Position numbers and translations under genes: made by a program
DNA from: Nitrospira sp.
Lineage (GTDB): Bacteria > Nitrospirota > Nitrospiria > Nitrospirales > Nitrospiraceae
Length of the DNA: 64,000 nt
Reading direction: 5' to 3'
Assembly: GCA_029194665.1 (NCBI GenBank)
Contig: JARFXO010000002.1
Span: 372,001-436,000 of the forward strand
Notes under the pieces: model-generated
Seen by the model: only the letters and a program-made list of their open reading frames with translations
Told to the model about the DNA's origin: nothing
The model's database searches: none
Shown here: one piece after another, positions 1 to 64,000 of the stretch
How the letters are laid out: every line of letters begins with the position of its first letter
How positions within the stretch are numbered: position 1 is the stretch's first letter

Positions 1-1683
1 GGGCGCTTCTATTACGATGATGCCGGAAAAGCCGTCCGAATGACCGGTGTCGCACAGGACATTACCGAGCGGAAGCAGACTGAAGCGAGACTTTTAGAAA
101 ATGAGGAGCGGCTGAGTCTGGCACAGTCTGCTGCGAATATCGGCTCTTTTGATTGGAACATTCAGGCACAAACGATCGTCTGGTCGCGGGAGATGGAACG
201 AATTTGGGGCCTTCCTGTCGGTGGGTTCGGAGGAACCTACCAGCACTGGCGGCGACAGATTCATCCGGACGATATGGAGGAGGCCGAACGAATCATTCGC
301 CGTTCGTTGGGGAATCCCGAAATCTCTTACAAGTATGAGCACCGCATTATTCGACCCGATGGAACGGTTCGCTGGATTCAGGCGAACGTGACGACGCGGC
401 GCAACAGAGCCGGACGATCGATTCGCATGGTGGGAGTGAATTTCGACATCACCGAACGTAAGGAGGCGGAAGGGAAGCTGCGTGAGAGCGAAGCCCGGTT
501 CCGCAACGTGTTCGAGCATGCTGGGACGGGGATCGCCATCGTCAACCTCGATGGCACCTTCGTGCAATGCAATCCCGCCTACCACGCGATGCTCGGCCAT
601 ACCGAAGCCGAACTCCTGGATGTTCACTTTTCGGAGGTGGTTCATGTGGAGGATCGTGATACCAATCTTGCGGCGATCAGACTGCTCCTCACGGAGGTAC
701 TGCCATATTTCGAAATCGAAAATCGGTACATGCACAAGAATGGCGAGCCGGTCTGGGTTCGCAAGTTTATTTCCCTCTTGCGCGATGATGAAGGACGACC
801 CACGTTCGTTGTGGCCTTGGTCACAGACATCACTGAGCGGCGCAAGGCTGAGCATGAATTGCACCAGTCGAAAGAGCATTTGCACCGCTGGGCCGTTGAA
901 CTTGAAAAGGCGATGAACGAGAAAACCGCGGAGCTGATGCAATCGCAGGGACGCCTGCGAGGGCTCGCCAGCGAGTTGAGTCTGGCCGAGCAGCGCGAAC
1001 GCAAACGGCTTGCAACCGAGCTACATGACCATCTGCAACAACTGCTGGTGCTCGGCAAGCTGACCATCGGGCAAAGCAAGCGATCCGCCGTCGGTAGTCC
1101 CGGATGCGAAACTGCGCTCAACCGTGTGGATGACATCTTATCGGAAGCGTTGAGCTACAGCCGCACACTCGTCACTGATCTCAGCCCGGCGGTGCTGCGC
1201 GACCATGGCCTTGCTGCGGGACTTGAATGGCTCGGCGCACACATGAAGAAGTACAACCAAACCGTGACGGTGAAGGTCCCGAAAGGGAAGGAGATGCCAC
1301 TGCCAGAGGACCACGTCAGCTTGCTGTTTCAATCAGTGCGCGAACTCCTAGTCAACTCCTCAAAACATGCCGGCACCGGCCAAGCGACGGTCACCATGGA
1401 ACAGGGTGAAAAGAATCTGCGCATCACCGTGAGTGATGACGGGGCAGGCTTTGATCCTGCTGCTACTGCGGGAATTCCTAGTGGTGAGATATCCTCCAAG
1501 TTTGGTTTATTTAGTATCCAGGATCGAATGCGGGTCTTGGGTGGATCATGTATCATCCGATCAGTCTTGGGACAGGGGGTTACTGCGACGCTGACCTTGC
1601 CTCTGGCAAGGAAACCTGATGACACTCTACTCAGTCCTGAGTTTCCCGAAGCGTCTGTTGCCCGTCAGAGCAGCGAGCGTTGA
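1..1683 (+). CDS. Multi-PAS sensor histidine kinase, NarX/DegS type (5' end outside window)
   Basis: The reading frame is open from the first base, and the first residues already look like the end of a PAS/PAC domain (VAQDITERK), so the start lies upstream of the window. Two further PAS domains follow, each ending in a DITER motif (near bases 450 and 830). After a coiled-coil linker comes a HisKA_3 dimerisation domain with the phospho-acceptor motif ATELHDHLQQ (about base 1015). A HATPase domain follows, with the N-box (RELLVNSSKHA), the G1 box DDGAGFDP and a G2-like GLFSIQDRM. This architecture is typical of cytoplasmic kinases that phosphorylate NarL-type regulators. No membrane segment is visible in the part present. 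A receiver gene starts 31 bases downstream and is the obvious partner. The sensed signal is unknown. Confidence 0.93.
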   Translation, partial: GRFYYDDAGKAVRMTGVAQDITERKQTEARLLENEERLSLAQSAANIGSFDWNIQAQTIVWSREMERIWGLPVGGFGGTYQHWRRQIHPDDMEEAERIIRRSLGNPEISYKYEHRIIRPDGTVRWIQANVTTRRNRAGRSIRMVGVNFDITERKEAEGKLRESEARFRNVFEHAGTGIAIVNLDGTFVQCNPAYHAMLGHTEAELLDVHFSEVVHVEDRDTNLAAIRLLLTEVLPYFEIENRYMHKNGEPVWVRKFISLLRDDEGRPTFVVALVTDITERRKAEHELHQSKEHLHRWAVELEKAMNEKTAELMQSQGRLRGLASELSLAEQRERKRLATELHDHLQQLLVLGKLTIGQSKRSAVGSPGCETALNRVDDILSEALSYSRTLVTDLSPAVLRDHGLAAGLEWLGAHMKKYNQTVTVKVPKGKEMPLPEDHVSLLFQSVRELLVNSSKHAGTGQATVTMEQGEKNLRITVSDDGAGFDPAATAGIPSGEISSKFGLFSIQDRMRVLGGSCIIRSVLGQGVTATLTLPLARKPDDTLLSPEFPEASVARQSSER

Positions 1684-1714
1684 GGAACCAGGTTCTCCTC
1701 CAAAAGGAAGGTCC

Positions 1715-2107
1715 ATGGTGGAAGTCTTGCTTGTAGATGATCACGCGCTGGTACGGCAGGGGCTTCGTTTCGTGTTGGAAGCCTATGACGCTCTTCACGT
1801 GATTGCGGAAGCTCGGGATGGTGTGGAGGCGGTCAAGCTCGCTGGAGGCTTACGTCCACATGTGGTGGTGATGGACATCAACATGCCGAGAATGAACGGA
1901 ATCGATGCCACGACACAGATCAAGACGCACTGGCCGGAGACGATCGTGATCGGGATCTCGGTCAATACCGGCGACGAGAACAGTGCCGCGATGAGGCGAG
2001 CCGGCGCGGTCGCCGTCCTTCCGAAAGAAACCGTGGGCGACCAGCTCTATGCTGTGATCGTTCAGCAGACCCGCGTTGCCCCCGACAAGCTCACTCCTCC
2101 ACAGTGA
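1715..2107 (+). CDS. Single-domain response regulator (receiver only)
   Basis: This 130-residue protein consists of one CheY-like receiver domain. The acidic pair is D8/D9 (LLVDDH), the phospho-acceptor is D54 in VVMDINMP, and the conserved lysine lies in LPKE. There is no DNA-binding domain, although the family of regulators paired with HisKA_3 kinases normally carries a LuxR-type helix-turn-helix. It may act by protein contact or as a phosphate sink. The start at 1715 is preferred over an in-frame ATG at 1619 because it begins exactly at the receiver fold and has AAAGGAAGG just upstream; the longer form would overlap the kinase gene by 65 bases. Co-transcription with the kinase is likely. 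Confidence 0.88.
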   Translation: MVEVLLVDDHALVRQGLRFVLEAYDALHVIAEARDGVEAVKLAGGLRPHVVVMDINMPRMNGIDATTQIKTHWPETIVIGISVNTGDENSAAMRRAGAVAVLPKETVGDQLYAVIVQQTRVAPDKLTPPQ

Positions 2108-2538
2108 TCGTCACTGAGGCTTACGCTGCGTTGAGGGCTGCTCATATCCCTCAGCAGGAGGTTCGCTCCCGTCATACCAGAACGTCAGCATTAACAGCGA
2201 CAGTAAGAGGTACGAGGCCTAACAACACAGCCCGACGTACCGTAGGCCGAGGGCGGAGAATTTGAACCCCCCAAGGAAGTACAGCCGCACGATGCTGATC
2301 CCCGGTAGTAAGCTGCCGGCGATACGTGTTGCCATGTTGTAGTCATCGGGCAACCAACGAGACCTCGGTTTCATCCCGCGCCGGCGAGAGAACGATACGC
2401 CGAGCCGTGCGCCGGTGGGCCGCATTTTTTTGAATGATGAATCTCAGCAAAAACTAGGCGGAGAGTTGCCGCTATGCCATGATGGCATGGCGAGTGCTTT
2501 GCACAGTATCATAACTGACCAAGATCGAGAGGCTTTCC
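2108..2538. other. Intergenic region, no gene recognised
   Basis: About 430 bases between the receiver gene and the small membrane protein. The only open frames are short and without recognisable features. A small palindrome (CAGTGATCGTCACTG, 2102-2116) overlaps the stop codon of the receiver gene and is too short to call a terminator with confidence. The promoter of the next gene should lie in the last 150 bases, but no convincing -35/-10 pair was found. Confidence 0.5.
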
Positions 2539-3066
2539 ATGGCAGAGATTTTCATCTTGTGGATATTGGGTTTGATCGTAATCGCCATCGCATGGGGGAT
2601 CACAGATAAACTCGCCGTTCCTATCAAGACTCTTGCTCAATCGTTGCCAACTCTGGGACGGAGCAAGCGTTTGGAAATTATGGTCGCGAGTCTTTTGACG
2701 TTAGTCGTCCTCTCGATTATGGCGGTGGCAGCGGATCATACTATGGAAGAAGGTGCAGGCCTGCCGACGCTCTTGATATGGGCCGGCGGCCTCTGGCTGA
2801 TCCCATTTCAGGCTGACGCTGTGGGGCATTACTGGCTTTCGTCTCTAGCTATAGCCATTATTCTGGCCTTATTCTGGGTGGTGAGCGCTTCCTCTTCTTC
2901 AAGACAAACTCATGCCCAGACGGATGTCTCGACTCAACAGGAACAGGACAGTTCCACGAGCGTGACCGGTTTTAGCTTCCTCTTTTGGATTTTCTTGATC
3001 GGCCTCACGGTTGCCGCCATTGCTCGATACACATCTACGTGGCATGCCGCTGCTCTTAATTCATGA
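2539..3066 (+). CDS. Small multipass membrane protein of unknown function
   Basis: A 175-residue protein with about four hydrophobic segments: residues 1-20, about 48-66, about 78-110 and about 148-165. A Ser/Thr/Gln-rich hydrophilic linker (about residues 115-142) separates the third and fourth. No catalytic motif or known family was recognised. The start has a weak GAGAGG-type ribosome site. It stands alone between two regulatory genes with more than 400 bases of non-coding DNA on each side, so no operon partner helps to infer a role. It is kept as a real gene because of its regular pattern of membrane helices and codon use similar to its neighbours. Confidence 0.68.
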   Translation: MAEIFILWILGLIVIAIAWGITDKLAVPIKTLAQSLPTLGRSKRLEIMVASLLTLVVLSIMAVAADHTMEEGAGLPTLLIWAGGLWLIPFQADAVGHYWLSSLAIAIILALFWVVSASSSSRQTHAQTDVSTQQEQDSSTSVTGFSFLFWIFLIGLTVAAIARYTSTWHAAALNS

Positions 3067-3541
3067 CCTACGCTCCTCCTGTAAGCTAGTCCGCGGGATT
3101 CCTGCTTGACCGCAACCAATTAGAACCGGTAGAGCCTCGCTCAGAATTGATTTCACGGACGCTGAGCCATGGGACGTTCTGTCACCGACAAGGCAGGATG
3201 TTGAGGGCCTCACCCCGCTTCGATCAATTCCGGTTGACTTCCTTTCAGAGCGGAACTTCGAAGCTCTGCTTTGGAAGCAAATTCATGGAATGCACGCTCT
3301 TGCATGATGTGGCAACTACACTGATGGCATTACCCCTAGCTTCTCCTCAGACAATCAACCCTCATCATGGTGGCCGCATACCAACGGATCCTTGCTCCGC
3401 TGGCTAGGAGGCTTCCTTGAGAGCCACCCGCACTGGATTTTGTAATGCAGAGGGTAGCAGGGGCTGAGCGCGCACGATTCACAAGACATCGATCACGGTG
3501 TAAGATGATATGTCCGTGACAGGCAGAGAAGGAGATCGTCC
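3067..3541. other. Intergenic region upstream of the NarL-type regulator
   Basis: 475 bases with no convincing gene; an 86-codon open frame at 3147-3407 has no recognisable features. TACCCCTAG at 3331-3339 fits the NarL heptamer consensus TACYYMT and is the exact reverse complement of a 9-mer at 4993-5001 upstream of the second regulator. A proper ribosome site (AAGGAGATC) lies just before the next gene. Confidence 0.4.
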
Positions 3542-4198
3542 ATGAATACCAAACCTTCCATCTTGCTGGCCGATGATCATGTCCTTGTGGCCCAGGGCAT
3601 TCAAAAACTGTTGGAACCGGAATTCGAACTGCAGAGGATTGTTCCGGACGGCCGCGCGTTGCTCAAAGCCGTCGAAGAATGTCAGCCGGACGTGGTCATC
3701 GTCGATATTTCTCTCCCGCTCCTCAACGGATTGGATGCATCCCGTCAAATTTTGAAGCACAACCCCTCCGTCAAAGTCCTTATCCTGACGATGCATTCGG
3801 AGCAAAACTTTGTGACGGAAGCGTTCCGTATAGGAGTCTCTGGGTATGTGTTGAAGCAGTCGGTCGGATCAGAATTGGTGCAGGCGCTCAGAGCAGTCTT
3901 GAACGGCAAGACGTTCGTTTCTCCGATCGTCGCCGACCGGGGGAACCATTCTCAGGCCGAGGAAGACACTGAAGAAACACCGGAAGGGGGGTTTGCTCAC
4001 ACGCTCAGTTTACGACAGCGGGAGGTGCTGCAGCTCGTGGCTGAAGGAAAATCCATCAAAGAAGTGGCGGCCGTCTTGAACCTCTCGATCAAGACCGTCG
4101 AGTTTCACAAGACACGGATTATGAGGCAGCTCGGCATGCGATCGGCGGCTCAGCTGACGAAGTATGCGATCGCGAACGGACTCATCGCCCTTCACTAG
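3542..4198 (+). CDS. NarL/FixJ-family response regulator
   Basis: 218 residues. The N-terminal receiver has acidic residues D11/D12 (LLADDH) and phospho-acceptor D55 (VIVDISLP). The C-terminal LuxR-type helix-turn-helix (about residues 150-215) contains the conserved stretches LSLRQREVLQLVAEG and IKTVEFHKTRIM. It is expected to be a cytoplasmic DNA-binding transcription factor activated by phosphorylation. AAGGAGATC seven bases upstream supports the ATG at 3542. It is convergent with a related regulator (4227-4868); the two proteins are clearly similar but not recent duplicates. No kinase gene is adjacent, so the partner may be the kinase at the left end of the window. Confidence 0.93.
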   Translation: MNTKPSILLADDHVLVAQGIQKLLEPEFELQRIVPDGRALLKAVEECQPDVVIVDISLPLLNGLDASRQILKHNPSVKVLILTMHSEQNFVTEAFRIGVSGYVLKQSVGSELVQALRAVLNGKTFVSPIVADRGNHSQAEEDTEETPEGGFAHTLSLRQREVLQLVAEGKSIKEVAAVLNLSIKTVEFHKTRIMRQLGMRSAAQLTKYAIANGLIALH

Positions 4199-4226
4199 CA
4201 TGATAGATCGGTCGATCAATGTCCGT

Positions 4227-4868
4227 TTACAAGGCGGTCATGCCTGAAGCGAGTGCAACGCGAATCAAATCGGAAGTGGTACGAACACCGAGCTTGCGGG
4301 TAATGTTGCCTTTGTGGAATTCCACGGTCTTCATCGAAATGTTGAGTTCCTTTGCGATATCTTTGGTGGAAATCCCGTCGGCAAGCATCGCAAGGATTTG
4401 GCGCTGTCGGTCGGTCAAGTTCGTCGTATAGCCTTCCGGTCGCGACCATTGACATTCCATCGCTTCGCGAACTTCCACGTCGAGTTTGAAGGACACAAAT
4501 CTTCGATTCGCCATGACGCTCTTGAGCGCCGCATGGAGTTCGTCCGAGGCATCTTGCTTCAACACATAGCCCATTGCTCCCGCACGGAATCCCTCGCTGA
4601 CTGCAATGGCTTCGGTCAGCATCGTGAGAAAGATAATTCTAACCGTGGGCAAGATCTTCTTGAGTTGTCGAGCCGCTTCAAATCCGTTCATCCCCGGCAT
4701 GCTGGCGTCAAGCAGCACGATATCCGGCTGCAACTTCACGGCTTGCTCCAGCACTTGTTGCCCGGTCTGTGCGGTCCCTATCACCAAAAAGTCCGGCTCG
4801 AGTAATTGCTTCACACTCTCTAAGACTAACGGGTGATCGTCGGCAAGCAAAATTCTCGCACTCGACAT
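4227..4868 (-). CDS. NarL/FixJ-family response regulator, second copy
   Basis: 213 residues from the preferred start. The receiver carries D10/D11 (LLADDH) and phospho-acceptor D54 (VLLDASMP). The C-terminal LuxR-type helix-turn-helix includes LTDRQRQILAMLADG and MKTVEFHKGNITRKLG. An in-frame ATG six codons further upstream (4886) exists, but the ATG at 4868 has AAGGAT seven bases before it and gives the standard N-terminus MSSARILLADDH. It converges on the regulator at 3542 with only 28 bases between the two stop codons. A NarL-like palindrome sits about 125 bases upstream and could be an autoregulatory site. Confidence 0.92.
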   Translation of the reverse strand: MSSARILLADDHPLVLESVKQLLEPDFLVIGTAQTGQQVLEQAVKLQPDIVLLDASMPGMNGFEAARQLKKILPTVRIIFLTMLTEAIAVSEGFRAGAMGYVLKQDASDELHAALKSVMANRRFVSFKLDVEVREAMECQWSRPEGYTTNLTDRQRQILAMLADGISTKDIAKELNISMKTVEFHKGNITRKLGVRTTSDLIRVALASGMTAL

Positions 4869-4992
4869 GACAGATCCTTGCATCATGCTTCCGACCTGTT
4901 TCTGCTCAACATCTCGTTCGTGCGATCATTCCAAACATTGATGAGAGTTTAGCCGCTTCGTTCATCATGGCAGCTGCGACAGCAACATTCGA

Positions 4993-5008
4993 CTAGGGGT
5001 ATCCCTAG
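4993..5008. promoter_or_regulatory. NarL-like palindromic site
   Basis: CTAGGGGTATCCCTAG is a palindrome with 6-base arms and a 4-base centre. It contains AGGGGTA, the reverse form of the NarL heptamer consensus TACYYMT. The 9-mer CTAGGGGTA recurs inverted at 3331-3339 before the other NarL-type regulator, and a close relative is at 54400-54415. A role as an operator is inferred, not shown. Confidence 0.35.
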
Positions 5009-5023
5009 CAGGCTGATGAGAAA

Positions 5024-5064
5024 CACTCCGTTCATCCTTCGAGAGCCTCAGGACGAACGGAGTG
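5024..5064. repeat. Palindromic REP-like element
   Basis: CACTCCGTTCATCC (5024-5037) pairs with GGACGAACGGAGTG (5051-5064) at 13 of 14 positions around a 13-base loop. It lies in the non-coding stretch 4869-5199 between the regulator and the 3' end of the Rh channel gene. It has no T-tract, so a dispersed palindromic repeat is more likely than a terminator. Confidence 0.55.
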
Positions 5065-5199
5065 GCATTGAATATATTGAGTTTCCCCGCTCAGGCTGAG
5101 TTCTTCGGCTGATAACAGCCCTGTCGCAGCATACAAGTCGGGTTCTTCCTCAGCCGACTAGCCCACATTATGAGCGCGTCGGCCCTCCCTGTAGATGGG

Positions 5200-6507
5200 T
5201 CATGCGATCGGTCTCGACTCCTCTCGCACAGGAGGAGAGATGCGCACCCCTGTGCGAGCAAGCAGTTCATTTTGCAAGGCTTCGATATCGGCCTTTGCGC
5301 CTAACGCGAGCTCCTCAACCTTACGTTCGCTCTCAGGCCCCGGCACATGGGAAAACTCATGGCTGTCTTCGTACGCCTGTTCCGTCGTACCCGTGGCTCT
5401 GATCATCATACCGGCAATCACCCCACCGACAAGGGCAATGCCAAGCGTCATCGCGATGCCCACGAGTTGGACGCCGACAACACTCGGAACGACGACGATC
5501 GCAGTGAGTCCGCCTAGGAGCCCCGGCATTCCATGCAGATTGTGCACGCCACAGGTATCGATCAGTTTGATTTTCGATTCCAGCATGGGCTGGATAAAGA
5601 CGAACCCGATCACCGAGAGCGCACCGGCCAGCAATCCGATACCAAACGCGCCTGCGGGACTCACGAGGTTACAGGTCGAGCCGATGGAGACACCACCCGC
5701 CAACGTCGCGTTGGCCATATCCACCATCGAGGCCTTCCCATGATGAAAATATGCGCTGAGAAAATAGGTGGCAAGCGTGGCGCCGCTCAGAGCAAGGATT
5801 GTATTCACGATGGTTTGGGGCATTTGTTCAAAGGGGACAATTGCGGTTGCAAAACTCGGCCAAAACAGCCACAGGACCATGGAACCGAGCATCGCGAACC
5901 GATCAGACGTTGGATCGGACTCGATCGGTTGACTCCGTTGCTCCGCAGTCGTCAGAACCAGCGACGCGGCCAATCCGAAATAAGCCCCGAACGCGTGGAT
6001 GATGATCGATCCCGCTGAGTCCTGAAACCCTTTCGTGAGCCCCGAGCCATTGTCCAACACCAAGTATTCGTTCAACGCATAGAGTGGTACCAATACCAGC
6101 GTGAGTAACGCGTATTGAAACACGCGTAATCGCCCGAGCACCGCTCCCATCGCGATCAACGCAGTCGCCACCGAAAATTCGGCCAGCATCAGTGTCTCGA
6201 CCGAATGGGCCTGTATCGTATGCCCCACCATCCCGTTGGCGCGCAAAAATATGTAGAGAGGCAATCCGGTTGCGACGAGGAGATAGGTACCGGTCGTTGC
6301 CCCGAAACCATACCGCCGGACAAACACCATGAGAAATCCGAAGCCGACCAGCAACATGGCCAAGATGTGAATTGAGTAATTGTATTGTGCGACCAAGCGT
6401 GCCTCATTGACGGCACCCGCCGGTTCTTCGGCACCAACCCAACTCGTGACGCACAAGAGAAACAGACTTGCTGCGCTGAGTATCTTCAACCAGAAGCTGT
6501 TCTGCAT
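5200..6507 (-). CDS. Rh-type ammonia/ammonium channel
   Basis: A 435-residue multipass inner-membrane protein with an N-terminal signal peptide (hydrophobic run LSAASLFLLCVTSWVGA). It belongs to the Amt/Rh family, and two sequences place it on the Rh side: SIIIHAFGAYFGLAAS and DTCGVHNLHGMPGLLGG. These carry the two pore histidines; classical Amt proteins have a different second motif. It should conduct ammonia across the cytoplasmic membrane. The C-terminal cytoplasmic tail of about 60 residues is hydrophilic and partly helical. The start at 6507 is chosen because AGGAGG lies seven bases upstream and it opens directly into the signal peptide; a further upstream ATG (6579) would add 24 unlikely residues. 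No glnK/PII gene is adjacent. Confidence 0.93.
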   Translation of the reverse strand: MQNSFWLKILSAASLFLLCVTSWVGAEEPAGAVNEARLVAQYNYSIHILAMLLVGFGFLMVFVRRYGFGATTGTYLLVATGLPLYIFLRANGMVGHTIQAHSVETLMLAEFSVATALIAMGAVLGRLRVFQYALLTLVLVPLYALNEYLVLDNGSGLTKGFQDSAGSIIIHAFGAYFGLAASLVLTTAEQRSQPIESDPTSDRFAMLGSMVLWLFWPSFATAIVPFEQMPQTIVNTILALSGATLATYFLSAYFHHGKASMVDMANATLAGGVSIGSTCNLVSPAGAFGIGLLAGALSVIGFVFIQPMLESKIKLIDTCGVHNLHGMPGLLGGLTAIVVVPSVVGVQLVGIAMTLGIALVGGVIAGMMIRATGTTEQAYEDSHEFSHVPGPESERKVEELALGAKADIEALQNELLARTGVRISPPVREESRPIA

Positions 6508-6995
6508 TGAGTCCTCCTTGGACAGTAGGAGTGAATGAGGAGCTACAGCTATAGGGGTGGCAGTGTACTCCACTAGCAAGCGCCCTTGTCAAACCCCACC
6601 TAAGGCTTACTCACAGGGGCGGCAACCAACCTAGCGGCCTCAATGAGTCAGCAGGGAGCTAGAGAACGACGGCGAAGTAGGCGATAAACCAGACAAAGTA
6701 CCGGCTTCACAGCTGAACGCTGCGGCGTGCAAGCAACGGGTGAGCGACCGTGTGTCATTCGTTATTAACAAAGGCAGGTAGTCGCCTGTCCCACCTTGGG
6801 ACGCGTCTGGTTACGCTCGTACCACGTAAACGACCACCGTCCAAACCGTTCACCGCTTTTTGCGTTCAACCAGACCATTTATTTACGGCCCGCTAGACAG
6901 CAGACCTTCGCTGAGTATAATGGCATTCAGTTCATGCGTCTGACCGGACTTCTGAGAGTGCTCGTCCGTGCTGACAACTCCGTAAAGGATCAGTC
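6508..6995. other. Divergent intergenic region (Rh channel / thiD)
   Basis: About 490 bases hold the two divergent promoters. The sequence was read for a TPP riboswitch before thiD: the CTGAGA and ACCTGA boxes are absent. AAAGGA seven bases before the thiD start is the only clear signal. Nothing else was recognised. Confidence 0.5.
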
Positions 6996-7796
6996 ATGTC
7001 GAATACGTTGAAACAGGTGCTCACAATTGCGGGCTCGGATTCCGGCGGAGGCGCAGGCATCCAGGCGGACATCAAGGCCATGTCAGCCAACGGTGTGTTC
7101 GCCATGTCCGTCATCACGGCCATCACGGCTCAAAATACCGAAGAAGTGACGGATGTCTTTGAATTGCCGCCGGCCATCATTGCATCGCAGCTCGACGCAG
7201 TCTTCGATGATTTCGACGTTGCGGCGGTGAAGACCGGGATGTTGTCTTCCGCTGCCATCATAGAAGTGGTCGTAAAGATGCTGAAACCTCAAAATGTCGT
7301 GAATCTGGTTGTGGACCCGGTGATGATCTCCAAGAGCGGTCATTCCCTCTTGCGGCCGGACGCCATCGAGGCCGTCAAGTCGAAGTTACTCCCTCTCGCC
7401 TTGGTCGTGACCCCGAACGTGCATGAGGCGCAGCAGCTTTCGGGAATCGCAATTGCCTCGTTGGCCGACGCTCGACGGGCAGCCAAAGTGATTCATGGCT
7501 TCGGATGCAGGCATGTCCTGATCAAAGGCGGTCACCTGCTCAATGAACGGGCGACCGACCTGCTCTATGATGGGCGGTTTTTCAACGTTTTGAAGGGAGA
7601 GTTCATCGAGACACGCCACACTCATGGCACCGGCTGTACGTTCGCCTCCGCATTGGCGGCTCATCTTGCACGAGGGAGATCCGTCTTGGATTCTGCCCAA
7701 GCCGCCAAGTCCTACGTGACGGAAACAATCCGGCATGGGTTGGCCATCGGCCATGGACAAGGCCCGACAGACCATTTTTATTTCCTGGAGCGATAA
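6996..7796 (+). CDS. thiD: Hydroxymethylpyrimidine / phosphomethylpyrimidine kinase
   Basis: 266 residues, the usual length for ThiD. It phosphorylates HMP and then HMP-phosphate, giving HMP diphosphate for thiamin phosphate synthesis in the cytoplasm. Diagnostic stretches are the N-terminal LTIAGSDSGGGAGIQADIKA, VVDPVMISKSGHSLL, VTPNVHEAQQLSG, and the anion-hole/catalytic segment THGTGCTFASALAAHLARG. The start has AAAGGA seven bases upstream. It is separated by more than 20 kb from the thiC-thi4 operon, and no riboswitch precedes it, so it is probably regulated separately. A membrane-protein gene follows after 10 bases and is probably co-transcribed. Confidence 0.96.
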   Translation: MSNTLKQVLTIAGSDSGGGAGIQADIKAMSANGVFAMSVITAITAQNTEEVTDVFELPPAIIASQLDAVFDDFDVAAVKTGMLSSAAIIEVVVKMLKPQNVVNLVVDPVMISKSGHSLLRPDAIEAVKSKLLPLALVVTPNVHEAQQLSGIAIASLADARRAAKVIHGFGCRHVLIKGGHLLNERATDLLYDGRFFNVLKGEFIETRHTHGTGCTFASALAAHLARGRSVLDSAQAAKSYVTETIRHGLAIGHGQGPTDHFYFLER

Positions 7797-7806
7797 CCAC
7801 AGGCCG

Positions 7807-9132
7807 ATGTTCGCACGAACGATTCCTCCTCTCACGTTTTGCATCACGAGTTTCGGTTGGCTGGTGCTGGCGTCGATTGTCGGCATGACAACCCTGGTCG
7901 GGCTGATTCATGGCACCCCGTTGCCGGCGTGGGTCAGAACGCTCCATGTCCATGCAGTCCTGGTCGGCGGTATAACTCAGTCCATTCTCGGCGGATTTCT
8001 CCTACTCATCCCTCCCCCGAACTCGGCAGACCGAAAAGAAGCAGACTCACATCCCCTCACATTCTGGGCGATGAACGGTGGCCTGATCGGAATGCTCGTG
8101 GGGTTCTGGCTGCATCGGGACGTGATCGTGGTTGGAGGCGGCTTCGTGGTGATCGCTGCGTTTCTTTCTGTCATCCACTCCGTTTGGAGGCGTGTGAGCC
8201 GGGCCTGGACGTCCTCAATCAAAGGGTCCTGGTATTACACGGTCTCCCTCCTCTGCCTGGTTGGCGGGTCGGCCTGCGGAGAAATCATGGCGCTCGGGTT
8301 CGTTCAGGAATCGCATGGCTACATGCGGCTCGCGCACATCCATCTGGTGGTGTTTGGCTTTGTGGTCTTGGCCATCGTCGGGATGGTGCACCATCTCCTG
8401 CCGACGGTTTGGAACAGACCGCTCTTGAGCCCTATGCTTGCCCGGATAGGAACGATCGTGATGCCGATAGGCATGGCCGTTTTGATCGGTGGATTCTTGA
8501 ACTCATCGGTCTTGATTGAACTAGCCGCCGGCGCGATTCTTTTCCTGGGCGGGATACTCTGGACCGGCAGTCTGTTCCGATCGTGGCTCTCCTCATCCCA
8601 ACCCGGAAGCGCCGCCTCGGACCATCTCTTCGTCAGCGCGTTCTTTCTCATCTTTACCATCATTCTTGGCGTGCTTGTAGGAGCAAATAACCTCTCCAGT
8701 CCACCAGTGTTACTCTATGGCAAACTACACCTTGTGGCCTACACGCACATGGTATTCGTCGGCTTCATCATAAACGCCATCATGGGCGCGTTCTCTTACC
8801 TGATTCCAATCGCCCTTGCGACCGATCGCATTTCGAGTCATAAGAGGCGAGGGCCCTATCTTGATCAACTCACGACCATGATGAACCGATGGAGTACCGT
8901 TCAAATCGTCACCTTCAACCTAGGAACCATGGGACTCGGCATCTTGGCAGCACTGACCTGGAATGTGCCCTTGACATCCCTCTACATCCGCGTTGCAAGC
9001 TGGACCAGCCTAACCCTCTTGATGACCGGCTTGATTATCTTTTCAGTGAAGCTCACTTCGATTATCGCCAAGAAACCGGACCAGCTTCGGACAGGACAGA
9101 TCTCCACCGACGAACTTAAGCTCACTGCCTGA
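7807..9132 (+). CDS. Multipass membrane protein resembling heme-copper oxidase subunit I
   Basis: About 441 residues with roughly 12 hydrophobic helices. Several helices carry histidines in patterns like those that hold hemes in the oxidase/NO-reductase superfamily: LHVHAVLVGG, LAHIHLVVFGF followed by MVHHLLPTVW, and YGKLHLVAYTHMVFVG. The classic full set of six oxidase histidines and the active-site HPEVY-type motif are not visible, so oxidase activity should not be assumed; a heme- or copper-binding membrane protein is the cautious reading. The ATG at 7807 is used because an upstream in-frame start (7735) would lie inside thiD. The gene follows thiD by 10 bases. Its role beside a thiamin gene is not clear. 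Confidence 0.7.
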   Translation: MFARTIPPLTFCITSFGWLVLASIVGMTTLVGLIHGTPLPAWVRTLHVHAVLVGGITQSILGGFLLLIPPPNSADRKEADSHPLTFWAMNGGLIGMLVGFWLHRDVIVVGGGFVVIAAFLSVIHSVWRRVSRAWTSSIKGSWYYTVSLLCLVGGSACGEIMALGFVQESHGYMRLAHIHLVVFGFVVLAIVGMVHHLLPTVWNRPLLSPMLARIGTIVMPIGMAVLIGGFLNSSVLIELAAGAILFLGGILWTGSLFRSWLSSSQPGSAASDHLFVSAFFLIFTIILGVLVGANNLSSPPVLLYGKLHLVAYTHMVFVGFIINAIMGAFSYLIPIALATDRISSHKRRGPYLDQLTTMMNRWSTVQIVTFNLGTMGLGILAALTWNVPLTSLYIRVASWTSLTLLMTGLIIFSVKLTSIIAKKPDQLRTGQISTDELKLTA

Positions 9133-9194
9133 AGGTCCTCCAGCCAGGCTCTCTCTTCCTGACCCCGGACATCGATTCTGATACAATCCCTTCC

Positions 9195-9965
9195 GTGGAA
9201 AAACGGTTCTCATTTCTAGATCCTCACGGCCATCGGGTAGCCGCAATTTTGACTACCCCTAATGGAGGGACGGATAAGGTCTCCATCCTCTGTCACGGGT
9301 TTCTTTCATCGAAGACCAGCTCGACGAACAATGCGCTGACCCGCATGCTGATCGGCCAAAACATCGCCACGTTCCGCTTCGACTTCTTCGGACAGGGGGA
9401 AAGCGAGGGTCCGTTCGATCAGATTACCGTCAGCCTGGCAGTTGAACAGGCACAGAGAGCAGTCGATCTCATGACGGATCGCGGGTATCGATACATCGGT
9501 CTGATGGGATCAAGTTTCGGTGGTCTGGTCTCGATCTTGACTGCTTCGCAACGGACGGACTTAACCTGTCTCGCCCTGAAATGTCCGGTCGTCGACTTCG
9601 CCGAAGAGCTACGGCTCGAATTCGGAAATGATGGAATGGCTCAATGGAAGGCAACCGACAAGATTCCGAACATCATGGGTGGCCCCGACCGAATCCCGCT
9701 TCACTATGGCTTTTATGAAGATGCTCTCCGGCAGATCGCTTATGCCCCCGCGCAATCAATCACGGCTCCAACCATCATCGTACAAGGCGACAAGGACGAG
9801 CATGTTCCGCTTCATCAAAGTCAACAGCTTTATGAAGCGCTTCGAGTCAAGAAACACCTTGAGATGCTACCAGGAGCGGACCATCAATTTACGAAGGGTC
9901 CAGATTTCCTACGGATGACCCAGATCATTGCCGATTGGCTAATAAAACATCTGTCAGTCGCCTAG
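9195..9965 (+). CDS. Alpha/beta hydrolase
   Basis: 256 residues, GTG start, cytoplasmic (no signal peptide). The fold is shown by an oxyanion segment near CHGFLSSKTS, the nucleophile elbow GLMGSSFGGLVS (serine within G-S-S-F-G), the acid in IVQGDKDEHVP and the histidine in GADHQF. It resembles the bacterial esterase/lipase group with the DLxLHG-like start, of which the substrates are generally unknown. No strong ribosome site precedes the GTG, but no other start fits the fold. It is 62 bases downstream of the membrane-protein gene and may be its own unit. It is the last intact gene before the degraded island. Confidence 0.85.
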   Translation: MEKRFSFLDPHGHRVAAILTTPNGGTDKVSILCHGFLSSKTSSTNNALTRMLIGQNIATFRFDFFGQGESEGPFDQITVSLAVEQAQRAVDLMTDRGYRYIGLMGSSFGGLVSILTASQRTDLTCLALKCPVVDFAEELRLEFGNDGMAQWKATDKIPNIMGGPDRIPLHYGFYEDALRQIAYAPAQSITAPTIIVQGDKDEHVPLHQSQQLYEALRVKKHLEMLPGADHQFTKGPDFLRMTQIIADWLIKHLSVA

Positions 9966-10056
9966 TCATAAGCACAATATCCTTGTCTCCAGAAAACAGC
10001 ATCAAGTCCTCCTCCCCCAACATTGAGTGGTGATGAACACAGGGAGAGAAGAGCCA

Positions 10057-10351
10057 TGACACTCAAGCTGATAAAATCCAGCGGCAATGTTTTCCGGGAT
10101 ATCGGCTTTCCGCGCGAAGAAGCCGACATCTGTTGGTCCACGCGGACATCATCATCCATGTGCAGAAGCTCATCGCGTCCAGACGCCTCAAGCAGAAGGC
10201 CGCGGCCAAGATTCGCGGTGTGACACAGCCCCGCGTGACCGATCTCCTTCGGGGACGGCTCGACCTCTTCAGTACGGACGCGCTGATTGATCTCTTAGCC
10301 CGCTTGGGGGCTGTGGTGCGGCTCCAGGTAAGAATCCGGGATGCAACCTAG
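10057..10351 (+). pseudogene. XRE/HigA-type antitoxin gene broken by a frameshift
   Basis: The N-terminal part (from ATG 10057) reads SSGNVFRDIGFPREEAD, the standard opening of XRE-family antitoxins paired with HigB/RelE-like toxins. The frame then fails around 10120-10130 and the family sequence continues in the next frame as KLIASRRLKQKAAAKIRG and VTQPRVTDLLRGR, ending in a typical STDALIDLLARLGA tail. A one-base indel explains this. The two halves together give the normal length of about 95 residues. No toxin gene is recognisable upstream. It is the first of several broken genes in this island. Confidence 0.75.
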
Positions 10352-10353
10352 GA

Positions 10354-10554
10354 AATGCCAACTTACTCGCTCAGATCATCCGATCCGAACAGCTCATCCA
10401 CGCGGACATCACAAAGCGGGCCAGACCATCGAAAACCAGAGTGATGGCCATTGCCAATGAGAAAATGCGGGGTGTCTCTACAGACGTGTTGATTCGAGTA
10501 CTTGCCGCAACAGGCCACCGTGCCGACATTCGAGCTAAGAAAACCGCGGCCTAG
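10354..10554 (+). pseudogene. Second XRE-type antitoxin remnant
   Basis: A frame open from 10354 to the TAG at 10554, with no start codon at the right place, encodes the C-terminal two thirds of another XRE antitoxin. It begins NANLLAQIIRSEQL and ends MRGVSTDVLIRVLAATGH plus a short basic tail. The helix-turn-helix core is eroded: the usual turn sequence around residues 25-40 is replaced by TKRARPSKTRV. It follows the frameshifted antitoxin directly and belongs to a different subgroup of the family. Confidence 0.6.
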
Positions 10555-10611
10555 TGTTGCCCTGAGCGCTGCTCACTGGCATGCACAGAACAAGATGTGC
10601 CCCCTTAATTT

Positions 10612-11151
10612 CGGCTCCACACCATCACCTTCGGTTCGGCCTTATGAGGAGCCCTCCGAGAGGATCCGGACATCATTCTTGTCGGCGAGATGCGGGATCT
10701 GGAGACCATCGCGTTGGCGGTGGAGGCCGCGGCAACCGGGCATTTGGCGTTCGGGACACTGCACACGGAGAATGCCGCCAAGTCCGTCGACCGCATCATC
10801 GAAGTCTTTCCCTCCTCGGAGCAGCCGCAAATTCGCAACACCCTCTCCACGGCGCTGCACGTCGTGGTCGCACAGAATCTCTTCAAGCGAATTGACAAGA
10901 AGGGGCGATGTGCAGCACCGGAGATTTTGGTCTGTACCCCGGCCGTCAGCAATCTCATCCGGGACGCCAAAACGTTTCAGATCGCTTCGCTGATGCAGAC
11001 CGGGAAAAACGTCGGCATGCAGACCTTAGATGACGCGATTCAGGATCTACTGACAAAGAAATGGATTTCGGCCGAGGAGGCGTACGAAAAATCCATCGAC
11101 AAGAATCGATTCGCCAAACTCCTCAAAACCCCGCCGGATGTGCTGCAGTAG
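10612..11151 (+). pseudogene. C-terminal remnant of a PilT-type twitching ATPase
   Basis: The sequence matches the second half of PilT family ATPases: LHTITFGSAL, then REDPDIILVGEMRDLETI (Walker B region), ATGHLAFGTLHTENAAKSVD (His box) and a normal C-terminus ending KLLKTPPDVLQ. The first half, with the Walker A motif, is missing. TGA at 10645-10647 stands where family members have arginine, and TAA occurs a little further upstream (10606-10608). An ATG at 10690 could start a 153-residue fragment, but without Walker A it could not be an active ATPase. No other pilus gene is near, so this is a displaced or decayed fragment. Confidence 0.8.
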
Positions 11152-11239
11152 CCCAGAGACTGTGACGCGGCAAAGTACGCCCGGGCCTTCGACAGGCAGG
11201 GGTCTTACGATGAGCGCGGGCAAGAAGACAATTTGAGAG

Positions 11240-12139
11240 TCATCTTAGGAGCCAGCTCTTAATTACACGAACCACTCGCTCCGTCAATGAATGCTCGGCT
11301 GTTTTCCCGGCGCACACCAAAACAAAGCTAACAAAGCCTGAGGCAGCGGCCTCTGTCGCTGCCAAGCCCAGCAATTGGCCAAAGGCCCAAAGTGAACCCA
11401 CCATCGCCAATTGCATAAGCAAATAGAAGAGCGAGGTGATAGCGAGCGCCGTGAACGAAGCCAGACCCCAAAACCCTACCTTCTCCCCGAACTCCCAGTC
11501 CCAGAACTCCAAGCTCCTGTCGAAAATCACGACCCTTGCCATAAACACCGACAAAGGAATGAGAATTACAACGACTAACGTGGTTTCCAGCGCATTTCCC
11601 TTCGAAATTACAATGATCGGGAGTAAGACGGGCGAACTTACTACAACTAGAAAGAAAGTGGCCCACAAAAGAGCAACCTGCACTATAAGGACAATGAAAA
11701 CAATTGGAGCAGATACGAAAAGAGTGAGGGTGTGGGGAATGTTATGCGTGGTTTCTGCCCAGGCCGATAACCGATAAATAAAGTTGTGGATACCGTCGAA
11801 AAAAGCGCCAATGGGCTTCCAAAGAAAACCCACAGACTCCCCGAATAAATACTCCGTTAAATTTAGTGGGTTGAGATGCCCAACTGCTTCATATAAGCGG
11901 GACTGGAAATTGAGAAGATCAGGCACCTTGTCTGAAAGAGCATGTCTAAATACCGGCTCGAACACCGCCGTGACTATCAACATGACAAACGCGATTGCGA
12001 CATAGTCAATAACAAAGTTCTGGACTCTTCTTAGAAATCTGCGAGTTGAATTCTTGAGCTTGGTTCTTCGTGGGCCAGGTGTATGTAGTAGCTTTTGTTC
12101 TCCATCAGGTCTCATTGGCTGGTCATCGTTCCGTGTCAA
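11240..12139 (-). CDS. Predicted membrane protein of unknown function
   Basis: 299 residues with about five strong hydrophobic segments: about 43-63, 135-165, 170-200, 225-250 and 255-280. The N-terminus of about 40 residues is basic and hydrophilic, so it should face the cytoplasm. No family was recognised. The codon and base use is more A/T-rich than the surrounding genes (for example many AAT, ATT and AAA codons), which together with its place among toxin-antitoxin and broken genes suggests horizontal acquisition. No clear ribosome site supports the chosen ATG; a start eight codons further in is possible. Confidence 0.6.
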   Translation of the reverse strand: MTRNDDQPMRPDGEQKLLHTPGPRRTKLKNSTRRFLRRVQNFVIDYVAIAFVMLIVTAVFEPVFRHALSDKVPDLLNFQSRLYEAVGHLNPLNLTEYLFGESVGFLWKPIGAFFDGIHNFIYRLSAWAETTHNIPHTLTLFVSAPIVFIVLIVQVALLWATFFLVVVSSPVLLPIIVISKGNALETTLVVVILIPLSVFMARVVIFDRSLEFWDWEFGEKVGFWGLASFTALAITSLFYLLMQLAMVGSLWAFGQLLGLAATEAAASGFVSFVLVCAGKTAEHSLTERVVRVIKSWLLR

Positions 12140-12305
12140 AGCGTGTATTGAGTTTTGGGCAAAATATTGTCGTTTTCGTTAACCTGAGCGGCATATCCAG
12201 TCGCGCTGGGCCGCGCTACACCTACCCCGGACGACCCTCCCCCTCAAATTTATGGTTAAACTTTGAATGTATCAGCGATGAGGAAGCTCGCGACCCCTGT
12301 GCGAG

Positions 12306-12578
12306 CTATGCAGCCGATCGCTTACGATGGATCGAGCCTTTGCTTGAACGTCTGGATGGCTGAGTTGACTTGCCGGCGGCGTTACACAGGACCCGCAAGG
12401 CTCGGTTTACGGAAGCCGAATCGGGAAATACTTTTGCCAAGTCTGGATCGACAAGCACAAGATTTGTTCCCGCCATAGCGTGCTTATAGTATTTTCCGCG
12501 CACGGCTTTTTTCAGCTTGGTCAAATCGTACTCCGGTCGAAGATCGTCTTTCTCTGCTTTAGAGGATGCCTTCCGCAT
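12306..12578 (-). CDS. Antitoxin-like partner of the BrnT-type gene
   Basis: A 90-residue basic protein starting MRKASSKAEKDD. It contains RPEYDLTKLKKAVRGKYY and NLVLVDPDLAKVFPDSASVNRALRVL, a pattern I recognise from small proteins that commonly follow BrnT-like toxins; the C-terminal part resembles a short ribbon-helix-helix region. The start at 12578 is preferred over an upstream ATG (12614) because AAAGG lies about eight bases before it. It overlaps the end of the original brnT frame by 20 bases, a normal arrangement for co-translated toxin and antitoxin. The frame is intact although the toxin gene is interrupted. Confidence 0.72.
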   Translation of the reverse strand: MRKASSKAEKDDLRPEYDLTKLKKAVRGKYYKHAMAGTNLVLVDPDLAKVFPDSASVNRALRVLCNAAGKSTQPSRRSSKGSIHRKRSAA

Positions 12579-12837
12579 ACTGTTGCCTTTCTTTTGAAGT
12601 TGCTTTTCTCGCACTTATGATTCGAATTCACTTTCCACGATCACAATGCGAAAGGAACAATACACGACCCGATCTCGATAGACCAACAGTAATTTCCCGG
12701 GGCTCTTCATCTGAATGGTCCGGGTCTTCAAGGGTCATTGCGTTGATATCTTGAAATACCGTAGCCCCCTCCTCAAAGGACACGCCGTGCTTCCGTCGGT
12801 TTGCTTCGGCCTTCTTTGGATCCCACTCATACGTCAC
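12559..12837 (-). pseudogene. BrnT-type toxin gene interrupted by an in-frame stop
   Basis: The protein begins MTYEWDPKKAEANRRKHG and FEEGATVFQDINAMTLEDPD, the clear signature of BrnT family ribonuclease toxins, and continues through RSGRVLFLSHCDRGK. Codon 70 is TGA (12628-12630). After it the same frame carries IRIISARKATSKERQQY, the normal C-terminal end of the family, to a TAA at 12559-12561. The full length would be the usual 92 residues. The lost part contains the conserved RIISARKAT segment near the active site, so the 69-residue product is probably inactive. Confidence 0.82.
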
Positions 12838-12910
12838 CCGCTAGAATAGCATGTTTCAACAACCCTAGGCGAACCCGGGGATGGTTTGACCGGTGCGTTT
12901 CGCCTCTTGC

Positions 12911-13040
12911 TTAATAAATAATCCCACCGACCACCCAATGCCGATCATCCGGGATGTCGATCAACAATCTCGTGAGATTCATGCGGGCCAGCTGCGAGCC
13001 GACCTCGTTCCTCCGTAAAGGCAGCTCGTCCAGAACGTGA
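12911..13040 (-). pseudogene. 3' remnant of a duplicated SAM methyltransferase
   Basis: The last 31 codons encode VGSQLARMNLTRLL and DIPDDRHWVVGGIIY, identical in protein to the end of the intact methyltransferase at 14222-14881 except one I/V change, but with many silent differences. Further upstream the matching AAFTEE-like stretch is in another frame, so a one-base indel separates them. Beyond about 13040 the similarity is lost. A second copy of the gene once lay here; the toxin-antitoxin pair 13127-13658 now sits between remnant and intact gene. Confidence 0.75.
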
Positions 13041-13126
13041 TCAACGCCTGACCATAAGGATTGCACGTCAGTAATTGATCTTTGGCGGCGCTCGTTGTAA
13101 GGTAGCCGCCAGCAGGACAAACGATC

Positions 13127-13333
13127 ATGACGAGCGTACACGAACAAGCGTTCCTCGAAAAGCTTCGCCATCTTCCCCCTGAACAGGTGGTGGAAGTGGA
13201 GCATTTTGTCGACTTCCTGGTCCAGCGTCGAGCCGAAGAACATCGATTGACCCAGGCTGCCAGCCAAGTCGCGGAACCCGCCTTCGCCCGTATTTGGGAC
13301 AATCCCGACGACGCCGACTATGACCGGCTATGA
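13127..13333 (+). CDS. Small antitoxin (DUF2281/VapB-like)
   Basis: A 68-residue acidic protein. The N-terminal helix FLEKLRHLPPEQVVEVEHFV followed by DFLVQRRAEE is typical of the DUF2281-like antitoxins; the C-terminal part ends in a short acidic tail with DNPDDADYDRL, a sequence often found at the toxin-binding end of such proteins. It overlaps the next gene by 14 bases, so the two are translationally coupled. It should neutralise the MazF/PemK-type toxin that follows and repress the shared promoter. Confidence 0.8.
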   Translation: MTSVHEQAFLEKLRHLPPEQVVEVEHFVDFLVQRRAEEHRLTQAASQVAEPAFARIWDNPDDADYDRL

Positions 13334-13658
13334 GTTCGGGGAAATCGTCCTCGTCCCATTTCCCTTCACCGATCAATCCGCCACGAAGCACCGCCCAGCG
13401 GTTGTCATCAGCAGTACCGCCTATCATCGGGCGCGCCCCGACCTGATCATCATGGCGGTCACGAGTCAGCAGCCAACCGCAGACGCTCTCGGGGAGGTGG
13501 TGGTCGAAGACTGGCGGGGAGCCGGACTGCTCAAGCCGTCCGTGCTCAAACCAGTCCTGACGACGATTGCTCCGGCGCTAATTCTGAAGAAGCTCGGACG
13601 ACTCACCGTATCGGATCAAGTGCACCTGCGACAGGCACTTGCACAAATTCTCGGCTAG
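13320..13658 (+). CDS. MazF/PemK-family endoribonuclease toxin
   Basis: 112 residues, the normal size for the family. The N-terminal signature is GEIVLVPFPFTDQSATKHRP followed by AVVISS, with the catalytic-site region around the RPAVVIS strand; a later stretch LKPSVLKPVLTTIAP fits the second conserved block. These toxins cut mRNA at short sequence motifs when the antitoxin is degraded. The start overlaps the antitoxin gene by 14 bases. Unlike the other modules in this island the pair looks intact. It lies exactly between the methyltransferase remnant and the lipoprotein/methyltransferase pair. Confidence 0.88.
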   Translation: MTGYEFGEIVLVPFPFTDQSATKHRPAVVISSTAYHRARPDLIIMAVTSQQPTADALGEVVVEDWRGAGLLKPSVLKPVLTTIAPALILKKLGRLTVSDQVHLRQALAQILG

Positions 13659-13857
13659 TCCCTTCGACAACGGGGCGCACCATACGAAGACTGGTTAAGG
13701 TCAAAGAAATTGAGGTCGGATCCTGCCATACACCTCTTCAAGCCCATGGGATGTTATAGTGAGTCAAATTGTCGAACCGTGTACCCCCACGGCTCGACCG
13801 ATCTCGGACAAGCTGTGGAGAAGAAAGACGGATCGAAGTATCTTCAGATCACGTGTC

Positions 13858-14202
13858 TCAATGAGTCACGATTTTGAATGTATCGCCAGCAATGATGAGT
13901 CCCTCAGTGCCATCAGCGAGCTTGACCTTGAAGCCGTCATAATCCTGGCCGTGATACACACCGATGGCTTTTGTCTTCTCACCCACCTTCAGAACCGCAA
14001 TGACTTTCCCCGGTTGAACACTGGCGCCCGAAGATTCAGAAGAAGCAGGCGCCTGATCTATGCTGTGAACTTCCGTCGGCTTTTCGATCAGGAGGATGGT
14101 CTCGGGGCTCTCGCATCCCAGTTGGACTGAGACACCCACAATTAGTAGAACCAGCAGGGCAAGGTGCTCACCAAAATGTCTTTCGACTGTACAGGGCCAC
14201 AT
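13858..14202 (-). CDS. Small lipoprotein with an SH3-like domain
   Basis: About 114 residues. The N-terminus is followed by a hydrophobic run (LALLVLLIVGVSV) and the lipobox VQLGC, so it should be a lipoprotein. After a Ser/Glu-rich linker, the C-terminal half (GKVIAVLKVGEKTKAIGVYH onwards) has the strand pattern of a small SH3-like barrel. The start at 14202 gives a short n-region; an upstream in-frame ATG (14259) would overlap the methyltransferase gene by 38 bases. A GAGGAG sequence lies 12 bases upstream, slightly far. It starts 20 bases after the methyltransferase stop and is probably in the same transcript. Confidence 0.7.
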   Translation of the reverse strand: MWPCTVERHFGEHLALLVLLIVGVSVQLGCESPETILLIEKPTEVHSIDQAPASSESSGASVQPGKVIAVLKVGEKTKAIGVYHGQDYDGFKVKLADGTEGLIIAGDTFKIVTH

Positions 14203-14221
14203 ATTTTTCGTGTTCTCCTCA

Positions 14222-14881
14222 TCAATAGATGATCCCTCCAACCACCCAATGCCGATCATCAGGAATGTCGATTAATAATCGTGTCAGATTCATGCGGGCC
14301 AATTGTGAGCCGATTTCATCTTCCGTAAAAGCGGCGAGCAGGGAGTTGTAAAAGTCACGGCGTAGAATGTCCGGCTCATGAGCAGCGTAGTGATCGACGA
14401 TGGCCTGTGCCGCTTCCGGCGATTCGGGACGCAGCAGGTCCATCACCAGCACCGGCGCCCCCGGTTTCACGAGCTGACGAAGCTTCTGCCAGAACTGCAG
14501 CGGATTCGGGAGATGATGAAGCAGGCTGTTGGAGATGACGGCATCGACTATTCTCGCACCGGCCACATCTTCAAACCGTTCGCATCGTAATGTGATCCGA
14601 TCAGTCAGCCCTGCTTGCTTTACTGCTTGCTCTCCTAAGTGAATCATTGGCGCCGAAGCATCGACCCCGATGACCTGGCAGGTTGAATAGAGTTTGGCAA
14701 ACCGAATTGGAATGTCGGCCGGCCCACACCCGAGATCCAGCACCTTGCCGGTTGTAAACTCCGGGAAGTATTCTTTAAATCGATCTACGAATCCTTGATT
14801 CTCCTCCGCGAAATCGGCACGCGCGTAGGCGTCGGCCTGCTTCGAATCGTCCATCAGTTCTGGTTCTAGAACACGGTCCAT
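14222..14881 (-). CDS. Class I SAM-dependent methyltransferase
   Basis: 219 residues. The SAM-binding motif I is VLDLGCGPADIPIRF, the acidic residue ending strand 2 is in VIGVDASAPMI, and motif IV-like ISNSLLHHLPNP follows. The fold is the standard small methyltransferase; the substrate is unknown. It is cytoplasmic. A damaged second copy of its 3' end lies at 12911-13040. The lipoprotein gene follows immediately downstream. Upstream a 50-base spacer with repeated GTTAA words separates it from the MOSC gene on the same strand. Confidence 0.88.
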   Translation of the reverse strand: MDRVLEPELMDDSKQADAYARADFAEENQGFVDRFKEYFPEFTTGKVLDLGCGPADIPIRFAKLYSTCQVIGVDASAPMIHLGEQAVKQAGLTDRITLRCERFEDVAGARIVDAVISNSLLHHLPNPLQFWQKLRQLVKPGAPVLVMDLLRPESPEAAQAIVDHYAAHEPDILRRDFYNSLLAAFTEDEIGSQLARMNLTRLLIDIPDDRHWVVGGIIY

Positions 14882-14933
14882 TATGTCTCCGTTAATCGTT
14901 CCTCGTTAACCGTTAACCGCCGTTTAACATTTT

Positions 14934-15413
14934 TTACACCTCAACATGTACTGCATCTCCAGGCCGTACGACTCCGCCTTGCAGCACTTTCGCATAGACA
15001 CGACTCCAGCCTGGATTGACCTTTTGCGAAATGCGCGTGAAGTCATCGTCTCGAAACCAGCGCCCATTGTGGCTGCAGGGTGTCGTATAACTGGTCACTT
15101 CGAGTTCAACTTCTGGTCCGATTGCCAATCGAATGCCGGGCTGAACTAGTCCCCAATCTAATCCCGCTACGGTCAGATTTTCACCGGATGATCCGGCATC
15201 GATGGGGTGGCCTTCTTCTTGAAGTTGCTCGATGAGCTCAAGCGAATACAAACAGACCGCACGGCCAGGTCCCCCATGGAACTTGAGGTTCCGCTGGCGA
15301 TCGCCATCCAAACCCCGTTCGCTCACCTTAGCCTCCCAAACCGGCAGCTTCGGAACTCCTCCATCGGAGATGCTAATCTGATGCACATGTGGATAGGATG
15401 GCCTGCTGGACAT
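14934..15413 (-). CDS. MOSC-domain protein
   Basis: 159 residues, matching one MOSC domain (C-terminal domain of molybdenum-cofactor sulfurase). Key stretches are ERGLDGDRQRNLKFHGGPGR, SSGENLTVAGLDW and TSYTTPCSHNGRWF, which holds the conserved cysteine thought to carry sulfur or molybdenum cofactor in this family. Such stand-alone proteins (YiiM type) are linked to reduction of N-hydroxylated compounds or cofactor handling. The start at 15413 follows the prmA stop by two bases, with GAGAGG upstream; an upstream in-frame ATG at 15467 would overlap prmA by 52 bases. Co-translation with prmA is likely. Confidence 0.86.
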   Translation of the reverse strand: MSSRPSYPHVHQISISDGGVPKLPVWEAKVSERGLDGDRQRNLKFHGGPGRAVCLYSLELIEQLQEEGHPIDAGSSGENLTVAGLDWGLVQPGIRLAIGPEVELEVTSYTTPCSHNGRWFRDDDFTRISQKVNPGWSRVYAKVLQGGVVRPGDAVHVEV

Positions 15414-15415
15414 CG

Positions 15416-16291
15416 TTAGGCCTCTCCGTCGCAGGATTCCGGTCTGAGGAATTTCATCGCCACCCAACCTTCTTCCTCACGTCGGCCGACGCAGACAAGG
15501 CTTAGATCGGACAACTGTTCGGTGATCTCCGCTTCTTGCTCGATGAGAATGCCGGAGAGCAGTAGACGCGCCCCGGAGCATGCGCGGCTAGCCAAATCCT
15601 TCGAGAGAGCTAAAATGGTGTGCCGATCAAGATTGGCCAGCAGAAGATCGGCGGCAAACGAACCTCGTTGTGCCAGATCCTTCAAGGTCCCACACAGGAT
15701 TTCAATCCGTTCCTTCAATCCATTCAGCACGACAGCCTCTCTCGCACAATCTACGGCAACAGAATCAATTTCGACTCCAATGGCCGATGCCGCACCTAGT
15801 TTTACCGCTGTTATGGCCAAGATTGCGCTGCCCGTCCCCACATCTACAACCTGTTCTCCGCCATGAATCTCTTCCTGCAGCCACTCCAGAAGCATGCGAG
15901 TCGTCGCATGGTGGCCGGTGCCGAACGCTTGCTTGGGATCAAGCGCGATCTCGATATCATTCAGGCCGAGCAGGACCGACTCCCAAGTCGGACGAATAAC
16001 CAGCCGACCGATTCGAAGCGGCTTCACCGAGCGTGCCCACGCGTCGTTCCAGTCTTGAACCGGCACGAGTGTGACTGAAAAAGAATGTTCACTACTCGCC
16101 GTCTCTGAAAGGACTTCACAAACCGAAGCTAACCGCTCTCCGTTCCAGTGGTCTTGCGCCCAATAGAGATGAATCTCGTCCACATCTTCCCAGGCTCCCT
16201 GGACCGTCGGATCATCAAGCCGACTCAGCAATTCCCCCGCATCCAGAGAACCGCGAATACACACATCCACCCAGTCATGCGGCATCATCAT
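15416..16291 (-). CDS. prmA: Ribosomal protein L11 methyltransferase
   Basis: 291 residues. It methylates lysines and the N-terminus of ribosomal protein L11 in the cytoplasm. The N-terminal L11-recognition domain is followed by the linker WNDAWARSVKPLRIG and the methyltransferase domain, with IALDPKQAFGTGHHATTRM, motif I VVDVGTGSAILAITAVKLGA, VEIDSVAVDCAREAVVLN and the catalytic-site LLLANLDRHTI. All are standard for PrmA. The product of the downstream MOSC gene has no known link to it. The initial MMM gives several possible starts within six bases. Confidence 0.92.
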   Translation of the reverse strand: MMMPHDWVDVCIRGSLDAGELLSRLDDPTVQGAWEDVDEIHLYWAQDHWNGERLASVCEVLSETASSEHSFSVTLVPVQDWNDAWARSVKPLRIGRLVIRPTWESVLLGLNDIEIALDPKQAFGTGHHATTRMLLEWLQEEIHGGEQVVDVGTGSAILAITAVKLGAASAIGVEIDSVAVDCAREAVVLNGLKERIEILCGTLKDLAQRGSFAADLLLANLDRHTILALSKDLASRACSGARLLLSGILIEQEAEITEQLSDLSLVCVGRREEEGWVAMKFLRPESCDGEA

Positions 16292-16383
16292 TGCTCACTC
16301 GTGATCGGCTACTTCCATCGTGCCGTGCAGGAGATGAGGCCTGATTTGACGTCCACCACCTGTTCCCAGTAAGGTCGCGGGAT

Positions 16384-18243
16384 ATGGCAGGCTCACGCAA
16401 CTCCCAGATCGAGGCGGTTATCCGGCGCACCGACCGCCTCATTACTCAAGGAACGAAGACCAGCGCAACGTTCACACGATGGCGGTTGGCTATTTTCCTC
16501 AGCGGCCTCGTCGGCACCGTGACCCTCTATAAGCTCGACTGGTATCACAGCGGCAACCTGGCCCTTGGAGCATTCCTTACCATTTTCGTCACCGTGGCAA
16601 CGTATCATAACAGGGTGGAAACCAGGATTCACCGGCTGCGCCAATGGAAGCAGATCAAGCTGGCTCATCTGGCTCGAATGGCGTTGGATTGGGCCGGGAT
16701 TGCGCCAAGACCCGGTGAAGGTCCGAAGTCTCATCCATATGCCGCTGACCTGGATCTCTTCGGCACGCATTCGCTGACACATCTTCTCGACACCACCGTA
16801 TCCGACCATGGCAGAGAGCGCTTGCAGAGCTGGCTGCTGGAGCAACCCCCTTCTCCCGCTCATTGGCACGCACGGCAGTCTTTGGTGAAAGAACTGGCGC
16901 CTCGTTCCTTATTTCGCGACCGGCTTGCGCTCGAAGCCAAGCTGACGGGAGACCAAGAAATCAACGGTAGGCGATTGGCTGCCGTGCTGGAACATTCGAT
17001 CGGCTTGCCTCGCTTAGACGCCATACTTGCCGTTCAGAGCGTCCTTGCTCTTGCCACGATCGGCCTTGCCTCGGCTTCGATGCTCGGCTTGCTTCCCGGT
17101 TATTGGATGTTTTCGTTCGCGGCCTATGTGTTGATTTACTTCATGACTGATCAAGGGGAAGAGTTGCTGGAGCATGCCGTCGGACTTCACCATGAAACTG
17201 AGCGGCTTGCCACAGTCCTCGGTTACATTGAGCGGCATGTAAGACGACGAGACTCGGCGCTCGCTTGCGTCTGGACAAATCTGATCGGTGAGGCCAGTCC
17301 CACGTTGCACCTTAACCGCGCTGCACGGACGCTTCATGCGATCAGCATCAAAGCCCATCCACTCGTCCATCTTGCCGTCAACGCGTTGTGCCCCTGGGAT
17401 CTGTGGTTCACTCGACAACTCATTCACACCCAGCGCGACATCAAGCATGCACTCCCTCTGTGGTTGGACTGTTTGGCAGAAGTCGAAGCGGCATCGGCTC
17501 TGGCTACCTTTGCCTATCTCCATCCTGATTACACATGGCCGACTCCCTTCATCGCAGCCGGCGAACAAAACGGCACCCCTCCTGCTCTCAACGCCGACCG
17601 ACTCGGCCATCCGCTACTGCCGGCCAAGACCCGTATGACCAACGACGTTCATCTGAAGGGACTCGGCTCCATTCACCTGATTACCGGTTCCAACATGTCC
17701 GGCAAGAGCACCTTCCTACGGACGATCGGTATCAATCTCTGCCTAGCGCAAGCCGGGGCCCCTGTCTGCGCCGATTCATTTGAATGGACATGGAGCAGGT
17801 TGGCCTGTTGCATCCGTGTCGACGATTCTCTCGATGCCGGTCTGTCCTTCTTCTATGCGGAGGTCAAACGACTCAAAACGATCCTCGATGCGACTCAGGA
17901 ACGTACCTTACCGCCCATACTGTTCCTGATCGATGAGATCTTCAAGGGCACCAACAATCGAGAGAGGCTTATCGGCAGCCGTGCCTACATCACCGCGTTG
18001 TCGCAAGGACAGGGCTTCGGCCTCGTGAGCACCCACGATTTGGAGTTGGCGGATCTGGAATCAGCAGTACCGGGTTTGACCAACGCGCACTTTCAAGAAA
18101 CTGTCTCGGCCGGCGCCCTGGAATTCGACTATAGGCTCAGACCAGGCCCTTGCCCCACGACGAATGCGCTGAGAATCATGGAACTGGAAGGTCTGCCTAT
18201 TTCCCCAACCTCTCAAATCAGGCACAATAACCCGCACGGATGA
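16384..18243 (+). CDS. Membrane-anchored MutS-like ATPase
   Basis: 619 residues. Two hydrophobic segments near residues 33-50 and 57-75 suggest an N-terminal membrane anchor, which the classical mismatch protein MutS lacks. The core/lever region starts at HPYAADLDLFGTHSLTHLLD, and the ATPase domain carries Walker A GSNMSGKSTFLRTIG, Walker B ILFLIDEIFKGTN and a switch-like STHDLE. It lacks the mismatch-binding N-terminal domain with its Phe-X-Glu motif and the Smr nuclease domain of MutS2. It therefore belongs with the MutS-related membrane ATPases of unknown role. Its stop overlaps the start of the next gene by four bases (ATGA), so it is translationally coupled to a phospholipid-repair enzyme. 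Confidence 0.88.
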   Translation: MAGSRNSQIEAVIRRTDRLITQGTKTSATFTRWRLAIFLSGLVGTVTLYKLDWYHSGNLALGAFLTIFVTVATYHNRVETRIHRLRQWKQIKLAHLARMALDWAGIAPRPGEGPKSHPYAADLDLFGTHSLTHLLDTTVSDHGRERLQSWLLEQPPSPAHWHARQSLVKELAPRSLFRDRLALEAKLTGDQEINGRRLAAVLEHSIGLPRLDAILAVQSVLALATIGLASASMLGLLPGYWMFSFAAYVLIYFMTDQGEELLEHAVGLHHETERLATVLGYIERHVRRRDSALACVWTNLIGEASPTLHLNRAARTLHAISIKAHPLVHLAVNALCPWDLWFTRQLIHTQRDIKHALPLWLDCLAEVEAASALATFAYLHPDYTWPTPFIAAGEQNGTPPALNADRLGHPLLPAKTRMTNDVHLKGLGSIHLITGSNMSGKSTFLRTIGINLCLAQAGAPVCADSFEWTWSRLACCIRVDDSLDAGLSFFYAEVKRLKTILDATQERTLPPILFLIDEIFKGTNNRERLIGSRAYITALSQGQGFGLVSTHDLELADLESAVPGLTNAHFQETVSAGALEFDYRLRPGPCPTTNALRIMELEGLPISPTSQIRHNNPHG

Positions 18244-21200
18244 CCACCTCGGCCGGTTCTGAAACTCAACCTCTATTGCATTCCCTCCGCGGTCTCTTGA
18301 TCGCCCAATTCTGCGGCGCATTCAACGATAACGCGTGGAAACTGATGGTCGCCTTACTCGCCATTCGGCAGGCCACGGCAGGTATGGCACCGGGCCCCCA
18401 ACTGGAGACAGTCGCCCAGACCCAGACGGCGATGGCATTTGTCATTTTTACGCTGCCGTTGGTGTTCCTCTCTCTCGTCGGAGGCACATTGGCCGATCGC
18501 GTGAGCAAGCGGACGGTGATCATCGCCATCAAGATTGTCGAGGTGTGTCTGATGTCCGCCGGCACCGTCGCGCTCTGGCTTAATCCCGCCGGTGGCATTC
18601 TCCCCTTGATCGTCTTATGCGGCATGGGCGTGCATAGCGCCCTCTTCAGTCCATCGAAGTATGGCATTCTTCCTGAATTGATCCCGCATGAGCGACTTGC
18701 CGCCGGTAACGGTCTGTTGGAGATGTGGACCTTTGCAGCCATTCTGACCGGCACCGCTGCCGGAGGTTTTCTATTACAGATGTCCGGAGCCCACACCTGG
18801 CTGGCTCCGCTTGTATTGACCGGACTGTCGGTCGTCGGTCTCACAACCGCCTTTGGGATTCCACGAGTATCGCCCGCCCGTGCTGCCGGAGGGGTGGGGT
18901 CCACAGTCCAAGGCGCATGGGCGGCGATTCAATCCGAACGGATATTGCGCATGGCCATTCCCATGGAAATCATGTTCTGGACGATTGCGAGCCTGTTCGG
19001 ACAGAACATCATCGTCTATGCCAAAGCTGTCTTGCATCTGTCCGACGCGATGTCGGGCCTTCCACTCACCATTCTGTCTGTAGGCATCGGAATCGGCGCA
19101 ATGCTGGTCGGGCGAATTTCGAAGAACCGTGTGGAATACGGATTGATTCCTTTGGGCGCCATCGGCGTGTTCTTAACATTGCTGTTGCTCGGCATCCTAG
19201 CACCCCCGTTGACAGGAACGTTCCTCATGATGGGAGCACTGGGAATTTGTAGTTCATTCATCTTTGTTCCGTTGAACGCCATCCTGCAATGGAAATCCCC
19301 GTCCGATCGGCGCGGTGCAGTCATTTCGTTCTCCAACACGTGCGTCTTCACCGGTATTTTGCTGGGATCGCTCGCGGGTGGCTCTCTGGCCAATGTCGGT
19401 ATCTCGACAACCGGCATTTTCTTGGCTGCAGCTGTCATGACTCTAGGCGGCATCGGTTGGGCACTGTGGTTTTTGCCGGATACGTTTATTCGGCTGATGC
19501 TGGTCATTCTCACAAACACACTCTATCGCCTCCGCATCGTCGGCCAGTCTCATGTTCCACAATCCGGCGGCGCGCTCGTCATTCCAAATCACGTCTCTTT
19601 TATCGACGGGTTTCTGCTGATCGCCAGTCTGGATCGTCCCGTCCGGTTTGTCGTTGACTCGCAATATGCTGAGCAGCCGATCTTCAAGCCCTTCATGAAG
19701 GCGCTCAGAGTCATTCCCATTTCCTCGCATGAAGGTTTGCGAGTGATTCTGCGGGCACTCCGCGAAGCCGGTTCTGCCATCGACGATGGAAATCTCGTGT
19801 GCATTTTTCCTGAAGGCCAGATCACTCGTACCGGAACGCTCTTGCCGTTCCGCAGGGGATTTGAACGGATCGTAAAAGAACGGACAGCCCCCATCATCCC
19901 AGTCCACCTGGACCGTGTGTGGGGCAGCATCTTCAGCTTCAATCGGGGCCGCTTTCTCTGGAAAGTGCCGGAGCGGCTTCCCTATCCTGTGACGGTTTCG
20001 TTCGGCGCACCGCTGCCGACGGATACCTCGGCGCACGAGCTGCGCAGGAAGATTCGAGAGCTCGGTGAGGCTGCCTGGCAGCTCAGGAAATCGACTCGTC
20101 GGCCGCTCCATCGTCAATTTATTTCGTCGATGCGTCGTGCTCCTTTGCGTTTAGCCATGGCCGACCAGAATCGCCCTCACGTCACATCCCTACAAGCCCT
20201 GATCGGATCAATCGTCCTTGCGAGGGCGCTTCAGCCGTATTGGAAGGACCAACAACGAGTGGGCGTCTTGTTGCCGCCTACAGTCGCCACCGCCTTGGTA
20301 AATGTCGCGGCGCCCCTCTGTGGGAAGACCATCGTGAACTTGAACTACACGGTCGGGAAATCTGGTTTAGAGGCCGCAGTGCATCTTGCCGGTCTGCGCA
20401 CGATCGTGACCAGTCATACCTTCGTCGAGAAAGCCAAGCTCGAACTACCCGACGGACCGTTGGTGATCTGGCTCGAAGATGTGGCCAAGACAATCGATTT
20501 CGGTCAAAAGGTGATGGCTGCCCTGCTAGCCCTGTTCGCTCCCTGCCGCTTCATCGAACGAGCCTGCGGACAGAAGACCCCTCTTACCCCAGACAGCCTG
20601 GCCACGATCATCTTCAGCAGCGGTAGCACCGGAGAGCCCAAAGGCGTCATGCTCACGCACTTCAACATCGACACGAACAGTCAAGGCGCCACGCAGGTAC
20701 TGCACCTCTATCAGGACGAACGGGTCCTCGGTATCCTCCCGTTCTTTCACTCCTTCGGATACATGGTGTTCTGGTTCGTGATGTCCAATAACGCCCCCAT
20801 GATCTTTCATCCGTCGCCGCTTGACGCGGCGGCGATCGGCGAGCTCATCCGAAACTATCGCATCACCTTCCTCGTCACCACACCGACATTCTTGCAACTC
20901 TATTCCCGCCGCTGCACGCCGGAACAATTCAGCTCGGTGCGGGTCATCCTCACCGGTGCAGAAAAACTGCAACCACGACTCGCCCAGGCGATCGAGGATA
21001 AGTTCGGAGTGGGTCCGATCGAGGGCTATGGAGTCACGGAATGCGCCCCTGTCATCGCCGTTAATTGCCCTGACTTCCGCGCGGCGGGCTACTATCAACC
21101 GGCCTCGCGCCGTGGGACCGTCGGCCAACCGCTCCCCGGTGTATCCGTGCAGATTGTCGATCCTGATAGTTACACACCACTGCAGGCCGGCGCACCGGGA

Positions 21201-21686
21201 ATGTTGCTTGTGAAGGGGCCGAACGTGATGAAAGGGTATCTGGGTCGCGAAGACCTCACGGCCCAGGTCATGCGGGGCGGCTGGTACATCACCGGTGACA
21301 TCGCCTCCCTTGATGAGGACGGGTTTTTGACGATTACCGATCGGCTGTCACGTTTCTCAAAAATCGGTGGGGAGATGGTCCCTCACGGCAAAGTCGAAGA
21401 AGCCCTGCAACTGGCTGCTGAAACCGATACGCAAGTCTTTGCCGTGACCGGCTTACCGGATGAAAAAAAGGGAGAGCGTCTCGCAGTCCTCCATACGTTG
21501 GAGGAATCCCGCATTCCTTCCATCCTGGAAAAGCTCTCGGCGACCGGCCTACCAAATTTATTTATTCCGGGAAAGCACCAGTTCATCAAGGTCGAGACGT
21601 TACCGGTCCTTGGGACCGGTAAGCTCGATTTGCGGGGTCTAAAGCGAATCGCCATGGAACGACTGCAAGGAACTGCTGAGTCATGA
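18240..21686 (+). CDS. aas: MFS transporter / PlsC acyltransferase / acyl-ACP synthetase fusion
   Basis: 1148 residues in three domains. Residues 1-410 form a 12-helix MFS transporter like LplT, which moves lysophospholipid across the inner membrane. Residues about 425-640 are a PlsC acyltransferase with the HxxxxD motif in NHVSFIDG and the FPEGQITRTG box. Residues about 650-1148 are an AMP-forming acyl-ACP synthetase with IIFSSGSTGEPKG, YGVTECAPV and YITGDIASLDEDGF. Together they re-acylate lysophosphatidylethanolamine imported from the outer leaflet, a job done by separate LplT and Aas in E. coli. The start overlaps the MutS-like gene by four bases. All key motifs look intact. Confidence 0.93.
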   Translation: MTTSAGSETQPLLHSLRGLLIAQFCGAFNDNAWKLMVALLAIRQATAGMAPGPQLETVAQTQTAMAFVIFTLPLVFLSLVGGTLADRVSKRTVIIAIKIVEVCLMSAGTVALWLNPAGGILPLIVLCGMGVHSALFSPSKYGILPELIPHERLAAGNGLLEMWTFAAILTGTAAGGFLLQMSGAHTWLAPLVLTGLSVVGLTTAFGIPRVSPARAAGGVGSTVQGAWAAIQSERILRMAIPMEIMFWTIASLFGQNIIVYAKAVLHLSDAMSGLPLTILSVGIGIGAMLVGRISKNRVEYGLIPLGAIGVFLTLLLLGILAPPLTGTFLMMGALGICSSFIFVPLNAILQWKSPSDRRGAVISFSNTCVFTGILLGSLAGGSLANVGISTTGIFLAAAVMTLGGIGWALWFLPDTFIRLMLVILTNTLYRLRIVGQSHVPQSGGALVIPNHVSFIDGFLLIASLDRPVRFVVDSQYAEQPIFKPFMKALRVIPISSHEGLRVILRALREAGSAIDDGNLVCIFPEGQITRTGTLLPFRRGFERIVKERTAPIIPVHLDRVWGSIFSFNRGRFLWKVPERLPYPVTVSFGAPLPTDTSAHELRRKIRELGEAAWQLRKSTRRPLHRQFISSMRRAPLRLAMADQNRPHVTSLQALIGSIVLARALQPYWKDQQRVGVLLPPTVATALVNVAAPLCGKTIVNLNYTVGKSGLEAAVHLAGLRTIVTSHTFVEKAKLELPDGPLVIWLEDVAKTIDFGQKVMAALLALFAPCRFIERACGQKTPLTPDSLATIIFSSGSTGEPKGVMLTHFNIDTNSQGATQVLHLYQDERVLGILPFFHSFGYMVFWFVMSNNAPMIFHPSPLDAAAIGELIRNYRITFLVTTPTFLQLYSRRCTPEQFSSVRVILTGAEKLQPRLAQAIEDKFGVGPIEGYGVTECAPVIAVNCPDFRAAGYYQPASRRGTVGQPLPGVSVQIVDPDSYTPLQAGAPGMLLVKGPNVMKGYLGREDLTAQVMRGGWYITGDIASLDEDGFLTITDRLSRFSKIGGEMVPHGKVEEALQLAAETDTQVFAVTGLPDEKKGERLAVLHTLEESRIPSILEKLSATGLPNLFIPGKHQFIKVETLPVLGTGKLDLRGLKRIAMERLQGTAES

Positions 21687-21741
21687 TTCCTGAGTGCTTA
21701 GCGCTAATGGTTCAGCAAGCATGGCCAATGACCAGTGACGA

Positions 21742-22719
21742 ATGACCGAAAAATCATTGATCGATTGCCACGTGCATCTAGCCGCATTGCCTGACGGTGA
21801 CAACGGCTGCTATATCTCGCCAAAGATGCTCAAGAGCCCGCTGTTCCGCTTCTTACTCTGGAAACATCGACTGTCCCCTGACAAGCCGCGCGAGGCCAAT
21901 CACAAGTATCTCAACGACCTTCTGGAGGAATTGCGCGCGTCCCGATATATACAGAAAGCCGTTATCCTCGGCATGGACGGCGTCTATGACGGGAATGGTC
22001 GGTTGCTCAAAGAACATACGGACTTCCTTATCAACAACGACTACGTCTTGAACACGACAAAAGCCTATCCCGATGAACTGCTGTCCGGCGTCTCGATCAA
22101 TCCGCAACGGCAGGACGCCGTCGAGGAAATCCACCGCTGCGCCGAGGCCGGGGCAACCCTTGTGAAGGTCTTGCCGAATGCGCAGCAGTTCAATCCGGCA
22201 GATCCCAGGTACAAACCGTTCTACCGCACCCTCGTCGATCGGAAACTGCCGTTCCTCAGCCATGTCGGCTATGAATTCAGCCTGATCGGCAAGGACCAAT
22301 CAGTTGGAGACCCCGATCGGCTCCGCCTGGCGCTGGATGAAGGCGTGACCGTCATTGCCGCCCATGCCTGCAGCTACGGCCTCATCCTGTACGAAAAATT
22401 CATACCCACGCTGCATGATTTTGCGCGGAGCTATCCGAACTTTTACGCCGACATCTCCGCACTCACGCTACCCAACCGGTTTCGCATGCTGCTTCATCTG
22501 CGGAAGCATCCGGAGTTGCAGGACCATCTCCTCTTCGGCACCGATTATCCCCTGTCGGTGTTCCATCTCGCCGCTTGGGGCCGCGTGGGCTTTGGCAGGT
22601 TGTGGAACATGATTCGTACAAAGAACCGCTTCGATCGACAAGTCGAGGTCTGTAAAGGTTTGAATCTGAATTTTCGATCCTTCGGCGAACTTGTTTCTGG
22701 CCGGACCTCGTACACCTGA
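21742..22719 (+). CDS. Amidohydrolase-family protein
   Basis: 325 residues. The N-terminal metal motif is DCHVHLA, followed by KVLPNAQQFNPADP, a metal-site histidine in FLSHVGYEF, another in VIAAHACSYG, and the late acid in LLFGTDYPLSVFH. This is the amidohydrolase-2 barrel, so a metal-dependent hydrolase or decarboxylase. The substrate is not deducible. It has no signal peptide. It lies 55 bases downstream of the fusion gene on the same strand, and may be read with it. A bidirectional terminator-like hairpin lies downstream. Confidence 0.86.
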   Translation: MTEKSLIDCHVHLAALPDGDNGCYISPKMLKSPLFRFLLWKHRLSPDKPREANHKYLNDLLEELRASRYIQKAVILGMDGVYDGNGRLLKEHTDFLINNDYVLNTTKAYPDELLSGVSINPQRQDAVEEIHRCAEAGATLVKVLPNAQQFNPADPRYKPFYRTLVDRKLPFLSHVGYEFSLIGKDQSVGDPDRLRLALDEGVTVIAAHACSYGLILYEKFIPTLHDFARSYPNFYADISALTLPNRFRMLLHLRKHPELQDHLLFGTDYPLSVFHLAAWGRVGFGRLWNMIRTKNRFDRQVEVCKGLNLNFRSFGELVSGRTSYT

Positions 22720-22789
22720 TGTCCCACGGCTCTGCGCTGGATCGTTATTCCTCAGGGTCAATCGGGAGGCTGGAATGCGGTTTGTCGAT

Positions 22790-22826
22790 CCAAACAAAAG
22801 AGCCGCACTCCTGTAGGGAGAACGGC
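22790..22826 (-). terminator. Terminator-like hairpin between convergent genes
   Basis: GCCGCACTCC (22802-22811) pairs with GGAGAACGGC (22817-22826), two 4-bp GC-rich stems around a two-base internal mismatch and a 5-base loop. Read on the minus strand it is followed by TCTTTTGTTTGG, so it fits an intrinsic terminator for the lipoprotein gene 22860-23525. Confidence 0.55.
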
Positions 22827-22859
22827 CCTTCCTATCGCCCTAAATCTGACCGAGATTAT

Positions 22860-23525
22860 CTAGGGACTGACTGAGATCCGATCCTTGATCAAGTCGAACG
22901 TCTCTTTCGGAACGACGTTTCTCGCCACCAATTCGCCCTTCACGCGATACGGGCGGTTGCTCACGATCCGATCTGCCTCGTCCTGCTTCAGGCCTAAAAA
23001 GAGAACCATGTCGTTCGCTGAAACCTTATTAATGTTCATCGCCGCCGAAGCAGCTGCCGGAGCGGTTCCGGATGGAGCCTGGCTCGGGGTCAGTATCGCT
23101 GTTTGAGGATTGGAACGATCCTTGAGCTCCTTTTGGTAACGGGCAACCAGCGCTTTCAGGGTGTCGTTATGGCGTTTGACATCCTGATATTCCTGTCGCA
23201 CATTCTTATTCTGAGCCGTTAACGCTTTGACTTTGTCCTCAAGCTCCTTGGTTCGTCCTTCGATCGTGCCTCGCTCCGCATCACGTGCATGCTCAATGCG
23301 CTGCAGTTCATCGCGAGCCGCTTGTCCCTCATTGCTGAACTTCACGTTCAGTTCTTTGAGGGTTCGGACCTGTTGCTCCATGGCGTTTTTCTGTTGACGG
23401 GTCTTCTCCAGTTCCATCTTGACAGTGTCTGCTTCCGTCAGCGCCTCCTGGTATTTCTTGTTGGATACGCAACCCGTGGTCAACACCGCTCCAACCAACA
23501 CTATCGCCGTCCACTCACCTCTCAT
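22860..23525 (-). CDS. Coiled-coil lipoprotein with a C-terminal helix-hairpin-helix
   Basis: 221 residues. The signal peptide ends in the lipobox LTTGC, so the mature protein should be anchored in a membrane facing the periplasm. Residues about 25-135 form a long coiled coil with many E, K and Q residues. After an Ala/Pro-rich linker, residues about 165-221 look like the ComEA-type helix-hairpin-helix (INKVSANDMVLFLGLKQDEA, then ADRIVSNRPY). In other proteins this domain binds DNA. GGAGGATCGC gives a strong ribosome site for the ATG at 23525. Function is unknown; a structural role in the envelope or in DNA uptake are both possible. Confidence 0.8.
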   Translation of the reverse strand: MRGEWTAIVLVGAVLTTGCVSNKKYQEALTEADTVKMELEKTRQQKNAMEQQVRTLKELNVKFSNEGQAARDELQRIEHARDAERGTIEGRTKELEDKVKALTAQNKNVRQEYQDVKRHNDTLKALVARYQKELKDRSNPQTAILTPSQAPSGTAPAAASAAMNINKVSANDMVLFLGLKQDEADRIVSNRPYRVKGELVARNVVPKETFDLIKDRISVSP

Positions 23526-23811
23526 GCGATCCTCCCTCCATCGAATTTCAGGGCTTAACCATCCTTCATGTGGATGTTCGCTTCCACCGGCTGTTACAGT
23601 CGCCCTTCCGGATACGTTCTTTGTGTGTATGCCAACATTCTGGCATTGTCAACATAATTGGTTTCGCCTGAGAGCCTCCCACCGACAGAGATTGCCGGTA
23701 AACCATCCGGCGCTTGACGGATCAGGGTCACTCTGTGATTATCGCTCACATTCTATCAGACATGGTCATGGGGATTGAAACCTCCCTCGCACTATTCCAA
23801 GCAGTGCACGC

Positions 23812-24687
23812 ATGAACGAATGGGGTCCAGCGCTCGCCGTGATTCTCGGAGTCGTCGAAGGACTCACGGAGTTTCTGCCTGTCTCATCCACGGGACATCT
23901 TATTCTGGTCGGCCATGCCCTCGGCTTCACCGGAGACGTAGCTGCCAACGCTGAAATCTCTATTCAGTTGGGCGCAATTCTGGCTGTCATCGTCTTTGAA
24001 CGGCACAAAATCGGACGATTGCTGTCCGGTGCCTGGCAGGAACAGAAGACCGTGCGTGCTGCCTCGGCAAACCAATTTTCAGCACCATGGTCCAACCGCA
24101 TCAAGGTCTCCATGTGCAGTCACCCCAACTTATGGTTCTTGCTGGGACTGGGAATCGCCTTCCTGCCGGCAGCCACACTCGGTCTGTTGGCTCACGGATG
24201 GATCAAGTCGTATTTATTCACTCCCCAAACCGTGGCGGCAACATCGATCCTCGGGGGTATCATCATCCTCATTGTTGAAGCCACGGAACGGACCAGCTCT
24301 GCCAAGAATCTGGATCAGGTGTCGGTACTGCATGCCTTCTGGATCGGGCTGGCACAATGCGTCTCCCTGATTCCCGGTATGTCTCGCTCCGGCTCAACCA
24401 TCATCGGAGGTCTGCTCGCGGGATTGGATCGAAAAGTTGCTACGGAATATTCATTTTTCCTCGCCCTCCCAACCATCATCGCGGCCACGGTGTATGAAAC
24501 GTGGAAGGCACGAGGGACGTTTACCGACCAGGATTTTCTGGCCCTCGGCCTCGGCATGCTCGTCTCATTCTTGGTGGCCTGGGCCGTCATCGCCGTCTTC
24601 TTGACCTATGTCCAACGGCACACCTTGCGCGTCTTTGCCTACTATCGTATTATTCTCGGACTGTTGGTCATATTGATCGTCCGCTGA
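23812..24687 (+). CDS. uppP: Undecaprenyl-diphosphatase
   Basis: 291 residues, about eight membrane helices. It recycles the lipid carrier of cell-wall synthesis by cleaving undecaprenyl diphosphate at the membrane. Diagnostic motifs are the N-terminal VVEGLTEFLPVSSTGHLI (the E-x3-E glutamates plus serines) and PGMSRSGSTIIGGL later. A hydrophilic insertion around residues 75-100 is normal for the family. The ATG at 23812 opens directly into the first helix. The next gene, DUF2024, follows after 12 bases. Confidence 0.95.
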   Translation: MNEWGPALAVILGVVEGLTEFLPVSSTGHLILVGHALGFTGDVAANAEISIQLGAILAVIVFERHKIGRLLSGAWQEQKTVRAASANQFSAPWSNRIKVSMCSHPNLWFLLGLGIAFLPAATLGLLAHGWIKSYLFTPQTVAATSILGGIIILIVEATERTSSAKNLDQVSVLHAFWIGLAQCVSLIPGMSRSGSTIIGGLLAGLDRKVATEYSFFLALPTIIAATVYETWKARGTFTDQDFLALGLGMLVSFLVAWAVIAVFLTYVQRHTLRVFAYYRIILGLLVILIVR

Positions 24688-24699
24688 AAGGAGTTGTTC

Positions 24700-24960
24700 A
24701 TGGCTTCGGATACGATTCATGTCTATGATACGTGGGTCAACGGTAAGAGCGGTCGCATTCACTTCGATGTGATGACGACGGATGAAGCCACCGCCCTCAA
24801 GCTCGCCAAGGAATACCTCGTCAGCATCGGGGAGCCGACTGCGACAGTGACGACGAAAGAATGTCAATTCTGTCACAGCGAACCGCTCTTCATGTTCTCT
24901 GCGGAGCAGCAGAAGCAAGCCAAGGAAACCGGCGGATTTATCGTCCGAATGCCGGCATAA
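24700..24960 (+). CDS. DUF2024 family protein
   Basis: 86 residues, small and cytoplasmic. It begins DTIHVYDTWVNGKSGRIHFD and has ATTKE-like and CQFCHSEPLF segments; the CxxC could hold a metal. These features fit the small DUF2024 family, of which the function is not known. AAAGGAG lies seven bases before the ATG at 24700, which is therefore preferred over a TTG six bases upstream. It is closely coupled to uppP (12 bases). A strong hairpin follows it. Confidence 0.85.
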   Translation: MASDTIHVYDTWVNGKSGRIHFDVMTTDEATALKLAKEYLVSIGEPTATVTTKECQFCHSEPLFMFSAEQQKQAKETGGFIVRMPA

Positions 24961-24972
24961 CCATGAGGGGGT

Positions 24973-25010
24973 AATAGTTCGTGTTGAATGAGAGTTCAAC
25001 ACGAGCTATT
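24973..25010. terminator. Bidirectional terminator-like hairpin
   Basis: AATAGTTCGTGTTGAA (24973-24988) pairs with TTCAACACGAGCTATT (24995-25010) over 16 bp with one G-U pair, around a 6-base loop. It lies between the convergent DUF2024 and lspA genes. The A/T ends of the stem allow it to work for both strands. Confidence 0.75.
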
Positions 25011-25042
25011 TAGAAATACCGGCTCCTCACACAGGGAGCATG

Positions 25043-25576
25043 CTACTGGTCTGACGGGACGGAAGAAGTTTCCGAAGCAGGAGGAGGATCGGTGCGTTTT
25101 TCAAAGGCAAAGTGAATGATCAGGAAGATCACTCCGACGGTGATCGCAGAATCCGCGACATTGAACGCCGGCCAGTGATAGTTTTCGACATAGACATCCA
25201 AAAAGTCGATCACTTCTCCGAACCGCAACCGATCGATGAGATTCCCGATTGCGCCGCCGAGAATTCCCGCAACACTGACACGCCCCATCCAATCCTGTTC
25301 CGGCATCCGCAACAGAATCGTGCCCAGCAGCCCAAGGGCAAAAATCGACGTCAACCCAAAGAAGACCATCCGAAACGCGTTGCTGCTCCCCGCCAGTAGA
25401 CCGAATGCCGCCCCGGGATTTCTGATATAGGTCAGACTGAAGAGATTGGGGATGACGGAGATCGATTCATGGAGCCGCATAGTTTGCATGATCTGCTGCT
25501 TGGTCAGCTGATCCAGAAAAATGATGCTGCCTGTCACTGATGCGAGGGCCAGATTGCGAAGGCTTGATACACTCAA
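25043..25576 (-). CDS. lspA: Lipoprotein signal peptidase (signal peptidase II)
   Basis: 177 residues from the preferred TTG start, with four membrane helices. It removes signal peptides from lipoproteins in the inner membrane. The catalytic aspartates are in [15 protein letters not shown] and [20 protein letters not shown] and [10 protein letters not shown] are also typical. The TTG at 25576 overlaps the ileS stop as TTGA and has GGAGG seven bases upstream. An ATG at 25594 would add six residues without a good ribosome site. The ileS-lspA order and overlap are common in bacteria. Confidence 0.93.
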
Positions 25577-28386
25577 CGGATCGCCTCCACACATCGATCG
25601 CACAATGTCGGATGGGCGGTATCCTTGCCGACCGCTTCCCGGTAATTCCAGCAACGTTCGCACTTCCCCGCTTGCGATTTCGACACCATCACACGAAGTG
25701 GTTCTCCACCCTCCGGACTTTGTGTTACCGTCACTTTCGAGACGATGAATAGGGCACTGAGGTCCTGTTCGTACGGTTTCAAAAAATGGAAATTATCGGT
25801 ATTGGCTTCGATGTGCACATGAGCTTCCAAAGAAGAGCCGATCGTCTTCTCCCGGCGGCTCTCTTCCAGCACCCCTTGCACCTGCGTACGATACTTCAAC
25901 AATCGCTCCCACCGCTCGGCCAGCTTCCCATCGGCCCAAGCCGGATCGAACTCGGGAAAGGAGGCGAGATGCACGCTCGTCGTGGCAGCTTCTTTCCGTA
26001 CCCCCTCCGGCAACATGCGCCAGATTTCATCAGCGGTGAAGCTTAGAATCGGCGCAATGAGCTTAGCGAACGTCACAAGAACATCACACAATACCGTCTG
26101 AGAACTTCGACGAGCTCGAGAATCCTTATGAAAGGTATACAACCGATCTTTCAGGATGTCTAAATAGATGGCACTCATATTCACCGTGCAGAAGTAATCT
26201 AGCTCGTGGATGATTTGGCGAAAATCAAACTTCTCATAATTCTTCCTTACTACATCGACGAGATTATGAAGCTTGAACAACGCCCAACGATCCAGTTCCG
26301 ACAACTGGTCGAAACTCACACGATTGAGCGCCGGATCAAAATCGTAGAGGTTACTTAGGATAAAGCGGCAGGTATTTCTGACTTTGCGGTAAACCTCGAC
26401 TTGTTGGTTCAGAATAGCCGGTGAGACTCTAAGGTCGTCTTTATAATCTTGCGACGCTACCCACAGACGAAGGATTTCCGCCCCCGACTGTTTGATGACA
26501 TCTTGCGGCGCCACCACATTTCCAGCGGACTTGGACATCTTCTTGCCCTGCCCGTCCACGACAAAGCCATGGGTCAATACCGCCTGATAGGGCGCCCTAT
26601 GATCGGTTGTGACACCGGCCAGCAGAGCACTGTGGAACCAGCCGCGATGTTGGTCTGATCCTTCAAGGTACAAGTCAGACGGCCACCACTTCCGTGGTTT
26701 GAGCACAGCCGCATAGCTCACACCTGATTCAAACCAGACGTCGAGAATGTCACGCTCTTTCTCGAACTGTGTTCCACCACATTTGGGACAGGTTGTTCCC
26801 GCAGGCAGCAGTTCGCCGGCGGATTGTTCAAACCAGATATCAGCACCGTTGGATCCCATCAAGGCCGCGATATGCTCGATCACGACAGGGTCAGCAAGGA
26901 CATGATGACAGGTACTACAAGTAAAGCCTGGGATTGGCACACCCCACACACGCTGACGCGACAGACACCAATCCGGACGGTTTTCGATCATGCCATTGAT
27001 TCGATCGCGGCCATAGCTGGGAATCCATCGGACCCGTTCGATCTCCGCAAGCGCCTCTCTGCGCAAATCGTTTGTCTCCATGGACACAAACCACTGTTCG
27101 GTTGCACGAAAGATTACCGGGCTCTTGCACCGCCAGCAGTGAGGATACGAATGGCTCAGCGAGCCATGCCCCAGCAAGCGTCCATTCGCCTGGAGATAAT
27201 CGACGATTTTCGGATTCGCCTTCAAGACATGTTGGCCGGCGAACTCCGGCACGACCGATGTGAACCGCCCGGCATTGTCGACCGGTGCCAGGATTTCAAG
27301 TCGTTCACCTGGTGAAGCCTTGGCATTGTGCTCAAGCACGAGGATGTAGTCTTCCATCCCGTGACCCGGTGCGATATGCACGCAGCCGGTCCCTTGGTCA
27401 AGCGTCACAAAATCACCGAGCAGAATCGGCGACAACCCGGTGGACAATGGACGTTGCGTCTCCAACCCCTCGAACCCCTCTCCGCCCTTCTTCACCCCCA
27501 ACACCCGATAGTCTTCGAACTTGCAAGCCTTGGCCACGCTCTCGATCAACTTCTCGGCCATAACGAGAAGTTCATCTCCCATCTGCACAAATGCGTAGTC
27601 GATGTCGCGATGAAGACAGACCGCTTGATTGGCCGGCAAGGTCCAAGGTGTCGTCGTCCAGATGATGACGGAGACCAGCTTCAGGCCTTCGGGAAAGGAA
27701 ATGCCGGGGAAGGTCTGACCGAAAACCGGCGGTGAGGTGACGACCGGGAACTTCACATAGATCGATGGCGACGTGTGGTCATCATATTCGACTTCTGCTT
27801 CCGCCAGCGCCGTTTGATCGTGTGTACACCAGAGTACCGGCTTGAGACCCTTGTAGACTCCGCCACGCTCGACAAATTTTCCAAACTCACGAATGATCGT
27901 GGATTCAAAGCTCGGCGTCATGGTGAGGTACGGATGTTCCCACTCTCCCAATACTCCGAGTCGTTTGAATTCGTCACGCTGAATATCGACATATTTCTCA
28001 GCATAGGCACGACAGAGTTTGCGGATCCCTGAGACATCCAAGTCTTTGTTCTTCTCGCCAAGCTCCTTCATGACTTGGTGTTCGATCGGCAACCCATGAC
28101 AATCCCACCCCGGCACATAGGGCGCATGAAAGCCTGCCATGGTTTTCGACTTGACGATGATGTCTTTCAAAATCTTATTCAGAGCATGACCGATGTGGAT
28201 ACGGCCATTGGCATAGGGAGGGCCATCGTGGAGCACATACCGAGGCCGTCCCTGCCCCATTGCCTGGATCTGCTCGTAGAGTTTCTCCTGTTCCCACCAG
28301 GCCAACATTTCAGGCTCGCGCTGCGGCAGATTGGCCTTCATCGGGAACTCGGTTTTCGGAAGGTTGAGTGTTGACTTGTAATCCAT
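25573..28386 (-). CDS. ileS: Isoleucyl-tRNA synthetase
   Basis: About 937 residues. It charges tRNA-Ile and edits mischarged valine. The HIGH signature is in [16 protein letters not shown], the KMSKS motif is in KKMSKSAGN, and the long CP1 editing domain sits between them. The C-terminal zinc site CERCWNY/CDRC is present. The start at 28386 ([16 protein letters not shown]) is the family-typical opening; an ATG eight codons upstream (28410) is possible. It overlaps lspA by four bases (TTGA). Confidence 0.97.
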
Positions 28387-28467
28387 AAACAATGGGATCC
28401 GCGCATTCACCGCATGAACATGTGGAATCGATGGACTATACCGGAAGGAAGGGGGGAGGCACCAGCC

Positions 28468-29571
28468 CTAACTGATTGCCATCATGCGGTCCAGCGCAAC
28501 CTTCGCCCAACGCTTGTCGTCCTCGGACACCATGATGTGGTTCACGACATGCCCCTCGGCCAGATTCTCCATCGCCCAGCAGAGGTGTGCCGCATCGATT
28601 CGAAACATGGTGGCACACTGACAGACTGTAGATGACAGGAAAAACACCTTTTTGTCGGCGAGTTCGTGTTTCAATCGATTGACAAGATTCAATTCCGTCC
28701 CAACCGCCCAGGTCGTGCCGGCCGGGGCGGCGGTCACCGTGCGAATGATGAACTCGGTCGATCCGATGAGATCAGCCTTATTGACTACATTTTCGTGGCA
28801 TTCTGGATGCACGATGACGTTGCCGTTCGGATACTGCTTGCGGAAGTGATCCACATGAACCGGTTGAAACATTTGATGGACGCTGCAATGACCTTTCCAT
28901 AAGATCAATCTGGCTCGCTTGATGGCTTCCTTCGTATTCCCGCCGTGCGGTTGGTAGGGGTCCCACACGATCATCTGTTCACGGGGAATGCCCATTTGGT
29001 TCGCCGTATTACGGCCCAAGTGTTCATCAGGAAAGAAGAGGATTTTTTCTCGCCTGGCCCAGCACCATTCAATCACCGCTTTGGCATTGGAAGAGGTGCA
29101 GGTGATGCCTCCATGTTCTCCGCAAAAGGCTTTGAGTACCGCCGCGGAGTTTACATAGACCGCCGGAATCACCCTGTCTTCCACGGGAACCACTCGTCCC
29201 AATTCTTCCCAGCACTGATCAACCTGTTCGATCGCCGCCATATCGGCCATCGAGCAACCAGCAGCCATGTCCGGCAGGATCACTGTTTGTTGAGAACGGC
29301 TGAGAATGTCCGCCGTCTCGGCCATAAAGTGCACACCACAGAAGACGATGTAGGGGCGCTCGGATCGTTCGGCAGCTAATTTCGACAACATAAGCGAGTC
29401 GCCGCGAAAATCGGCATGCTGAATGACTTCGTCCCGCTGGTAATTATGGCCCAGGATCATGACCCGTTCACCTAGCGCACTCTTCGCCGCTGTCGTCCGG
29501 CGATATAATTCCTCCGTCGACTGCGTCTGGTACTCGGTGATTGGCCTCGGTAGCGTTGCAGCAGCCGTCAC
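28468..29571 (-). CDS. nadA: Quinolinate synthase
   Basis: 367 residues, GTG start with GGAGG seven bases upstream. It makes quinolinate from iminoaspartate and dihydroxyacetone phosphate in NAD synthesis. Motifs: ILGHNYQRDEVIQHADFRGD, FCGVHFMAETADIL, ITCTSSNAKAV, HPECHENVV and the late CQCATM, which together supply the cysteines of the 4Fe-4S cluster. The length fits the NadA group with a longer C-terminal end. It is divergent from the thiC riboswitch leader. No nadB or nadC is in view. Confidence 0.95.
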   Translation of the reverse strand: MTAAATLPRPITEYQTQSTEELYRRTTAAKSALGERVMILGHNYQRDEVIQHADFRGDSLMLSKLAAERSERPYIVFCGVHFMAETADILSRSQQTVILPDMAAGCSMADMAAIEQVDQCWEELGRVVPVEDRVIPAVYVNSAAVLKAFCGEHGGITCTSSNAKAVIEWCWARREKILFFPDEHLGRNTANQMGIPREQMIVWDPYQPHGGNTKEAIKRARLILWKGHCSVHQMFQPVHVDHFRKQYPNGNVIVHPECHENVVNKADLIGSTEFIIRTVTAAPAGTTWAVGTELNLVNRLKHELADKKVFFLSSTVCQCATMFRIDAAHLCWAMENLAEGHVVNHIMVSEDDKRWAKVALDRMMAIS

Positions 29572-29699
29572 AATATTCCTCCAAACGTAAGGGAATTTAT
29601 TCTACGATAGCCCCCCTCCACAATCAACGAATCGCCCATCGAGGAAAAGCACTAGTCACCCGCCCAAAGGAGAAGACGTGGAATGGGCCTAATGGCCGA

Positions 29700-29728
29700 T
29701 TGACTTCGTCGTCTCGGAAGAATACGAT
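29700..29728 (+). promoter_or_regulatory. Sigma-70-like promoter of the thiamin operon
   Basis: TTGACT (29700-29705) and TACGAT (29723-29728) are spaced by exactly 17 bases. The predicted start of transcription is near 29735, a few bases before the riboswitch begins, which is the expected arrangement. Confidence 0.65.
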
Positions 29729-29737
29729 TAGCCGCTA

Positions 29738-29825
29738 TAGCTAGGGGAGCCTAGAGGCTGAGAGTCCGAATGATCGGACGACCCTCACAACCTGACCTGG
29801 ATAATACCAGCGTAGGGAAGCCGGA
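29738..29825 (+). promoter_or_regulatory. TPP riboswitch (THI element)
   Basis: The conserved boxes occur in order: AGGGGAGCC, GGCTGAGAG, GACCCTCACAACCTGACC, then TGGATAATACCAGCGTAGGG and AAGCC. These are the known TPP-binding elements. It lies about 260 bases before thiC and directly before an intrinsic terminator. With TPP bound the terminator should form and stop transcription. Confidence 0.95.
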
Positions 29826-29850
29826 CGACATCGGAGCTTGTGAGGAATTC

Positions 29851-29887
29851 AGCCGCATTCCCGGCTTGTGGGAAGGCGGCTTTTTTA
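29851..29887 (+). terminator. Riboswitch-controlled intrinsic terminator
   Basis: AGCCGCATTCCC (29851-29862) pairs with GGGAAGGCGGCT (29870-29881) over 12 bp with one A-G mismatch, followed by a run of T residues (29881-29886). Its place just after the TPP element points to control by transcription attenuation. Confidence 0.85.
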
Positions 29888-29889
29888 TT

Positions 29890-29964
29890 CTCCTTCGCCG
29901 AATACCCCGTAGCCCGCTACGGGGATGAAGGCGTGGAGAACCCTCCATAGCCTTGGCGAAGGAG
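29890..29964. repeat. Nested palindromic repeat in the thiC leader
   Basis: The outer arms CTCCTTCGCC (29890-29899) and GGCGAAGGAG (29955-29964) are perfect complements. They enclose an inner hairpin CCCCGTAGC (29905-29913) / GCTACGGGG (29916-29924). The element starts two bases after the terminator T-run and lies inside the untranslated leader. It looks like a REP/MITE-type insertion. Confidence 0.65.
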
Positions 29965-29994
29965 GGTCGTGGCTTCGGAGAACTTCGCAAGATG

Positions 29995-30014
29995 CTCCGC
30001 AGCTTGCTGCGGAG
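29995..30014. repeat. Short perfect hairpin in the thiC leader
   Basis: CTCCGCAGC (29995-30003) and GCTGCGGAG (30006-30014) are perfect complements with a 2-base centre. Together with the nested palindrome just upstream it fills much of the space between the terminator and the thiC start (30085). Confidence 0.55.
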
Positions 30015-30072
30015 AGCTTCGTTGCACGAAGGCCGCTGGCAGATGTGGACCCTGCACGTCGATCAACCATGA

Positions 30073-31989
<1,917 letters not shown>

Positions 31990-32070
31990 CCGTTATTGGT
32001 TAGACGCATTCAATATCGGACTCCCAGCGCATCGATTAACGATTCACGGTTCACGATTAACGAGGTTGCA

Positions 32071-32871
32071 ATGGCTAAACCTAAACCCGCCCCGTTACGG
32101 GAAAGAGACATCACCCGGCAGATCGCCCGGGAATACTATAAAGAGTTTGATCAGCTCATCGAGAGTGACGTCATTATCGTCGGCGCGGGACCATCCGGGC
32201 TTATTTGCGCGCACGACTTGGCCGCGATGGGATTTCGCACGCTCCTCATCGAGCAAAGCCTGGCTCTCGGTGGTGGATTCTGGTCCGGCGGGTATCTCAT
32301 GAACAAGGCCACCATCTGCGAGCCGGCGAATGAAATCCTTGAAGAAATCGGCGTGCCTTGCAAGAAGATCAAAGAGTGCGAGGGGATGTATATCGTCGAC
32401 CCACCGCACGCCACAGGAGCCTTGATTGCCGCGGCGTACAATGCCGGCGCCAAGATCATGAATCTGACGCGAGTGGTGGATTTGATCCTGCGCAATGACG
32501 GCCTATTGGAAGGAGTCGTCGTCAACAGCACCACCGCTGAGATGGCCGGTCATGATACCATCCACGTCGATCCCATCGCCCTTGAAAGCAAGATCGTGGT
32601 TGATGCCACCGGTCACGATGCCGTTCTGGTCGAACTCCTTCACAAGCGGAACCTGTATCATGAGGTCCCGGGAAACGGCGCCATGTGGGTCGCACGATCC
32701 GAAGAAGAAATCATGGATCGTACCGGAGAAGTGTCTCCAAATTGCTTCGTCATCGGATTGGCCGTCGCCGCCGTGTATGGCACCCCAAGAATGGGCCCAG
32801 CCTTCGGCTCGATGCTGCTGTCCGGGCGATATGGAGCGGAGTTAATTAAGAAGAAGCTGAAACAGGAGTGA
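32071..32871 (+). CDS. thi4: Thi4-type thiazole synthase, probably sulfide-dependent
   Basis: 266 residues. The N-terminal dinucleotide site is VIIVGAGPSGLICAHDLAAM, with GGGFWSGGYLMNKATI and VDATGHDAVLV later. It makes the thiazole half of thiamin from NAD and glycine. In yeast Thi4 a cysteine of a CCMDP-like motif gives up its sulfur and the enzyme works once. Here the matching position in AGHDTIHVDP is His165, as in archaeal enzymes that use free sulfide and turn over. The start at 32071 follows a GAGG sequence and begins MAKPKPAP. It lies 81 bases after thiC in the same operon. No thiG, thiH or thiS is present in the window, which fits use of the Thi4 route. Confidence 0.92.
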   Translation: MAKPKPAPLRERDITRQIAREYYKEFDQLIESDVIIVGAGPSGLICAHDLAAMGFRTLLIEQSLALGGGFWSGGYLMNKATICEPANEILEEIGVPCKKIKECEGMYIVDPPHATGALIAAAYNAGAKIMNLTRVVDLILRNDGLLEGVVVNSTTAEMAGHDTIHVDPIALESKIVVDATGHDAVLVELLHKRNLYHEVPGNGAMWVARSEEEIMDRTGEVSPNCFVIGLAVAAVYGTPRMGPAFGSMLLSGRYGAELIKKKLKQE

Positions 32872-32961
32872 GGAAATGTGGTTGATGGATGATGGGCTCT
32901 TGGTGGATGATGAGGAGCCGATGCTCGTTAACCATCAACTATCGACCGTTCAGTGATTCAC

Positions 32962-33477
32962 ATGGATATTCAAGACTTTTTGGTCCAAGGCGAAGGCCGC
33001 GAAGAAGACAAGCGCCAGGCATGGGATCTCTTCCAGCAGGCTTATGAGCAACAGATGAAGCGTGAACTGGAGGAGGCCGTCAACCTGTACAAAAAATCGC
33101 TTGCGACTCATCCCACTGCCGAAGCCTACACGTTCTTGGGATGGACCTATAGCTGGATGGGACGGATTGACGAGGCCATTGAAGAATGTCACAAGGCCAT
33201 CGTGCAGGACCCTGACTTCGGCAACCCTTACAATGACATCGGCGCCTACCTGATCGAAAAGGGTGAATTTGACGAGGCCATTCCCTGGTTTCAGAGGGCG
33301 ATTCAGGCCAAGCGTTACGAAAGTCCGGCCTATCCGCACCTCAATCTTGGCCGCGTGTATGAGCGCAAAGGCGACTGGACCGAAGCCATCGATTCGTATA
33401 AGAAAGCGCTTACCCTGGATCCAAACTACGTCTTAGCCAGGAAGGCGCTCGGACGGTTGGTCAGCTCGCTGAACTGA
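32962..33477 (+). CDS. Tetratricopeptide-repeat protein
   Basis: 171 residues, no signal peptide. Four TPR units can be seen: QQMKRELEEAVNLYKKSLAT, AYTFLGWTYSWMGRIDEAIE, PYNDIGAYLIEKGEFDEAIP and HLNLGRVYERKGDWTEAIDS. Such proteins are scaffolds for protein contacts; no partner can be named. The ATG at 32962 is preferred to a GTG three codons earlier (32953) because it starts the regular helical region, but neither has a strong ribosome site. It follows thi4 by 90 bases and may be part of the thiamin operon or have its own promoter. Confidence 0.85.
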   Translation: MDIQDFLVQGEGREEDKRQAWDLFQQAYEQQMKRELEEAVNLYKKSLATHPTAEAYTFLGWTYSWMGRIDEAIEECHKAIVQDPDFGNPYNDIGAYLIEKGEFDEAIPWFQRAIQAKRYESPAYPHLNLGRVYERKGDWTEAIDSYKKALTLDPNYVLARKALGRLVSSLN

Positions 33478-33545
33478 AACGGTTGGGTTGGTTTCTTCGA
33501 TTCATCTCGTGATGCCGAACCCTAATCTGTAAACAAAAAAACAGC

Positions 33546-33938
33546 ATGAACCAGACAAACCACACCACCATCTTGGTCGCCATTACAGATCTTTTCTTCT
33601 ACACCAAAGTCAGAGACGCATTGCGTCAACCGGAATACCGGCTTGAAAAAGCACGCACGCAACAGGATATTGTCGAGAAAGCCGTATCGGCCAACCCAAG
33701 GGTAATCCTCTTCAATATGAACGACCTCACTCTTGATGCTTTTCAAGCGTTGGAGAAACTGAAAGCGGATCCACGGTTGAAGAGCATTCCGACGCTGGCC
33801 TTTGCCAATCATGAAGAAGTGGATACCTGGAACCGCGCCAAAGCGCTGGGAGTGACGAAGGTTGTCTCCCGCAATGAGTTCTCTGCCCGTACGAGAGAAC
33901 TAGTGGAAGAATTGTTCACGTCAGACGTGAAGGGGTAA
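33546..33938 (+). CDS. Degenerate receiver-like protein
   Basis: 130 residues with the strand-helix pattern of a CheY-like receiver but with altered key positions. The phospho-acceptor position is Asn57 (ILFNMND instead of the usual LLDxxMP), only one acidic residue (D15) remains in the first loop, and the conserved lysine region reads VVSRNEF. Phosphorylation of the normal type should therefore be impossible. Pseudo-receivers often act by direct protein contact. It lies between the TPR gene and ygfZ on the same strand, 68 and 17 bases apart, so all three are probably co-expressed. Confidence 0.78.
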   Translation: MNQTNHTTILVAITDLFFYTKVRDALRQPEYRLEKARTQQDIVEKAVSANPRVILFNMNDLTLDAFQALEKLKADPRLKSIPTLAFANHEEVDTWNRAKALGVTKVVSRNEFSARTRELVEELFTSDVKG

Positions 33939-33955
33939 GGGGTGAAAGATTTTCG

Positions 33956-35047
33956 ATGAGACAATCGCGCATCCACCAGCAACATGCTCAACTCGGAGCG
34001 ACGTTTGAGAACATCACCGGCTGGGAAATACCGGCTCACTATGGCGATGTTGCGGCCGAACATCGTGCCGTCCGCCGGACAGTGGGGATAGCCGATCTCT
34101 CTCATCGCGGCAAGCTCCGGGTCACGGGTGAGGATCGCGTGAAGTGGCTGCAAAGCGTCATCAGCAACGACATCCTTCCCCTTCAACCAGGGCAAGGCCG
34201 CTATTCCAGTTTTTTGACCCACAAGGGCAAGATGCTCACATACTTCCGCCTGTACATGCAGACAGAAGCCGTCATGCTGGAGGACATCGGCGAGATCGGG
34301 GACGCCACGTTCCAGGCCCTCCGCAAATTCCTTCTCTACGGGACCAAAGCCAAGTTGGAAAACTGTGCCGAGAGCTGGGGGCTGCTGTTGATCAGCGGAC
34401 CGAAGGCCTTGCATGTGGTGCAATCCGCGTTCGGTGTGGACGTCACGGACTTAAAGCCGGTCGATTTTGTCGCGGCACAGATCGGCGGACATCACGCCCT
34501 GGTGTTACGCACCGAAGAAACCGGAGAAATTGATATAGAAGTGCTGCTCCCTACTGACGGCCTCCCAGCCGCTTGGACCAGCGCCATGCAGGCCGGAGAC
34601 AAGTTCGGCATGAGGGCAATCGGAAGCCACGCGCGAGAAGCCTTGCGCCTGGAAGCAGGCCTCCCGAAGGCCGGAGCTGATTTGAACGAAGAGATTGTGC
34701 CGCCAGAAGCTAATCTTGAGGAAAAGGCTTTCAGCCTGAACAAAGGGTGTTATCCGGGACAAGAAGTCGTGGCACGCATGGATACCTACGGTAACGTACG
34801 CCGCAAGCTCGTCGGCCTGGTCCTAAAAGATACAGTCGTCCCGTCGCATGGAGCCAAACTATACAGTGGTGATCGCGAAGTAGGCTGGATCAGCAGCGCC
34901 GTCCATTCACCCCAGCTCAATAAGGTCATTGCCTTCGGATTTCCTCTGCGCGACTTCAGTAAGCCCGGCACGGAACTGGCCGTGGAATTTGAGAGTGGCA
35001 GACATCCGGCCACCGTTCAGACCCTGCCCTTCTACACCAAGCAATAA
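33956..35047 (+). CDS. ygfZ: Folate-binding protein YgfZ (GcvT-like)
   Basis: 363 residues. It is homologous to the glycine-cleavage T protein but carries the YgfZ signature NKGCYPGQEVVARMDTYG near residue 265. In other bacteria YgfZ, with tetrahydrofolate, helps to assemble or repair iron-sulfur clusters in certain enzymes. ThiC, the first gene of this group, is itself an iron-sulfur enzyme. It starts 17 bases after the receiver-like gene. No gcvH or gcvP is nearby, which argues against a role in glycine cleavage. Confidence 0.9.
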   Translation: MRQSRIHQQHAQLGATFENITGWEIPAHYGDVAAEHRAVRRTVGIADLSHRGKLRVTGEDRVKWLQSVISNDILPLQPGQGRYSSFLTHKGKMLTYFRLYMQTEAVMLEDIGEIGDATFQALRKFLLYGTKAKLENCAESWGLLLISGPKALHVVQSAFGVDVTDLKPVDFVAAQIGGHHALVLRTEETGEIDIEVLLPTDGLPAAWTSAMQAGDKFGMRAIGSHAREALRLEAGLPKAGADLNEEIVPPEANLEEKAFSLNKGCYPGQEVVARMDTYGNVRRKLVGLVLKDTVVPSHGAKLYSGDREVGWISSAVHSPQLNKVIAFGFPLRDFSKPGTELAVEFESGRHPATVQTLPFYTKQ

Positions 35048-35068
35048 TCACAGCCCCCACGATGACCT

Positions 35069-35488
35069 ATGTCTCTTGATGACCAGGAAGACAATACACA
35101 AACCACTCCGTATCAGGAAGCCGGTGAACTTGCGGGAATCACTCGCTTGGTGGACGAGTTCTACGTCAATATGGATACGCTGCCTGAGGCTGAAACCATT
35201 AGAAGCATGCATCCATCTGATCTGACCGAATCACGCAAGAAACTGACCTATTTCCTGTGCGGCTGGCTTGGTGGTCCCAAGCTGTTTCAGCAACAGTATG
35301 GGCCGATCAGCATTCCGGGATTCCACAAGAAGTTTCCTATCGGATACGAAGAGCGCGATGCCTGGTTGCTCTGCATGCAACGAGCCATCGCTGTCCAACC
35401 CTACAGCGGCCAATTCAAAGACTACCTCCTAGCGGCACTCAGCATCCCAGCGGAACGAGTGCGAGAAGTGAACGCAGGAGAATTCTAG
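35069..35488 (+). CDS. Truncated haemoglobin, group II
   Basis: 139 residues, one 2-on-2 globin domain. The sequence KLTYFLCGWLGGPKLFQQQY followed by FHKKFPIGYEERDAWLLCM is the classic group II (GlbO) pattern, with the proximal heme histidine in FHKKF and the conserved Trp in ERDAWL. Such proteins bind oxygen or NO in the cytoplasm. It follows ygfZ by 21 bases, so it is probably the last gene of this transcript. Confidence 0.92.
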   Translation: MSLDDQEDNTQTTPYQEAGELAGITRLVDEFYVNMDTLPEAETIRSMHPSDLTESRKKLTYFLCGWLGGPKLFQQQYGPISIPGFHKKFPIGYEERDAWLLCMQRAIAVQPYSGQFKDYLLAALSIPAERVREVNAGEF

Positions 35489-36266
35489 CCCCCTCCCCTG
35501 CACAGACTGATCAGTTCCGATTGAAGTACAGACTCGCACGTTGGGTACATCTCTGCATCCTCGAGGATACAGAACCTCCATCTTTCAAGATTCTCTCGAT
35601 GAACCGGTACCCTTCAAAATCAACGTGATGAACGAACAACTCGCCCGACTCCATTCAACCAATTGTGTGGCATTCTCCTTGCTCGTCGGAAATGGGAAGG
35701 AGTCGCGGTGGACCGAAATTCATGAACAACAAAATGGCTTCTCTCTTCAATCACTCTCAAGATCGTCACCTCTCCCGTTCACTCCAGACTGAACCGATCC
35801 CGATCGGATGCGAAGCTTGGATCGACGTGAGCCGGTTTTCTCCCGGAGAGAAGTTCGAGCCTCAGGCTGTTAGAGATCTCAAAGTGCCTGCAGACCATCC
35901 GCGTTCAGATCTTGCCGACAGTTCTCTGACGAAATCGTTTGCCCTCCTATGTAGGAAGTTTCGGCGTGGTTCCAACGAAGGTCTCGACTAACTACTCCCG
36001 CAACATCATCCGGTTCATTGGTAGAGCGACGAGCTGGGCAGTTTCAAAGGCGTGGCCTGCCCATCTTAGGCCATGCAAACCGCAGTCGTTAGTCGCACGT
36101 AATCGGACAAGTTAAAAAAAGTAACGCCGGATTCGAATGGCCCATCATATGTCAGTATTGTGGCCCAACCATGGATATTGGTCCGTTCAATTGCACATAC
36201 AGCTACCAGGAGAGTAGTATTCGATGACCCCGCTCTGCCAATTATCAGACGCTATGGAGAATCGCG
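35489..36266. other. Long intergenic region, no gene recognised
   Basis: About 780 bases. Open frames of 83 and 108 codons (35541-35792, 35665-35991) overlap each other, have no ribosome site and show no recognisable motif, so they are not called. A poly-A stretch lies near 36114. The right end contains the leader of the methyltransferase gene. This may be the remains of decayed genes. Confidence 0.5.
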
Positions 36267-37091
36267 ATGAGCACCATCGAACATGACTATGCTCCGATCT
36301 GCGACCTGTATGAGCGACATCTCGGATCGGCTTTGTTTGAGCCCTATGCGATCGATCTTGCGCGTCACGTAGCTGGTGACTGTGCAAAGGGCTCCGTTCT
36401 TGAAATGGCCTGCGGGACCGGTATTGTCACTCGACAACTCCGTACCTATCTGACGCCGGCCGTGGCCCTTACTGCAACCGATATCAATCTCGGCATGCTT
36501 GACTACTCGCAAAAGAAGCTGAACGCCTTGGAGGGAATCGCCTGGAAACAGGCGGACATCGCGGACCTGCCTTTTCCCGACGCTTCGTTCAATGTGGCCG
36601 TGTGTCAGTTCGGACTGATGTTCGTGCCGGATAAAGACCGCGCGTTTCGCGAAATGTGCCGAGTCCTGGTTCCAGATGGTTTGCTCACCTTCAGTGTGTG
36701 GGATCGGATGGAGAATAACTCCTGGGGCATCATTGCCCACGAGACCGTCGGAGGATTTTTCCCTGAAAATCCACCGCAGTTTTTCAAAGCGCCTTGTAGT
36801 TTTTATGATGTCGACGTCATGCGCAGTTTGTTGACGGCGAGCGGATTTGATCGCATCAACATTCAAACAGTCCGGAAGGAATGCTACAGTGGCACAGCTC
36901 AATCACTGGCGATCGGGCTGATCGAAGGCGCGCCGGTCCTCGCCGAAATTCAAGAACGTGGTGGTTCGTCCGAACCGATCGTCGATGCAGTGGCGACAGC
37001 CTTAGCCCGAGTTGGGGGAGCCAACCCATGCCGCTCAACGATGCAAGCCATTGTGGTAACGGCGCGAGTGAAGGATCACGTGAACCTATAG
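36267..37091 (+). CDS. Class I SAM-dependent methyltransferase with a junction at its 3' end
   Basis: 274 residues. Motif I is VLEMACGTGIVTRQL; ATDINLGMLDYSQ and ADIADLPFPDASFNVAVCQF follow. This is the UbiE/Methyltransf_11 type, acting on a small molecule that cannot be named. The stop TAG lies directly at the break where similarity to the adaptor fragment begins (37093), so the last residues may not be the ancestral ones. Upstream lies a long non-coding region. The gene is convergent with the RND array. Confidence 0.85.
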   Translation: MSTIEHDYAPICDLYERHLGSALFEPYAIDLARHVAGDCAKGSVLEMACGTGIVTRQLRTYLTPAVALTATDINLGMLDYSQKKLNALEGIAWKQADIADLPFPDASFNVAVCQFGLMFVPDKDRAFREMCRVLVPDGLLTFSVWDRMENNSWGIIAHETVGGFFPENPPQFFKAPCSFYDVDVMRSLLTASGFDRINIQTVRKECYSGTAQSLAIGLIEGAPVLAEIQERGGSSEPIVDAVATALARVGGANPCRSTMQAIVVTARVKDHVNL

Positions 37092-37092
37092 A

Positions 37093-37197
37093 CATGGCGG
37101 CGTAGTTTCGGCTGTCATACATCCGATAGCCGAGATAGAGCAAGCAGAGCAGGAGCGCGAACAACGCCTTGTATCTTCCGCTGACTCTCTTCATCAT
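37093..37197 (-). pseudogene. 5' fragment of an RND adaptor gene (35 codons)
   Basis: The fragment encodes MMKRVSGRYKALFALL and LYLGYRMYDSRNYAAM, the N-terminal membrane helix of the adaptor at 40465-41706 (MMKKVSGRSMAWFAFL at the same place). It overlaps the stop of the RND gene 37194-40388 by four bases, just as the complete adaptor overlaps its RND gene. After codon 35 the similarity ends abruptly, next to the stop codon of the convergent methyltransferase gene. The rest of this adaptor was therefore lost in a deletion or rearrangement. Confidence 0.85.
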
Positions 37198-40100
37198 GAG
37201 GGGAGTCCTTTTTGCTCAGCCGTTCGCCGGCTGTAAATCATCGCATAGACACAGGGCACGAAGGACAGGGTAAAGACGGTCGCCACGAGCAAGCCGCCGA
37301 TGACGGCTCGCCCCAGCGGCGCATTCTGCGAATACCCGGTCGCCATGGGGACCATCCCGAGGACCATGGCCGACGCGGTCATGAGCACCGCGCGAAAGCG
37401 GGCGGTGCCGGCTTCGATCGCGGCCCGCACCGCGTCGCCGTGCTCTCGGAGCCGGTCGCGTGCAAAGGAGACGACGAGGATCGAATTGGCGGTCGCCGTG
37501 CCCATGCACATGATCGCGCCCGTCAAGGCTGGTTCCGACAGCGGCGTCCGGGTCACGAACAACGCCCAGGCAATGCCCGCCAGGGCGCCCGGCAAGGCGG
37601 TGACGATGATGAAGGGATCGAGCCAGGACTGGAAGTTGACGACGATCAGCAGATAGACCAGCACCATCGCGGCGAATAAGCCGAAAATCAGTTCCGCGTA
37701 CGCGTCGTGCATCAGGGCGGCTTGCCCATGGATTTGGATCTCCGCGCTGTCGGGCAACTCATCCTTCAGCTCATGCACCGCCTCCTCGACGTCCTCCAGT
37801 AACCCGCCCAGGTCGCGCCCTTCGGGGGAGACATAGAGGTCGAAGAGCGGCATGATATTCCCGTGCGTGACGATGCTCGGTGTGCCCACTGGTTTGAAGC
37901 CGGCCATATTGCCGAGCAACTCCATCTCACTCGCCGCATTGCGGTCAAGGGACCCGACCGGGACGGTCTTGAGCGCCGTCATGCCGTTGACCTGCGGTTG
38001 CGGAATATAGACATTGATCTGATACGAAAATCCGGTGGCGGGATCGAGCCAAAAGATCTGGTCGACCTGTTGGCTCCCCGCCGCCACCATTTGAAGATTG
38101 ACGGCGATGTCGCCCTCGGTCTTGTTCGCGTCAAGTCCGTACGTGCGGCGGCCTTCGGCCAGGAGGGTCGGCTGGCGCATCGGTTGCTGGAGCACCACGT
38201 CCGAGGCGCCGGGAATCTGGCGCAGCCGGCCGATCAATTTGCGGGCGAACTCATAGTTCTCGTCCTGGTCCGGTCCGTTGACCTGCACATCGATCGGCGC
38301 AGGCGCGCCGAAGTTGAGGATCTTGGCCGTCAGATCGGACGGTTGAAAGGTGAATTCGGTCCCGGGATAGCGCTCCGTCAAGCCCTTGCGGAGAATGCGC
38401 CGGTACTCCCACACCGGCGACTTTTCATCCTTCAAGAGGACCGTCACATCACAATCCTGAGAACCGATCGTGGGTGTCGGAATGAAGGCGAGGTTATGCG
38501 GTCCGATCGGGAGCCCGCAATTACCGACGACGTTCTCCACCTGCCCCGGCAACAACGTCTCGATGTCTTCGGCGACCAGCGACACGATGCGCGCGGACAC
38601 CTCGACGCGCGTGCCGAGCGGCGCGCGAAAATGCATCTGAATGACATCCGACCGAATCTCGGGGAAGTAGTCGCGTCCCAGGAAGTAATAGAGGGAGAGC
38701 GAGCTCACCGCGAGGGTCAGCGCCATGATGACGAAGCTGCGACGACGAGCCACCGCCTGTTCGAGCAACGCACCATAGCCTTGGCGAAATCGATTAAAGC
38801 GGCGCTCAAAGCCGGCTTGAAAGCGGGTGAAGAGGCCCAGCAGGCCCGCTAGGTTGGCGCGCCAGCCGACCCGATGTTCCTGATGTCCGGATGCCGCCTC
38901 GTGGTGCTCCACGACGAGCATGTATTTCGCCATGGTCGGCACCAGCGTCCGCGACAGGATAAAGGAGGCAATCATGGCAATGACGACCGCCTCCGCCATG
39001 GGCTTAAACAGATAGCCGGAGGTGCCGGTGAGCTTGAAGAGCGGCAACCAGACGATCGCGATGGCTAACGTGGAGACCAACGTCGGGACGACGATCTCAT
39101 TGGCGGCATCGATGATCGCGGTCTCCAGCGGCTTGCTCATTTCGAGATGGCGATCGATATTCTCGATCATCACGGTCGCATCATCGACCAGGATGCCGAC
39201 GGCCAGCGCCAACCCGCCCAAGGTCATCACATTGATCGTCTCCCCGAGCCAATGGAGCCCGATGATGGCGCTTAGAATGGAGAGCGGGATCGAGGTGGCG
39301 ATAATCACCGTCGGTCGCCAAGACCCCAAGAGCACCAGCACGATGAAGCCGACCAGCAGACCGGCGGTGAGCATTTCATGCAGCACGTCCACGATCGACT
39401 CCTTGACGAACGTCGACGTGTCGTTGAGGAGCCTGATTTGCATACCCTTCGGGACAATCTTCTGAATGCGCGGGACCATCTCTTTGATCCCGTCCACCAC
39501 GTCCAAGGTGGACGCCTCCGTGCTCTTCATCGCGACGATGATGACGGATTGTTTCCCATTCACGATTACTGCATTCTGTTGCACCCGTCCCATGAGTTCG
39601 GCCGTACCGATGTCGTGCAGGTAGACGAACGCGTTCCCTTCGCGCTTGATCGGAATGTTTTCAAAGTCCTTGATCTGCATCGGGGAGGCATTGGTCAGGA
39701 GCATCCAGTCGCTCTGCTCGATCTTGACGTCCCCGGCCGGCAGGATGAGGTACTGTTGCCGGAACACGGCGTGGACATCCGCCACTGTGATGTGACGAGC
39801 GAGCAAGGCTTGCTGGTCGAGGTTGATCATCACTTGTAGCGGAGACCCGCCGTAGGGAAATGGGACGATCACGCCGTTGACGGTGACCAGCAGGGGGCGG
39901 ATTTGCATGTAGGAGATGTTAAAGAGCTCGGCCGGCGTCATGGTGTCGGAGCTGACTTCCAGCATCGCGACCGGCAGCGAGGACGGCGCGAGCCGCATGA
40001 TCATGGCCGGCGAAATATCGGGCGGCAAGACTTTGATGACGGTCTGTGCGATGGCGGTGATATCCGCTTCCGCCCGGCCGACGTCGATGCCGTCCTGAAG

Positions 40101-40388
40101 AAAAATATTGGTGATGCTGATGCCGTAGTAGGAATGACTGTGCAGGTACTTGATCCCTTCGACAGTCGAGGTGACGAAGCGCTCGAACATATACGTGATG
40201 CGTCCGTCCAGCCTCGGCGGCAACATGCCGAGGTAGGGCCAGACGATGGACGTAACGGGAATCCGGATGGAGGGAAACACGTCGGTCGGCATCTCTTGGA
40301 TGGTCAGCGTCCCGAACAGCACGAGCAAGATCGCCAGCACAACGAAGGTGTATGGCCGGCGAAGGGCTATGATGACAAGTTGGTTCAT
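37194..40388 (-). CDS. RND efflux permease, copy B (near-identical to copy A)
   Basis: 1064 residues, a full RND inner-membrane proton-driven exporter with 12 helices and two large periplasmic loops. The first helix is at residues 12-31 (FVVLAILLVLFGTLTIQEM). Helix 4 has the proton-relay aspartates D402/D403 in LVDDATVMIENIDRH. It differs from AcrB and CusA in the porter region (for example PYLGMLPPRLDGRITYMFER), so the substrate is unknown; heavy metals should not be assumed. Copy A (41703-44897) differs at only about 14 residues. Its own adaptor gene is truncated after 35 codons, so it may share the adaptor at 40465-41706, which lies 76 bases upstream. Confidence 0.92.
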   Translation of the reverse strand: MNQLVIIALRRPYTFVVLAILLVLFGTLTIQEMPTDVFPSIRIPVTSIVWPYLGMLPPRLDGRITYMFERFVTSTVEGIKYLHSHSYYGISITNIFLQDGIDVGRAEADITAIAQTVIKVLPPDISPAMIMRLAPSSLPVAMLEVSSDTMTPAELFNISYMQIRPLLVTVNGVIVPFPYGGSPLQVMINLDQQALLARHITVADVHAVFRQQYLILPAGDVKIEQSDWMLLTNASPMQIKDFENIPIKREGNAFVYLHDIGTAELMGRVQQNAVIVNGKQSVIIVAMKSTEASTLDVVDGIKEMVPRIQKIVPKGMQIRLLNDTSTFVKESIVDVLHEMLTAGLLVGFIVLVLLGSWRPTVIIATSIPLSILSAIIGLHWLGETINVMTLGGLALAVGILVDDATVMIENIDRHLEMSKPLETAIIDAANEIVVPTLVSTLAIAIVWLPLFKLTGTSGYLFKPMAEAVVIAMIASFILSRTLVPTMAKYMLVVEHHEAASGHQEHRVGWRANLAGLLGLFTRFQAGFERRFNRFRQGYGALLEQAVARRRSFVIMALTLAVSSLSLYYFLGRDYFPEIRSDVIQMHFRAPLGTRVEVSARIVSLVAEDIETLLPGQVENVVGNCGLPIGPHNLAFIPTPTIGSQDCDVTVLLKDEKSPVWEYRRILRKGLTERYPGTEFTFQPSDLTAKILNFGAPAPIDVQVNGPDQDENYEFARKLIGRLRQIPGASDVVLQQPMRQPTLLAEGRRTYGLDANKTEGDIAVNLQMVAAGSQQVDQIFWLDPATGFSYQINVYIPQPQVNGMTALKTVPVGSLDRNAASEMELLGNMAGFKPVGTPSIVTHGNIMPLFDLYVSPEGRDLGGLLEDVEEAVHELKDELPDSAEIQIHGQAALMHDAYAELIFGLFAAMVLVYLLIVVNFQSWLDPFIIVTALPGALAGIAWALFVTRTPLSEPALTGAIMCMGTATANSILVVSFARDRLREHGDAVRAAIEAGTARFRAVLMTASAMVLGMVPMATGYSQNAPLGRAVIGGLLVATVFTLSFVPCVYAMIYSRRTAEQKGLPS

Positions 40389-40464
40389 AGGCGAAGCTCG
40401 ACAGGGCCCCTGTCACTTCGTCGGCTCCGGCGTGCTGAGGGTCGTTGGTGTGCCATGGTCACCG

Positions 40465-41706
40465 TTATGATGATGGCTTTGACTCAGGTGCTTCCGTCGT
40501 AGCGAGATCATGTCCCGGCCTCACCTCGGGCTCTTCTGGCGTGACGAGATCATACCCTGGTCTCGGCGTGACGATGCGTACCGCATCGCCTTCGAGTAAC
40601 GTGTGGAGGGGATTGTTGATGAGGCGGTCGCTCGCGGAAAGCCCCGCCGACACCTCGACCGCGCTGTCCATGAGATTGTTCACGGTGATCGGCTTCAGGT
40701 GCACGCGGTTGTCCTCCGTCAGCACAGCTGCTTGTACGGCATCATCTTTTTCGTAGACCAGTGCGCTGGTCGGGATGACAAAGGTGGGCCGATCCACCGG
40801 TGCCGTAAGGTGGACAATGGCGTAGGAACCGGGCCAGAGCGCGTGATCTTCATTCTCGATCGTGAAGACCACGGTCGCGGTCCGCGTCGCGACGTCGAAT
40901 CCACGGGAGACCGTGAGGAACTTGGCGGTCCAATGTCGATTGGGCAATTGCGGCACGGTGACGTCGGCCGTCAAGCTGGGGCGCAGGAAGGGCCCGAAGT
41001 ACGCCGGCACCTTAATAAAAAGACGCAATCGATCGATGACGGCCACTGTATAGAGATTGGTTTTCGCATTGGGGCTGTGGAGCGTCCCCTGCTTACTGAC
41101 CAAATCCCCGACGTTGATGTTGCGCTGGAGGACCACGCCGTCAAAGGGAGCAATGATCTTTTTGAACCCGATGAACGCCTCGATGTTCCTGACCTGTTGA
41201 TGCGCGGCCTCGACGACTGCCGCCTGAGCTCTCAGTTCTTGTTCCTTCACCGTGATCGACTGCTCAGTGACCGCATGATTGTGGCGGAGGGCAATCCAAC
41301 GCTGCGCGGTCACCGCGGCGAGCCGATATTTGGCGCGTTCCGCATCCAGATCCTTGATGGCCTGCTGATATTGAGCGTCGAGGTCCGGCGTGCTGATATC
41401 GGCCAGAATGTCGCCTTTTTTCACCCAGTCTCCGTATTTCTTATGCCACATCTTCACGTAGCCCGTGACCCGCGCGTAGCTTGTCGCCTCATACCAGCCT
41501 TGAAACGTACCGGGAAGCGTGATGCTCTCGGTCGCGGACACCGGCTTGGGAGAGATGATGGCTACGGGGGGAGCGATGGCGTTGAGCGTCGTCTCGCGAA
41601 GCATGGCGGCGTAGTTTCGGCTGTCATACATCCGATAGCCGAGATAGAGCAGCACGAGCAGGAACGCGAACCACGCCATAGATCGTCCGCTGACTTTCTT
41701 CATCAT
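40465..41706 (-). CDS. RND periplasmic adaptor (HlyD family), unit A
   Basis: 413 residues. A single N-terminal membrane helix (about 10-24) anchors it in the inner membrane. The periplasmic part begins with SATESITLPGTFQGWYEA, the barrel and lipoyl halves enclose an alpha-hairpin (about residues 125-195), and FKKIIAPFDGVVLQRNINVG is the typical lipoyl segment after the hairpin. It should link the RND permease with an outer-membrane channel. Its ATG overlaps the stop of RND copy A (41703) as ATGA. A long proline- and serine-rich tail ends the protein. It may serve both near-identical permeases. Confidence 0.92.
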   Translation of the reverse strand: MMKKVSGRSMAWFAFLLVLLYLGYRMYDSRNYAAMLRETTLNAIAPPVAIISPKPVSATESITLPGTFQGWYEATSYARVTGYVKMWHKKYGDWVKKGDILADISTPDLDAQYQQAIKDLDAERAKYRLAAVTAQRWIALRHNHAVTEQSITVKEQELRAQAAVVEAAHQQVRNIEAFIGFKKIIAPFDGVVLQRNINVGDLVSKQGTLHSPNAKTNLYTVAVIDRLRLFIKVPAYFGPFLRPSLTADVTVPQLPNRHWTAKFLTVSRGFDVATRTATVVFTIENEDHALWPGSYAIVHLTAPVDRPTFVIPTSALVYEKDDAVQAAVLTEDNRVHLKPITVNNLMDSAVEVSAGLSASDRLINNPLHTLLEGDAVRIVTPRPGYDLVTPEEPEVRPGHDLATTEAPESKPSS

Positions 41707-44700
41707 GAGGCAAGTCCTTTTTGCTCAGCCGTCCGCCGGCTGTAAATCATCGCATAGACACAGGGCACGAAGGACAGGGTAAAGACGGTCGCCACGAGCA
41801 AGCCGCCGATGACGGCTCGCCCCAGCGGCGCATTCTGCGAATACCCGGTCGCCATGGGGACCATCCCGAGGACCATGGCCGACGCGGTCATGAGCACCGC
41901 GCGAAAGCGGGCGGTGCCGGCTTCGATCGCGGCCCGCACCGCGTCGCCGTGCTCTCGGAGCCGGTCGCGTGCAAAGGAGACGACGAGGATCGAATTGGCG
42001 GTCGCCGTGCCCATGCACATGATCGCGCCCGTCAAGGCTGGTTCCGACAGCGGCGTCCGGGTCACGAACAACGCCCAGGCAATGCCCGCCAGGGCGCCCG
42101 GCAAGGCGGTGACGATGATGAAGGGATCGAGCCAGGACTGGAAGTTGACGACGATCAGCAGATAGACCAGCACCATCGCGGCGAATAAGCCGAAAATCAG
42201 TTCCGCGTACGCGTCGTGCATCAGGGCGGCTTGCCCATGGATTTGGATCTCCGCGCTGTCGGGCAACTCATCCTTCAGCTCATGCACCGCCTCCTCGACG
42301 TCCTCCAGTAACCCGCCCAGGTCGCGCCCTTCGGGGGAGACATAGAGGTCGAAGAGCGGCATGATATTCCCGTGCGTGACGATGCTCGGTGTGCCCACTG
42401 GTTTGAAGCCGGCCATATTGCCGAGCAACTCCATCTCACTCGCCGCATTGCGGTCAAGGGACCCGACCGGGACGGTCTTGAGCGCCGTCATGCCGTTGAC
42501 CTGCGGTTGCGGAATATAGACATTGATCTGATACGAAAATCCGGTGGCGGGATCGAGCCAAAAGATCTGGTCGACCTGTTGGCTCCCCGCCGCCACCATT
42601 TGAAGATTGACGGTGATGTCGCCCTCGGTCTTGTTCGCGTCAAGTCCGTACGTGCGGCGGCCTTCGGCCAGGAGGGTCGGCTGGCGCATCGGTTGCTGGA
42701 GCACCACGTCCGAGGCGCCGGGAATCTGGCGCAGCCGGCCGATCAATTTGCGGGCGAACTCATAGTTCTCGTCCTGGTCCGGTCCGTTGACCTGCACATC
42801 GATCGGCGCAGGCGCGCCGAAGTTGAGGATCTTGGCCGTCAGATCGGACGGTTGAAAGGTGAATTCGGTCCCGGGATAGCGCTCCGTCAAGCCCTTGCGG
42901 AGAATGCGCCGGTACTCCCACACCGGCGACTTTTCATCCTTCAAGAGGACCGTCACATCACAATCCTGAGAACCGATCGTGGGTGTCGGAATGAAGGCGA
43001 GGTTATGCGGTCCGATCGGGAGCCCGCAATTACCGATGACGTTCTCCACCTGCCCCGGCAACAACGTCTCGATGTCTTCGGCGACCAGCGACACGATGCG
43101 CGCGGACACCTCGATGCGCGTGCCGAGCGGCGCGCGAAAATGCATCTGAATGACATCCGACCGAATCTCGGGGAAGTAGTCGCGTCCCAGGAAGTAATAG
43201 AGGGAGAGCGAGCTCACCGCGAGGGTCAGCGCCATGATGACGAAGCTGCGACGACGAGCCACCGCCTGTTCGAGCAACGCACCATAGCCTTGGCGAAATC
43301 GATTAAAGCGGCGCTCAAAGCCGGCTTGAAAGCGGGTGAAGAGGCCCAGCAGGCCCGCTAGGTTGGCGCGCCAGCCGACCCGATGTTCCTGATGTCCGGA
43401 TGCCGCCTCGTGGTGCTCCACGACGAGCATGTATTTCGCCATGGTCGGCACCAGCGTGAACGACAGGATAAAGGAGGCAATCATGGCAATGACGACCGCC
43501 TCCGCCATGGGCTTAAACAGATAGCCGGAGGTGCCGGTGAGCTTGAAGAGCGGCAACCAGACGATCGCGATGGCTAACGTGGAGACTACCGTCGGGACGA
43601 CGATCTCATTGGCGGCATCGATGATCGCGGTCTCCAGCGGCTTGCTCATTTCGAGATGGCGATCGATATTCTCGATCATCACGATTGCATTATCGACCAG
43701 GATGCCGACGGCCAGCGCCAACCCGCCCAAGGTCATCACATTGATCGTCTCCCCGAGCCAATGGAGCCCGATGATGGCGCTTAGAATGGAGAGCGGGATC
43801 GAGGTGGCGATAATCACCGTCGGTCGCCAAGACCCCAAGAGCACCAGCACGATGAAGCCGACCAGCAGACCGGCGGTGAGCATTTCATGCAGCACGTCCA
43901 CGATCGACTCCTTGACGAACGTCGACGTGTCGTTGAGGAGCCTGATTTGCATACCCTTCGGGACAATCTTCTGAATGCGCGGGACCATCTCTTTGATCCC
44001 GTCCACCACGTCCAAGGTGGACGCCTCCGTGCTCTTCATCGCGACGATGATGACGGATTGTTTCCCATTCACGATTACTGCATTCTGTTGCACCCGTCCC
44101 ATGAGTTCGGCCGTACCGATGTCGTGCAGGTAGACGAACGCGTTCCCTTCGCGCTTGATCGGAATGTTTTCAAAGTCCTTGATCTGCATCGGGGAGGCAT
44201 TGGTCAGGAGCATCCAGTCAGTCTGCTTGATCTTGACGTCCCCGGCCGGCAGGATGAGGTACTGTTGCCGGAGCACGGCGTGGACATCCGCCACTGTGAT
44301 GTGACGAGCGAGCAAGGCTTGCTGGTCGAGGTTGATCATCACTTGTAGCGGAGACCCGCCGTAGGGAAATGGGACGATCACGCCGTTGACGGTGACCAGC
44401 AAGGGGCGGATTTGCATGTAGGAGATGTTAAAGAGCTCGGCCGGCGTCATGGTGTCGGAGCTGACTTCCAGCATCGCGACCGGCAGCGAGGACGGCGCGA
44501 GCCGCATGATCATGGCCGGCGAAATATCGGGCGGCAAGACTTTGATGACGGTCTGTGCAATGGCGGTGATATCCGCTTCCGCCCGGCCGACGTCGATGCC
44601 GTCTTGAAGAAAAATATTGGTGATGCTGATGCCGTAGTAGGAATGACTGTGCAGGTACTTGATCCCTTCGACAGTCGAGGTGACGAAGCGCTCGAACATA

Positions 44701-44897
44701 TACGTGATGCGTCCGTCCAGCCTCGGCGGCAACATGCCGAGGTAGGGCCAGACGATGGACGTAACGGGAATCCGGATGGAGGGAAACACGTCGGTCGGCA
44801 TCTCTTGGATGGTCAGCGTCCCGAACAGCACGAGCAAGATCGCCAGCACAACGAAGGTGTACGGCCGGCGAAGGGCTATGCTGACAAGTTGCTTCAT
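41602..44897. repeat. Direct repeat unit, left-of-operon copy of the RND duplication
   Basis: Partner of 37093-40388 at a constant offset of 4509 bases. It covers the whole RND gene and the first 35 codons of the adaptor gene. The tract around 43459-43690 carries changes not shared by copy B or by the more distant RND C, which points to a conversion event in this copy. Confidence 0.88.
41703..44897 (-). CDS. RND efflux permease, copy A
   Basis: 1064 residues, same fold and length as copy B. It differs at the N-terminus (MKQLVSIALRR against MNQLVIIALRR), in the porter region (VLRQQY, KIKQTDW) and in helix 4, where it has LVDNAIVMIENIDRH: the second acidic residue of the proton relay is Asn403 and position 405 is Ile instead of Thr. 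Many RND pumps have this VDNAIV form and work, so activity is likely. Copy B and RND C both have VDD here. It overlaps the adaptor gene by four bases and is the first gene of the unit; more than 650 non-coding bases lie upstream. Confidence 0.93.
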   Translation of the reverse strand: MKQLVSIALRRPYTFVVLAILLVLFGTLTIQEMPTDVFPSIRIPVTSIVWPYLGMLPPRLDGRITYMFERFVTSTVEGIKYLHSHSYYGISITNIFLQDGIDVGRAEADITAIAQTVIKVLPPDISPAMIMRLAPSSLPVAMLEVSSDTMTPAELFNISYMQIRPLLVTVNGVIVPFPYGGSPLQVMINLDQQALLARHITVADVHAVLRQQYLILPAGDVKIKQTDWMLLTNASPMQIKDFENIPIKREGNAFVYLHDIGTAELMGRVQQNAVIVNGKQSVIIVAMKSTEASTLDVVDGIKEMVPRIQKIVPKGMQIRLLNDTSTFVKESIVDVLHEMLTAGLLVGFIVLVLLGSWRPTVIIATSIPLSILSAIIGLHWLGETINVMTLGGLALAVGILVDNAIVMIENIDRHLEMSKPLETAIIDAANEIVVPTVVSTLAIAIVWLPLFKLTGTSGYLFKPMAEAVVIAMIASFILSFTLVPTMAKYMLVVEHHEAASGHQEHRVGWRANLAGLLGLFTRFQAGFERRFNRFRQGYGALLEQAVARRRSFVIMALTLAVSSLSLYYFLGRDYFPEIRSDVIQMHFRAPLGTRIEVSARIVSLVAEDIETLLPGQVENVIGNCGLPIGPHNLAFIPTPTIGSQDCDVTVLLKDEKSPVWEYRRILRKGLTERYPGTEFTFQPSDLTAKILNFGAPAPIDVQVNGPDQDENYEFARKLIGRLRQIPGASDVVLQQPMRQPTLLAEGRRTYGLDANKTEGDITVNLQMVAAGSQQVDQIFWLDPATGFSYQINVYIPQPQVNGMTALKTVPVGSLDRNAASEMELLGNMAGFKPVGTPSIVTHGNIMPLFDLYVSPEGRDLGGLLEDVEEAVHELKDELPDSAEIQIHGQAALMHDAYAELIFGLFAAMVLVYLLIVVNFQSWLDPFIIVTALPGALAGIAWALFVTRTPLSEPALTGAIMCMGTATANSILVVSFARDRLREHGDAVRAAIEAGTARFRAVLMTASAMVLGMVPMATGYSQNAPLGRAVIGGLLVATVFTLSFVPCVYAMIYSRRTAEQKGLAS

Positions 44898-45569
44898 ACG
44901 TGAAGTCCGTTGGTCGTCATCTTTTCTGGCTCATATACTGGCATATATGGTCGTGCGCAGGGAACTCGGAATATTGTCGGGTGCAGGAGCCTCGAATAAA
45001 TCCCAGTGCTCAACATATGCGTCTTCATCGCATGAGGCAGCGAAACACGCGAGAGGATCTTTGGCTGGTAGAAGCTGATAGGATGAGGGTCGAGAGCAGG
45101 GTGCAACCCTCGTTGTTGGGCCAGCGCAGCATGAATTCGTTGAATGCCACGCCCGAAGGCAAGAGCGTCTACAGAGAACTTCCGGTTACGGTGGTGTCGC
45201 TGTACAAGCGTGAGCCTTCATGCGCACTCCAAGGATAGGCCACTCGTTTTCCGGTGGCTCGACTCAATCTGCCTGATCATGCAGAACGAGGAATACCAGT
45301 AATATATTATCAAGGATCCCGCCGTTGATTGGGCTTGCGATAGGTTGAGCGGCCCAATTCTCTTGTCGACGGCTGAGGTTTGGCCTGCGCTCTGCTTTTC
45401 TATTCCTACGTAGAGATTAGCCTGCGGCGGCGTGAAGAAAGATGGGGACTTAGGACGGTCGGTTCTGAAGGAAGATTAGAAAACGGCCTGGTACCCCGCG
45501 CCCATCTCCGGAGACAACCATCGGTCTGATATCGCCCGGACGACCCCTCCGGAGACCATCGCCATTGAT
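44898..45569. other. Non-coding region upstream of RND copy A
   Basis: About 670 bases between the RND start and the 3' end of the Gly/Tyr-rich gene. It should hold the promoter of the RND unit, but no clear -35/-10 pair or operator was recognised. A weak inverted repeat (ATTGGGC/GCCCAAT, about 45325-45360) is the only visible structure. No open frame here looks real. Confidence 0.4.
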
Positions 45570-46070
45570 CTACCGCCCCACTCCTGGCAGTCCGAGTCGA
45601 ATGACCGCGTCCGCGTTCGGTGATTGCGTGATTTCACTGTCGTACCCCGCACGGGACCCCCTGCCGGCCCCCCTGCTGGAACCTCCTCCATACCCCTCGA
45701 CGTAACCATCCGAGTATCCCCCGCCATACCCCTCGTCGTAACCGTAACCCTCGGTGTAACCTCCGGCGTATCCCTCGCCGTACCCCCCGGAGTTACCTCC
45801 GGACCGTGGTCCGACATGTTCACCGGCCATGCCTTCCATCTGTAGCTGGTCCATCAGGGTTGTGGGCAAAGGGTCGTTTCCGCCACCGACAGTCCAATAC
45901 CGTCCCTCTATCCCTCGCTGACGATCGTAGGAATTCAATGGAAGTTCACAGGAGTCTGGTTCACGAAATTGACCTTGGTACTTGTCGCCGTTGTAATGAG
46001 GCCAGGCTTGGACCTCTCCGGGATAGGCGGCCAGAGTCAGGAGACCGAGAAAGATTATGACTTGAGTCAT
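45570..46070 (-). CDS. Exported Gly/Tyr-rich protein
   Basis: 166 residues. A signal peptide (VIIFLGLLTLAAYPGEVQA) is followed by a short region with two possible disulfide- or surface-type motifs (GQFREPDSCELPLNS). Residues about 92-140 are a low-complexity tract of short repeats such as GGYGEGYAGGYTEGYGYDEG, then SDGYVEGYGGG. The end (PNADAVIRLGLPGVGR) is ordinary again. The start at 46070 is chosen because AAGGAG lies nine bases upstream; an ATG three codons earlier touches the ribosome site. Function unknown; Gly/Tyr repeats occur in surface or matrix proteins and in RNA-binding proteins, but the signal peptide favours the former. Confidence 0.72.
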   Translation of the reverse strand: MTQVIIFLGLLTLAAYPGEVQAWPHYNGDKYQGQFREPDSCELPLNSYDRQRGIEGRYWTVGGGNDPLPTTLMDQLQMEGMAGEHVGPRSGGNSGGYGEGYAGGYTEGYGYDEGYGGGYSDGYVEGYGGGSSRGAGRGSRAGYDSEITQSPNADAVIRLGLPGVGR

Positions 46071-46152
46071 GGGTGCCATCTCCTTTCACCTACGTCTTGC
46101 CGTGCGCCTCAGGTGTATGCAGTTGATATGACCTCGAATTCCTATAGTTGCA

Positions 46153-46213
46153 CATGGTAGGGGATGCCGAAATGTTAAATACTTATGGATCAATCGAAAA
46201 AATTCTCCCACAG
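46153..46213. repeat. Imperfect direct repeat, copy 1
   Basis: About 60 bases starting CATGGTAGGGGATGCC and ending TTCTCCCACAG. It matches 46331-46390 with roughly three quarters of positions identical, one base longer. It lies in the non-coding region between the divergent Gly/Tyr-rich gene and the exported-protein gene. Confidence 0.6.
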
Positions 46214-46330
46214 TCGACAACAATATAGAAGCCAGGTCGATGAACCATGACGCTTTCTTCATGAAATCTTCATCAAAACTTCATGATCGAGCAATAGGAT
46301 TTCCACATCGAGTCAGCATTCCACAGTTAC

Positions 46331-46390
46331 CATGGTAGGGCATGTCCAAATGCTAAATACTATGGTCCCTCCGAAAGACTTCTCCCGCAG
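46331..46390. repeat. Imperfect direct repeat, copy 2
   Basis: Starts CATGGTAGGGCATGTCC, contains AAATACTATGG and ends TTCTCCCGCAG. The word AAATACTATGG recurs near 59013, downstream of the adaptor at 59067. The spacing to copy 1 is 178 bases. It could be a regulatory duplicate or the scar of a mobile element. Confidence 0.6.
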
Positions 46391-46409
46391 CCGGCACGGG
46401 CAGGTTCCA

Positions 46410-46440
46410 CAAGATTCAACTGCTGGGCAGTTGAATCTTG
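46410..46440. promoter_or_regulatory. Perfect 13-bp inverted repeat
   Basis: CAAGATTCAACTG (46410-46422) and CAGTTGAATCTTG (46428-46440) are perfect complements around CTGGG. There is no T-run, so a simple terminator is unlikely on the plus strand. It lies 20 bases after the second direct repeat, about 320 bases before the exported-protein gene. It could be an operator or an RNA hairpin. Confidence 0.5.
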
Positions 46441-46756
46441 GCACTTCAAGTATTGCATATACGATTGTGTCCGGTGCCGGCTGTTTGGCGGCCATGGCGA
46501 CTGCGGAATCGGAGATCATGAGGACCGTGTATGTGTCTGGCATCGCATATCCGATACTCAGGTGACCTCTCGCAGGGCGGTCGCCATGACAGACAACAAA
46601 TGGTGACGAATGCATCGCCGGCTGGCTAATGGCGCGGGACCTGAGGACTCTGCGCTACCTAGGCAAGACGCAACCATGCTTGTGCTGCGACTCAGAGCAA
46701 TCTGACCACAATTCTAGACCGGTGATATCACTGCAAACCAAAAGGAGACTTTCATT

Positions 46757-47791
46757 ATGCATGGAGGAATGCACCATACGAATAGACTCGGACGGATTGT
46801 TGCTATCCTGCTCCTTTGGGCGTTCTCGTTGACCCTCGCGGTCGCAATTGCAGCCGCAGAATCCTTGAGCTTCCTTGATGACCAAATCCGGTTCTACCCT
46901 GCTCAACGAGAGGGTGACCGTATTCTCATTCCATTTGATCAGCCGCCTGCGGACAACGAGGAGGTTCTCCTTCTCGGACACCATACGGATCTCATTCCCC
47001 TCAAACGCCTTCAACAAGAGCCGATTAAGCCGCAGTCAATGACTCACCCTCGGCCGCACTATGTGTACGGTCTCGCGACAGGTCGCCTATTGAGTACAAG
47101 AGAGCAGTTCTTAGTGGCTGTGGGAAAGGAGATCACCCCGCTCCTCAAATGGAATGCGGACGACTCGATGAGCGGTAAACGCCAAGGGAGTATGGACCGC
47201 GAGGTGACCGATCAACTGTTGGCCAGGCTCTCAAGTGGACCGATGTCCTCGATGCAGGACAACGCAGACACCTCTCTTTCTTTGGAAGACATCGCAATCT
47301 CGACTGGCCTGATGTCGTCTGACAGCGCCAAACAGCTGGCCGCCAGCTCCTGCGTGAAACCGGACAAAGGTTTCGAAATCACAGGGCGTCAAATCCTGAC
47401 TGCGCAAGACTCGATGGCGACGGTCTTTTACCTGCAGCAAGAGCTGCTTCTGCAGGGAGCGCTTCTGCAATCTACACCCGACAAGATATTCGGCGGAAAC
47501 AACTATGGCGGGCCATCAATGAAAGAGGTTGTCGGCATAGTCGAGCCTGGAGGCTCATGTCGCATACTGGCGTCTGCCACCAGTGACGGCTATGGGCTAT
47601 ATACCAACGGGTCTTTGATGCCTGTTGGCCCGATCTCCGGCATCATTGCACTCTCTACGGGACGATCTATTGCAAAATGGCTCGTCCTCAAGTCATCGAT
47701 GGCTGCAGTCTGGGGTTATACATTTATTGATCTGTCGATGCCGTTGAACCGTGAACCTAAACGACGATTTCTCCGTGAAGATAAGGTGTAG
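46757..47791 (+). CDS. Exported protein of an unrecognised family, member 1
   Basis: 344 residues. A signal peptide (IVAILLLWAFSLTLAVAIAAA) is followed by a conserved block ESLSFLDDQIRFYPAQREGD, then PADNEEVLLLGHHTDLIPL and HYVYGLATGRLLS. The C-terminal half has KEVVGIVEPGGSCRILAS, PVGPISGI and a final NREPKRRFL. The protein at 54577-55461 is a clear paralogue lacking about 48 residues found here at about 148-195. Two cysteines remain conserved (ASSCVKPDKG and GSCRIL), possibly a disulfide. AGGAG lies upstream of the ATG. No function was recognised. It is transcribed away from RND copy A, with the Gly/Tyr-rich gene between them. Confidence 0.78.
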   Translation: MHGGMHHTNRLGRIVAILLLWAFSLTLAVAIAAAESLSFLDDQIRFYPAQREGDRILIPFDQPPADNEEVLLLGHHTDLIPLKRLQQEPIKPQSMTHPRPHYVYGLATGRLLSTREQFLVAVGKEITPLLKWNADDSMSGKRQGSMDREVTDQLLARLSSGPMSSMQDNADTSLSLEDIAISTGLMSSDSAKQLAASSCVKPDKGFEITGRQILTAQDSMATVFYLQQELLLQGALLQSTPDKIFGGNNYGGPSMKEVVGIVEPGGSCRILASATSDGYGLYTNGSLMPVGPISGIIALSTGRSIAKWLVLKSSMAAVWGYTFIDLSMPLNREPKRRFLREDKV

Positions 47792-47852
47792 AAGCGAGAA
47801 CTTCATCTGACAGTCAGGTAGCGTCCTCTCCTCCACGAAAGGAGTGAGGACG

Positions 47853-48190
47853 GTGACGACAAAACAGAAGATCATCAGGACCAAGGTGGGGGTCTTGGAA
47901 CTCGTCAAGCAACTGGACCGCGTCTCCAAAACATGTCGGCTGATGGGCTAGAGTCAAGATAGCTTTTCTCGCTTCAAGGGCTGTCGAGACCGGGGGCGAG
48001 GCTGCGCGGCAAGAGATCTCCCGACAGAAACCTCTCCTTAATAATCGAGTGTCCTCAGAGAGGGAGCAGCCCATCGTGCGGATGGCGCTCGACCAACCGG
48101 CAGAGGAGCAAGCCCGGGTAGCGAACGAGCTGCGCAAGCAACCCTGACCGTGTCACCAGCCGGTGTCCGCTGCATCCGGCTGCGACATGA
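47853..48190 (+). pseudogene. IS481-like transposase remnant
   Basis: From GTG 47853 the frame reads MTTKQKIIRTKVGVLELVKQ and SKTCRLMG, typical of the N-terminal helix-turn-helix domain of IS481-type transposases, then meets TAG. The family sequence continues through more stops and shifts: [15 protein letters not shown], then VANELRKQ and, in another frame, [16 protein letters not shown]. The DDE catalytic part is missing, so the element is dead. It lies just downstream of the adaptor gene 48240-49520 (opposite strand). Confidence 0.75.
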
Positions 48191-48239
48191 TGGCGAGCAG
48201 GATAATTTTAGATGCGAAGCATCGTCACTGTGCAGAGGA

Positions 48240-49520
48240 TTACCCTGATGGAGGTGACGCAGGTTCTTGGTCTTCGCCGGACGCTGCCGTGACGACGCGC
48301 ACCTTCTCGCCTTCGAGTAACGCGTTGCTTGGATTGTTGATGATGCGATCGTTTGCGGAAAGCCCCTCTGCCACATCGATCGTATGGGCCGTGAGTCGGC
48401 CGATAGCGATGCGCTTGTAGTGGACGCGATCATCCTGCGTCAGCACGGCGACCTGCGCGCCCGCCTCCTGAAACACCAGCGCGGTGAGCGGCATTGTGAA
48501 GGCTTGTCGATTGACCGGGGCAGTGATCCGGACCTGGGCGTAAGAGCCTGGCCAGAGCGCATGGTCTTTATTGTCGATCGTGAAAACCGAGGTCACAGTA
48601 CGCGTCCCTGCCTGGAAGTGACGGGCGATGGTGAGAAAGTTGAAGGTAAAATGGCGATCGGGCAATTGCGGCACCGTCACATCGACCGTCAGGCCCGGAT
48701 GGAGGAACGGGGCGAACCGTTCCGGCACATTGACAAAGAGGCGCAATTTATCGATAACGGCCACTGTATAGAGGTTGGTGATCCCATTGGGGTTGCTGAG
48801 ATTACCCTCCTTGCTGACCAAATCACCGACGTTGATGTTGCGTTGAATGACCACGCCGTCAAAGGGGGCGCGGAGCGTTTTGAACCCAATGAACGCCTCG
48901 ATGTTCTTAACCTTTTGCTCGGCTGCCCTGACCACGGCCGCCTGGGTTTTCATATGCTGTGCTTGCACGGTGACCGACTGTTCGGAGACGGCATAGGTTG
49001 GGCGTAACCCGATCAAACGTTTCGCCGTGACGTCGGTGAGTTTATACCACGCACGTTGCGATTTCAGAGCGGCCTTCGCCTGTTCATATTCGGCATCGAG
49101 ATCCGGCGTGCTGATTTCGGCAAGGACCTCGCCTGTTTTCACTGCGTCTCCGTAGCGCTTGTACCACATTTTCACATAGCCCGTGACCCGTGCGTAGATC
49201 GACGCTTCGTACCAGCCCATAATATTGCCGGGGAAGGTAACCGTCTCGGTCAGCGGCGTCGCGACGGCTGGAACAACGGATACGGTGTGGAGGGTTGCTT
49301 CAGGCGGGCCGGGATGCAGCGCCGCTGCGTCGTTTCCACTGCCATGAATGTGGTAGGCAAGATAGAACGCGCACGACAGAATCACTATGGAAGCAGCAGT
49401 GAGTACTCTTCGGTACCGGGCGATCTGCTCGAGCAACAGTCTGTAGCCTCGAACGGGGTCGTCACCTGACGATGCCCCACCCCCTTGTTCGTTGTGATCA
49501 TCCATCTGCTGTAGCGTCAT
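48240..49520 (-). CDS. RND periplasmic adaptor (HlyD family), unit D, without an intact partner
   Basis: 426 residues. A hydrophilic N-terminal extension of about 45 residues precedes one membrane helix (VLTAASIVILSCAFYLAYH). The periplasmic part follows the family plan: TPLTETVTFPGNIMGWYEA, the alpha-hairpin around KTQAAVVRAAEQKVKNIEA, and LRAPFDGVVIQRNINVGDLV. It is closer to the adaptor at 59067 (for example shared PDRxFTFNFLTIARHF) than to units A and C. The matching permease gene is missing; only a scar remains directly upstream (49647-49830). It may work with RND C, whose gene lies 1.5 kb upstream, or be unused. ATG 49520 is taken; a TTG two codons before is possible. Confidence 0.9.
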   Translation of the reverse strand: MTLQQMDDHNEQGGGASSGDDPVRGYRLLLEQIARYRRVLTAASIVILSCAFYLAYHIHGSGNDAAALHPGPPEATLHTVSVVPAVATPLTETVTFPGNIMGWYEASIYARVTGYVKMWYKRYGDAVKTGEVLAEISTPDLDAEYEQAKAALKSQRAWYKLTDVTAKRLIGLRPTYAVSEQSVTVQAQHMKTQAAVVRAAEQKVKNIEAFIGFKTLRAPFDGVVIQRNINVGDLVSKEGNLSNPNGITNLYTVAVIDKLRLFVNVPERFAPFLHPGLTVDVTVPQLPDRHFTFNFLTIARHFQAGTRTVTSVFTIDNKDHALWPGSYAQVRITAPVNRQAFTMPLTALVFQEAGAQVAVLTQDDRVHYKRIAIGRLTAHTIDVAEGLSANDRIINNPSNALLEGEKVRVVTAASGEDQEPASPPSG

Positions 49521-49591
49521 GAACAAGGCGTCCTTCGTTTATATCTTCCCTTACTCTCCTACCCTGTTCGATATCAAGCGCACGACAGGGC

Positions 49592-49654
49592 ACTGGTAAA
49601 ATTTGTCTTACTCGTTGTGAACTGTGATGCAGAAAACATTCACACTTTACCAGT
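49592..49654. repeat. Inverted repeat beside the RND scar
   Basis: ACTGGTAAA (49592-49600) and TTTACCAGT (49646-49654) are perfect 9-bp complements, 45 bases apart; each is accompanied by a CACGACAGG word in the same orientation. It overlaps the downstream end of the scar and may mark an excision or rearrangement. Confidence 0.4.
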
Positions 49655-49830
49655 ACCCACGACAGGATGAAGCAGGCGAAGGAGCAGCGCCATCATGATG
49701 GCCTCTGCGATGTGCGATGGGTGTGAATCGGTAGCCGGACCGGCGCACGATCTGGAAAGAGTCCACCATCAAACCAAACACATCAAGACACTGTCGTTTC
49801 CTCGGCTCCAGCGTGCTGAACGCCGTCAGT
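49647..49830 (-). pseudogene. RND permease scar, unit D
   Basis: Three short pieces in different frames match the helix 5-6 part of the neighbouring RND proteins. RSGYRFTPIA matches TSGYLFKPMA of RND A/B; AEAIMMALL continues it after a tandem 7-base duplication (CATCGCA twice) that shifts the frame; SFACFILSWVLV in a further frame matches ASFILSRTLVP. Upstream TAFSTL may match LVSTLAI. Everything else of the gene is gone. The scar lies between adaptor D and adaptor C. Confidence 0.65.
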
Positions 49831-49839
49831 CGGCCGTGG

Positions 49840-51039
49840 TCACAGCGACGATGGTGGCTTTGCCTTGGACTCTGCGGTCGTGCCGATGTCATACCCCGGC
49901 CTCGGCGTGACGATGCGCACGACGTCCCCTTCGAGCAACGTGGCGGTGGGATTGTTGATGACGCGGTCGCTCGAGGAAAGCCCCTCTGCCACCTCGATCG
50001 CGTTGTCCATGAGTTGGGTCACCGTGATCGGTTTGAAATGCACGTGGTTGTCCTCCGTCACCACGACCACTTGCATGCCCTGCTCCTGGTATACCAAGGC
50101 ACTGGTCGGAATGACTAAGGCCGGCCGATCAACTGAGGCCGTGAGGTGGACTTCAGCGTAGGAACCGGGCCAGAGCGCATGGTCTTCATTGTCGATCGTG
50201 AAGACCGTCGTCGCTGTCCGCGTCGAAACCTCGAATCCACGGGCGACCGTGAGGAACTTGGCGGTCCAACGGCGATTGGGCAATTGCGGCACGGTGACAT
50301 CGGCGGTCAAGCCTGGGTGAAGGAATGGCCCGAAGAACTCCGGCACATTGACAAAGAGACGCAATTTATCGACAACGGCCACCGTAAACAGGTTACTTTT
50401 TGCATTGGGGGTGCTGAGATTGCCTTCCTTACTGACCAAATCACCGACGTTGATGTTGCGCTGGATCACCACCCCGTCAAAGGGGGCGATGATTGTTTTG
50501 AACCCAATGAACGCCTCGATGTTCTTGACCTGGTGCTCTGCGGCCTCGACGACCGCAGCCTGGGCTCTCAGTTCTTGCTCCTTCACCGTAATCGACTGTT
50601 CAGAGACCGCATGATTTGGGCGGAGGGCAACCCACCGTTTCGCAGTCACAGAGGCGAGCCGAAACTTGGCGCGTTCCGCATCCAAATCCTTGATGGCCTG
50701 CCGATATTCGGCGTCGAGATCCGGTGTGCTGATGTCGGCGAGGACGTCGCCCTTCTTCACCCAGTCTCCATAGCGCTTATGCCACATCTTCACATAACCG
50801 GTGACTCGCGCGTAGATCGGCGCTTCATACCAGCCCTCAATCGTGCTGGGAAGCGTGATGCTCTCGGTCGCCGACATCGGTTTGGGAGAGATAACGGCCA
50901 CCGTGGCAATGGCGCCTTCGAGCGTTGCTTCGCGGAGTTCGGCGTCATAGTTGCTGCTCTCATGAATCCGATGGCCGAGATAGAGCAGGCAGAACAAAAT
51001 TGCCAACACGACAACGTGTATTCTGCTACGTCTCTTCAT
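49840..51039 (-). CDS. RND periplasmic adaptor (HlyD family), unit C
   Basis: 399 residues, one N-terminal membrane helix (VVVLAILFCLLYLGHRI). Family parts: SATESITLPSTIEGWYEAPI, the hairpin around KEQELRAQAAVVEAAEHQVK, and IIAPFDGVVIQRNINVGDL. It is closely similar to adaptor A along its length, more distant from D and E. The ATG overlaps the stop of RND C by four bases. It ends with a short Lys/Pro/Ser tail. It should connect RND C to an outer-membrane channel encoded elsewhere. Confidence 0.92.
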   Translation of the reverse strand: MKRRSRIHVVVLAILFCLLYLGHRIHESSNYDAELREATLEGAIATVAVISPKPMSATESITLPSTIEGWYEAPIYARVTGYVKMWHKRYGDWVKKGDVLADISTPDLDAEYRQAIKDLDAERAKFRLASVTAKRWVALRPNHAVSEQSITVKEQELRAQAAVVEAAEHQVKNIEAFIGFKTIIAPFDGVVIQRNINVGDLVSKEGNLSTPNAKSNLFTVAVVDKLRLFVNVPEFFGPFLHPGLTADVTVPQLPNRRWTAKFLTVARGFEVSTRTATTVFTIDNEDHALWPGSYAEVHLTASVDRPALVIPTSALVYQEQGMQVVVVTEDNHVHFKPITVTQLMDNAIEVAEGLSSSDRVINNPTATLLEGDVVRIVTPRPGYDIGTTAESKAKPPSSL

Positions 51040-54000
51040 CGCAGGGTCGATGCCTTTTGTCGAGCCATTCGACGGCTGTAGATAATCGCGTACACGCAGG
51101 GCACGAAGAACAGGGTGAAGACAGTCGCCATGAGCAAGCCACCGATGACGGCCCGACCCAGCGGCGCATTCTGCGAATACCCGGTCGCCATGGGAACCAT
51201 GCCCAGGATCATGGCCGAAGCTGTCATGAGCACGGGACGAAAGCGCGTTTTCCCTGCTTCGATCGCGGCCCGCAATGCGTCGCCGTGCTCTTTGAGCTGG
51301 TCACGCGCATAGGAGACGACCAGGATGGAATTGGCGGTCGCCGTGCCCATGCACATGATGGCGCCCGTGAGGGCCGGTTCCGACAGCCGCGTATGGGTCA
51401 GGAACAACGACCAGGCAATGCCCGCCAGTGCGCCGGGCAAAGCCGTGATGATGATGAAGGGATCGAGCCAGGACTGGAAGTTGACGACGATGAGCAGATA
51501 GACCAGCACGATCGCGGCGAGCAGGCCGAAGACAAGTTCAGCATAGGCATCCTGCATGAGGGAGGCTTGGCCATGGATTTGGATCTCCGCGCTGTCGGGC
51601 AACTCGTTCTCCATGTCATGAGTGATCTGCTCGACGTCCTCCAGCACCGCGCCGAGGTCACGCCCTTCTGCGGAAATGTAGACGTCGAACAACGGCATAA
51701 TGTTCCCGTGGGTCACCACGCCCGGGGTTCCCATCGGAGACAAGCTAGCCAAATTGCCGAGCAGCTCCACCCTTGTATCTGACTGATGGCTGGCGGAACC
51801 GACCGGGATGGTCTTGAGACTATCGATGCTATTGATCTGCGGCTGTGGGATGTAGACGTTGATCTGATACGAAAACCCGGTTGCGGGATCGAGCCAATAG
51901 AGCTGGTCGACCTGTTGGCTCCCGGCGGTCGTCATAAGCAGATTGTCGGCAATGTCCTTCTCGGTCTTCTTCACGTCGAGTCCGAACGTTCGATGGCCTT
52001 CGACCATGATGGTCGGCGTGCGCATCGTCTGCTGGATCACCACATCCGCAGAGCCGGGGATCTGGCGCAGCCGGCCCACCAATTTGCGGGCGAACTCGTA
52101 GTTCGGATAGTAATCCGGACCGTTGATCTGGACATCGATCGGCGCGGGCTCGCCGAAGTTGAGGATTTTTGCCGTCAGATCGGAAGGCTGAAAGGTGAAT
52201 GCAGTCCCCGGATAGAGCTCTTTCAAGCCCTTGCGGAGAATACGCCGGTACTCCCACACCGGCGACTTGCCGTCCTTCAAGAGGATCGTCAGATCGCAAT
52301 CCTGAGAGCCGATCGTGGGTGTCGGAATGAAGGCGAGATTATGCGGTCCGGCCGGCAGCCCGCAATTACTGACGACCTTTTCCACCTGACCGGGCAGCAA
52401 CGACGAGATATCTTTGGAGACAAGCGAGGCGATACGTGCCGAGACTTCGATACGCGTGCCGAGTGGCGCGCGCAGATGCATCTGAATGACCCCCGACCGA
52501 ATCTCGGGGAAGTAGTCGCGTCCCAGGAAATGAAAGAGAGAAAAGGAGCCCACCGCGATGGCCAGCGAAATGGCGACAAAGATGCGACGGCGAGCCACGG
52601 CCCCTTCGAGCAGCTTTCCGTAGCCTTCGCGAAATCGATTAAAGCGGCGGTCGAAGCCGGCTTGAAAGTTGGTGAAGAAGCTGATCAGTCCCGCCACGTT
52701 GGTATGCCGGCCGACCGGATGCTCCAGTGGAGCCTGGTGACCCTTGACGAGCAAGTATTTCGCCATGGTCGGCACAAGCGTGCGTGACAGGATGAAGGAA
52801 GCGAGCATGGCAATGATGACCGCCTCTGCCATAGGCATGAACAGCCAGCCGGACACGCCGCTGAGCCTGAAGAGCGGCAACCAGACAATCGCGATGGCCA
52901 GGGTGGCGACGAGCGTCGGGACGACGATCTCATTGGCGGCATCGACGATCGCCTGCTCCAGGGGCTTCTCCATTTCCATATGGCGATCGATATTCTCGAT
53001 CATCACGGTGGCATCATCGACCAGGATGCCGACGGCCAGCGCCAGGCCTCCCAAGGTCATCACATTGATCGTCTCACCGAGCCAATGGAGGCCGATGATG
53101 GAGGTCAGGATGGAGAGCGGAATCGACGTGGCAATGATGACCGTTGGTCTCCAGGAGCCCAAGAGCACCAACACGATGAAGCCGACCAGCGCGCCGGCGG
53201 ACAACATTTCGTGGAGCACGTCCCTGATCGCATCCTTGACGAACTCCGACGCGTCATCGAGGAGTCTGATCTTCACGCCTTTTGGGACGATCTTCTGGAT
53301 GCGCGGGATCATCTTTTTGATCCCGTCCACCACGTCCAAGGTGGACGCCTCCGTGCTCTTCATCACGACGATGATGACCGTCTGTTTACCCTCCACCAGC
53401 ACCGCGTTCTGTTGCACCTGTCCCATGAGACGGACTGTGCCGAGGTCGCGCAGGTAGACAAACGCGTTGCCTTCGCGTTTGATCGGAATATTCTCGAAGT
53501 CCTCGATTTTCATCGGTGAGGCATTGGTCTGGACGATCCAGTCTGTCTCCTTAATCTTGACGTCTCCGGACGGCAGGATGAGGTATTGTTGCCGGAGCAC
53601 CTCGTGGACATCGGCCGGAGCGATATGACGAGCGAGCAATTGTTGCTGATCGAGGTTGACCATGACCTGCATGGGCTGGCCCCCGTATGGATGCGGCACG
53701 ATCACGCCGGGTACCGTCACGAGCAGGGGGCGGATTCGCATGTAGGCGAGGTTATAGAGCTCCGCCGGCGTCATCGTATCAGAGCCTACTTGCAGCATCG
53801 CCACCGGAATCGAGGATGGAGCCAGACGCATGATCATGGGAGGGGAAATATCGGGCGGGAGCGCTTTGACCACGTTCTGTGCGATCGCCGTGATATCCGC
53901 TTCAGCCCGACCCACATCCACGCCGTCCTGGAGAAAAATATTGGTGATGCTGATACCATAGTAGGAGTGACTATGAAGATATTTGATCCCTTCCACCGTC

Positions 54001-54221
54001 GAGGTCACGAAGCGCTCGAACATATATGTGATGCGCCCTTCCACCTGCTGCGGCAACATTCCGCTGTAGATCCAGACCACGGATGTGACGGGAATATTGA
54101 TGTATGGGAAGACATCGGTCGGCATGTCTTGGATCGTCAGAGTCCCGAACAGCAGGATCAGAATGGCGAGCACGACGAATGTGTACGGCCGTCGGAGGGC
54201 TATGAGGACAAGCTGGTTCAT
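51036..54221 (-). CDS. RND efflux permease, unit C
   Basis: 1061 residues. It is clearly a paralogue of RND A and B, with perhaps four of five residues shared, so the split is much older than the A/B duplication. Helix 4 has D402/D403 in LVDDATVMIENIDRH. The porter sequence differs in places expected to affect substrate choice (WIYSGMLPQQVEGRITYMF; PHPYGGQPMQVM). The gene opens the unit, is followed by adaptor C with a 4-base overlap, and is divergent from the exported-protein gene 54577-55461 across about 355 bases that contain a NarL-like site. Confidence 0.94.
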   Translation of the reverse strand: MNQLVLIALRRPYTFVVLAILILLFGTLTIQDMPTDVFPYINIPVTSVVWIYSGMLPQQVEGRITYMFERFVTSTVEGIKYLHSHSYYGISITNIFLQDGVDVGRAEADITAIAQNVVKALPPDISPPMIMRLAPSSIPVAMLQVGSDTMTPAELYNLAYMRIRPLLVTVPGVIVPHPYGGQPMQVMVNLDQQQLLARHIAPADVHEVLRQQYLILPSGDVKIKETDWIVQTNASPMKIEDFENIPIKREGNAFVYLRDLGTVRLMGQVQQNAVLVEGKQTVIIVVMKSTEASTLDVVDGIKKMIPRIQKIVPKGVKIRLLDDASEFVKDAIRDVLHEMLSAGALVGFIVLVLLGSWRPTVIIATSIPLSILTSIIGLHWLGETINVMTLGGLALAVGILVDDATVMIENIDRHMEMEKPLEQAIVDAANEIVVPTLVATLAIAIVWLPLFRLSGVSGWLFMPMAEAVIIAMLASFILSRTLVPTMAKYLLVKGHQAPLEHPVGRHTNVAGLISFFTNFQAGFDRRFNRFREGYGKLLEGAVARRRIFVAISLAIAVGSFSLFHFLGRDYFPEIRSGVIQMHLRAPLGTRIEVSARIASLVSKDISSLLPGQVEKVVSNCGLPAGPHNLAFIPTPTIGSQDCDLTILLKDGKSPVWEYRRILRKGLKELYPGTAFTFQPSDLTAKILNFGEPAPIDVQINGPDYYPNYEFARKLVGRLRQIPGSADVVIQQTMRTPTIMVEGHRTFGLDVKKTEKDIADNLLMTTAGSQQVDQLYWLDPATGFSYQINVYIPQPQINSIDSLKTIPVGSASHQSDTRVELLGNLASLSPMGTPGVVTHGNIMPLFDVYISAEGRDLGAVLEDVEQITHDMENELPDSAEIQIHGQASLMQDAYAELVFGLLAAIVLVYLLIVVNFQSWLDPFIIITALPGALAGIAWSLFLTHTRLSEPALTGAIMCMGTATANSILVVSYARDQLKEHGDALRAAIEAGKTRFRPVLMTASAMILGMVPMATGYSQNAPLGRAVIGGLLMATVFTLFFVPCVYAIIYSRRMARQKASTLR

Positions 54222-54576
54222 AGATAAAGTCCACCGACCGAGGGCGTGAGGGGTGTCGCCCCCTCACCGACGACGAATTCTTTGATCGCGCAGAATGGTC
54301 TTGTCCGACCAAACGTTTTCAAGCAATATTACGAGAGAAGGTCAGAGCGATCCCTGCGGCAGTATACAGCCTTCACCTTCGGTCGGAAACTAGCTATTTG
54401 ACTAGGAGTATTCCTCGTGAAGCGCTGACTTCTGCAAGTCACAGTGATGTGACGAAGTATGACGGTGAACAGTACAATCATGCCCTTCGACGCGGATCGT
54501 GACCTCGACACAACCGAGGCAGAACAAAAGAGTCTGCGTTACGATTTCGAGCAATCTGACTGAACCGACAAAATCA
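54222..54576. promoter_or_regulatory. Divergent promoter region with a NarL-like site
   Basis: The region between RND C and the exported-protein gene. GACTAGGAGTATTCCT at 54400-54415 resembles the palindrome GACTAGGGGTATCCCT at 4991-5006 and contains AGGAGTA, a reverse NarL heptamer. GAGCAATCTGAC (about 54549) also occurs upstream of the paralogue at 46757 (about 46695), so the upstream DNA was duplicated with the gene. No promoter hexamers were fixed. Confidence 0.4.
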
Positions 54577-55461
54577 ATGCAAGCCAAACGGGACTCTCAT
54601 GATGACGGAACGGATCCTACGGGCAATCTCAGACAGGTGGTTTCGATCCTACTCCTCTGGACGATCTCGTTGCTTCTAGCTGTGCCAACGGCAGATGCAG
54701 AAACTTTGAGCTTTCTCGACGGCCGAATCCGGTTCTATCCGGCTCAGCGGGAGGGTGATCGCATTCTCATTCCATTTTCTCAGCCGCCTGCGCACAACGA
54801 AGAGGTTCTCCTGCTCCATCATCAGACCGATCTCTTTCACCTCAACCGTCTTCAAAACGAGACGATCATGCCGAAGTCAATGGCCCACCCGCTGCCTCAC
54901 TATGTGTACGGTCTCACGGAGGGCCGACTATCGGATCCACAAGCGCAGTTTCTGGTGGCCGTGGGGAAGGACATCACCTCACTCCTCAAGTGGAAAGCGT
55001 CCGACGCGATGAGCAGCCATCAGTCGGCCAGTTCTTGTATGACCCCGGATAAGGGCTTCGTCATCACGGGGCTTCAGGTCCTCATTTCTGAAGAGTTGAA
55101 CGCGAAGGTCTATTATCTGCAGGAAGAGATCCGGCAATCCTCATCCGACATGATGATCGACGAAGACGAACATTCCGGGATATCGATGAAAGAGATCGTC
55201 GGCATGGTCGAGTCTGAAGACTCCTGTCGCGTCCTGGCGTCCAACACCAGTGATGCGTATGGGCTACAGAACAGCGGGTCTTTGGAACCTGTCGGCCCGA
55301 TCTCCGGCATCATGGAACTGTTCGCGGGACGATCGACTGAACGGTGGCTCGTCCTCAGATCGGCGATGCGCGAAGTCTGGGGTTATACGTTTGTTGAGCT
55401 GCTACCGAGGCCGTTGAACCGTGAGCCAAAGCGGCGATTTCTCCTTGAAGACAAGGGGTAA
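54577..55461 (+). CDS. Exported protein of an unrecognised family, member 2
   Basis: 294 residues from ATG 54577. A signal-type segment (VSILLLWTISLLLAVPTADA) precedes ETLSFLDGRIRFYPAQREGD, the family block shared with member 1 (46757-47791). Conserved later parts include KSMAHPLPHYVYGLTEGR, SSCMTPDKGFVITGLQVL, SDSCRVLAS-like residues and NREPKRRFLLEDKG. The region equivalent to the start of member 1 seems shifted: the aligned ATGATG at 54599 is out of frame, and the used ATG at 54577 has no good ribosome site. So the N-terminus is uncertain, although the rest of the frame is well kept. Divergent from RND C. Confidence 0.72.
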   Translation: MQAKRDSHDDGTDPTGNLRQVVSILLLWTISLLLAVPTADAETLSFLDGRIRFYPAQREGDRILIPFSQPPAHNEEVLLLHHQTDLFHLNRLQNETIMPKSMAHPLPHYVYGLTEGRLSDPQAQFLVAVGKDITSLLKWKASDAMSSHQSASSCMTPDKGFVITGLQVLISEELNAKVYYLQEEIRQSSSDMMIDEDEHSGISMKEIVGMVESEDSCRVLASNTSDAYGLQNSGSLEPVGPISGIMELFAGRSTERWLVLRSAMREVWGYTFVELLPRPLNREPKRRFLLEDKG

Positions 55462-55770
55462 GCCCGAGCATGCTGAAGCACGGTTATCATGGTCACCCTT
55501 ATTCCTGAGCGGATTCCGATCGACATTAACTTGCTGCCGACTCGACCCAACCCATCTTCTTCATCTCGGATTCCGCAGTAGCCAATGCATCCCACAAATC
55601 AGGTCACGGAACATCTTGATCATCAACGCCTTGAGTTATCAATTCTGAACTGCGTCGCAGTTGAATGTCGTCGTCTGTCCCGACTCAGAACTCTCTCAAA
55701 GGGGCAACTATTGACCGCCATAACGTTCGACTCTTTATTACCTGCTCTTGATGGAATCATACGCAACAGT
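55462..55770. other. Intergenic region between convergent genes
   Basis: About 310 bases between the exported-protein gene and the CsgG-like gene. No open frame with a ribosome site and no clear terminator hairpin was found. Confidence 0.45.
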
Positions 55771-56718
55771 CTATTTCGTCACACGAACGACATCCCCGAC
55801 TTGGAAACCCACGGTCGGGTCACCTTTGGCTTCTGAGACGCGTTCATTTTGGTGATTCACCAGGACAATCTCCCCGATCTGTTTTTCTCTCTTACCCAGC
55901 GAATGCCCCGTTTCCGGATCAATCAAATCCTTTCCGGCCCGATAAACGGCCAATTTGGCCCCTGGAGAAAGTTTCGATTTTTCACCGGCACGGATGAGCA
56001 CCTCGGAACCTTCCACAGACATAATCCGGGTCTGGAAGGGTTGGGCGCTGAGTTTTGCAATCATCTTCTCCATGGCCTTGGAGAAGGCGTCTCTCAGGGC
56101 ACCATCACGGAGACCGGCGTCAGCGGAGGATCTTGACCCCATGCCCAGCGCACCACCGGTCTCCTTTCGATATTCACCCATACCCGATTCCGCAACCAGA
56201 CTTCGCCCTGTGGCCACGTCGATGAGAGAATAGTCAACCTGCACCCTGGCGATCTGAGCTTTTTTCTGATAAAGGAGCAAATCCGTTCCTTCTTGGGCTT
56301 CTGAATAGCCGGTAATGGCCCCTTGAATCCTGTAGTCGATAGAATCAAATCCTTCCGCCGCGTCTTTCTTCCCCATTTTCACAGCCCCCGTCTGCTGCAG
56401 CTTTATCAATTCCTCCTGTTGCTGCATGGCTGAGGTACTAACATCGATAGGTTCCAACCCCGCGCTCTTCAGCATTGTCCGCAGAATGTCCGTTGCGGCT
56501 TCGCCAACGCCCAACACTTTCGAGGGAGTCTTATTCGCGAAACTCACAAGACCGATTGTGTATTGGGGGCCGGTGTAGTTTTGTCCGGCGGCTTCGAGTT
56601 TTTGTGTCTGTCCGGTCACACTAACATCATCCTTGACTTGACCGGTCATCTGAGCCTGGCATCCGACAAGGGCGGCAACGACTCCCAGAGTAAGCGGTGA
56701 TAACCTTGAACTTTTCAC
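55771..56718 (-). CDS. CsgG-family lipoprotein
   Basis: 315 residues, GTG start with AAGGAG seven bases upstream. The signal peptide ends in a lipobox (ALVGC), so it should be a lipoprotein, probably at the outer membrane. The CsgG-like core is visible in YTIGLVSFANKTPSKVLG, ATDILRTMLKSAGLEPID and DYRIQGAITGYSE, then VDYSLIDVATGRSLVAESG. A C-terminal extension (about 220-315) is an extra beta-rich domain (SPGAKLAVYRAGKDLIDPET). CsgG of E. coli forms a secretion pore for curli; many relatives have no curli genes, and none are seen here. It is the last gene of a three-gene unit. Confidence 0.87.
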   Translation of the reverse strand: MKSSRLSPLTLGVVAALVGCQAQMTGQVKDDVSVTGQTQKLEAAGQNYTGPQYTIGLVSFANKTPSKVLGVGEAATDILRTMLKSAGLEPIDVSTSAMQQQEELIKLQQTGAVKMGKKDAAEGFDSIDYRIQGAITGYSEAQEGTDLLLYQKKAQIARVQVDYSLIDVATGRSLVAESGMGEYRKETGGALGMGSRSSADAGLRDGALRDAFSKAMEKMIAKLSAQPFQTRIMSVEGSEVLIRAGEKSKLSPGAKLAVYRAGKDLIDPETGHSLGKREKQIGEIVLVNHQNERVSEAKGDPTVGFQVGDVVRVTK

Positions 56719-56813
56719 AGCGTATCTCCTTCAGCGAAGATAGAGTTTATTATGAATTCTGCCTTGCGAACGAATCACGGGGCTGTGTGGTTGTTGAGTA
56801 CTAGAATGGGCCC

Positions 56814-57584
56814 TCAATTGAACGATCCACCAGAGCCTGGACCGACGGGAATGTCACGAAGCACACCTCTCACCGCAACAGTGGTTTCCCTAGAAAGAGG
56901 CGCTTTGGCGGCCTTCGTGACCACCTTCTCCGTTAATCCCATAACGGCACCGGCAATGATGCCTCCTTCACTAAGGCCCGTAGAGAAACCATCCTGTCGC
57001 TCCCATTTCGTGCGGACTGCCGTGCCGAAGAGCGGCGGGAGATCGTCTTCCTCACCGCCAAGCGCACTCGCACTGCCTCCGACGGCGCCCGATGAGCTCT
57101 TCACGCCGAATCCGTCAGACCAGACCACTTCACCATTCTTACAATTCACGAGCTTCGCCCGAACCCGTACGGTCTTAATATTAGTGACACCGTACACATC
57201 GTGACTGAAGTCTTCGAGTGACGAATACATCACGCCATCCACGCCCAACACTTCACCCAGTTGCTGGGCCGTAGGCATGTCCAGCTGGGTGCCTATGGTA
57301 ATGCCCATTTGATCTCTGAGGAGCTCATCTGTATCAGGGATGGGCTTGACGTCGTAGGCAAGTCGCCCGACCTCCTCCGCTAGCCGAGTTCGCACATAAC
57401 TTGCGCCCTCAACATCGTTGGTATTGTTGAGAAGCGGTAAAATTGCCACATGCCGGATCGGGTTCGACGTGTTGGGGGTCACGGTTGTCGGAACACTCAT
57501 GCAGGCAGTCAGTGCCAGACACACGAAAAGAACTCCGGGCGTTGACATCAACCTCATCTCACCAATCCACGTTCGAACACGCAT
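56814..57584 (-). CDS. DUF799 / GNA1162-type lipoprotein
   Basis: 256 residues. The signal peptide ends CLALTACMS, a lipobox. The mature part starts with IRHVAILPLLNNTNDVEG, a pattern of the GNA1162/DUF799 family, followed by LGEVLGVDGVMYSSLEDF and VVWSDGFGVKSSSG. GGGAGG lies seven bases before the ATG at 57584. In other bacteria such genes sit beside CsgG-like genes, as here, so a joint outer-membrane role is likely although not understood. The 25-base gap to the previous gene suggests one transcript. Confidence 0.85.
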   Translation of the reverse strand: MRVRTWIGEMRLMSTPGVLFVCLALTACMSVPTTVTPNTSNPIRHVAILPLLNNTNDVEGASYVRTRLAEEVGRLAYDVKPIPDTDELLRDQMGITIGTQLDMPTAQQLGEVLGVDGVMYSSLEDFSHDVYGVTNIKTVRVRAKLVNCKNGEVVWSDGFGVKSSSGAVGGSASALGGEEDDLPPLFGTAVRTKWERQDGFSTGLSEGGIIAGAVMGLTEKVVTKAAKAPLSRETTVAVRGVLRDIPVGPGSGGSFN

Positions 57585-57608
57585 CAGCCAACCTCCCTAT
57601 GAGAGTCA

Positions 57609-58364
57609 TCAACGAGGGACAGGTGGTACATCTTGCGGAGATGCATTGTCTCCCATAGGCACTTTTTCCTTCTGACCCGACGGCACGCTTTTCACCGCCT
57701 TTTGGGCGGAGGGAGCGGACCATCTCGACAATATCTGAGTCGTGAACTTGTCGGTCACGCTCTGGGCGGCACGAGCAAGCGCTTCATTACCACCACTATG
57801 TTGTGCCACATGACGAGCAACCCCATGCCCACGAGCGGAAGCCATCACCTGGCCGGTGTCCACACGGACGGCCGACAGTGTGATGTCCGCAAGATACGAC
57901 CCCACACTGCTTCCTGGCGTTCGAGGACCTTCTTTCGCTAAGGCTTTCCCTGTGATCACAATGTCCGCCTCAAACTTGTTGCCATAAGATCGGACGGCCG
58001 CATTCGTCAGGTCAGCGACGCGGTAAGCGTTGGAGATTTCTATCGTGCCCGTCTTGGTCGAAATATCGATGACCTTAAATCCCTGACCCAAGAACGCATC
58101 CTTCAGCACCGATTCACTGACCGCCATGTCGACCGTTTGCCCCACAAATTGAGAACCGCCCTGGCCAAACCAGCTCCACCAAAACATGGCCAACTCCTGC
58201 CCGATATTTTGTTCCGATATCATAAATAGGACGCTGGGAAAGGCCTGGTTTTCTGATTCCCCAGGACGGCTGTCCTTCTCCACGATTTCATTACCTCGAG
58301 CCGGTACTCCGAGACAGAGAAAAACGATGACGAGGACGCTGAATGCGCTTACCCGTTTGCGCAT
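57609..58364 (-). CDS. Exported protein of the CsgG/DUF799 unit
   Basis: 251 residues. A signal peptide (FSVLVIVFLCLGVPARG) without a lipobox. The mature part has SVLFMISEQNIGQELAMFWW, KDAFLGQGFKVIDISTKTGT, ADIVITGKALAKEG and VRVDTGQVMASARGHG, a fold pattern like the middle domain of FlgT or the LPP20-type lipoproteins and the TolB-N-like proteins that occur with CsgG. A Ser/Pro/Lys-rich tail ends it. The start at 58364 is used because it opens the signal peptide; earlier ATGs would add 34 residues. It is the first gene of the trio. Confidence 0.78.
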   Translation of the reverse strand: MRKRVSAFSVLVIVFLCLGVPARGNEIVEKDSRPGESENQAFPSVLFMISEQNIGQELAMFWWSWFGQGGSQFVGQTVDMAVSESVLKDAFLGQGFKVIDISTKTGTIEISNAYRVADLTNAAVRSYGNKFEADIVITGKALAKEGPRTPGSSVGSYLADITLSAVRVDTGQVMASARGHGVARHVAQHSGGNEALARAAQSVTDKFTTQILSRWSAPSAQKAVKSVPSGQKEKVPMGDNASPQDVPPVPR

Positions 58365-59066
58365 AGTCTTGGTCTTTCTCCAGCCTGTACCGCACATTGA
58401 GGGCTCTCTTGTCCTCCTGGTGCGCGGGTGTTGCATGCGGGCAAGCAAAGTGCGTGCCCCACACACCTATTCGGAGACAAATTCAGAAACAAAGATTTTT
58501 CAAGGAATCTCTTAAATCCTCGATCGCTTCGTCGTAGTTCGATCGGAAGCTCGGAGAGCAGAACTAGGTCAAAAAGACACAGCACGTGTCAATTAGATAC
58601 GTAGATGCGCGTGCTCACGATCTTAGGAAGTAAGTGGGAAATGGAATCAGAAGTCGACCGCCTGTCGAGTAATGACTCACTGCTGTACACCATCCGCATA
58701 CGGCGTGCGAAGACGGCGTGCTAACTTATACGACCAGTTCCCAACCCCACAATTTCTTGGGATAGTAATTTGAGACACAAGGGTTCTCCATCACCGAGGT
58801 GTCCAGGGCGAAACAAATAATGAAGCCCAGCCGGCTCTTCTCACATAAGAAGAGCAATGCGGTCCTGTGGGTGCTACGAGATGAGGATCTGGGCCTGATT
58901 TCTCGAGATGTCACATCACGACGGCCACGCTCTCGGCATGACGCGACTACTTGGTCGCGGCCGGGCAGGCTCGCCTGCCTGCTTGGCGGCTTCGTCTCGA
59001 ATCGTCATGAATAAATACTATGGACTAAGACTCGGCCAGGAGCGCAGGATCTTTTGAAAGCCGTCA
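58365..59066. other. Non-coding region with no clear gene
   Basis: About 700 bases. A 62-codon frame on the minus strand (58726-58914) has a transposase-like flavour in SVMENPCVSNYYPKKLWGWE, but too little is left to call it. GCAGGCTCGCCTGC (about 58965) is a small hairpin. The last 50 bases resemble the DNA after adaptor D (48192-48243), part of the old duplication. Confidence 0.45.
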
Positions 59067-60401
59067 TCACTGTGTAGATGATTGCTCTGTTGGAGATGGC
59101 GCAGACCCTTGTGTGTTGAGAAGGTCTTCACCGGGTGCCGGCGTGACGACACGCACCTTGTCGCCTTCGAGCAATGCGTTGCTCGGATTGTTGATAATGC
59201 GGTCGCTTGCGGAAAGCCCCTCTTCCACTTCGATAATTTGGTTCGTGAGCTTGCTGATCGTGATGCGTTTGAAGTGGACGCGGTCGTCCTCGGTCACGAC
59301 GGCCACCTGCGCGTTGCGCTCCTGAAACACCAGGGCGGTGTACGGCATCGTGAAGGCTTGCCGATTGACCGGCGCCGTAATGTGGACCTGCGCGTAAGAG
59401 CCGGGCCAAAGCGTGCGGTCTTCATTGTCGATCGTGAAGATCGTGATCGCGGTGCGTGTGCCCGGCTCGAAGTGACGGGCGATGGTCAGGAAGTTGAAGG
59501 TGAAACGGCGATCGGGCAATTGCGGCACCGTCACGTCGACCGTCAGGCCCGGATGAAGGAACGGGCCGAACCGCGACGGCACATTGACAAAGAGGCGCAA
59601 TTTATCGACGACGGCTACTGTATAGAGGTTGGTGATCCCGTTGGGGGAGCTGAGATTGCCTTCCTTACTGACCAAATCCCCGACGTTGATGTTGCGCTGC
59701 ACGACCACGCCGTCAAAGGGGGCTAGGATCTTCTTGAACCCGATGAACGCTTCGATGTTCTTGACCTTTTGCTCGGCTGCCTTGACCAGAGCCGCCTGGG
59801 TTTTCATGTGTTGTTCTTCCACCGTGATCGACTGTTCGGAGACTGCATAGGTTGAGCGCAGCGCGATCAAGCGTTTCGCCGTCACTTCGGCGAGTTTATA
59901 CTTGGCGCGCACCGATTTCAGATCGGCCTTCGCCCGCCGATAGTCGGCATCGAGATCCGGCGTGCTGATTTCGGCGAGAATGTCACCGGGCTTCACGTGG
60001 TCTCCGTAGTCCTTGTACCACATGTTCACATAACCCGTAACGCGCGCGTAGATCGGCGCTTCGTACCATCCCACAATGTTGCCGGGAAGAGTAATCGTCT
60101 CGGTCGGCGGCACCGCCGTGGGAAGGGTGACGGTCACGGCAGGGGCGGTTTCTTCAAGTGTCTCGGGGTGAGGCTCCGCGGCGTCGTTTTTGCTGCCATA
60201 AAGGCGGTAGCCGAGATACAGCAAGCACAGCAGAATCGCTAGAGAGACAATGACTTTTCCACGGCGACTGGCGATCATCGGTTCGAGCGGTACAGTGCAG
60301 GACCTCCAGCACTCACGGAGGTGGCGCTGAAATCGGACGAGCATGTTCCACGATGGTATCGCTCCGGCCTGCTCGTCATGCTTATGCGCCTCTTGCGACA
60401 T
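59067..60401 (-). CDS. RND periplasmic adaptor (HlyD family), unit E, without an intact partner
   Basis: 444 residues. A hydrophilic N-terminus of about 48 residues precedes one membrane helix (VIVSLAILLCLLYLGYRLYG). The rest follows the family: PPTETITLPGNIVGWYEAPI, a hairpin around KTQAALVKAAEQKVKNIEA, and ILAPFDGVVVQRNINVGDLV, ending with a Ser/Pro/Gln tail. It is the closest relative of adaptor D, including the N-terminal extension. Directly upstream only a short RND scar is left (60452-60540). The codons are well kept, so selection may still hold it; it could work with RND C or A/B. Confidence 0.9.
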   Translation of the reverse strand: MSQEAHKHDEQAGAIPSWNMLVRFQRHLRECWRSCTVPLEPMIASRRGKVIVSLAILLCLLYLGYRLYGSKNDAAEPHPETLEETAPAVTVTLPTAVPPTETITLPGNIVGWYEAPIYARVTGYVNMWYKDYGDHVKPGDILAEISTPDLDADYRRAKADLKSVRAKYKLAEVTAKRLIALRSTYAVSEQSITVEEQHMKTQAALVKAAEQKVKNIEAFIGFKKILAPFDGVVVQRNINVGDLVSKEGNLSSPNGITNLYTVAVVDKLRLFVNVPSRFGPFLHPGLTVDVTVPQLPDRRFTFNFLTIARHFEPGTRTAITIFTIDNEDRTLWPGSYAQVHITAPVNRQAFTMPYTALVFQERNAQVAVVTEDDRVHFKRITISKLTNQIIEVEEGLSASDRIINNPSNALLEGDKVRVVTPAPGEDLLNTQGSAPSPTEQSSTQ

Positions 60402-60451
60402 GAAAGAGGCTTCTTCAATATTTTTCTCTTATATTTTGCCATGCTCGGCAT

Positions 60452-60540
60452 CACATACGCGACAGAATAAAGCGCGGTGAAGGAACATCATCATGACAGC
60501 CTCCGCGATGGGCTTGAACATGACAAGGCGACTCCAAGCC
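60452..60540 (-). pseudogene. RND permease scar, unit E
   Basis: On the minus strand LVMFKPIAEAVMMMF matches GYLFKPMAEAVVIAM of RND A/B, and after a frame change RFILSRM matches SFILSRTL of the same region. About 30 codons are left. The scar ends about 50 bases before the adaptor E start, so the rest of the permease gene on both sides has been deleted. The same part of the gene is left in unit D. Confidence 0.68.
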
Positions 60541-60648
60541 GAGCTTCCCACGGACCAATAGAAACCAACATGTTGGGGAGCCAGACCTGTACCTTATGAG
60601 ATGCGATCGCATATAATTGATGCACATCCAGAAACAGGAAGGAATTGT

Positions 60649-61716
60649 ATGAACGCACAGGTCTTTCATCCTCAGTACGGTTTAGCAGTGCTCGCCCTCC
60701 TCATAACACCTACCGTGACGTTCGCGATGTCGGGCATGGAGATGCCACACAGTGGCCACGCGAACACAACTTCCTCACTTTCGAAAAGTATGGGAGAGCC
60801 GATTAACTCCGCTGAATCAGAGATCGAGATGACCTACAGCGCCGACGGGAAGACCGTCGTCTTCGTCTCAGGGCGGCACGGGAGCATCCCCTCCCCTGGG
60901 GTTCCCTACAATTTCGACATCTGGATGTCCCACAAGGTGAACGGCGAGTGGCAAGCCCCGATTCATCTGGGGCCGGACATCGATCCGACGATGGGACCCA
61001 ATATCAATACGTCGGCATGGGAACTGGAACCGAGCCTCTCGGATGACGGCAGCGTCATCTATTTCACGAGGTACGAGCCCGGCAATCTCTCGACCGGGGA
61101 TCTCTACGTGACCCAGAAAATCAACGGTGTTTGGCAACCGGCCAGAAATTGGAACGATGTTCCGGAACTTCCCCACATCAATACACCCACCGGCGAGGAG
61201 CACTGCCCGATCATTGCCTCCGACAGCCTGATTTATTTCAACTATCAGCAGCCGGGGATTACTCAAGACAGCGACATCTGGAAAGTTGAGAAGAAAGACG
61301 GTATCTGGCAGAAACCTGAGAGCCTGGGGCCACGCATCAATTCACCCTACCGTGACCATATGCACTGGACCGGGCTTTCAAAGGATGGCAAGAGCCTCAT
61401 TCTCACCAGCACACGTCCGGACATGGGCTCGCGTGGCGGACATGACGAGTGGATCTCCTACCAGAATCCGAAAGGCGAGTGGCAAGAGCCATTGAACCTT
61501 GGAGACACCATCAACACAGCCGGCGAAGACATGTGCTGGACCTTTACACCGGACGGCAAGATATTCTCAGGTGGTTCTGGACCACGAGACTCGTACAATC
61601 ACGACATCATGTGGGTTCATAAAGACAGTGTTCCCTTGCTGAAGAACTTCGAGCCGATCGGGCCACCACCCAATTTACTCGTTACCAGCAGGGTCAAGGA
61701 TGGGGCAACAAAGTGA
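60649..61716 (+). CDS. Exported beta-propeller (PD40/WD40-like) protein
   Basis: 355 residues. A signal peptide (YGLAVLALLITPTVTFA) is followed by a His/Met-rich segment (MSGMEMPHSGHAN) that might bind metal. The rest has about five propeller blades with the PD40 pattern: SAESEIEMTYSADGKTVVFV, LEPSLSDDGSVIYFTRYEPG, EEHCPIIASDSLIYFN, WTGLSKDGKSLILTSTRPDM and CWTFTPDGKIFSGG. Relatives with this fold include TolB and many exported enzymes or binding proteins; the exact role is open. AAGGA six bases upstream supports ATG 60649 over an earlier ATG at 60601. Confidence 0.84.
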   Translation: MNAQVFHPQYGLAVLALLITPTVTFAMSGMEMPHSGHANTTSSLSKSMGEPINSAESEIEMTYSADGKTVVFVSGRHGSIPSPGVPYNFDIWMSHKVNGEWQAPIHLGPDIDPTMGPNINTSAWELEPSLSDDGSVIYFTRYEPGNLSTGDLYVTQKINGVWQPARNWNDVPELPHINTPTGEEHCPIIASDSLIYFNYQQPGITQDSDIWKVEKKDGIWQKPESLGPRINSPYRDHMHWTGLSKDGKSLILTSTRPDMGSRGGHDEWISYQNPKGEWQEPLNLGDTINTAGEDMCWTFTPDGKIFSGGSGPRDSYNHDIMWVHKDSVPLLKNFEPIGPPPNLLVTSRVKDGATK

Positions 61717-61775
61717 TCGCGGTGTGACCCTCTAAGGAAGGACGGTTTTTTCACTCAGAGGCTTGTCCAGACTGA

Positions 61776-62387
61776 ATGACCAGCTCTTTTGGGCCGGAGT
61801 CCGGCGCCGATCCTGAAAAAGCACCCTTCGAGCGATTGAGATCGAAGGGCTTCCTGAAAAAGCACCGGTACCTTTTGGTCGGTTCAGCTATAGTCCTAGT
61901 CACGGTTTCCAGCATCGTGTCGATACGAGGGAAGCCGCCTCAGCCGGCTGACCGTCCAACGGTGACAGTTCAGGAAGCGACGATTGTCGGCCCACTCGTC
62001 CAACACAACATCCCAACAGCCAAGGTCCTCCTCAAAAATACCGGGCATTCCCCTGCACTGGCGACTCAAGCTCGCCTCGTGATGACCGTCTGGACCTCAA
62101 ACACATTTCCCGACTGGGAGATGCCGCTAAAACTGACGACCGATGCCGAACCCATTGGAAAGATCGTTCCTGGATCTGTCGTGCCTCAGACCGTCTCTTT
62201 GATAGCGCCGCTCACCGACGTGCAGGGCATGCATCTGGAGCGTAAGGATTGGTTCATCGTAATACTTGGAGTCGTGTCGTACGATGATCTGTTCCGCAAC
62301 CCGCACGAAACGAAACTATGCCTCATCTGGCGAGATACCACTACTCAACACCTGAGCCGCTGCGAGCAATGGAATGAGGCAAATTAA
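61776..62387 (+). CDS. Membrane-anchored protein of unknown function
   Basis: 203 residues. A basic, hydrophilic N-terminus of about 30 residues is followed by a membrane helix (YLLVGSAIVLVTVSSIVSI). The outside part is beta-rich, with IPTAKVLLKNTGHSPALATQ, a pattern like immunoglobulin-type domains found in many bacterial surface proteins of unknown role, and a final pair of cysteines (KLCLIWRD; SRCEQW) that could form a disulfide. No family was recognised. It follows the propeller gene by about 60 bases on the same strand. Confidence 0.7.
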   Translation: MTSSFGPESGADPEKAPFERLRSKGFLKKHRYLLVGSAIVLVTVSSIVSIRGKPPQPADRPTVTVQEATIVGPLVQHNIPTAKVLLKNTGHSPALATQARLVMTVWTSNTFPDWEMPLKLTTDAEPIGKIVPGSVVPQTVSLIAPLTDVQGMHLERKDWFIVILGVVSYDDLFRNPHETKLCLIWRDTTTQHLSRCEQWNEAN

Positions 62388-62415
62388 TACACCAGCATTG
62401 ACTTCGTGTGTACGC

Positions 62416-62898
62416 TCAGCGTTCCGGATTGCGTGCCGCGGTGACCGCCGAGGCAAACTTCAGCAGGCTCGCCCGTTCGCTGTCGTCAAGCGCCAACAGG
62501 AGATGGGCTTCCTCACCATGCATTAAGCGCAGGCTTAAGAAGGGCTCTTCTCGACGCTTTTCTCGGTTCTCCCACATCGCGTCGATCAGCTGCACTTTGT
62601 CCAATTGACCGACCGATACGACATCGTACCGGAAATAGGAATCGCCGATGACAATGTCGAATACCACATTGCCCACCGTCATGAGTATCATGTTGAACCG
62701 GCCTTGATCCTCGTACCCTTCCGGCAAGAATTTATTGATGTGGCAGAGCGCAACCTTGCGGTCGCCTAGCGCCTTGCGAACATTTTCTTTCAATGCGTCA
62801 TAATCGATTTGCAGGGCCTTTTCATCCGGCCCGGTCGCCACTACGGCCGCCGCTTCCGCTTTCGAGAAAATATCATCGGCGGACATCAATCCTGACAT
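62416..62898 (-). CDS. Cytoplasmic protein of unknown function
   Basis: 160 residues, no signal peptide or membrane helix. It opens MSGLMSADDIFSKAEAAAVV and has an alpha/beta pattern with FNMILMTVGNVVFDIVIGD, YFRYDVVSVGQLDKVQL and a C-terminal helix. No catalytic motif was recognised. GGGAG nine bases upstream supports the ATG at 62898; an internal ATG four codons later is possible. It is convergent with the preceding gene, only 28 bases between the stops. The gene looks real from codon use and the ribosome site. Confidence 0.7.
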   Translation of the reverse strand: MSGLMSADDIFSKAEAAAVVATGPDEKALQIDYDALKENVRKALGDRKVALCHINKFLPEGYEDQGRFNMILMTVGNVVFDIVIGDSYFRYDVVSVGQLDKVQLIDAMWENREKRREEPFLSLRLMHGEEAHLLLALDDSERASLLKFASAVTAARNPER

Positions 62899-63008
62899 GA
62901 CGTATGCTCCCTTGTTATCGTTGAAGTAGATCTAGCAATGACCTCGGGACCCGTACCGTAACCGGCCATCCGACGTAATTGCAAGGGGCTTGAGCAGGCA
63001 AGACCGGC

Positions 63009-64000
63009 CTATCGCCTCGCCGACACAACATGAGAAAATCGCTTCGTACCGGCCTCGTCCATCACCGTCACCTCGAACGCATCTCTGGTGACCCGAACCA
63101 GACCGAAATTATGGTATCCGGACTCGTAAAAGATCTGCCTCGGATGCAGTTCCTCGCGAGTCGGCGCGAACCTTCCCGGGGGTGCAGAGAGCGGCCCTGC
63201 GATGTATTCGTGAAAATCGATGACGCCGTCCTGATCGGGATCATAGGCGTTTGCCTGTGCCCAATGCACGTCACCGGCAATGAACACGACGTTCTTGATT
63301 TTGTGATTGAGAACCGCGTCTACAACCACCTGTCGCTCGCGCTCGAAACCAGTGCCGTCCGGCCCTCCTGCCCAGCCATCATAGCCGGGAACATTGACAT
63401 TGCCACCTTTTGGAATCGAGAGGGGAACGGAGGTCACGATCACTTTCCATGTCGCGGTTGAAGCGCGCAGCCCATCGAGCAACCAAGCCAATTGTGTTGC
63501 GCCGAGCATAGTCTTGGCAGGACCATCTGGATCAGCATTACGACTCCGATATTGCCTCGTATCCAGAATGAAGAGTTCGAGGTCGGCACCATACCGTACC
63601 AGCCGATAGAGACGATGTAGATCCTGCTCGGGAGAAGCGATGGGCCAGTACTCTCGCAATGCCTGTCGGCCTGTCGGCATCTGTTCGTCATACGGTCCGG
63701 CAAAATTGTTCCTCACGTCGTGATCATCCCATATCACATAGACCGGCGTTGTCTCCAAAAATCGACGCAGACCTTCCGCACCACGCTGATAGCGGTGACG
63801 TAGCCGATACAGTTCCAGCGTGGATGCTTTGAAATCGGCACCAGGTTCGTTCGGCGGCGAGGGGCAAATATGATCGCTATAGATCGTATCGCCGAGAAAC
63901 AAGAAGAAGTCGGGATGATGTTGCTGCATCACATCAAAGATGGGATAGCCGTTGATCGCCTGGCGGCATTGTCCCCCACCTCCGAGATCTCCGCTCCAAG
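63009..64000 (-). CDS. PhoD-like metallophosphatase (5' end outside window)
   Basis: The frame runs without a stop to the end of the window and already contains family sequence there (GDLGGGGQCRQAINGYPIF), so the gene starts outside. Metal-site motifs are FFLFLGDTIYSDHI, VIWDDHDVRNNF and VVFIAGDVHWAQAN, typical of PhoD-like alkaline phosphatases and phosphodiesterases. PhoD proteins are usually exported by the Tat system; the signal region is not visible here. The C-terminus ends normally (TKRFSHVVSARR). Confidence 0.9.
   Translation of the reverse strand, partial: WSGDLGGGGQCRQAINGYPIFDVMQQHHPDFFLFLGDTIYSDHICPSPPNEPGADFKASTLELYRLRHRYQRGAEGLRRFLETTPVYVIWDDHDVRNNFAGPYDEQMPTGRQALREYWPIASPEQDLHRLYRLVRYGADLELFILDTRQYRSRNADPDGPAKTMLGATQLAWLLDGLRASTATWKVIVTSVPLSIPKGGNVNVPGYDGWAGGPDGTGFERERQVVVDAVLNHKIKNVVFIAGDVHWAQANAYDPDQDGVIDFHEYIAGPLSAPPGRFAPTREELHPRQIFYESGYHNFGLVRVTRDAFEVTVMDEAGTKRFSHVVSARR

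Follow-up and report, generated by a model that had tools for sequence, protein, structure and literature searches.

In AcrB-type HAE-1 permeases, the proton relay is built from D407 and D408 on TM4 together with K940 on TM10. In AcrB itself, the bonding partner of D408 is S481 on TM6, from which it switches to L442 on TM5 (PMC4359379). Pumps of the RND family that contain more than one kind of subunit are poorly explored. MdtBC works as a heterotrimer of B2C composition, and mutations of the relay weigh more heavily in its MdtB subunits (PMC4338810, PMC12802153). TriABC-OpmH has two different adaptors for one RND permease, and both are needed (PMC4338810). Here we describe an RND efflux locus of Nitrospira in a 64-kb window, by which we mean the whole stretch of DNA that was analysed (64,000 nt). 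The explanation we prefer, with a probability of roughly 0.6, combines three elements: two versions of one locus would stand in tandem, two orphan adaptors would have been born from a split permease, and a pair of permeases with different relay residues (the DR and NF classes) would share one adaptor.

The window belongs to a genome of 4.8 Mb in 17 contigs. Its pump genes comprise three RND permeases and four adaptors, all intact, and its relics comprise one adaptor stump and two RND scars (Table 1). An earlier sequence-only reading of this DNA had already named these elements, and they are borne out by coordinates, family profiles and scar alignments. Each of the four adaptors exceeds the NCBIfam TIGR01730 RND_mfp cut-off of 94.9 bits. 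Membership of the ACR_tran family (Pfam PF00873) was taken to require a full-length match above the curated cut-off and two 6-TM repeats; the RND proteins exceed this cut-off, RND A is matched along its full length (residues 7–1051), and together with the AlphaFold model of RND B this places the permeases in the family. RND B, adaptor A and RND A stand in a tight array on the same strand, so that a single intact adaptor is contiguous with two intact permeases; RND B overlaps adaptor A by ATGA, and a gap of 76 bp separates the stop codon of adaptor A from the start of RND A. Of the near-identical permeases on either side of the intact adaptor A, the copy at 41703 is the one coupled to it, and the stump is coupled to the copy at 37194. 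The open reading frame of the stump continues antisense to a methyltransferase gene, reaching 113 aa in all, and its homology to adaptors ends beside the methyltransferase stop codon. RND A with its stump thus provides the case of a permease retained next to a decayed adaptor that the sequence-only reading had proposed. Adaptor E is located upstream of all other minus-strand pump genes in the window. Neither X1 nor X2 gave a Pfam or NCBIfam match. Three lipoprotein-like genes (weakly CsgG/LpoB-like and GNA1162-like) occupy positions 55771–58466 on the minus strand, between X2 and adaptor E, and are absent from that spot in the related genomes G030, G012, G010 and G016.

Table 1. Pump genes, relics and neighbouring genes of the locus, in window coordinates.
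Feature	Coordinates	Strand	Evidence
Adaptor stump, A-type, first 35 codons; ATGA overlap with RND A	37093..37197	-	
RND permease A, DR class (D403, T405, L437, R480)	37194..40388	-	Pfam ACR_tran, E 6e-178; residue alignment
Adaptor A, intact; ATGA-coupled to RND B	40465..41706	-	NCBIfam RND_mfp, 185 bits
RND permease B, NF class (N403, I405, V437, F480)	41703..44897	-	99.25% DNA identity with RND A
Z45, Gly/Tyr-rich predicted secreted protein, upstream of the RND pair	45570..46079	-	
X1, secreted protein, locus version 1	46757..47791	+	76% DNA identity to X2
Adaptor D, orphan	48240..49526	-	RND_mfp, 190 bits; body dN/dS 0.17
N-terminal extension of adaptor D, putative diverged relic of an RND C-half start	49386..49526	-	Aligns to GZL adE extension
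RND scar upstream of adaptor D, RND codons ~462-479	~49660..49715	-	Weak alignment score
Adaptor C; ATGA-coupled to RND C	49840..51039	-	RND_mfp, 202 bits
RND permease C, DR class, locus version 2	51036..54221	-	
X2, paralogue of X1, locus version 2	54499..55461	+	76% DNA identity
Adaptor E, orphan	59067..60401	-	RND_mfp, 183 bits; body dN/dS 0.21
RND-derived N-terminus of adaptor E (split-RND C-half start)	60264..60401	-	C-half-start HMM
Frameshifted scar of the 3' end of an RND N-half upstream of adaptor E, codons ~460-490	~60427..60518	-	Alignment

The chromosomal site, which lies between a T-protein/thiamine gene block and PD40/P61–P63, was read in several Nitrospira relatives. In G012, adaptor C with its RND C, X2 and adaptor E are the sole genes of the locus there. 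In G085 (WA-bin32) it holds only the stump with its RND, adaptor A with its RND, Z45, X1 and adaptor D, and the C/E unit sits on another contig. Since these two genomes each carry one version at the same site, the window is best read, from its gene order, as a tandem of two versions of the same Nitrospira RND efflux locus. The first, version 1, comprises RND B, adaptor A, RND A and the stump together with Z45, X1 and the orphan adaptor D, and version 2 comprises RND C and adaptor C together with X2 and the orphan adaptor E. G030 agrees with the window to the limit of its contig, and the C/E version lies beside an A-type adaptor at a contig end in G010 and G016. G085 shares the layout of two intact permeases and one intact adaptor, with a 78-codon adaptor stump at the position that matches the 35-codon stump of the window. 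In the complete genome of G023, version 1 is rearranged, adaptor E is a stump of 130 aa, and the front of adaptor D has been swapped for A-type sequence behind an intact RND; this adaptor D' (L051, 17942–19144) is a mosaic whose start is A-type and whose D-type body contains a patch of A-type sequence. In the genomes read, one of the X1/X2 paralogues stands alongside each locus version. Z45 is repetitive and conserved: G085 and G023 both have it upstream of one RND of their pair, and G030 has it at the same place.

The sequence-only reading had derived the locus from one pump unit copied repeatedly, giving five units that decayed independently. This would account for the homology of all the RNDs and of all the adaptors, and for the scars and the stump, and duplication as such is upheld, as is the grouping of the adaptors into A with C and D with E, which form separate clades (each 100/100) in the adaptor tree. 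The duplication of X1 and X2 along with the pumps, however, speaks against five repeats of one unit, as does the shared site, at which relatives have one of the two versions. Moreover, D and E would have a single chimeric origin, and their clade is nearest to the adaptors of split RNDs (96/91), apart from A and C. We consider the five-unit history improbable compared with two tandem versions. The near-identity of RND A and RND B, the X1/X2 duplication and the RND-derived N-terminus of D and E had no place in the sequence-only reading.

A related RND is encoded by separate genes for an N-half (approximately 499 aa) and a C-half (approximately 566 aa) in 38 Nitrospirales genomes from at least 12 genera, and such a split RND is also present on contig 1 of the window genome. 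In the junctions that we read, the two genes usually overlap by 17 nt, and a ribosome-binding-like site precedes the ATG of the C-half. Frameshift or assembly error was considered as the source of the split and rejected on the basis of this site, the recurrent overlap and the presence of C-half frames of 564–598 aa across all these genomes; given a good ribosome site before the C-half, programmed frameshifting is unnecessary. An outer-membrane factor gene adjoins the split RND in L053 and L064. The split clade of the full RND tree includes one unsplit RND (C3u; L055, 9710–12889), which has a linker without the C-half start and looks like a re-fusion. In several Nitrospira genomes, the split locus has a further unsplit RND approximately 10 kb away, which carries N403, A405, F437 and Y480 (L053, 5798–9040, and equivalents). 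Whereas the halves of the split RND are intact and overlapping, adaptors D and E hold only relics of them, and the split RND would be the source family for both the N-terminus of these adaptors and the scars.

In a search of 1974 ORF starts with an HMM of split C-half starts, the N-termini of adaptor E (E 1e-10 to 5e-5) ranked directly below the true C-halves, with which they have the start ATGTCGCA in common. This N-terminus (MSQ..H.HEQ..RFQ..) is fused in frame to the adaptor inside its membrane segment. The extension of adaptor D gave no match to the HMM among the same ORF starts; it aligns with the adE extension of GZL (shuffle p 0.0005) and is more diverged than that of E. The scar upstream of adaptor E aligned to RND A and to the split N-half with scores of 61–65, compared with a maximum of 31 in 300 shuffles. 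The scar upstream of adaptor D covers the same RND segment with a weaker score (39, against a shuffle maximum of 32). On this evidence, the N-terminus and the scar are what remains on either side of a deleted split permease, as the sequence shows for E and, less strongly, for D. In the common ancestor of D and E, deletion would have reduced a permease made of two half-genes to the last part of the N-half and the first part of the C-half, and the leftover C-half start would have been fused in frame to the adaptor, which was retained while its tail drifted. Since D and E share both the chimeric N-terminus and the same leftover RND segment, the loss of the permease looks like one ancestral event, and independent decay of the two is rejected on the same features.

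That D and E lost their permeases and were nonetheless retained, as the sequence-only reading held, is supported by the scars and by the dN/dS ratios of the adaptor bodies (Table 1). Judged by these ratios, the bodies are under strong purifying selection and appear to be kept as working genes. In the extensions, dN/dS was 0.81 for E and 0.58 for D (CI 0.27–1.31 for D), and both intervals include 1; on these values the permease-derived tails are near-neutral and seem to drift, so that the adaptors are kept and the tails are not. It could be argued that the RND-derived N-terminus is a functional cytoplasmic domain acquired by fusion, given that the frame is open in the window, G030, G016, G012 and GZL and that the start codon is conserved. 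Ratios of approximately 0.6–0.8 in the tail compared with approximately 0.2 in the body speak against this, as does an in-frame TGA in the adaptor E extension of G010 and WA-bin32, both of which have a downstream ATG. On account of the near-neutral ratios and the stop codons in two genomes we do not favour a functional domain, and think it has little chance of being correct. The locus would also illustrate how deletion of a permease yields an orphan adaptor with a foreign front end.

The permeases of version 1 present a different pattern. RND A and RND B differ at 24 of 3195 bases and at 13 of 1064 amino acid positions, and the repeat has one 4509-bp period. The corresponding pairs are 99.0% identical in G023 and 99.4% identical in G085, compared with a difference of 6–9% between species, and the pairs cluster by genome in RND trees. 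When sites of A and B were compared with those of R2 and R1 of G023, 169 were concerted, being homogenised within each species, 12 were trans, with the two copies differing alike in both species, and none were cross, with the copies differing in opposite ways. The trans sites fall in codons 2, 209, 224, 226, 403–405, 437, 480 and 595, with concerted sites interspersed among them, and amino-acid-changing codons account for 11 of the 12 trans sites compared with 56 of the 169 concerted sites (Fisher p 8.6e-5). If A and B were the products of a very recent tandem duplication, and the DR/NF differences chance substitutions, the 99.25% identity and the single period would be expected. It would not be expected that the copies of G023, whose genes are 94% identical to those of the window, are told apart by the same 12 nucleotides, among them every base of codon 480, without one cross site, or that the DR/NF contrast recurs at the split locus, and we regard such a duplication as very improbable. 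The pattern of sites instead points to gene conversion that keeps A and B near-identical while the DR and NF class residues are retained, and we infer that selection preserves the two classes around the proton relay. The spacer at the A/B junction has no alignable homology between the window and G085, so the duplication there may have occurred in parallel.

Position 403 corresponds by alignment to the second of the paired aspartates on TM4, and positions 437 and 480 lie on TM5 and TM6 respectively. The contacts of AcrB D408 with S481 and L442 adjoin the positions that differ, which places the cluster of A/B differences at the relay, with residues matched by alignment. The TM10 Lys is replaced by Ala in all 26 family members compared. 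In the DR type, the usual two aspartates would be accompanied by Arg480 on TM6 in place of the missing TM10 lysine, and the NF type would keep one aspartate. Among 63 N-halves, residues 403 and 480 were D/R in 35, N/Y in 21, N/F in six and D/F in one, so that D403 pairs with R480 and N403 with Tyr or Phe at position 480 with a single exception; six independent switches at the two positions agree (p 0.031, on a quick tree). At the split locus of G012, G023 and G085, two N-half genes lie upstream of one C-half gene, N1 being DR and N2 being NF with the D403N/T405I/R480F contrast between copies. N1 and N2 of these genomes show 17–21 shared copy-specific sites, mostly amino-acid-changing, compared with 0–1 in the reverse arrangement. 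The same contrast between N-half copies occurs in G213, which belongs to another genus; in the split locus of the window genome, N2 retains only F480. Split RNDs with two N-halves and one C-half are seen at L067 (5304–10056), L065, L066, L117 and L060, and some of these differ in relay residues. The idea that DR and NF are mixed as a universal rule was rejected: the A/B-type permease pair of G085 is DR/DR, as are the tandem N-half pairs of G016, G225, G309 and G237, and class mixing, though common, is not obligatory.

In functional terms, A and B would be two permease types served by one adaptor, either as mixed trimers or as paired homotrimers. By analogy with MdtABC, we infer that the DR and NF permeases may be used, mixed or paired, with adaptor A. 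RND A and RND B are near-identical, and homotrimers could also form. Separate homotrimeric pumps with different energetics or substrates, and no mixed trimers, are a serious competitor to which we give somewhat less than an even chance: NF or NY permeases also occur singly, standing alone in conserved units (G090, ‘u’ units), and each copy in G023 has its own adaptor. Against this, the pair has one intact adaptor in both the window and G085, and nearly all A/B interface residues are identical, which should permit mixing. D and E probably serve A, B or C as alternative adaptors or as second ones, and mixed use of adaptors and permeases is plausible. A bolder form of the two-type reading is that Nitrospira builds RND pumps from two protomer types, converted to identity nearly everywhere except at the proton relay (D403/R480 compared with N403/F480), and that the split version achieves this economically, duplicating the N-half only, with one common C-half. 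We advance this tentatively and think it rather unlikely to hold; if true, it would represent a natural separation of proton-coupling roles within an RND trimer. Natural pairs separated by 13 of 1064 positions, among them a cluster at the relay, occur repeatedly, and other permeases are naturally cut into two genes; with both, the question of how the three protomers of an RND pump share proton coupling could be addressed by minimal constructs. Overall, the main interest of the locus lies less in a count of five units than in a split RND that is conserved, adaptors born by deletion, and paralogue pairs that differ at the proton relay. A limited search of open-access papers found no description of any of these three, nor anything relevant on split or half-size RNDs or on RND duplication in Nitrospira.

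Compared with the known systems, the permeases resemble the AcrB type in fold, as judged from a predicted structure: the AlphaFold model of RND B (pLDDT 76.7) matched MtrD, AcrB and CusA in Foldseek with TM scores of approximately 0.8. The DR members also have the TM4 Asp pair. The permeases are unlike those of the AcrB-type HAE-1 group in the family-wide change of the TM10 lysine to Ala and in the family-specific Arg480 (or Phe/Tyr) on TM6, and RND B in addition has Asn at the position of D408. For D or E as a second adaptor there is a precedent in TriABC-OpmH; TriA and TriB, however, share an operon with their own permease, whereas D and E stand apart without one. The closest likeness in sequence is to MdtB, which is the best PDB match of RND C (9lyq_B, E 4.5e-74), although RND C scores 297 and 299 bits against NCBIfam MdtB and MdtC equivalog cut-offs of 1584 and 1774 bits. 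As in MdtABC and MuxABC, two RND permeases and one adaptor lie in one operon-like array, and one intact adaptor for two permeases is the composition of MdtABC (PMC4338810). The gene order of RND, adaptor and RND is unlike that of either system. Furthermore, MdtB and MdtC are approximately 50% identical, whereas RND A and RND B share 99% identity and their differences lie mainly around the relay.
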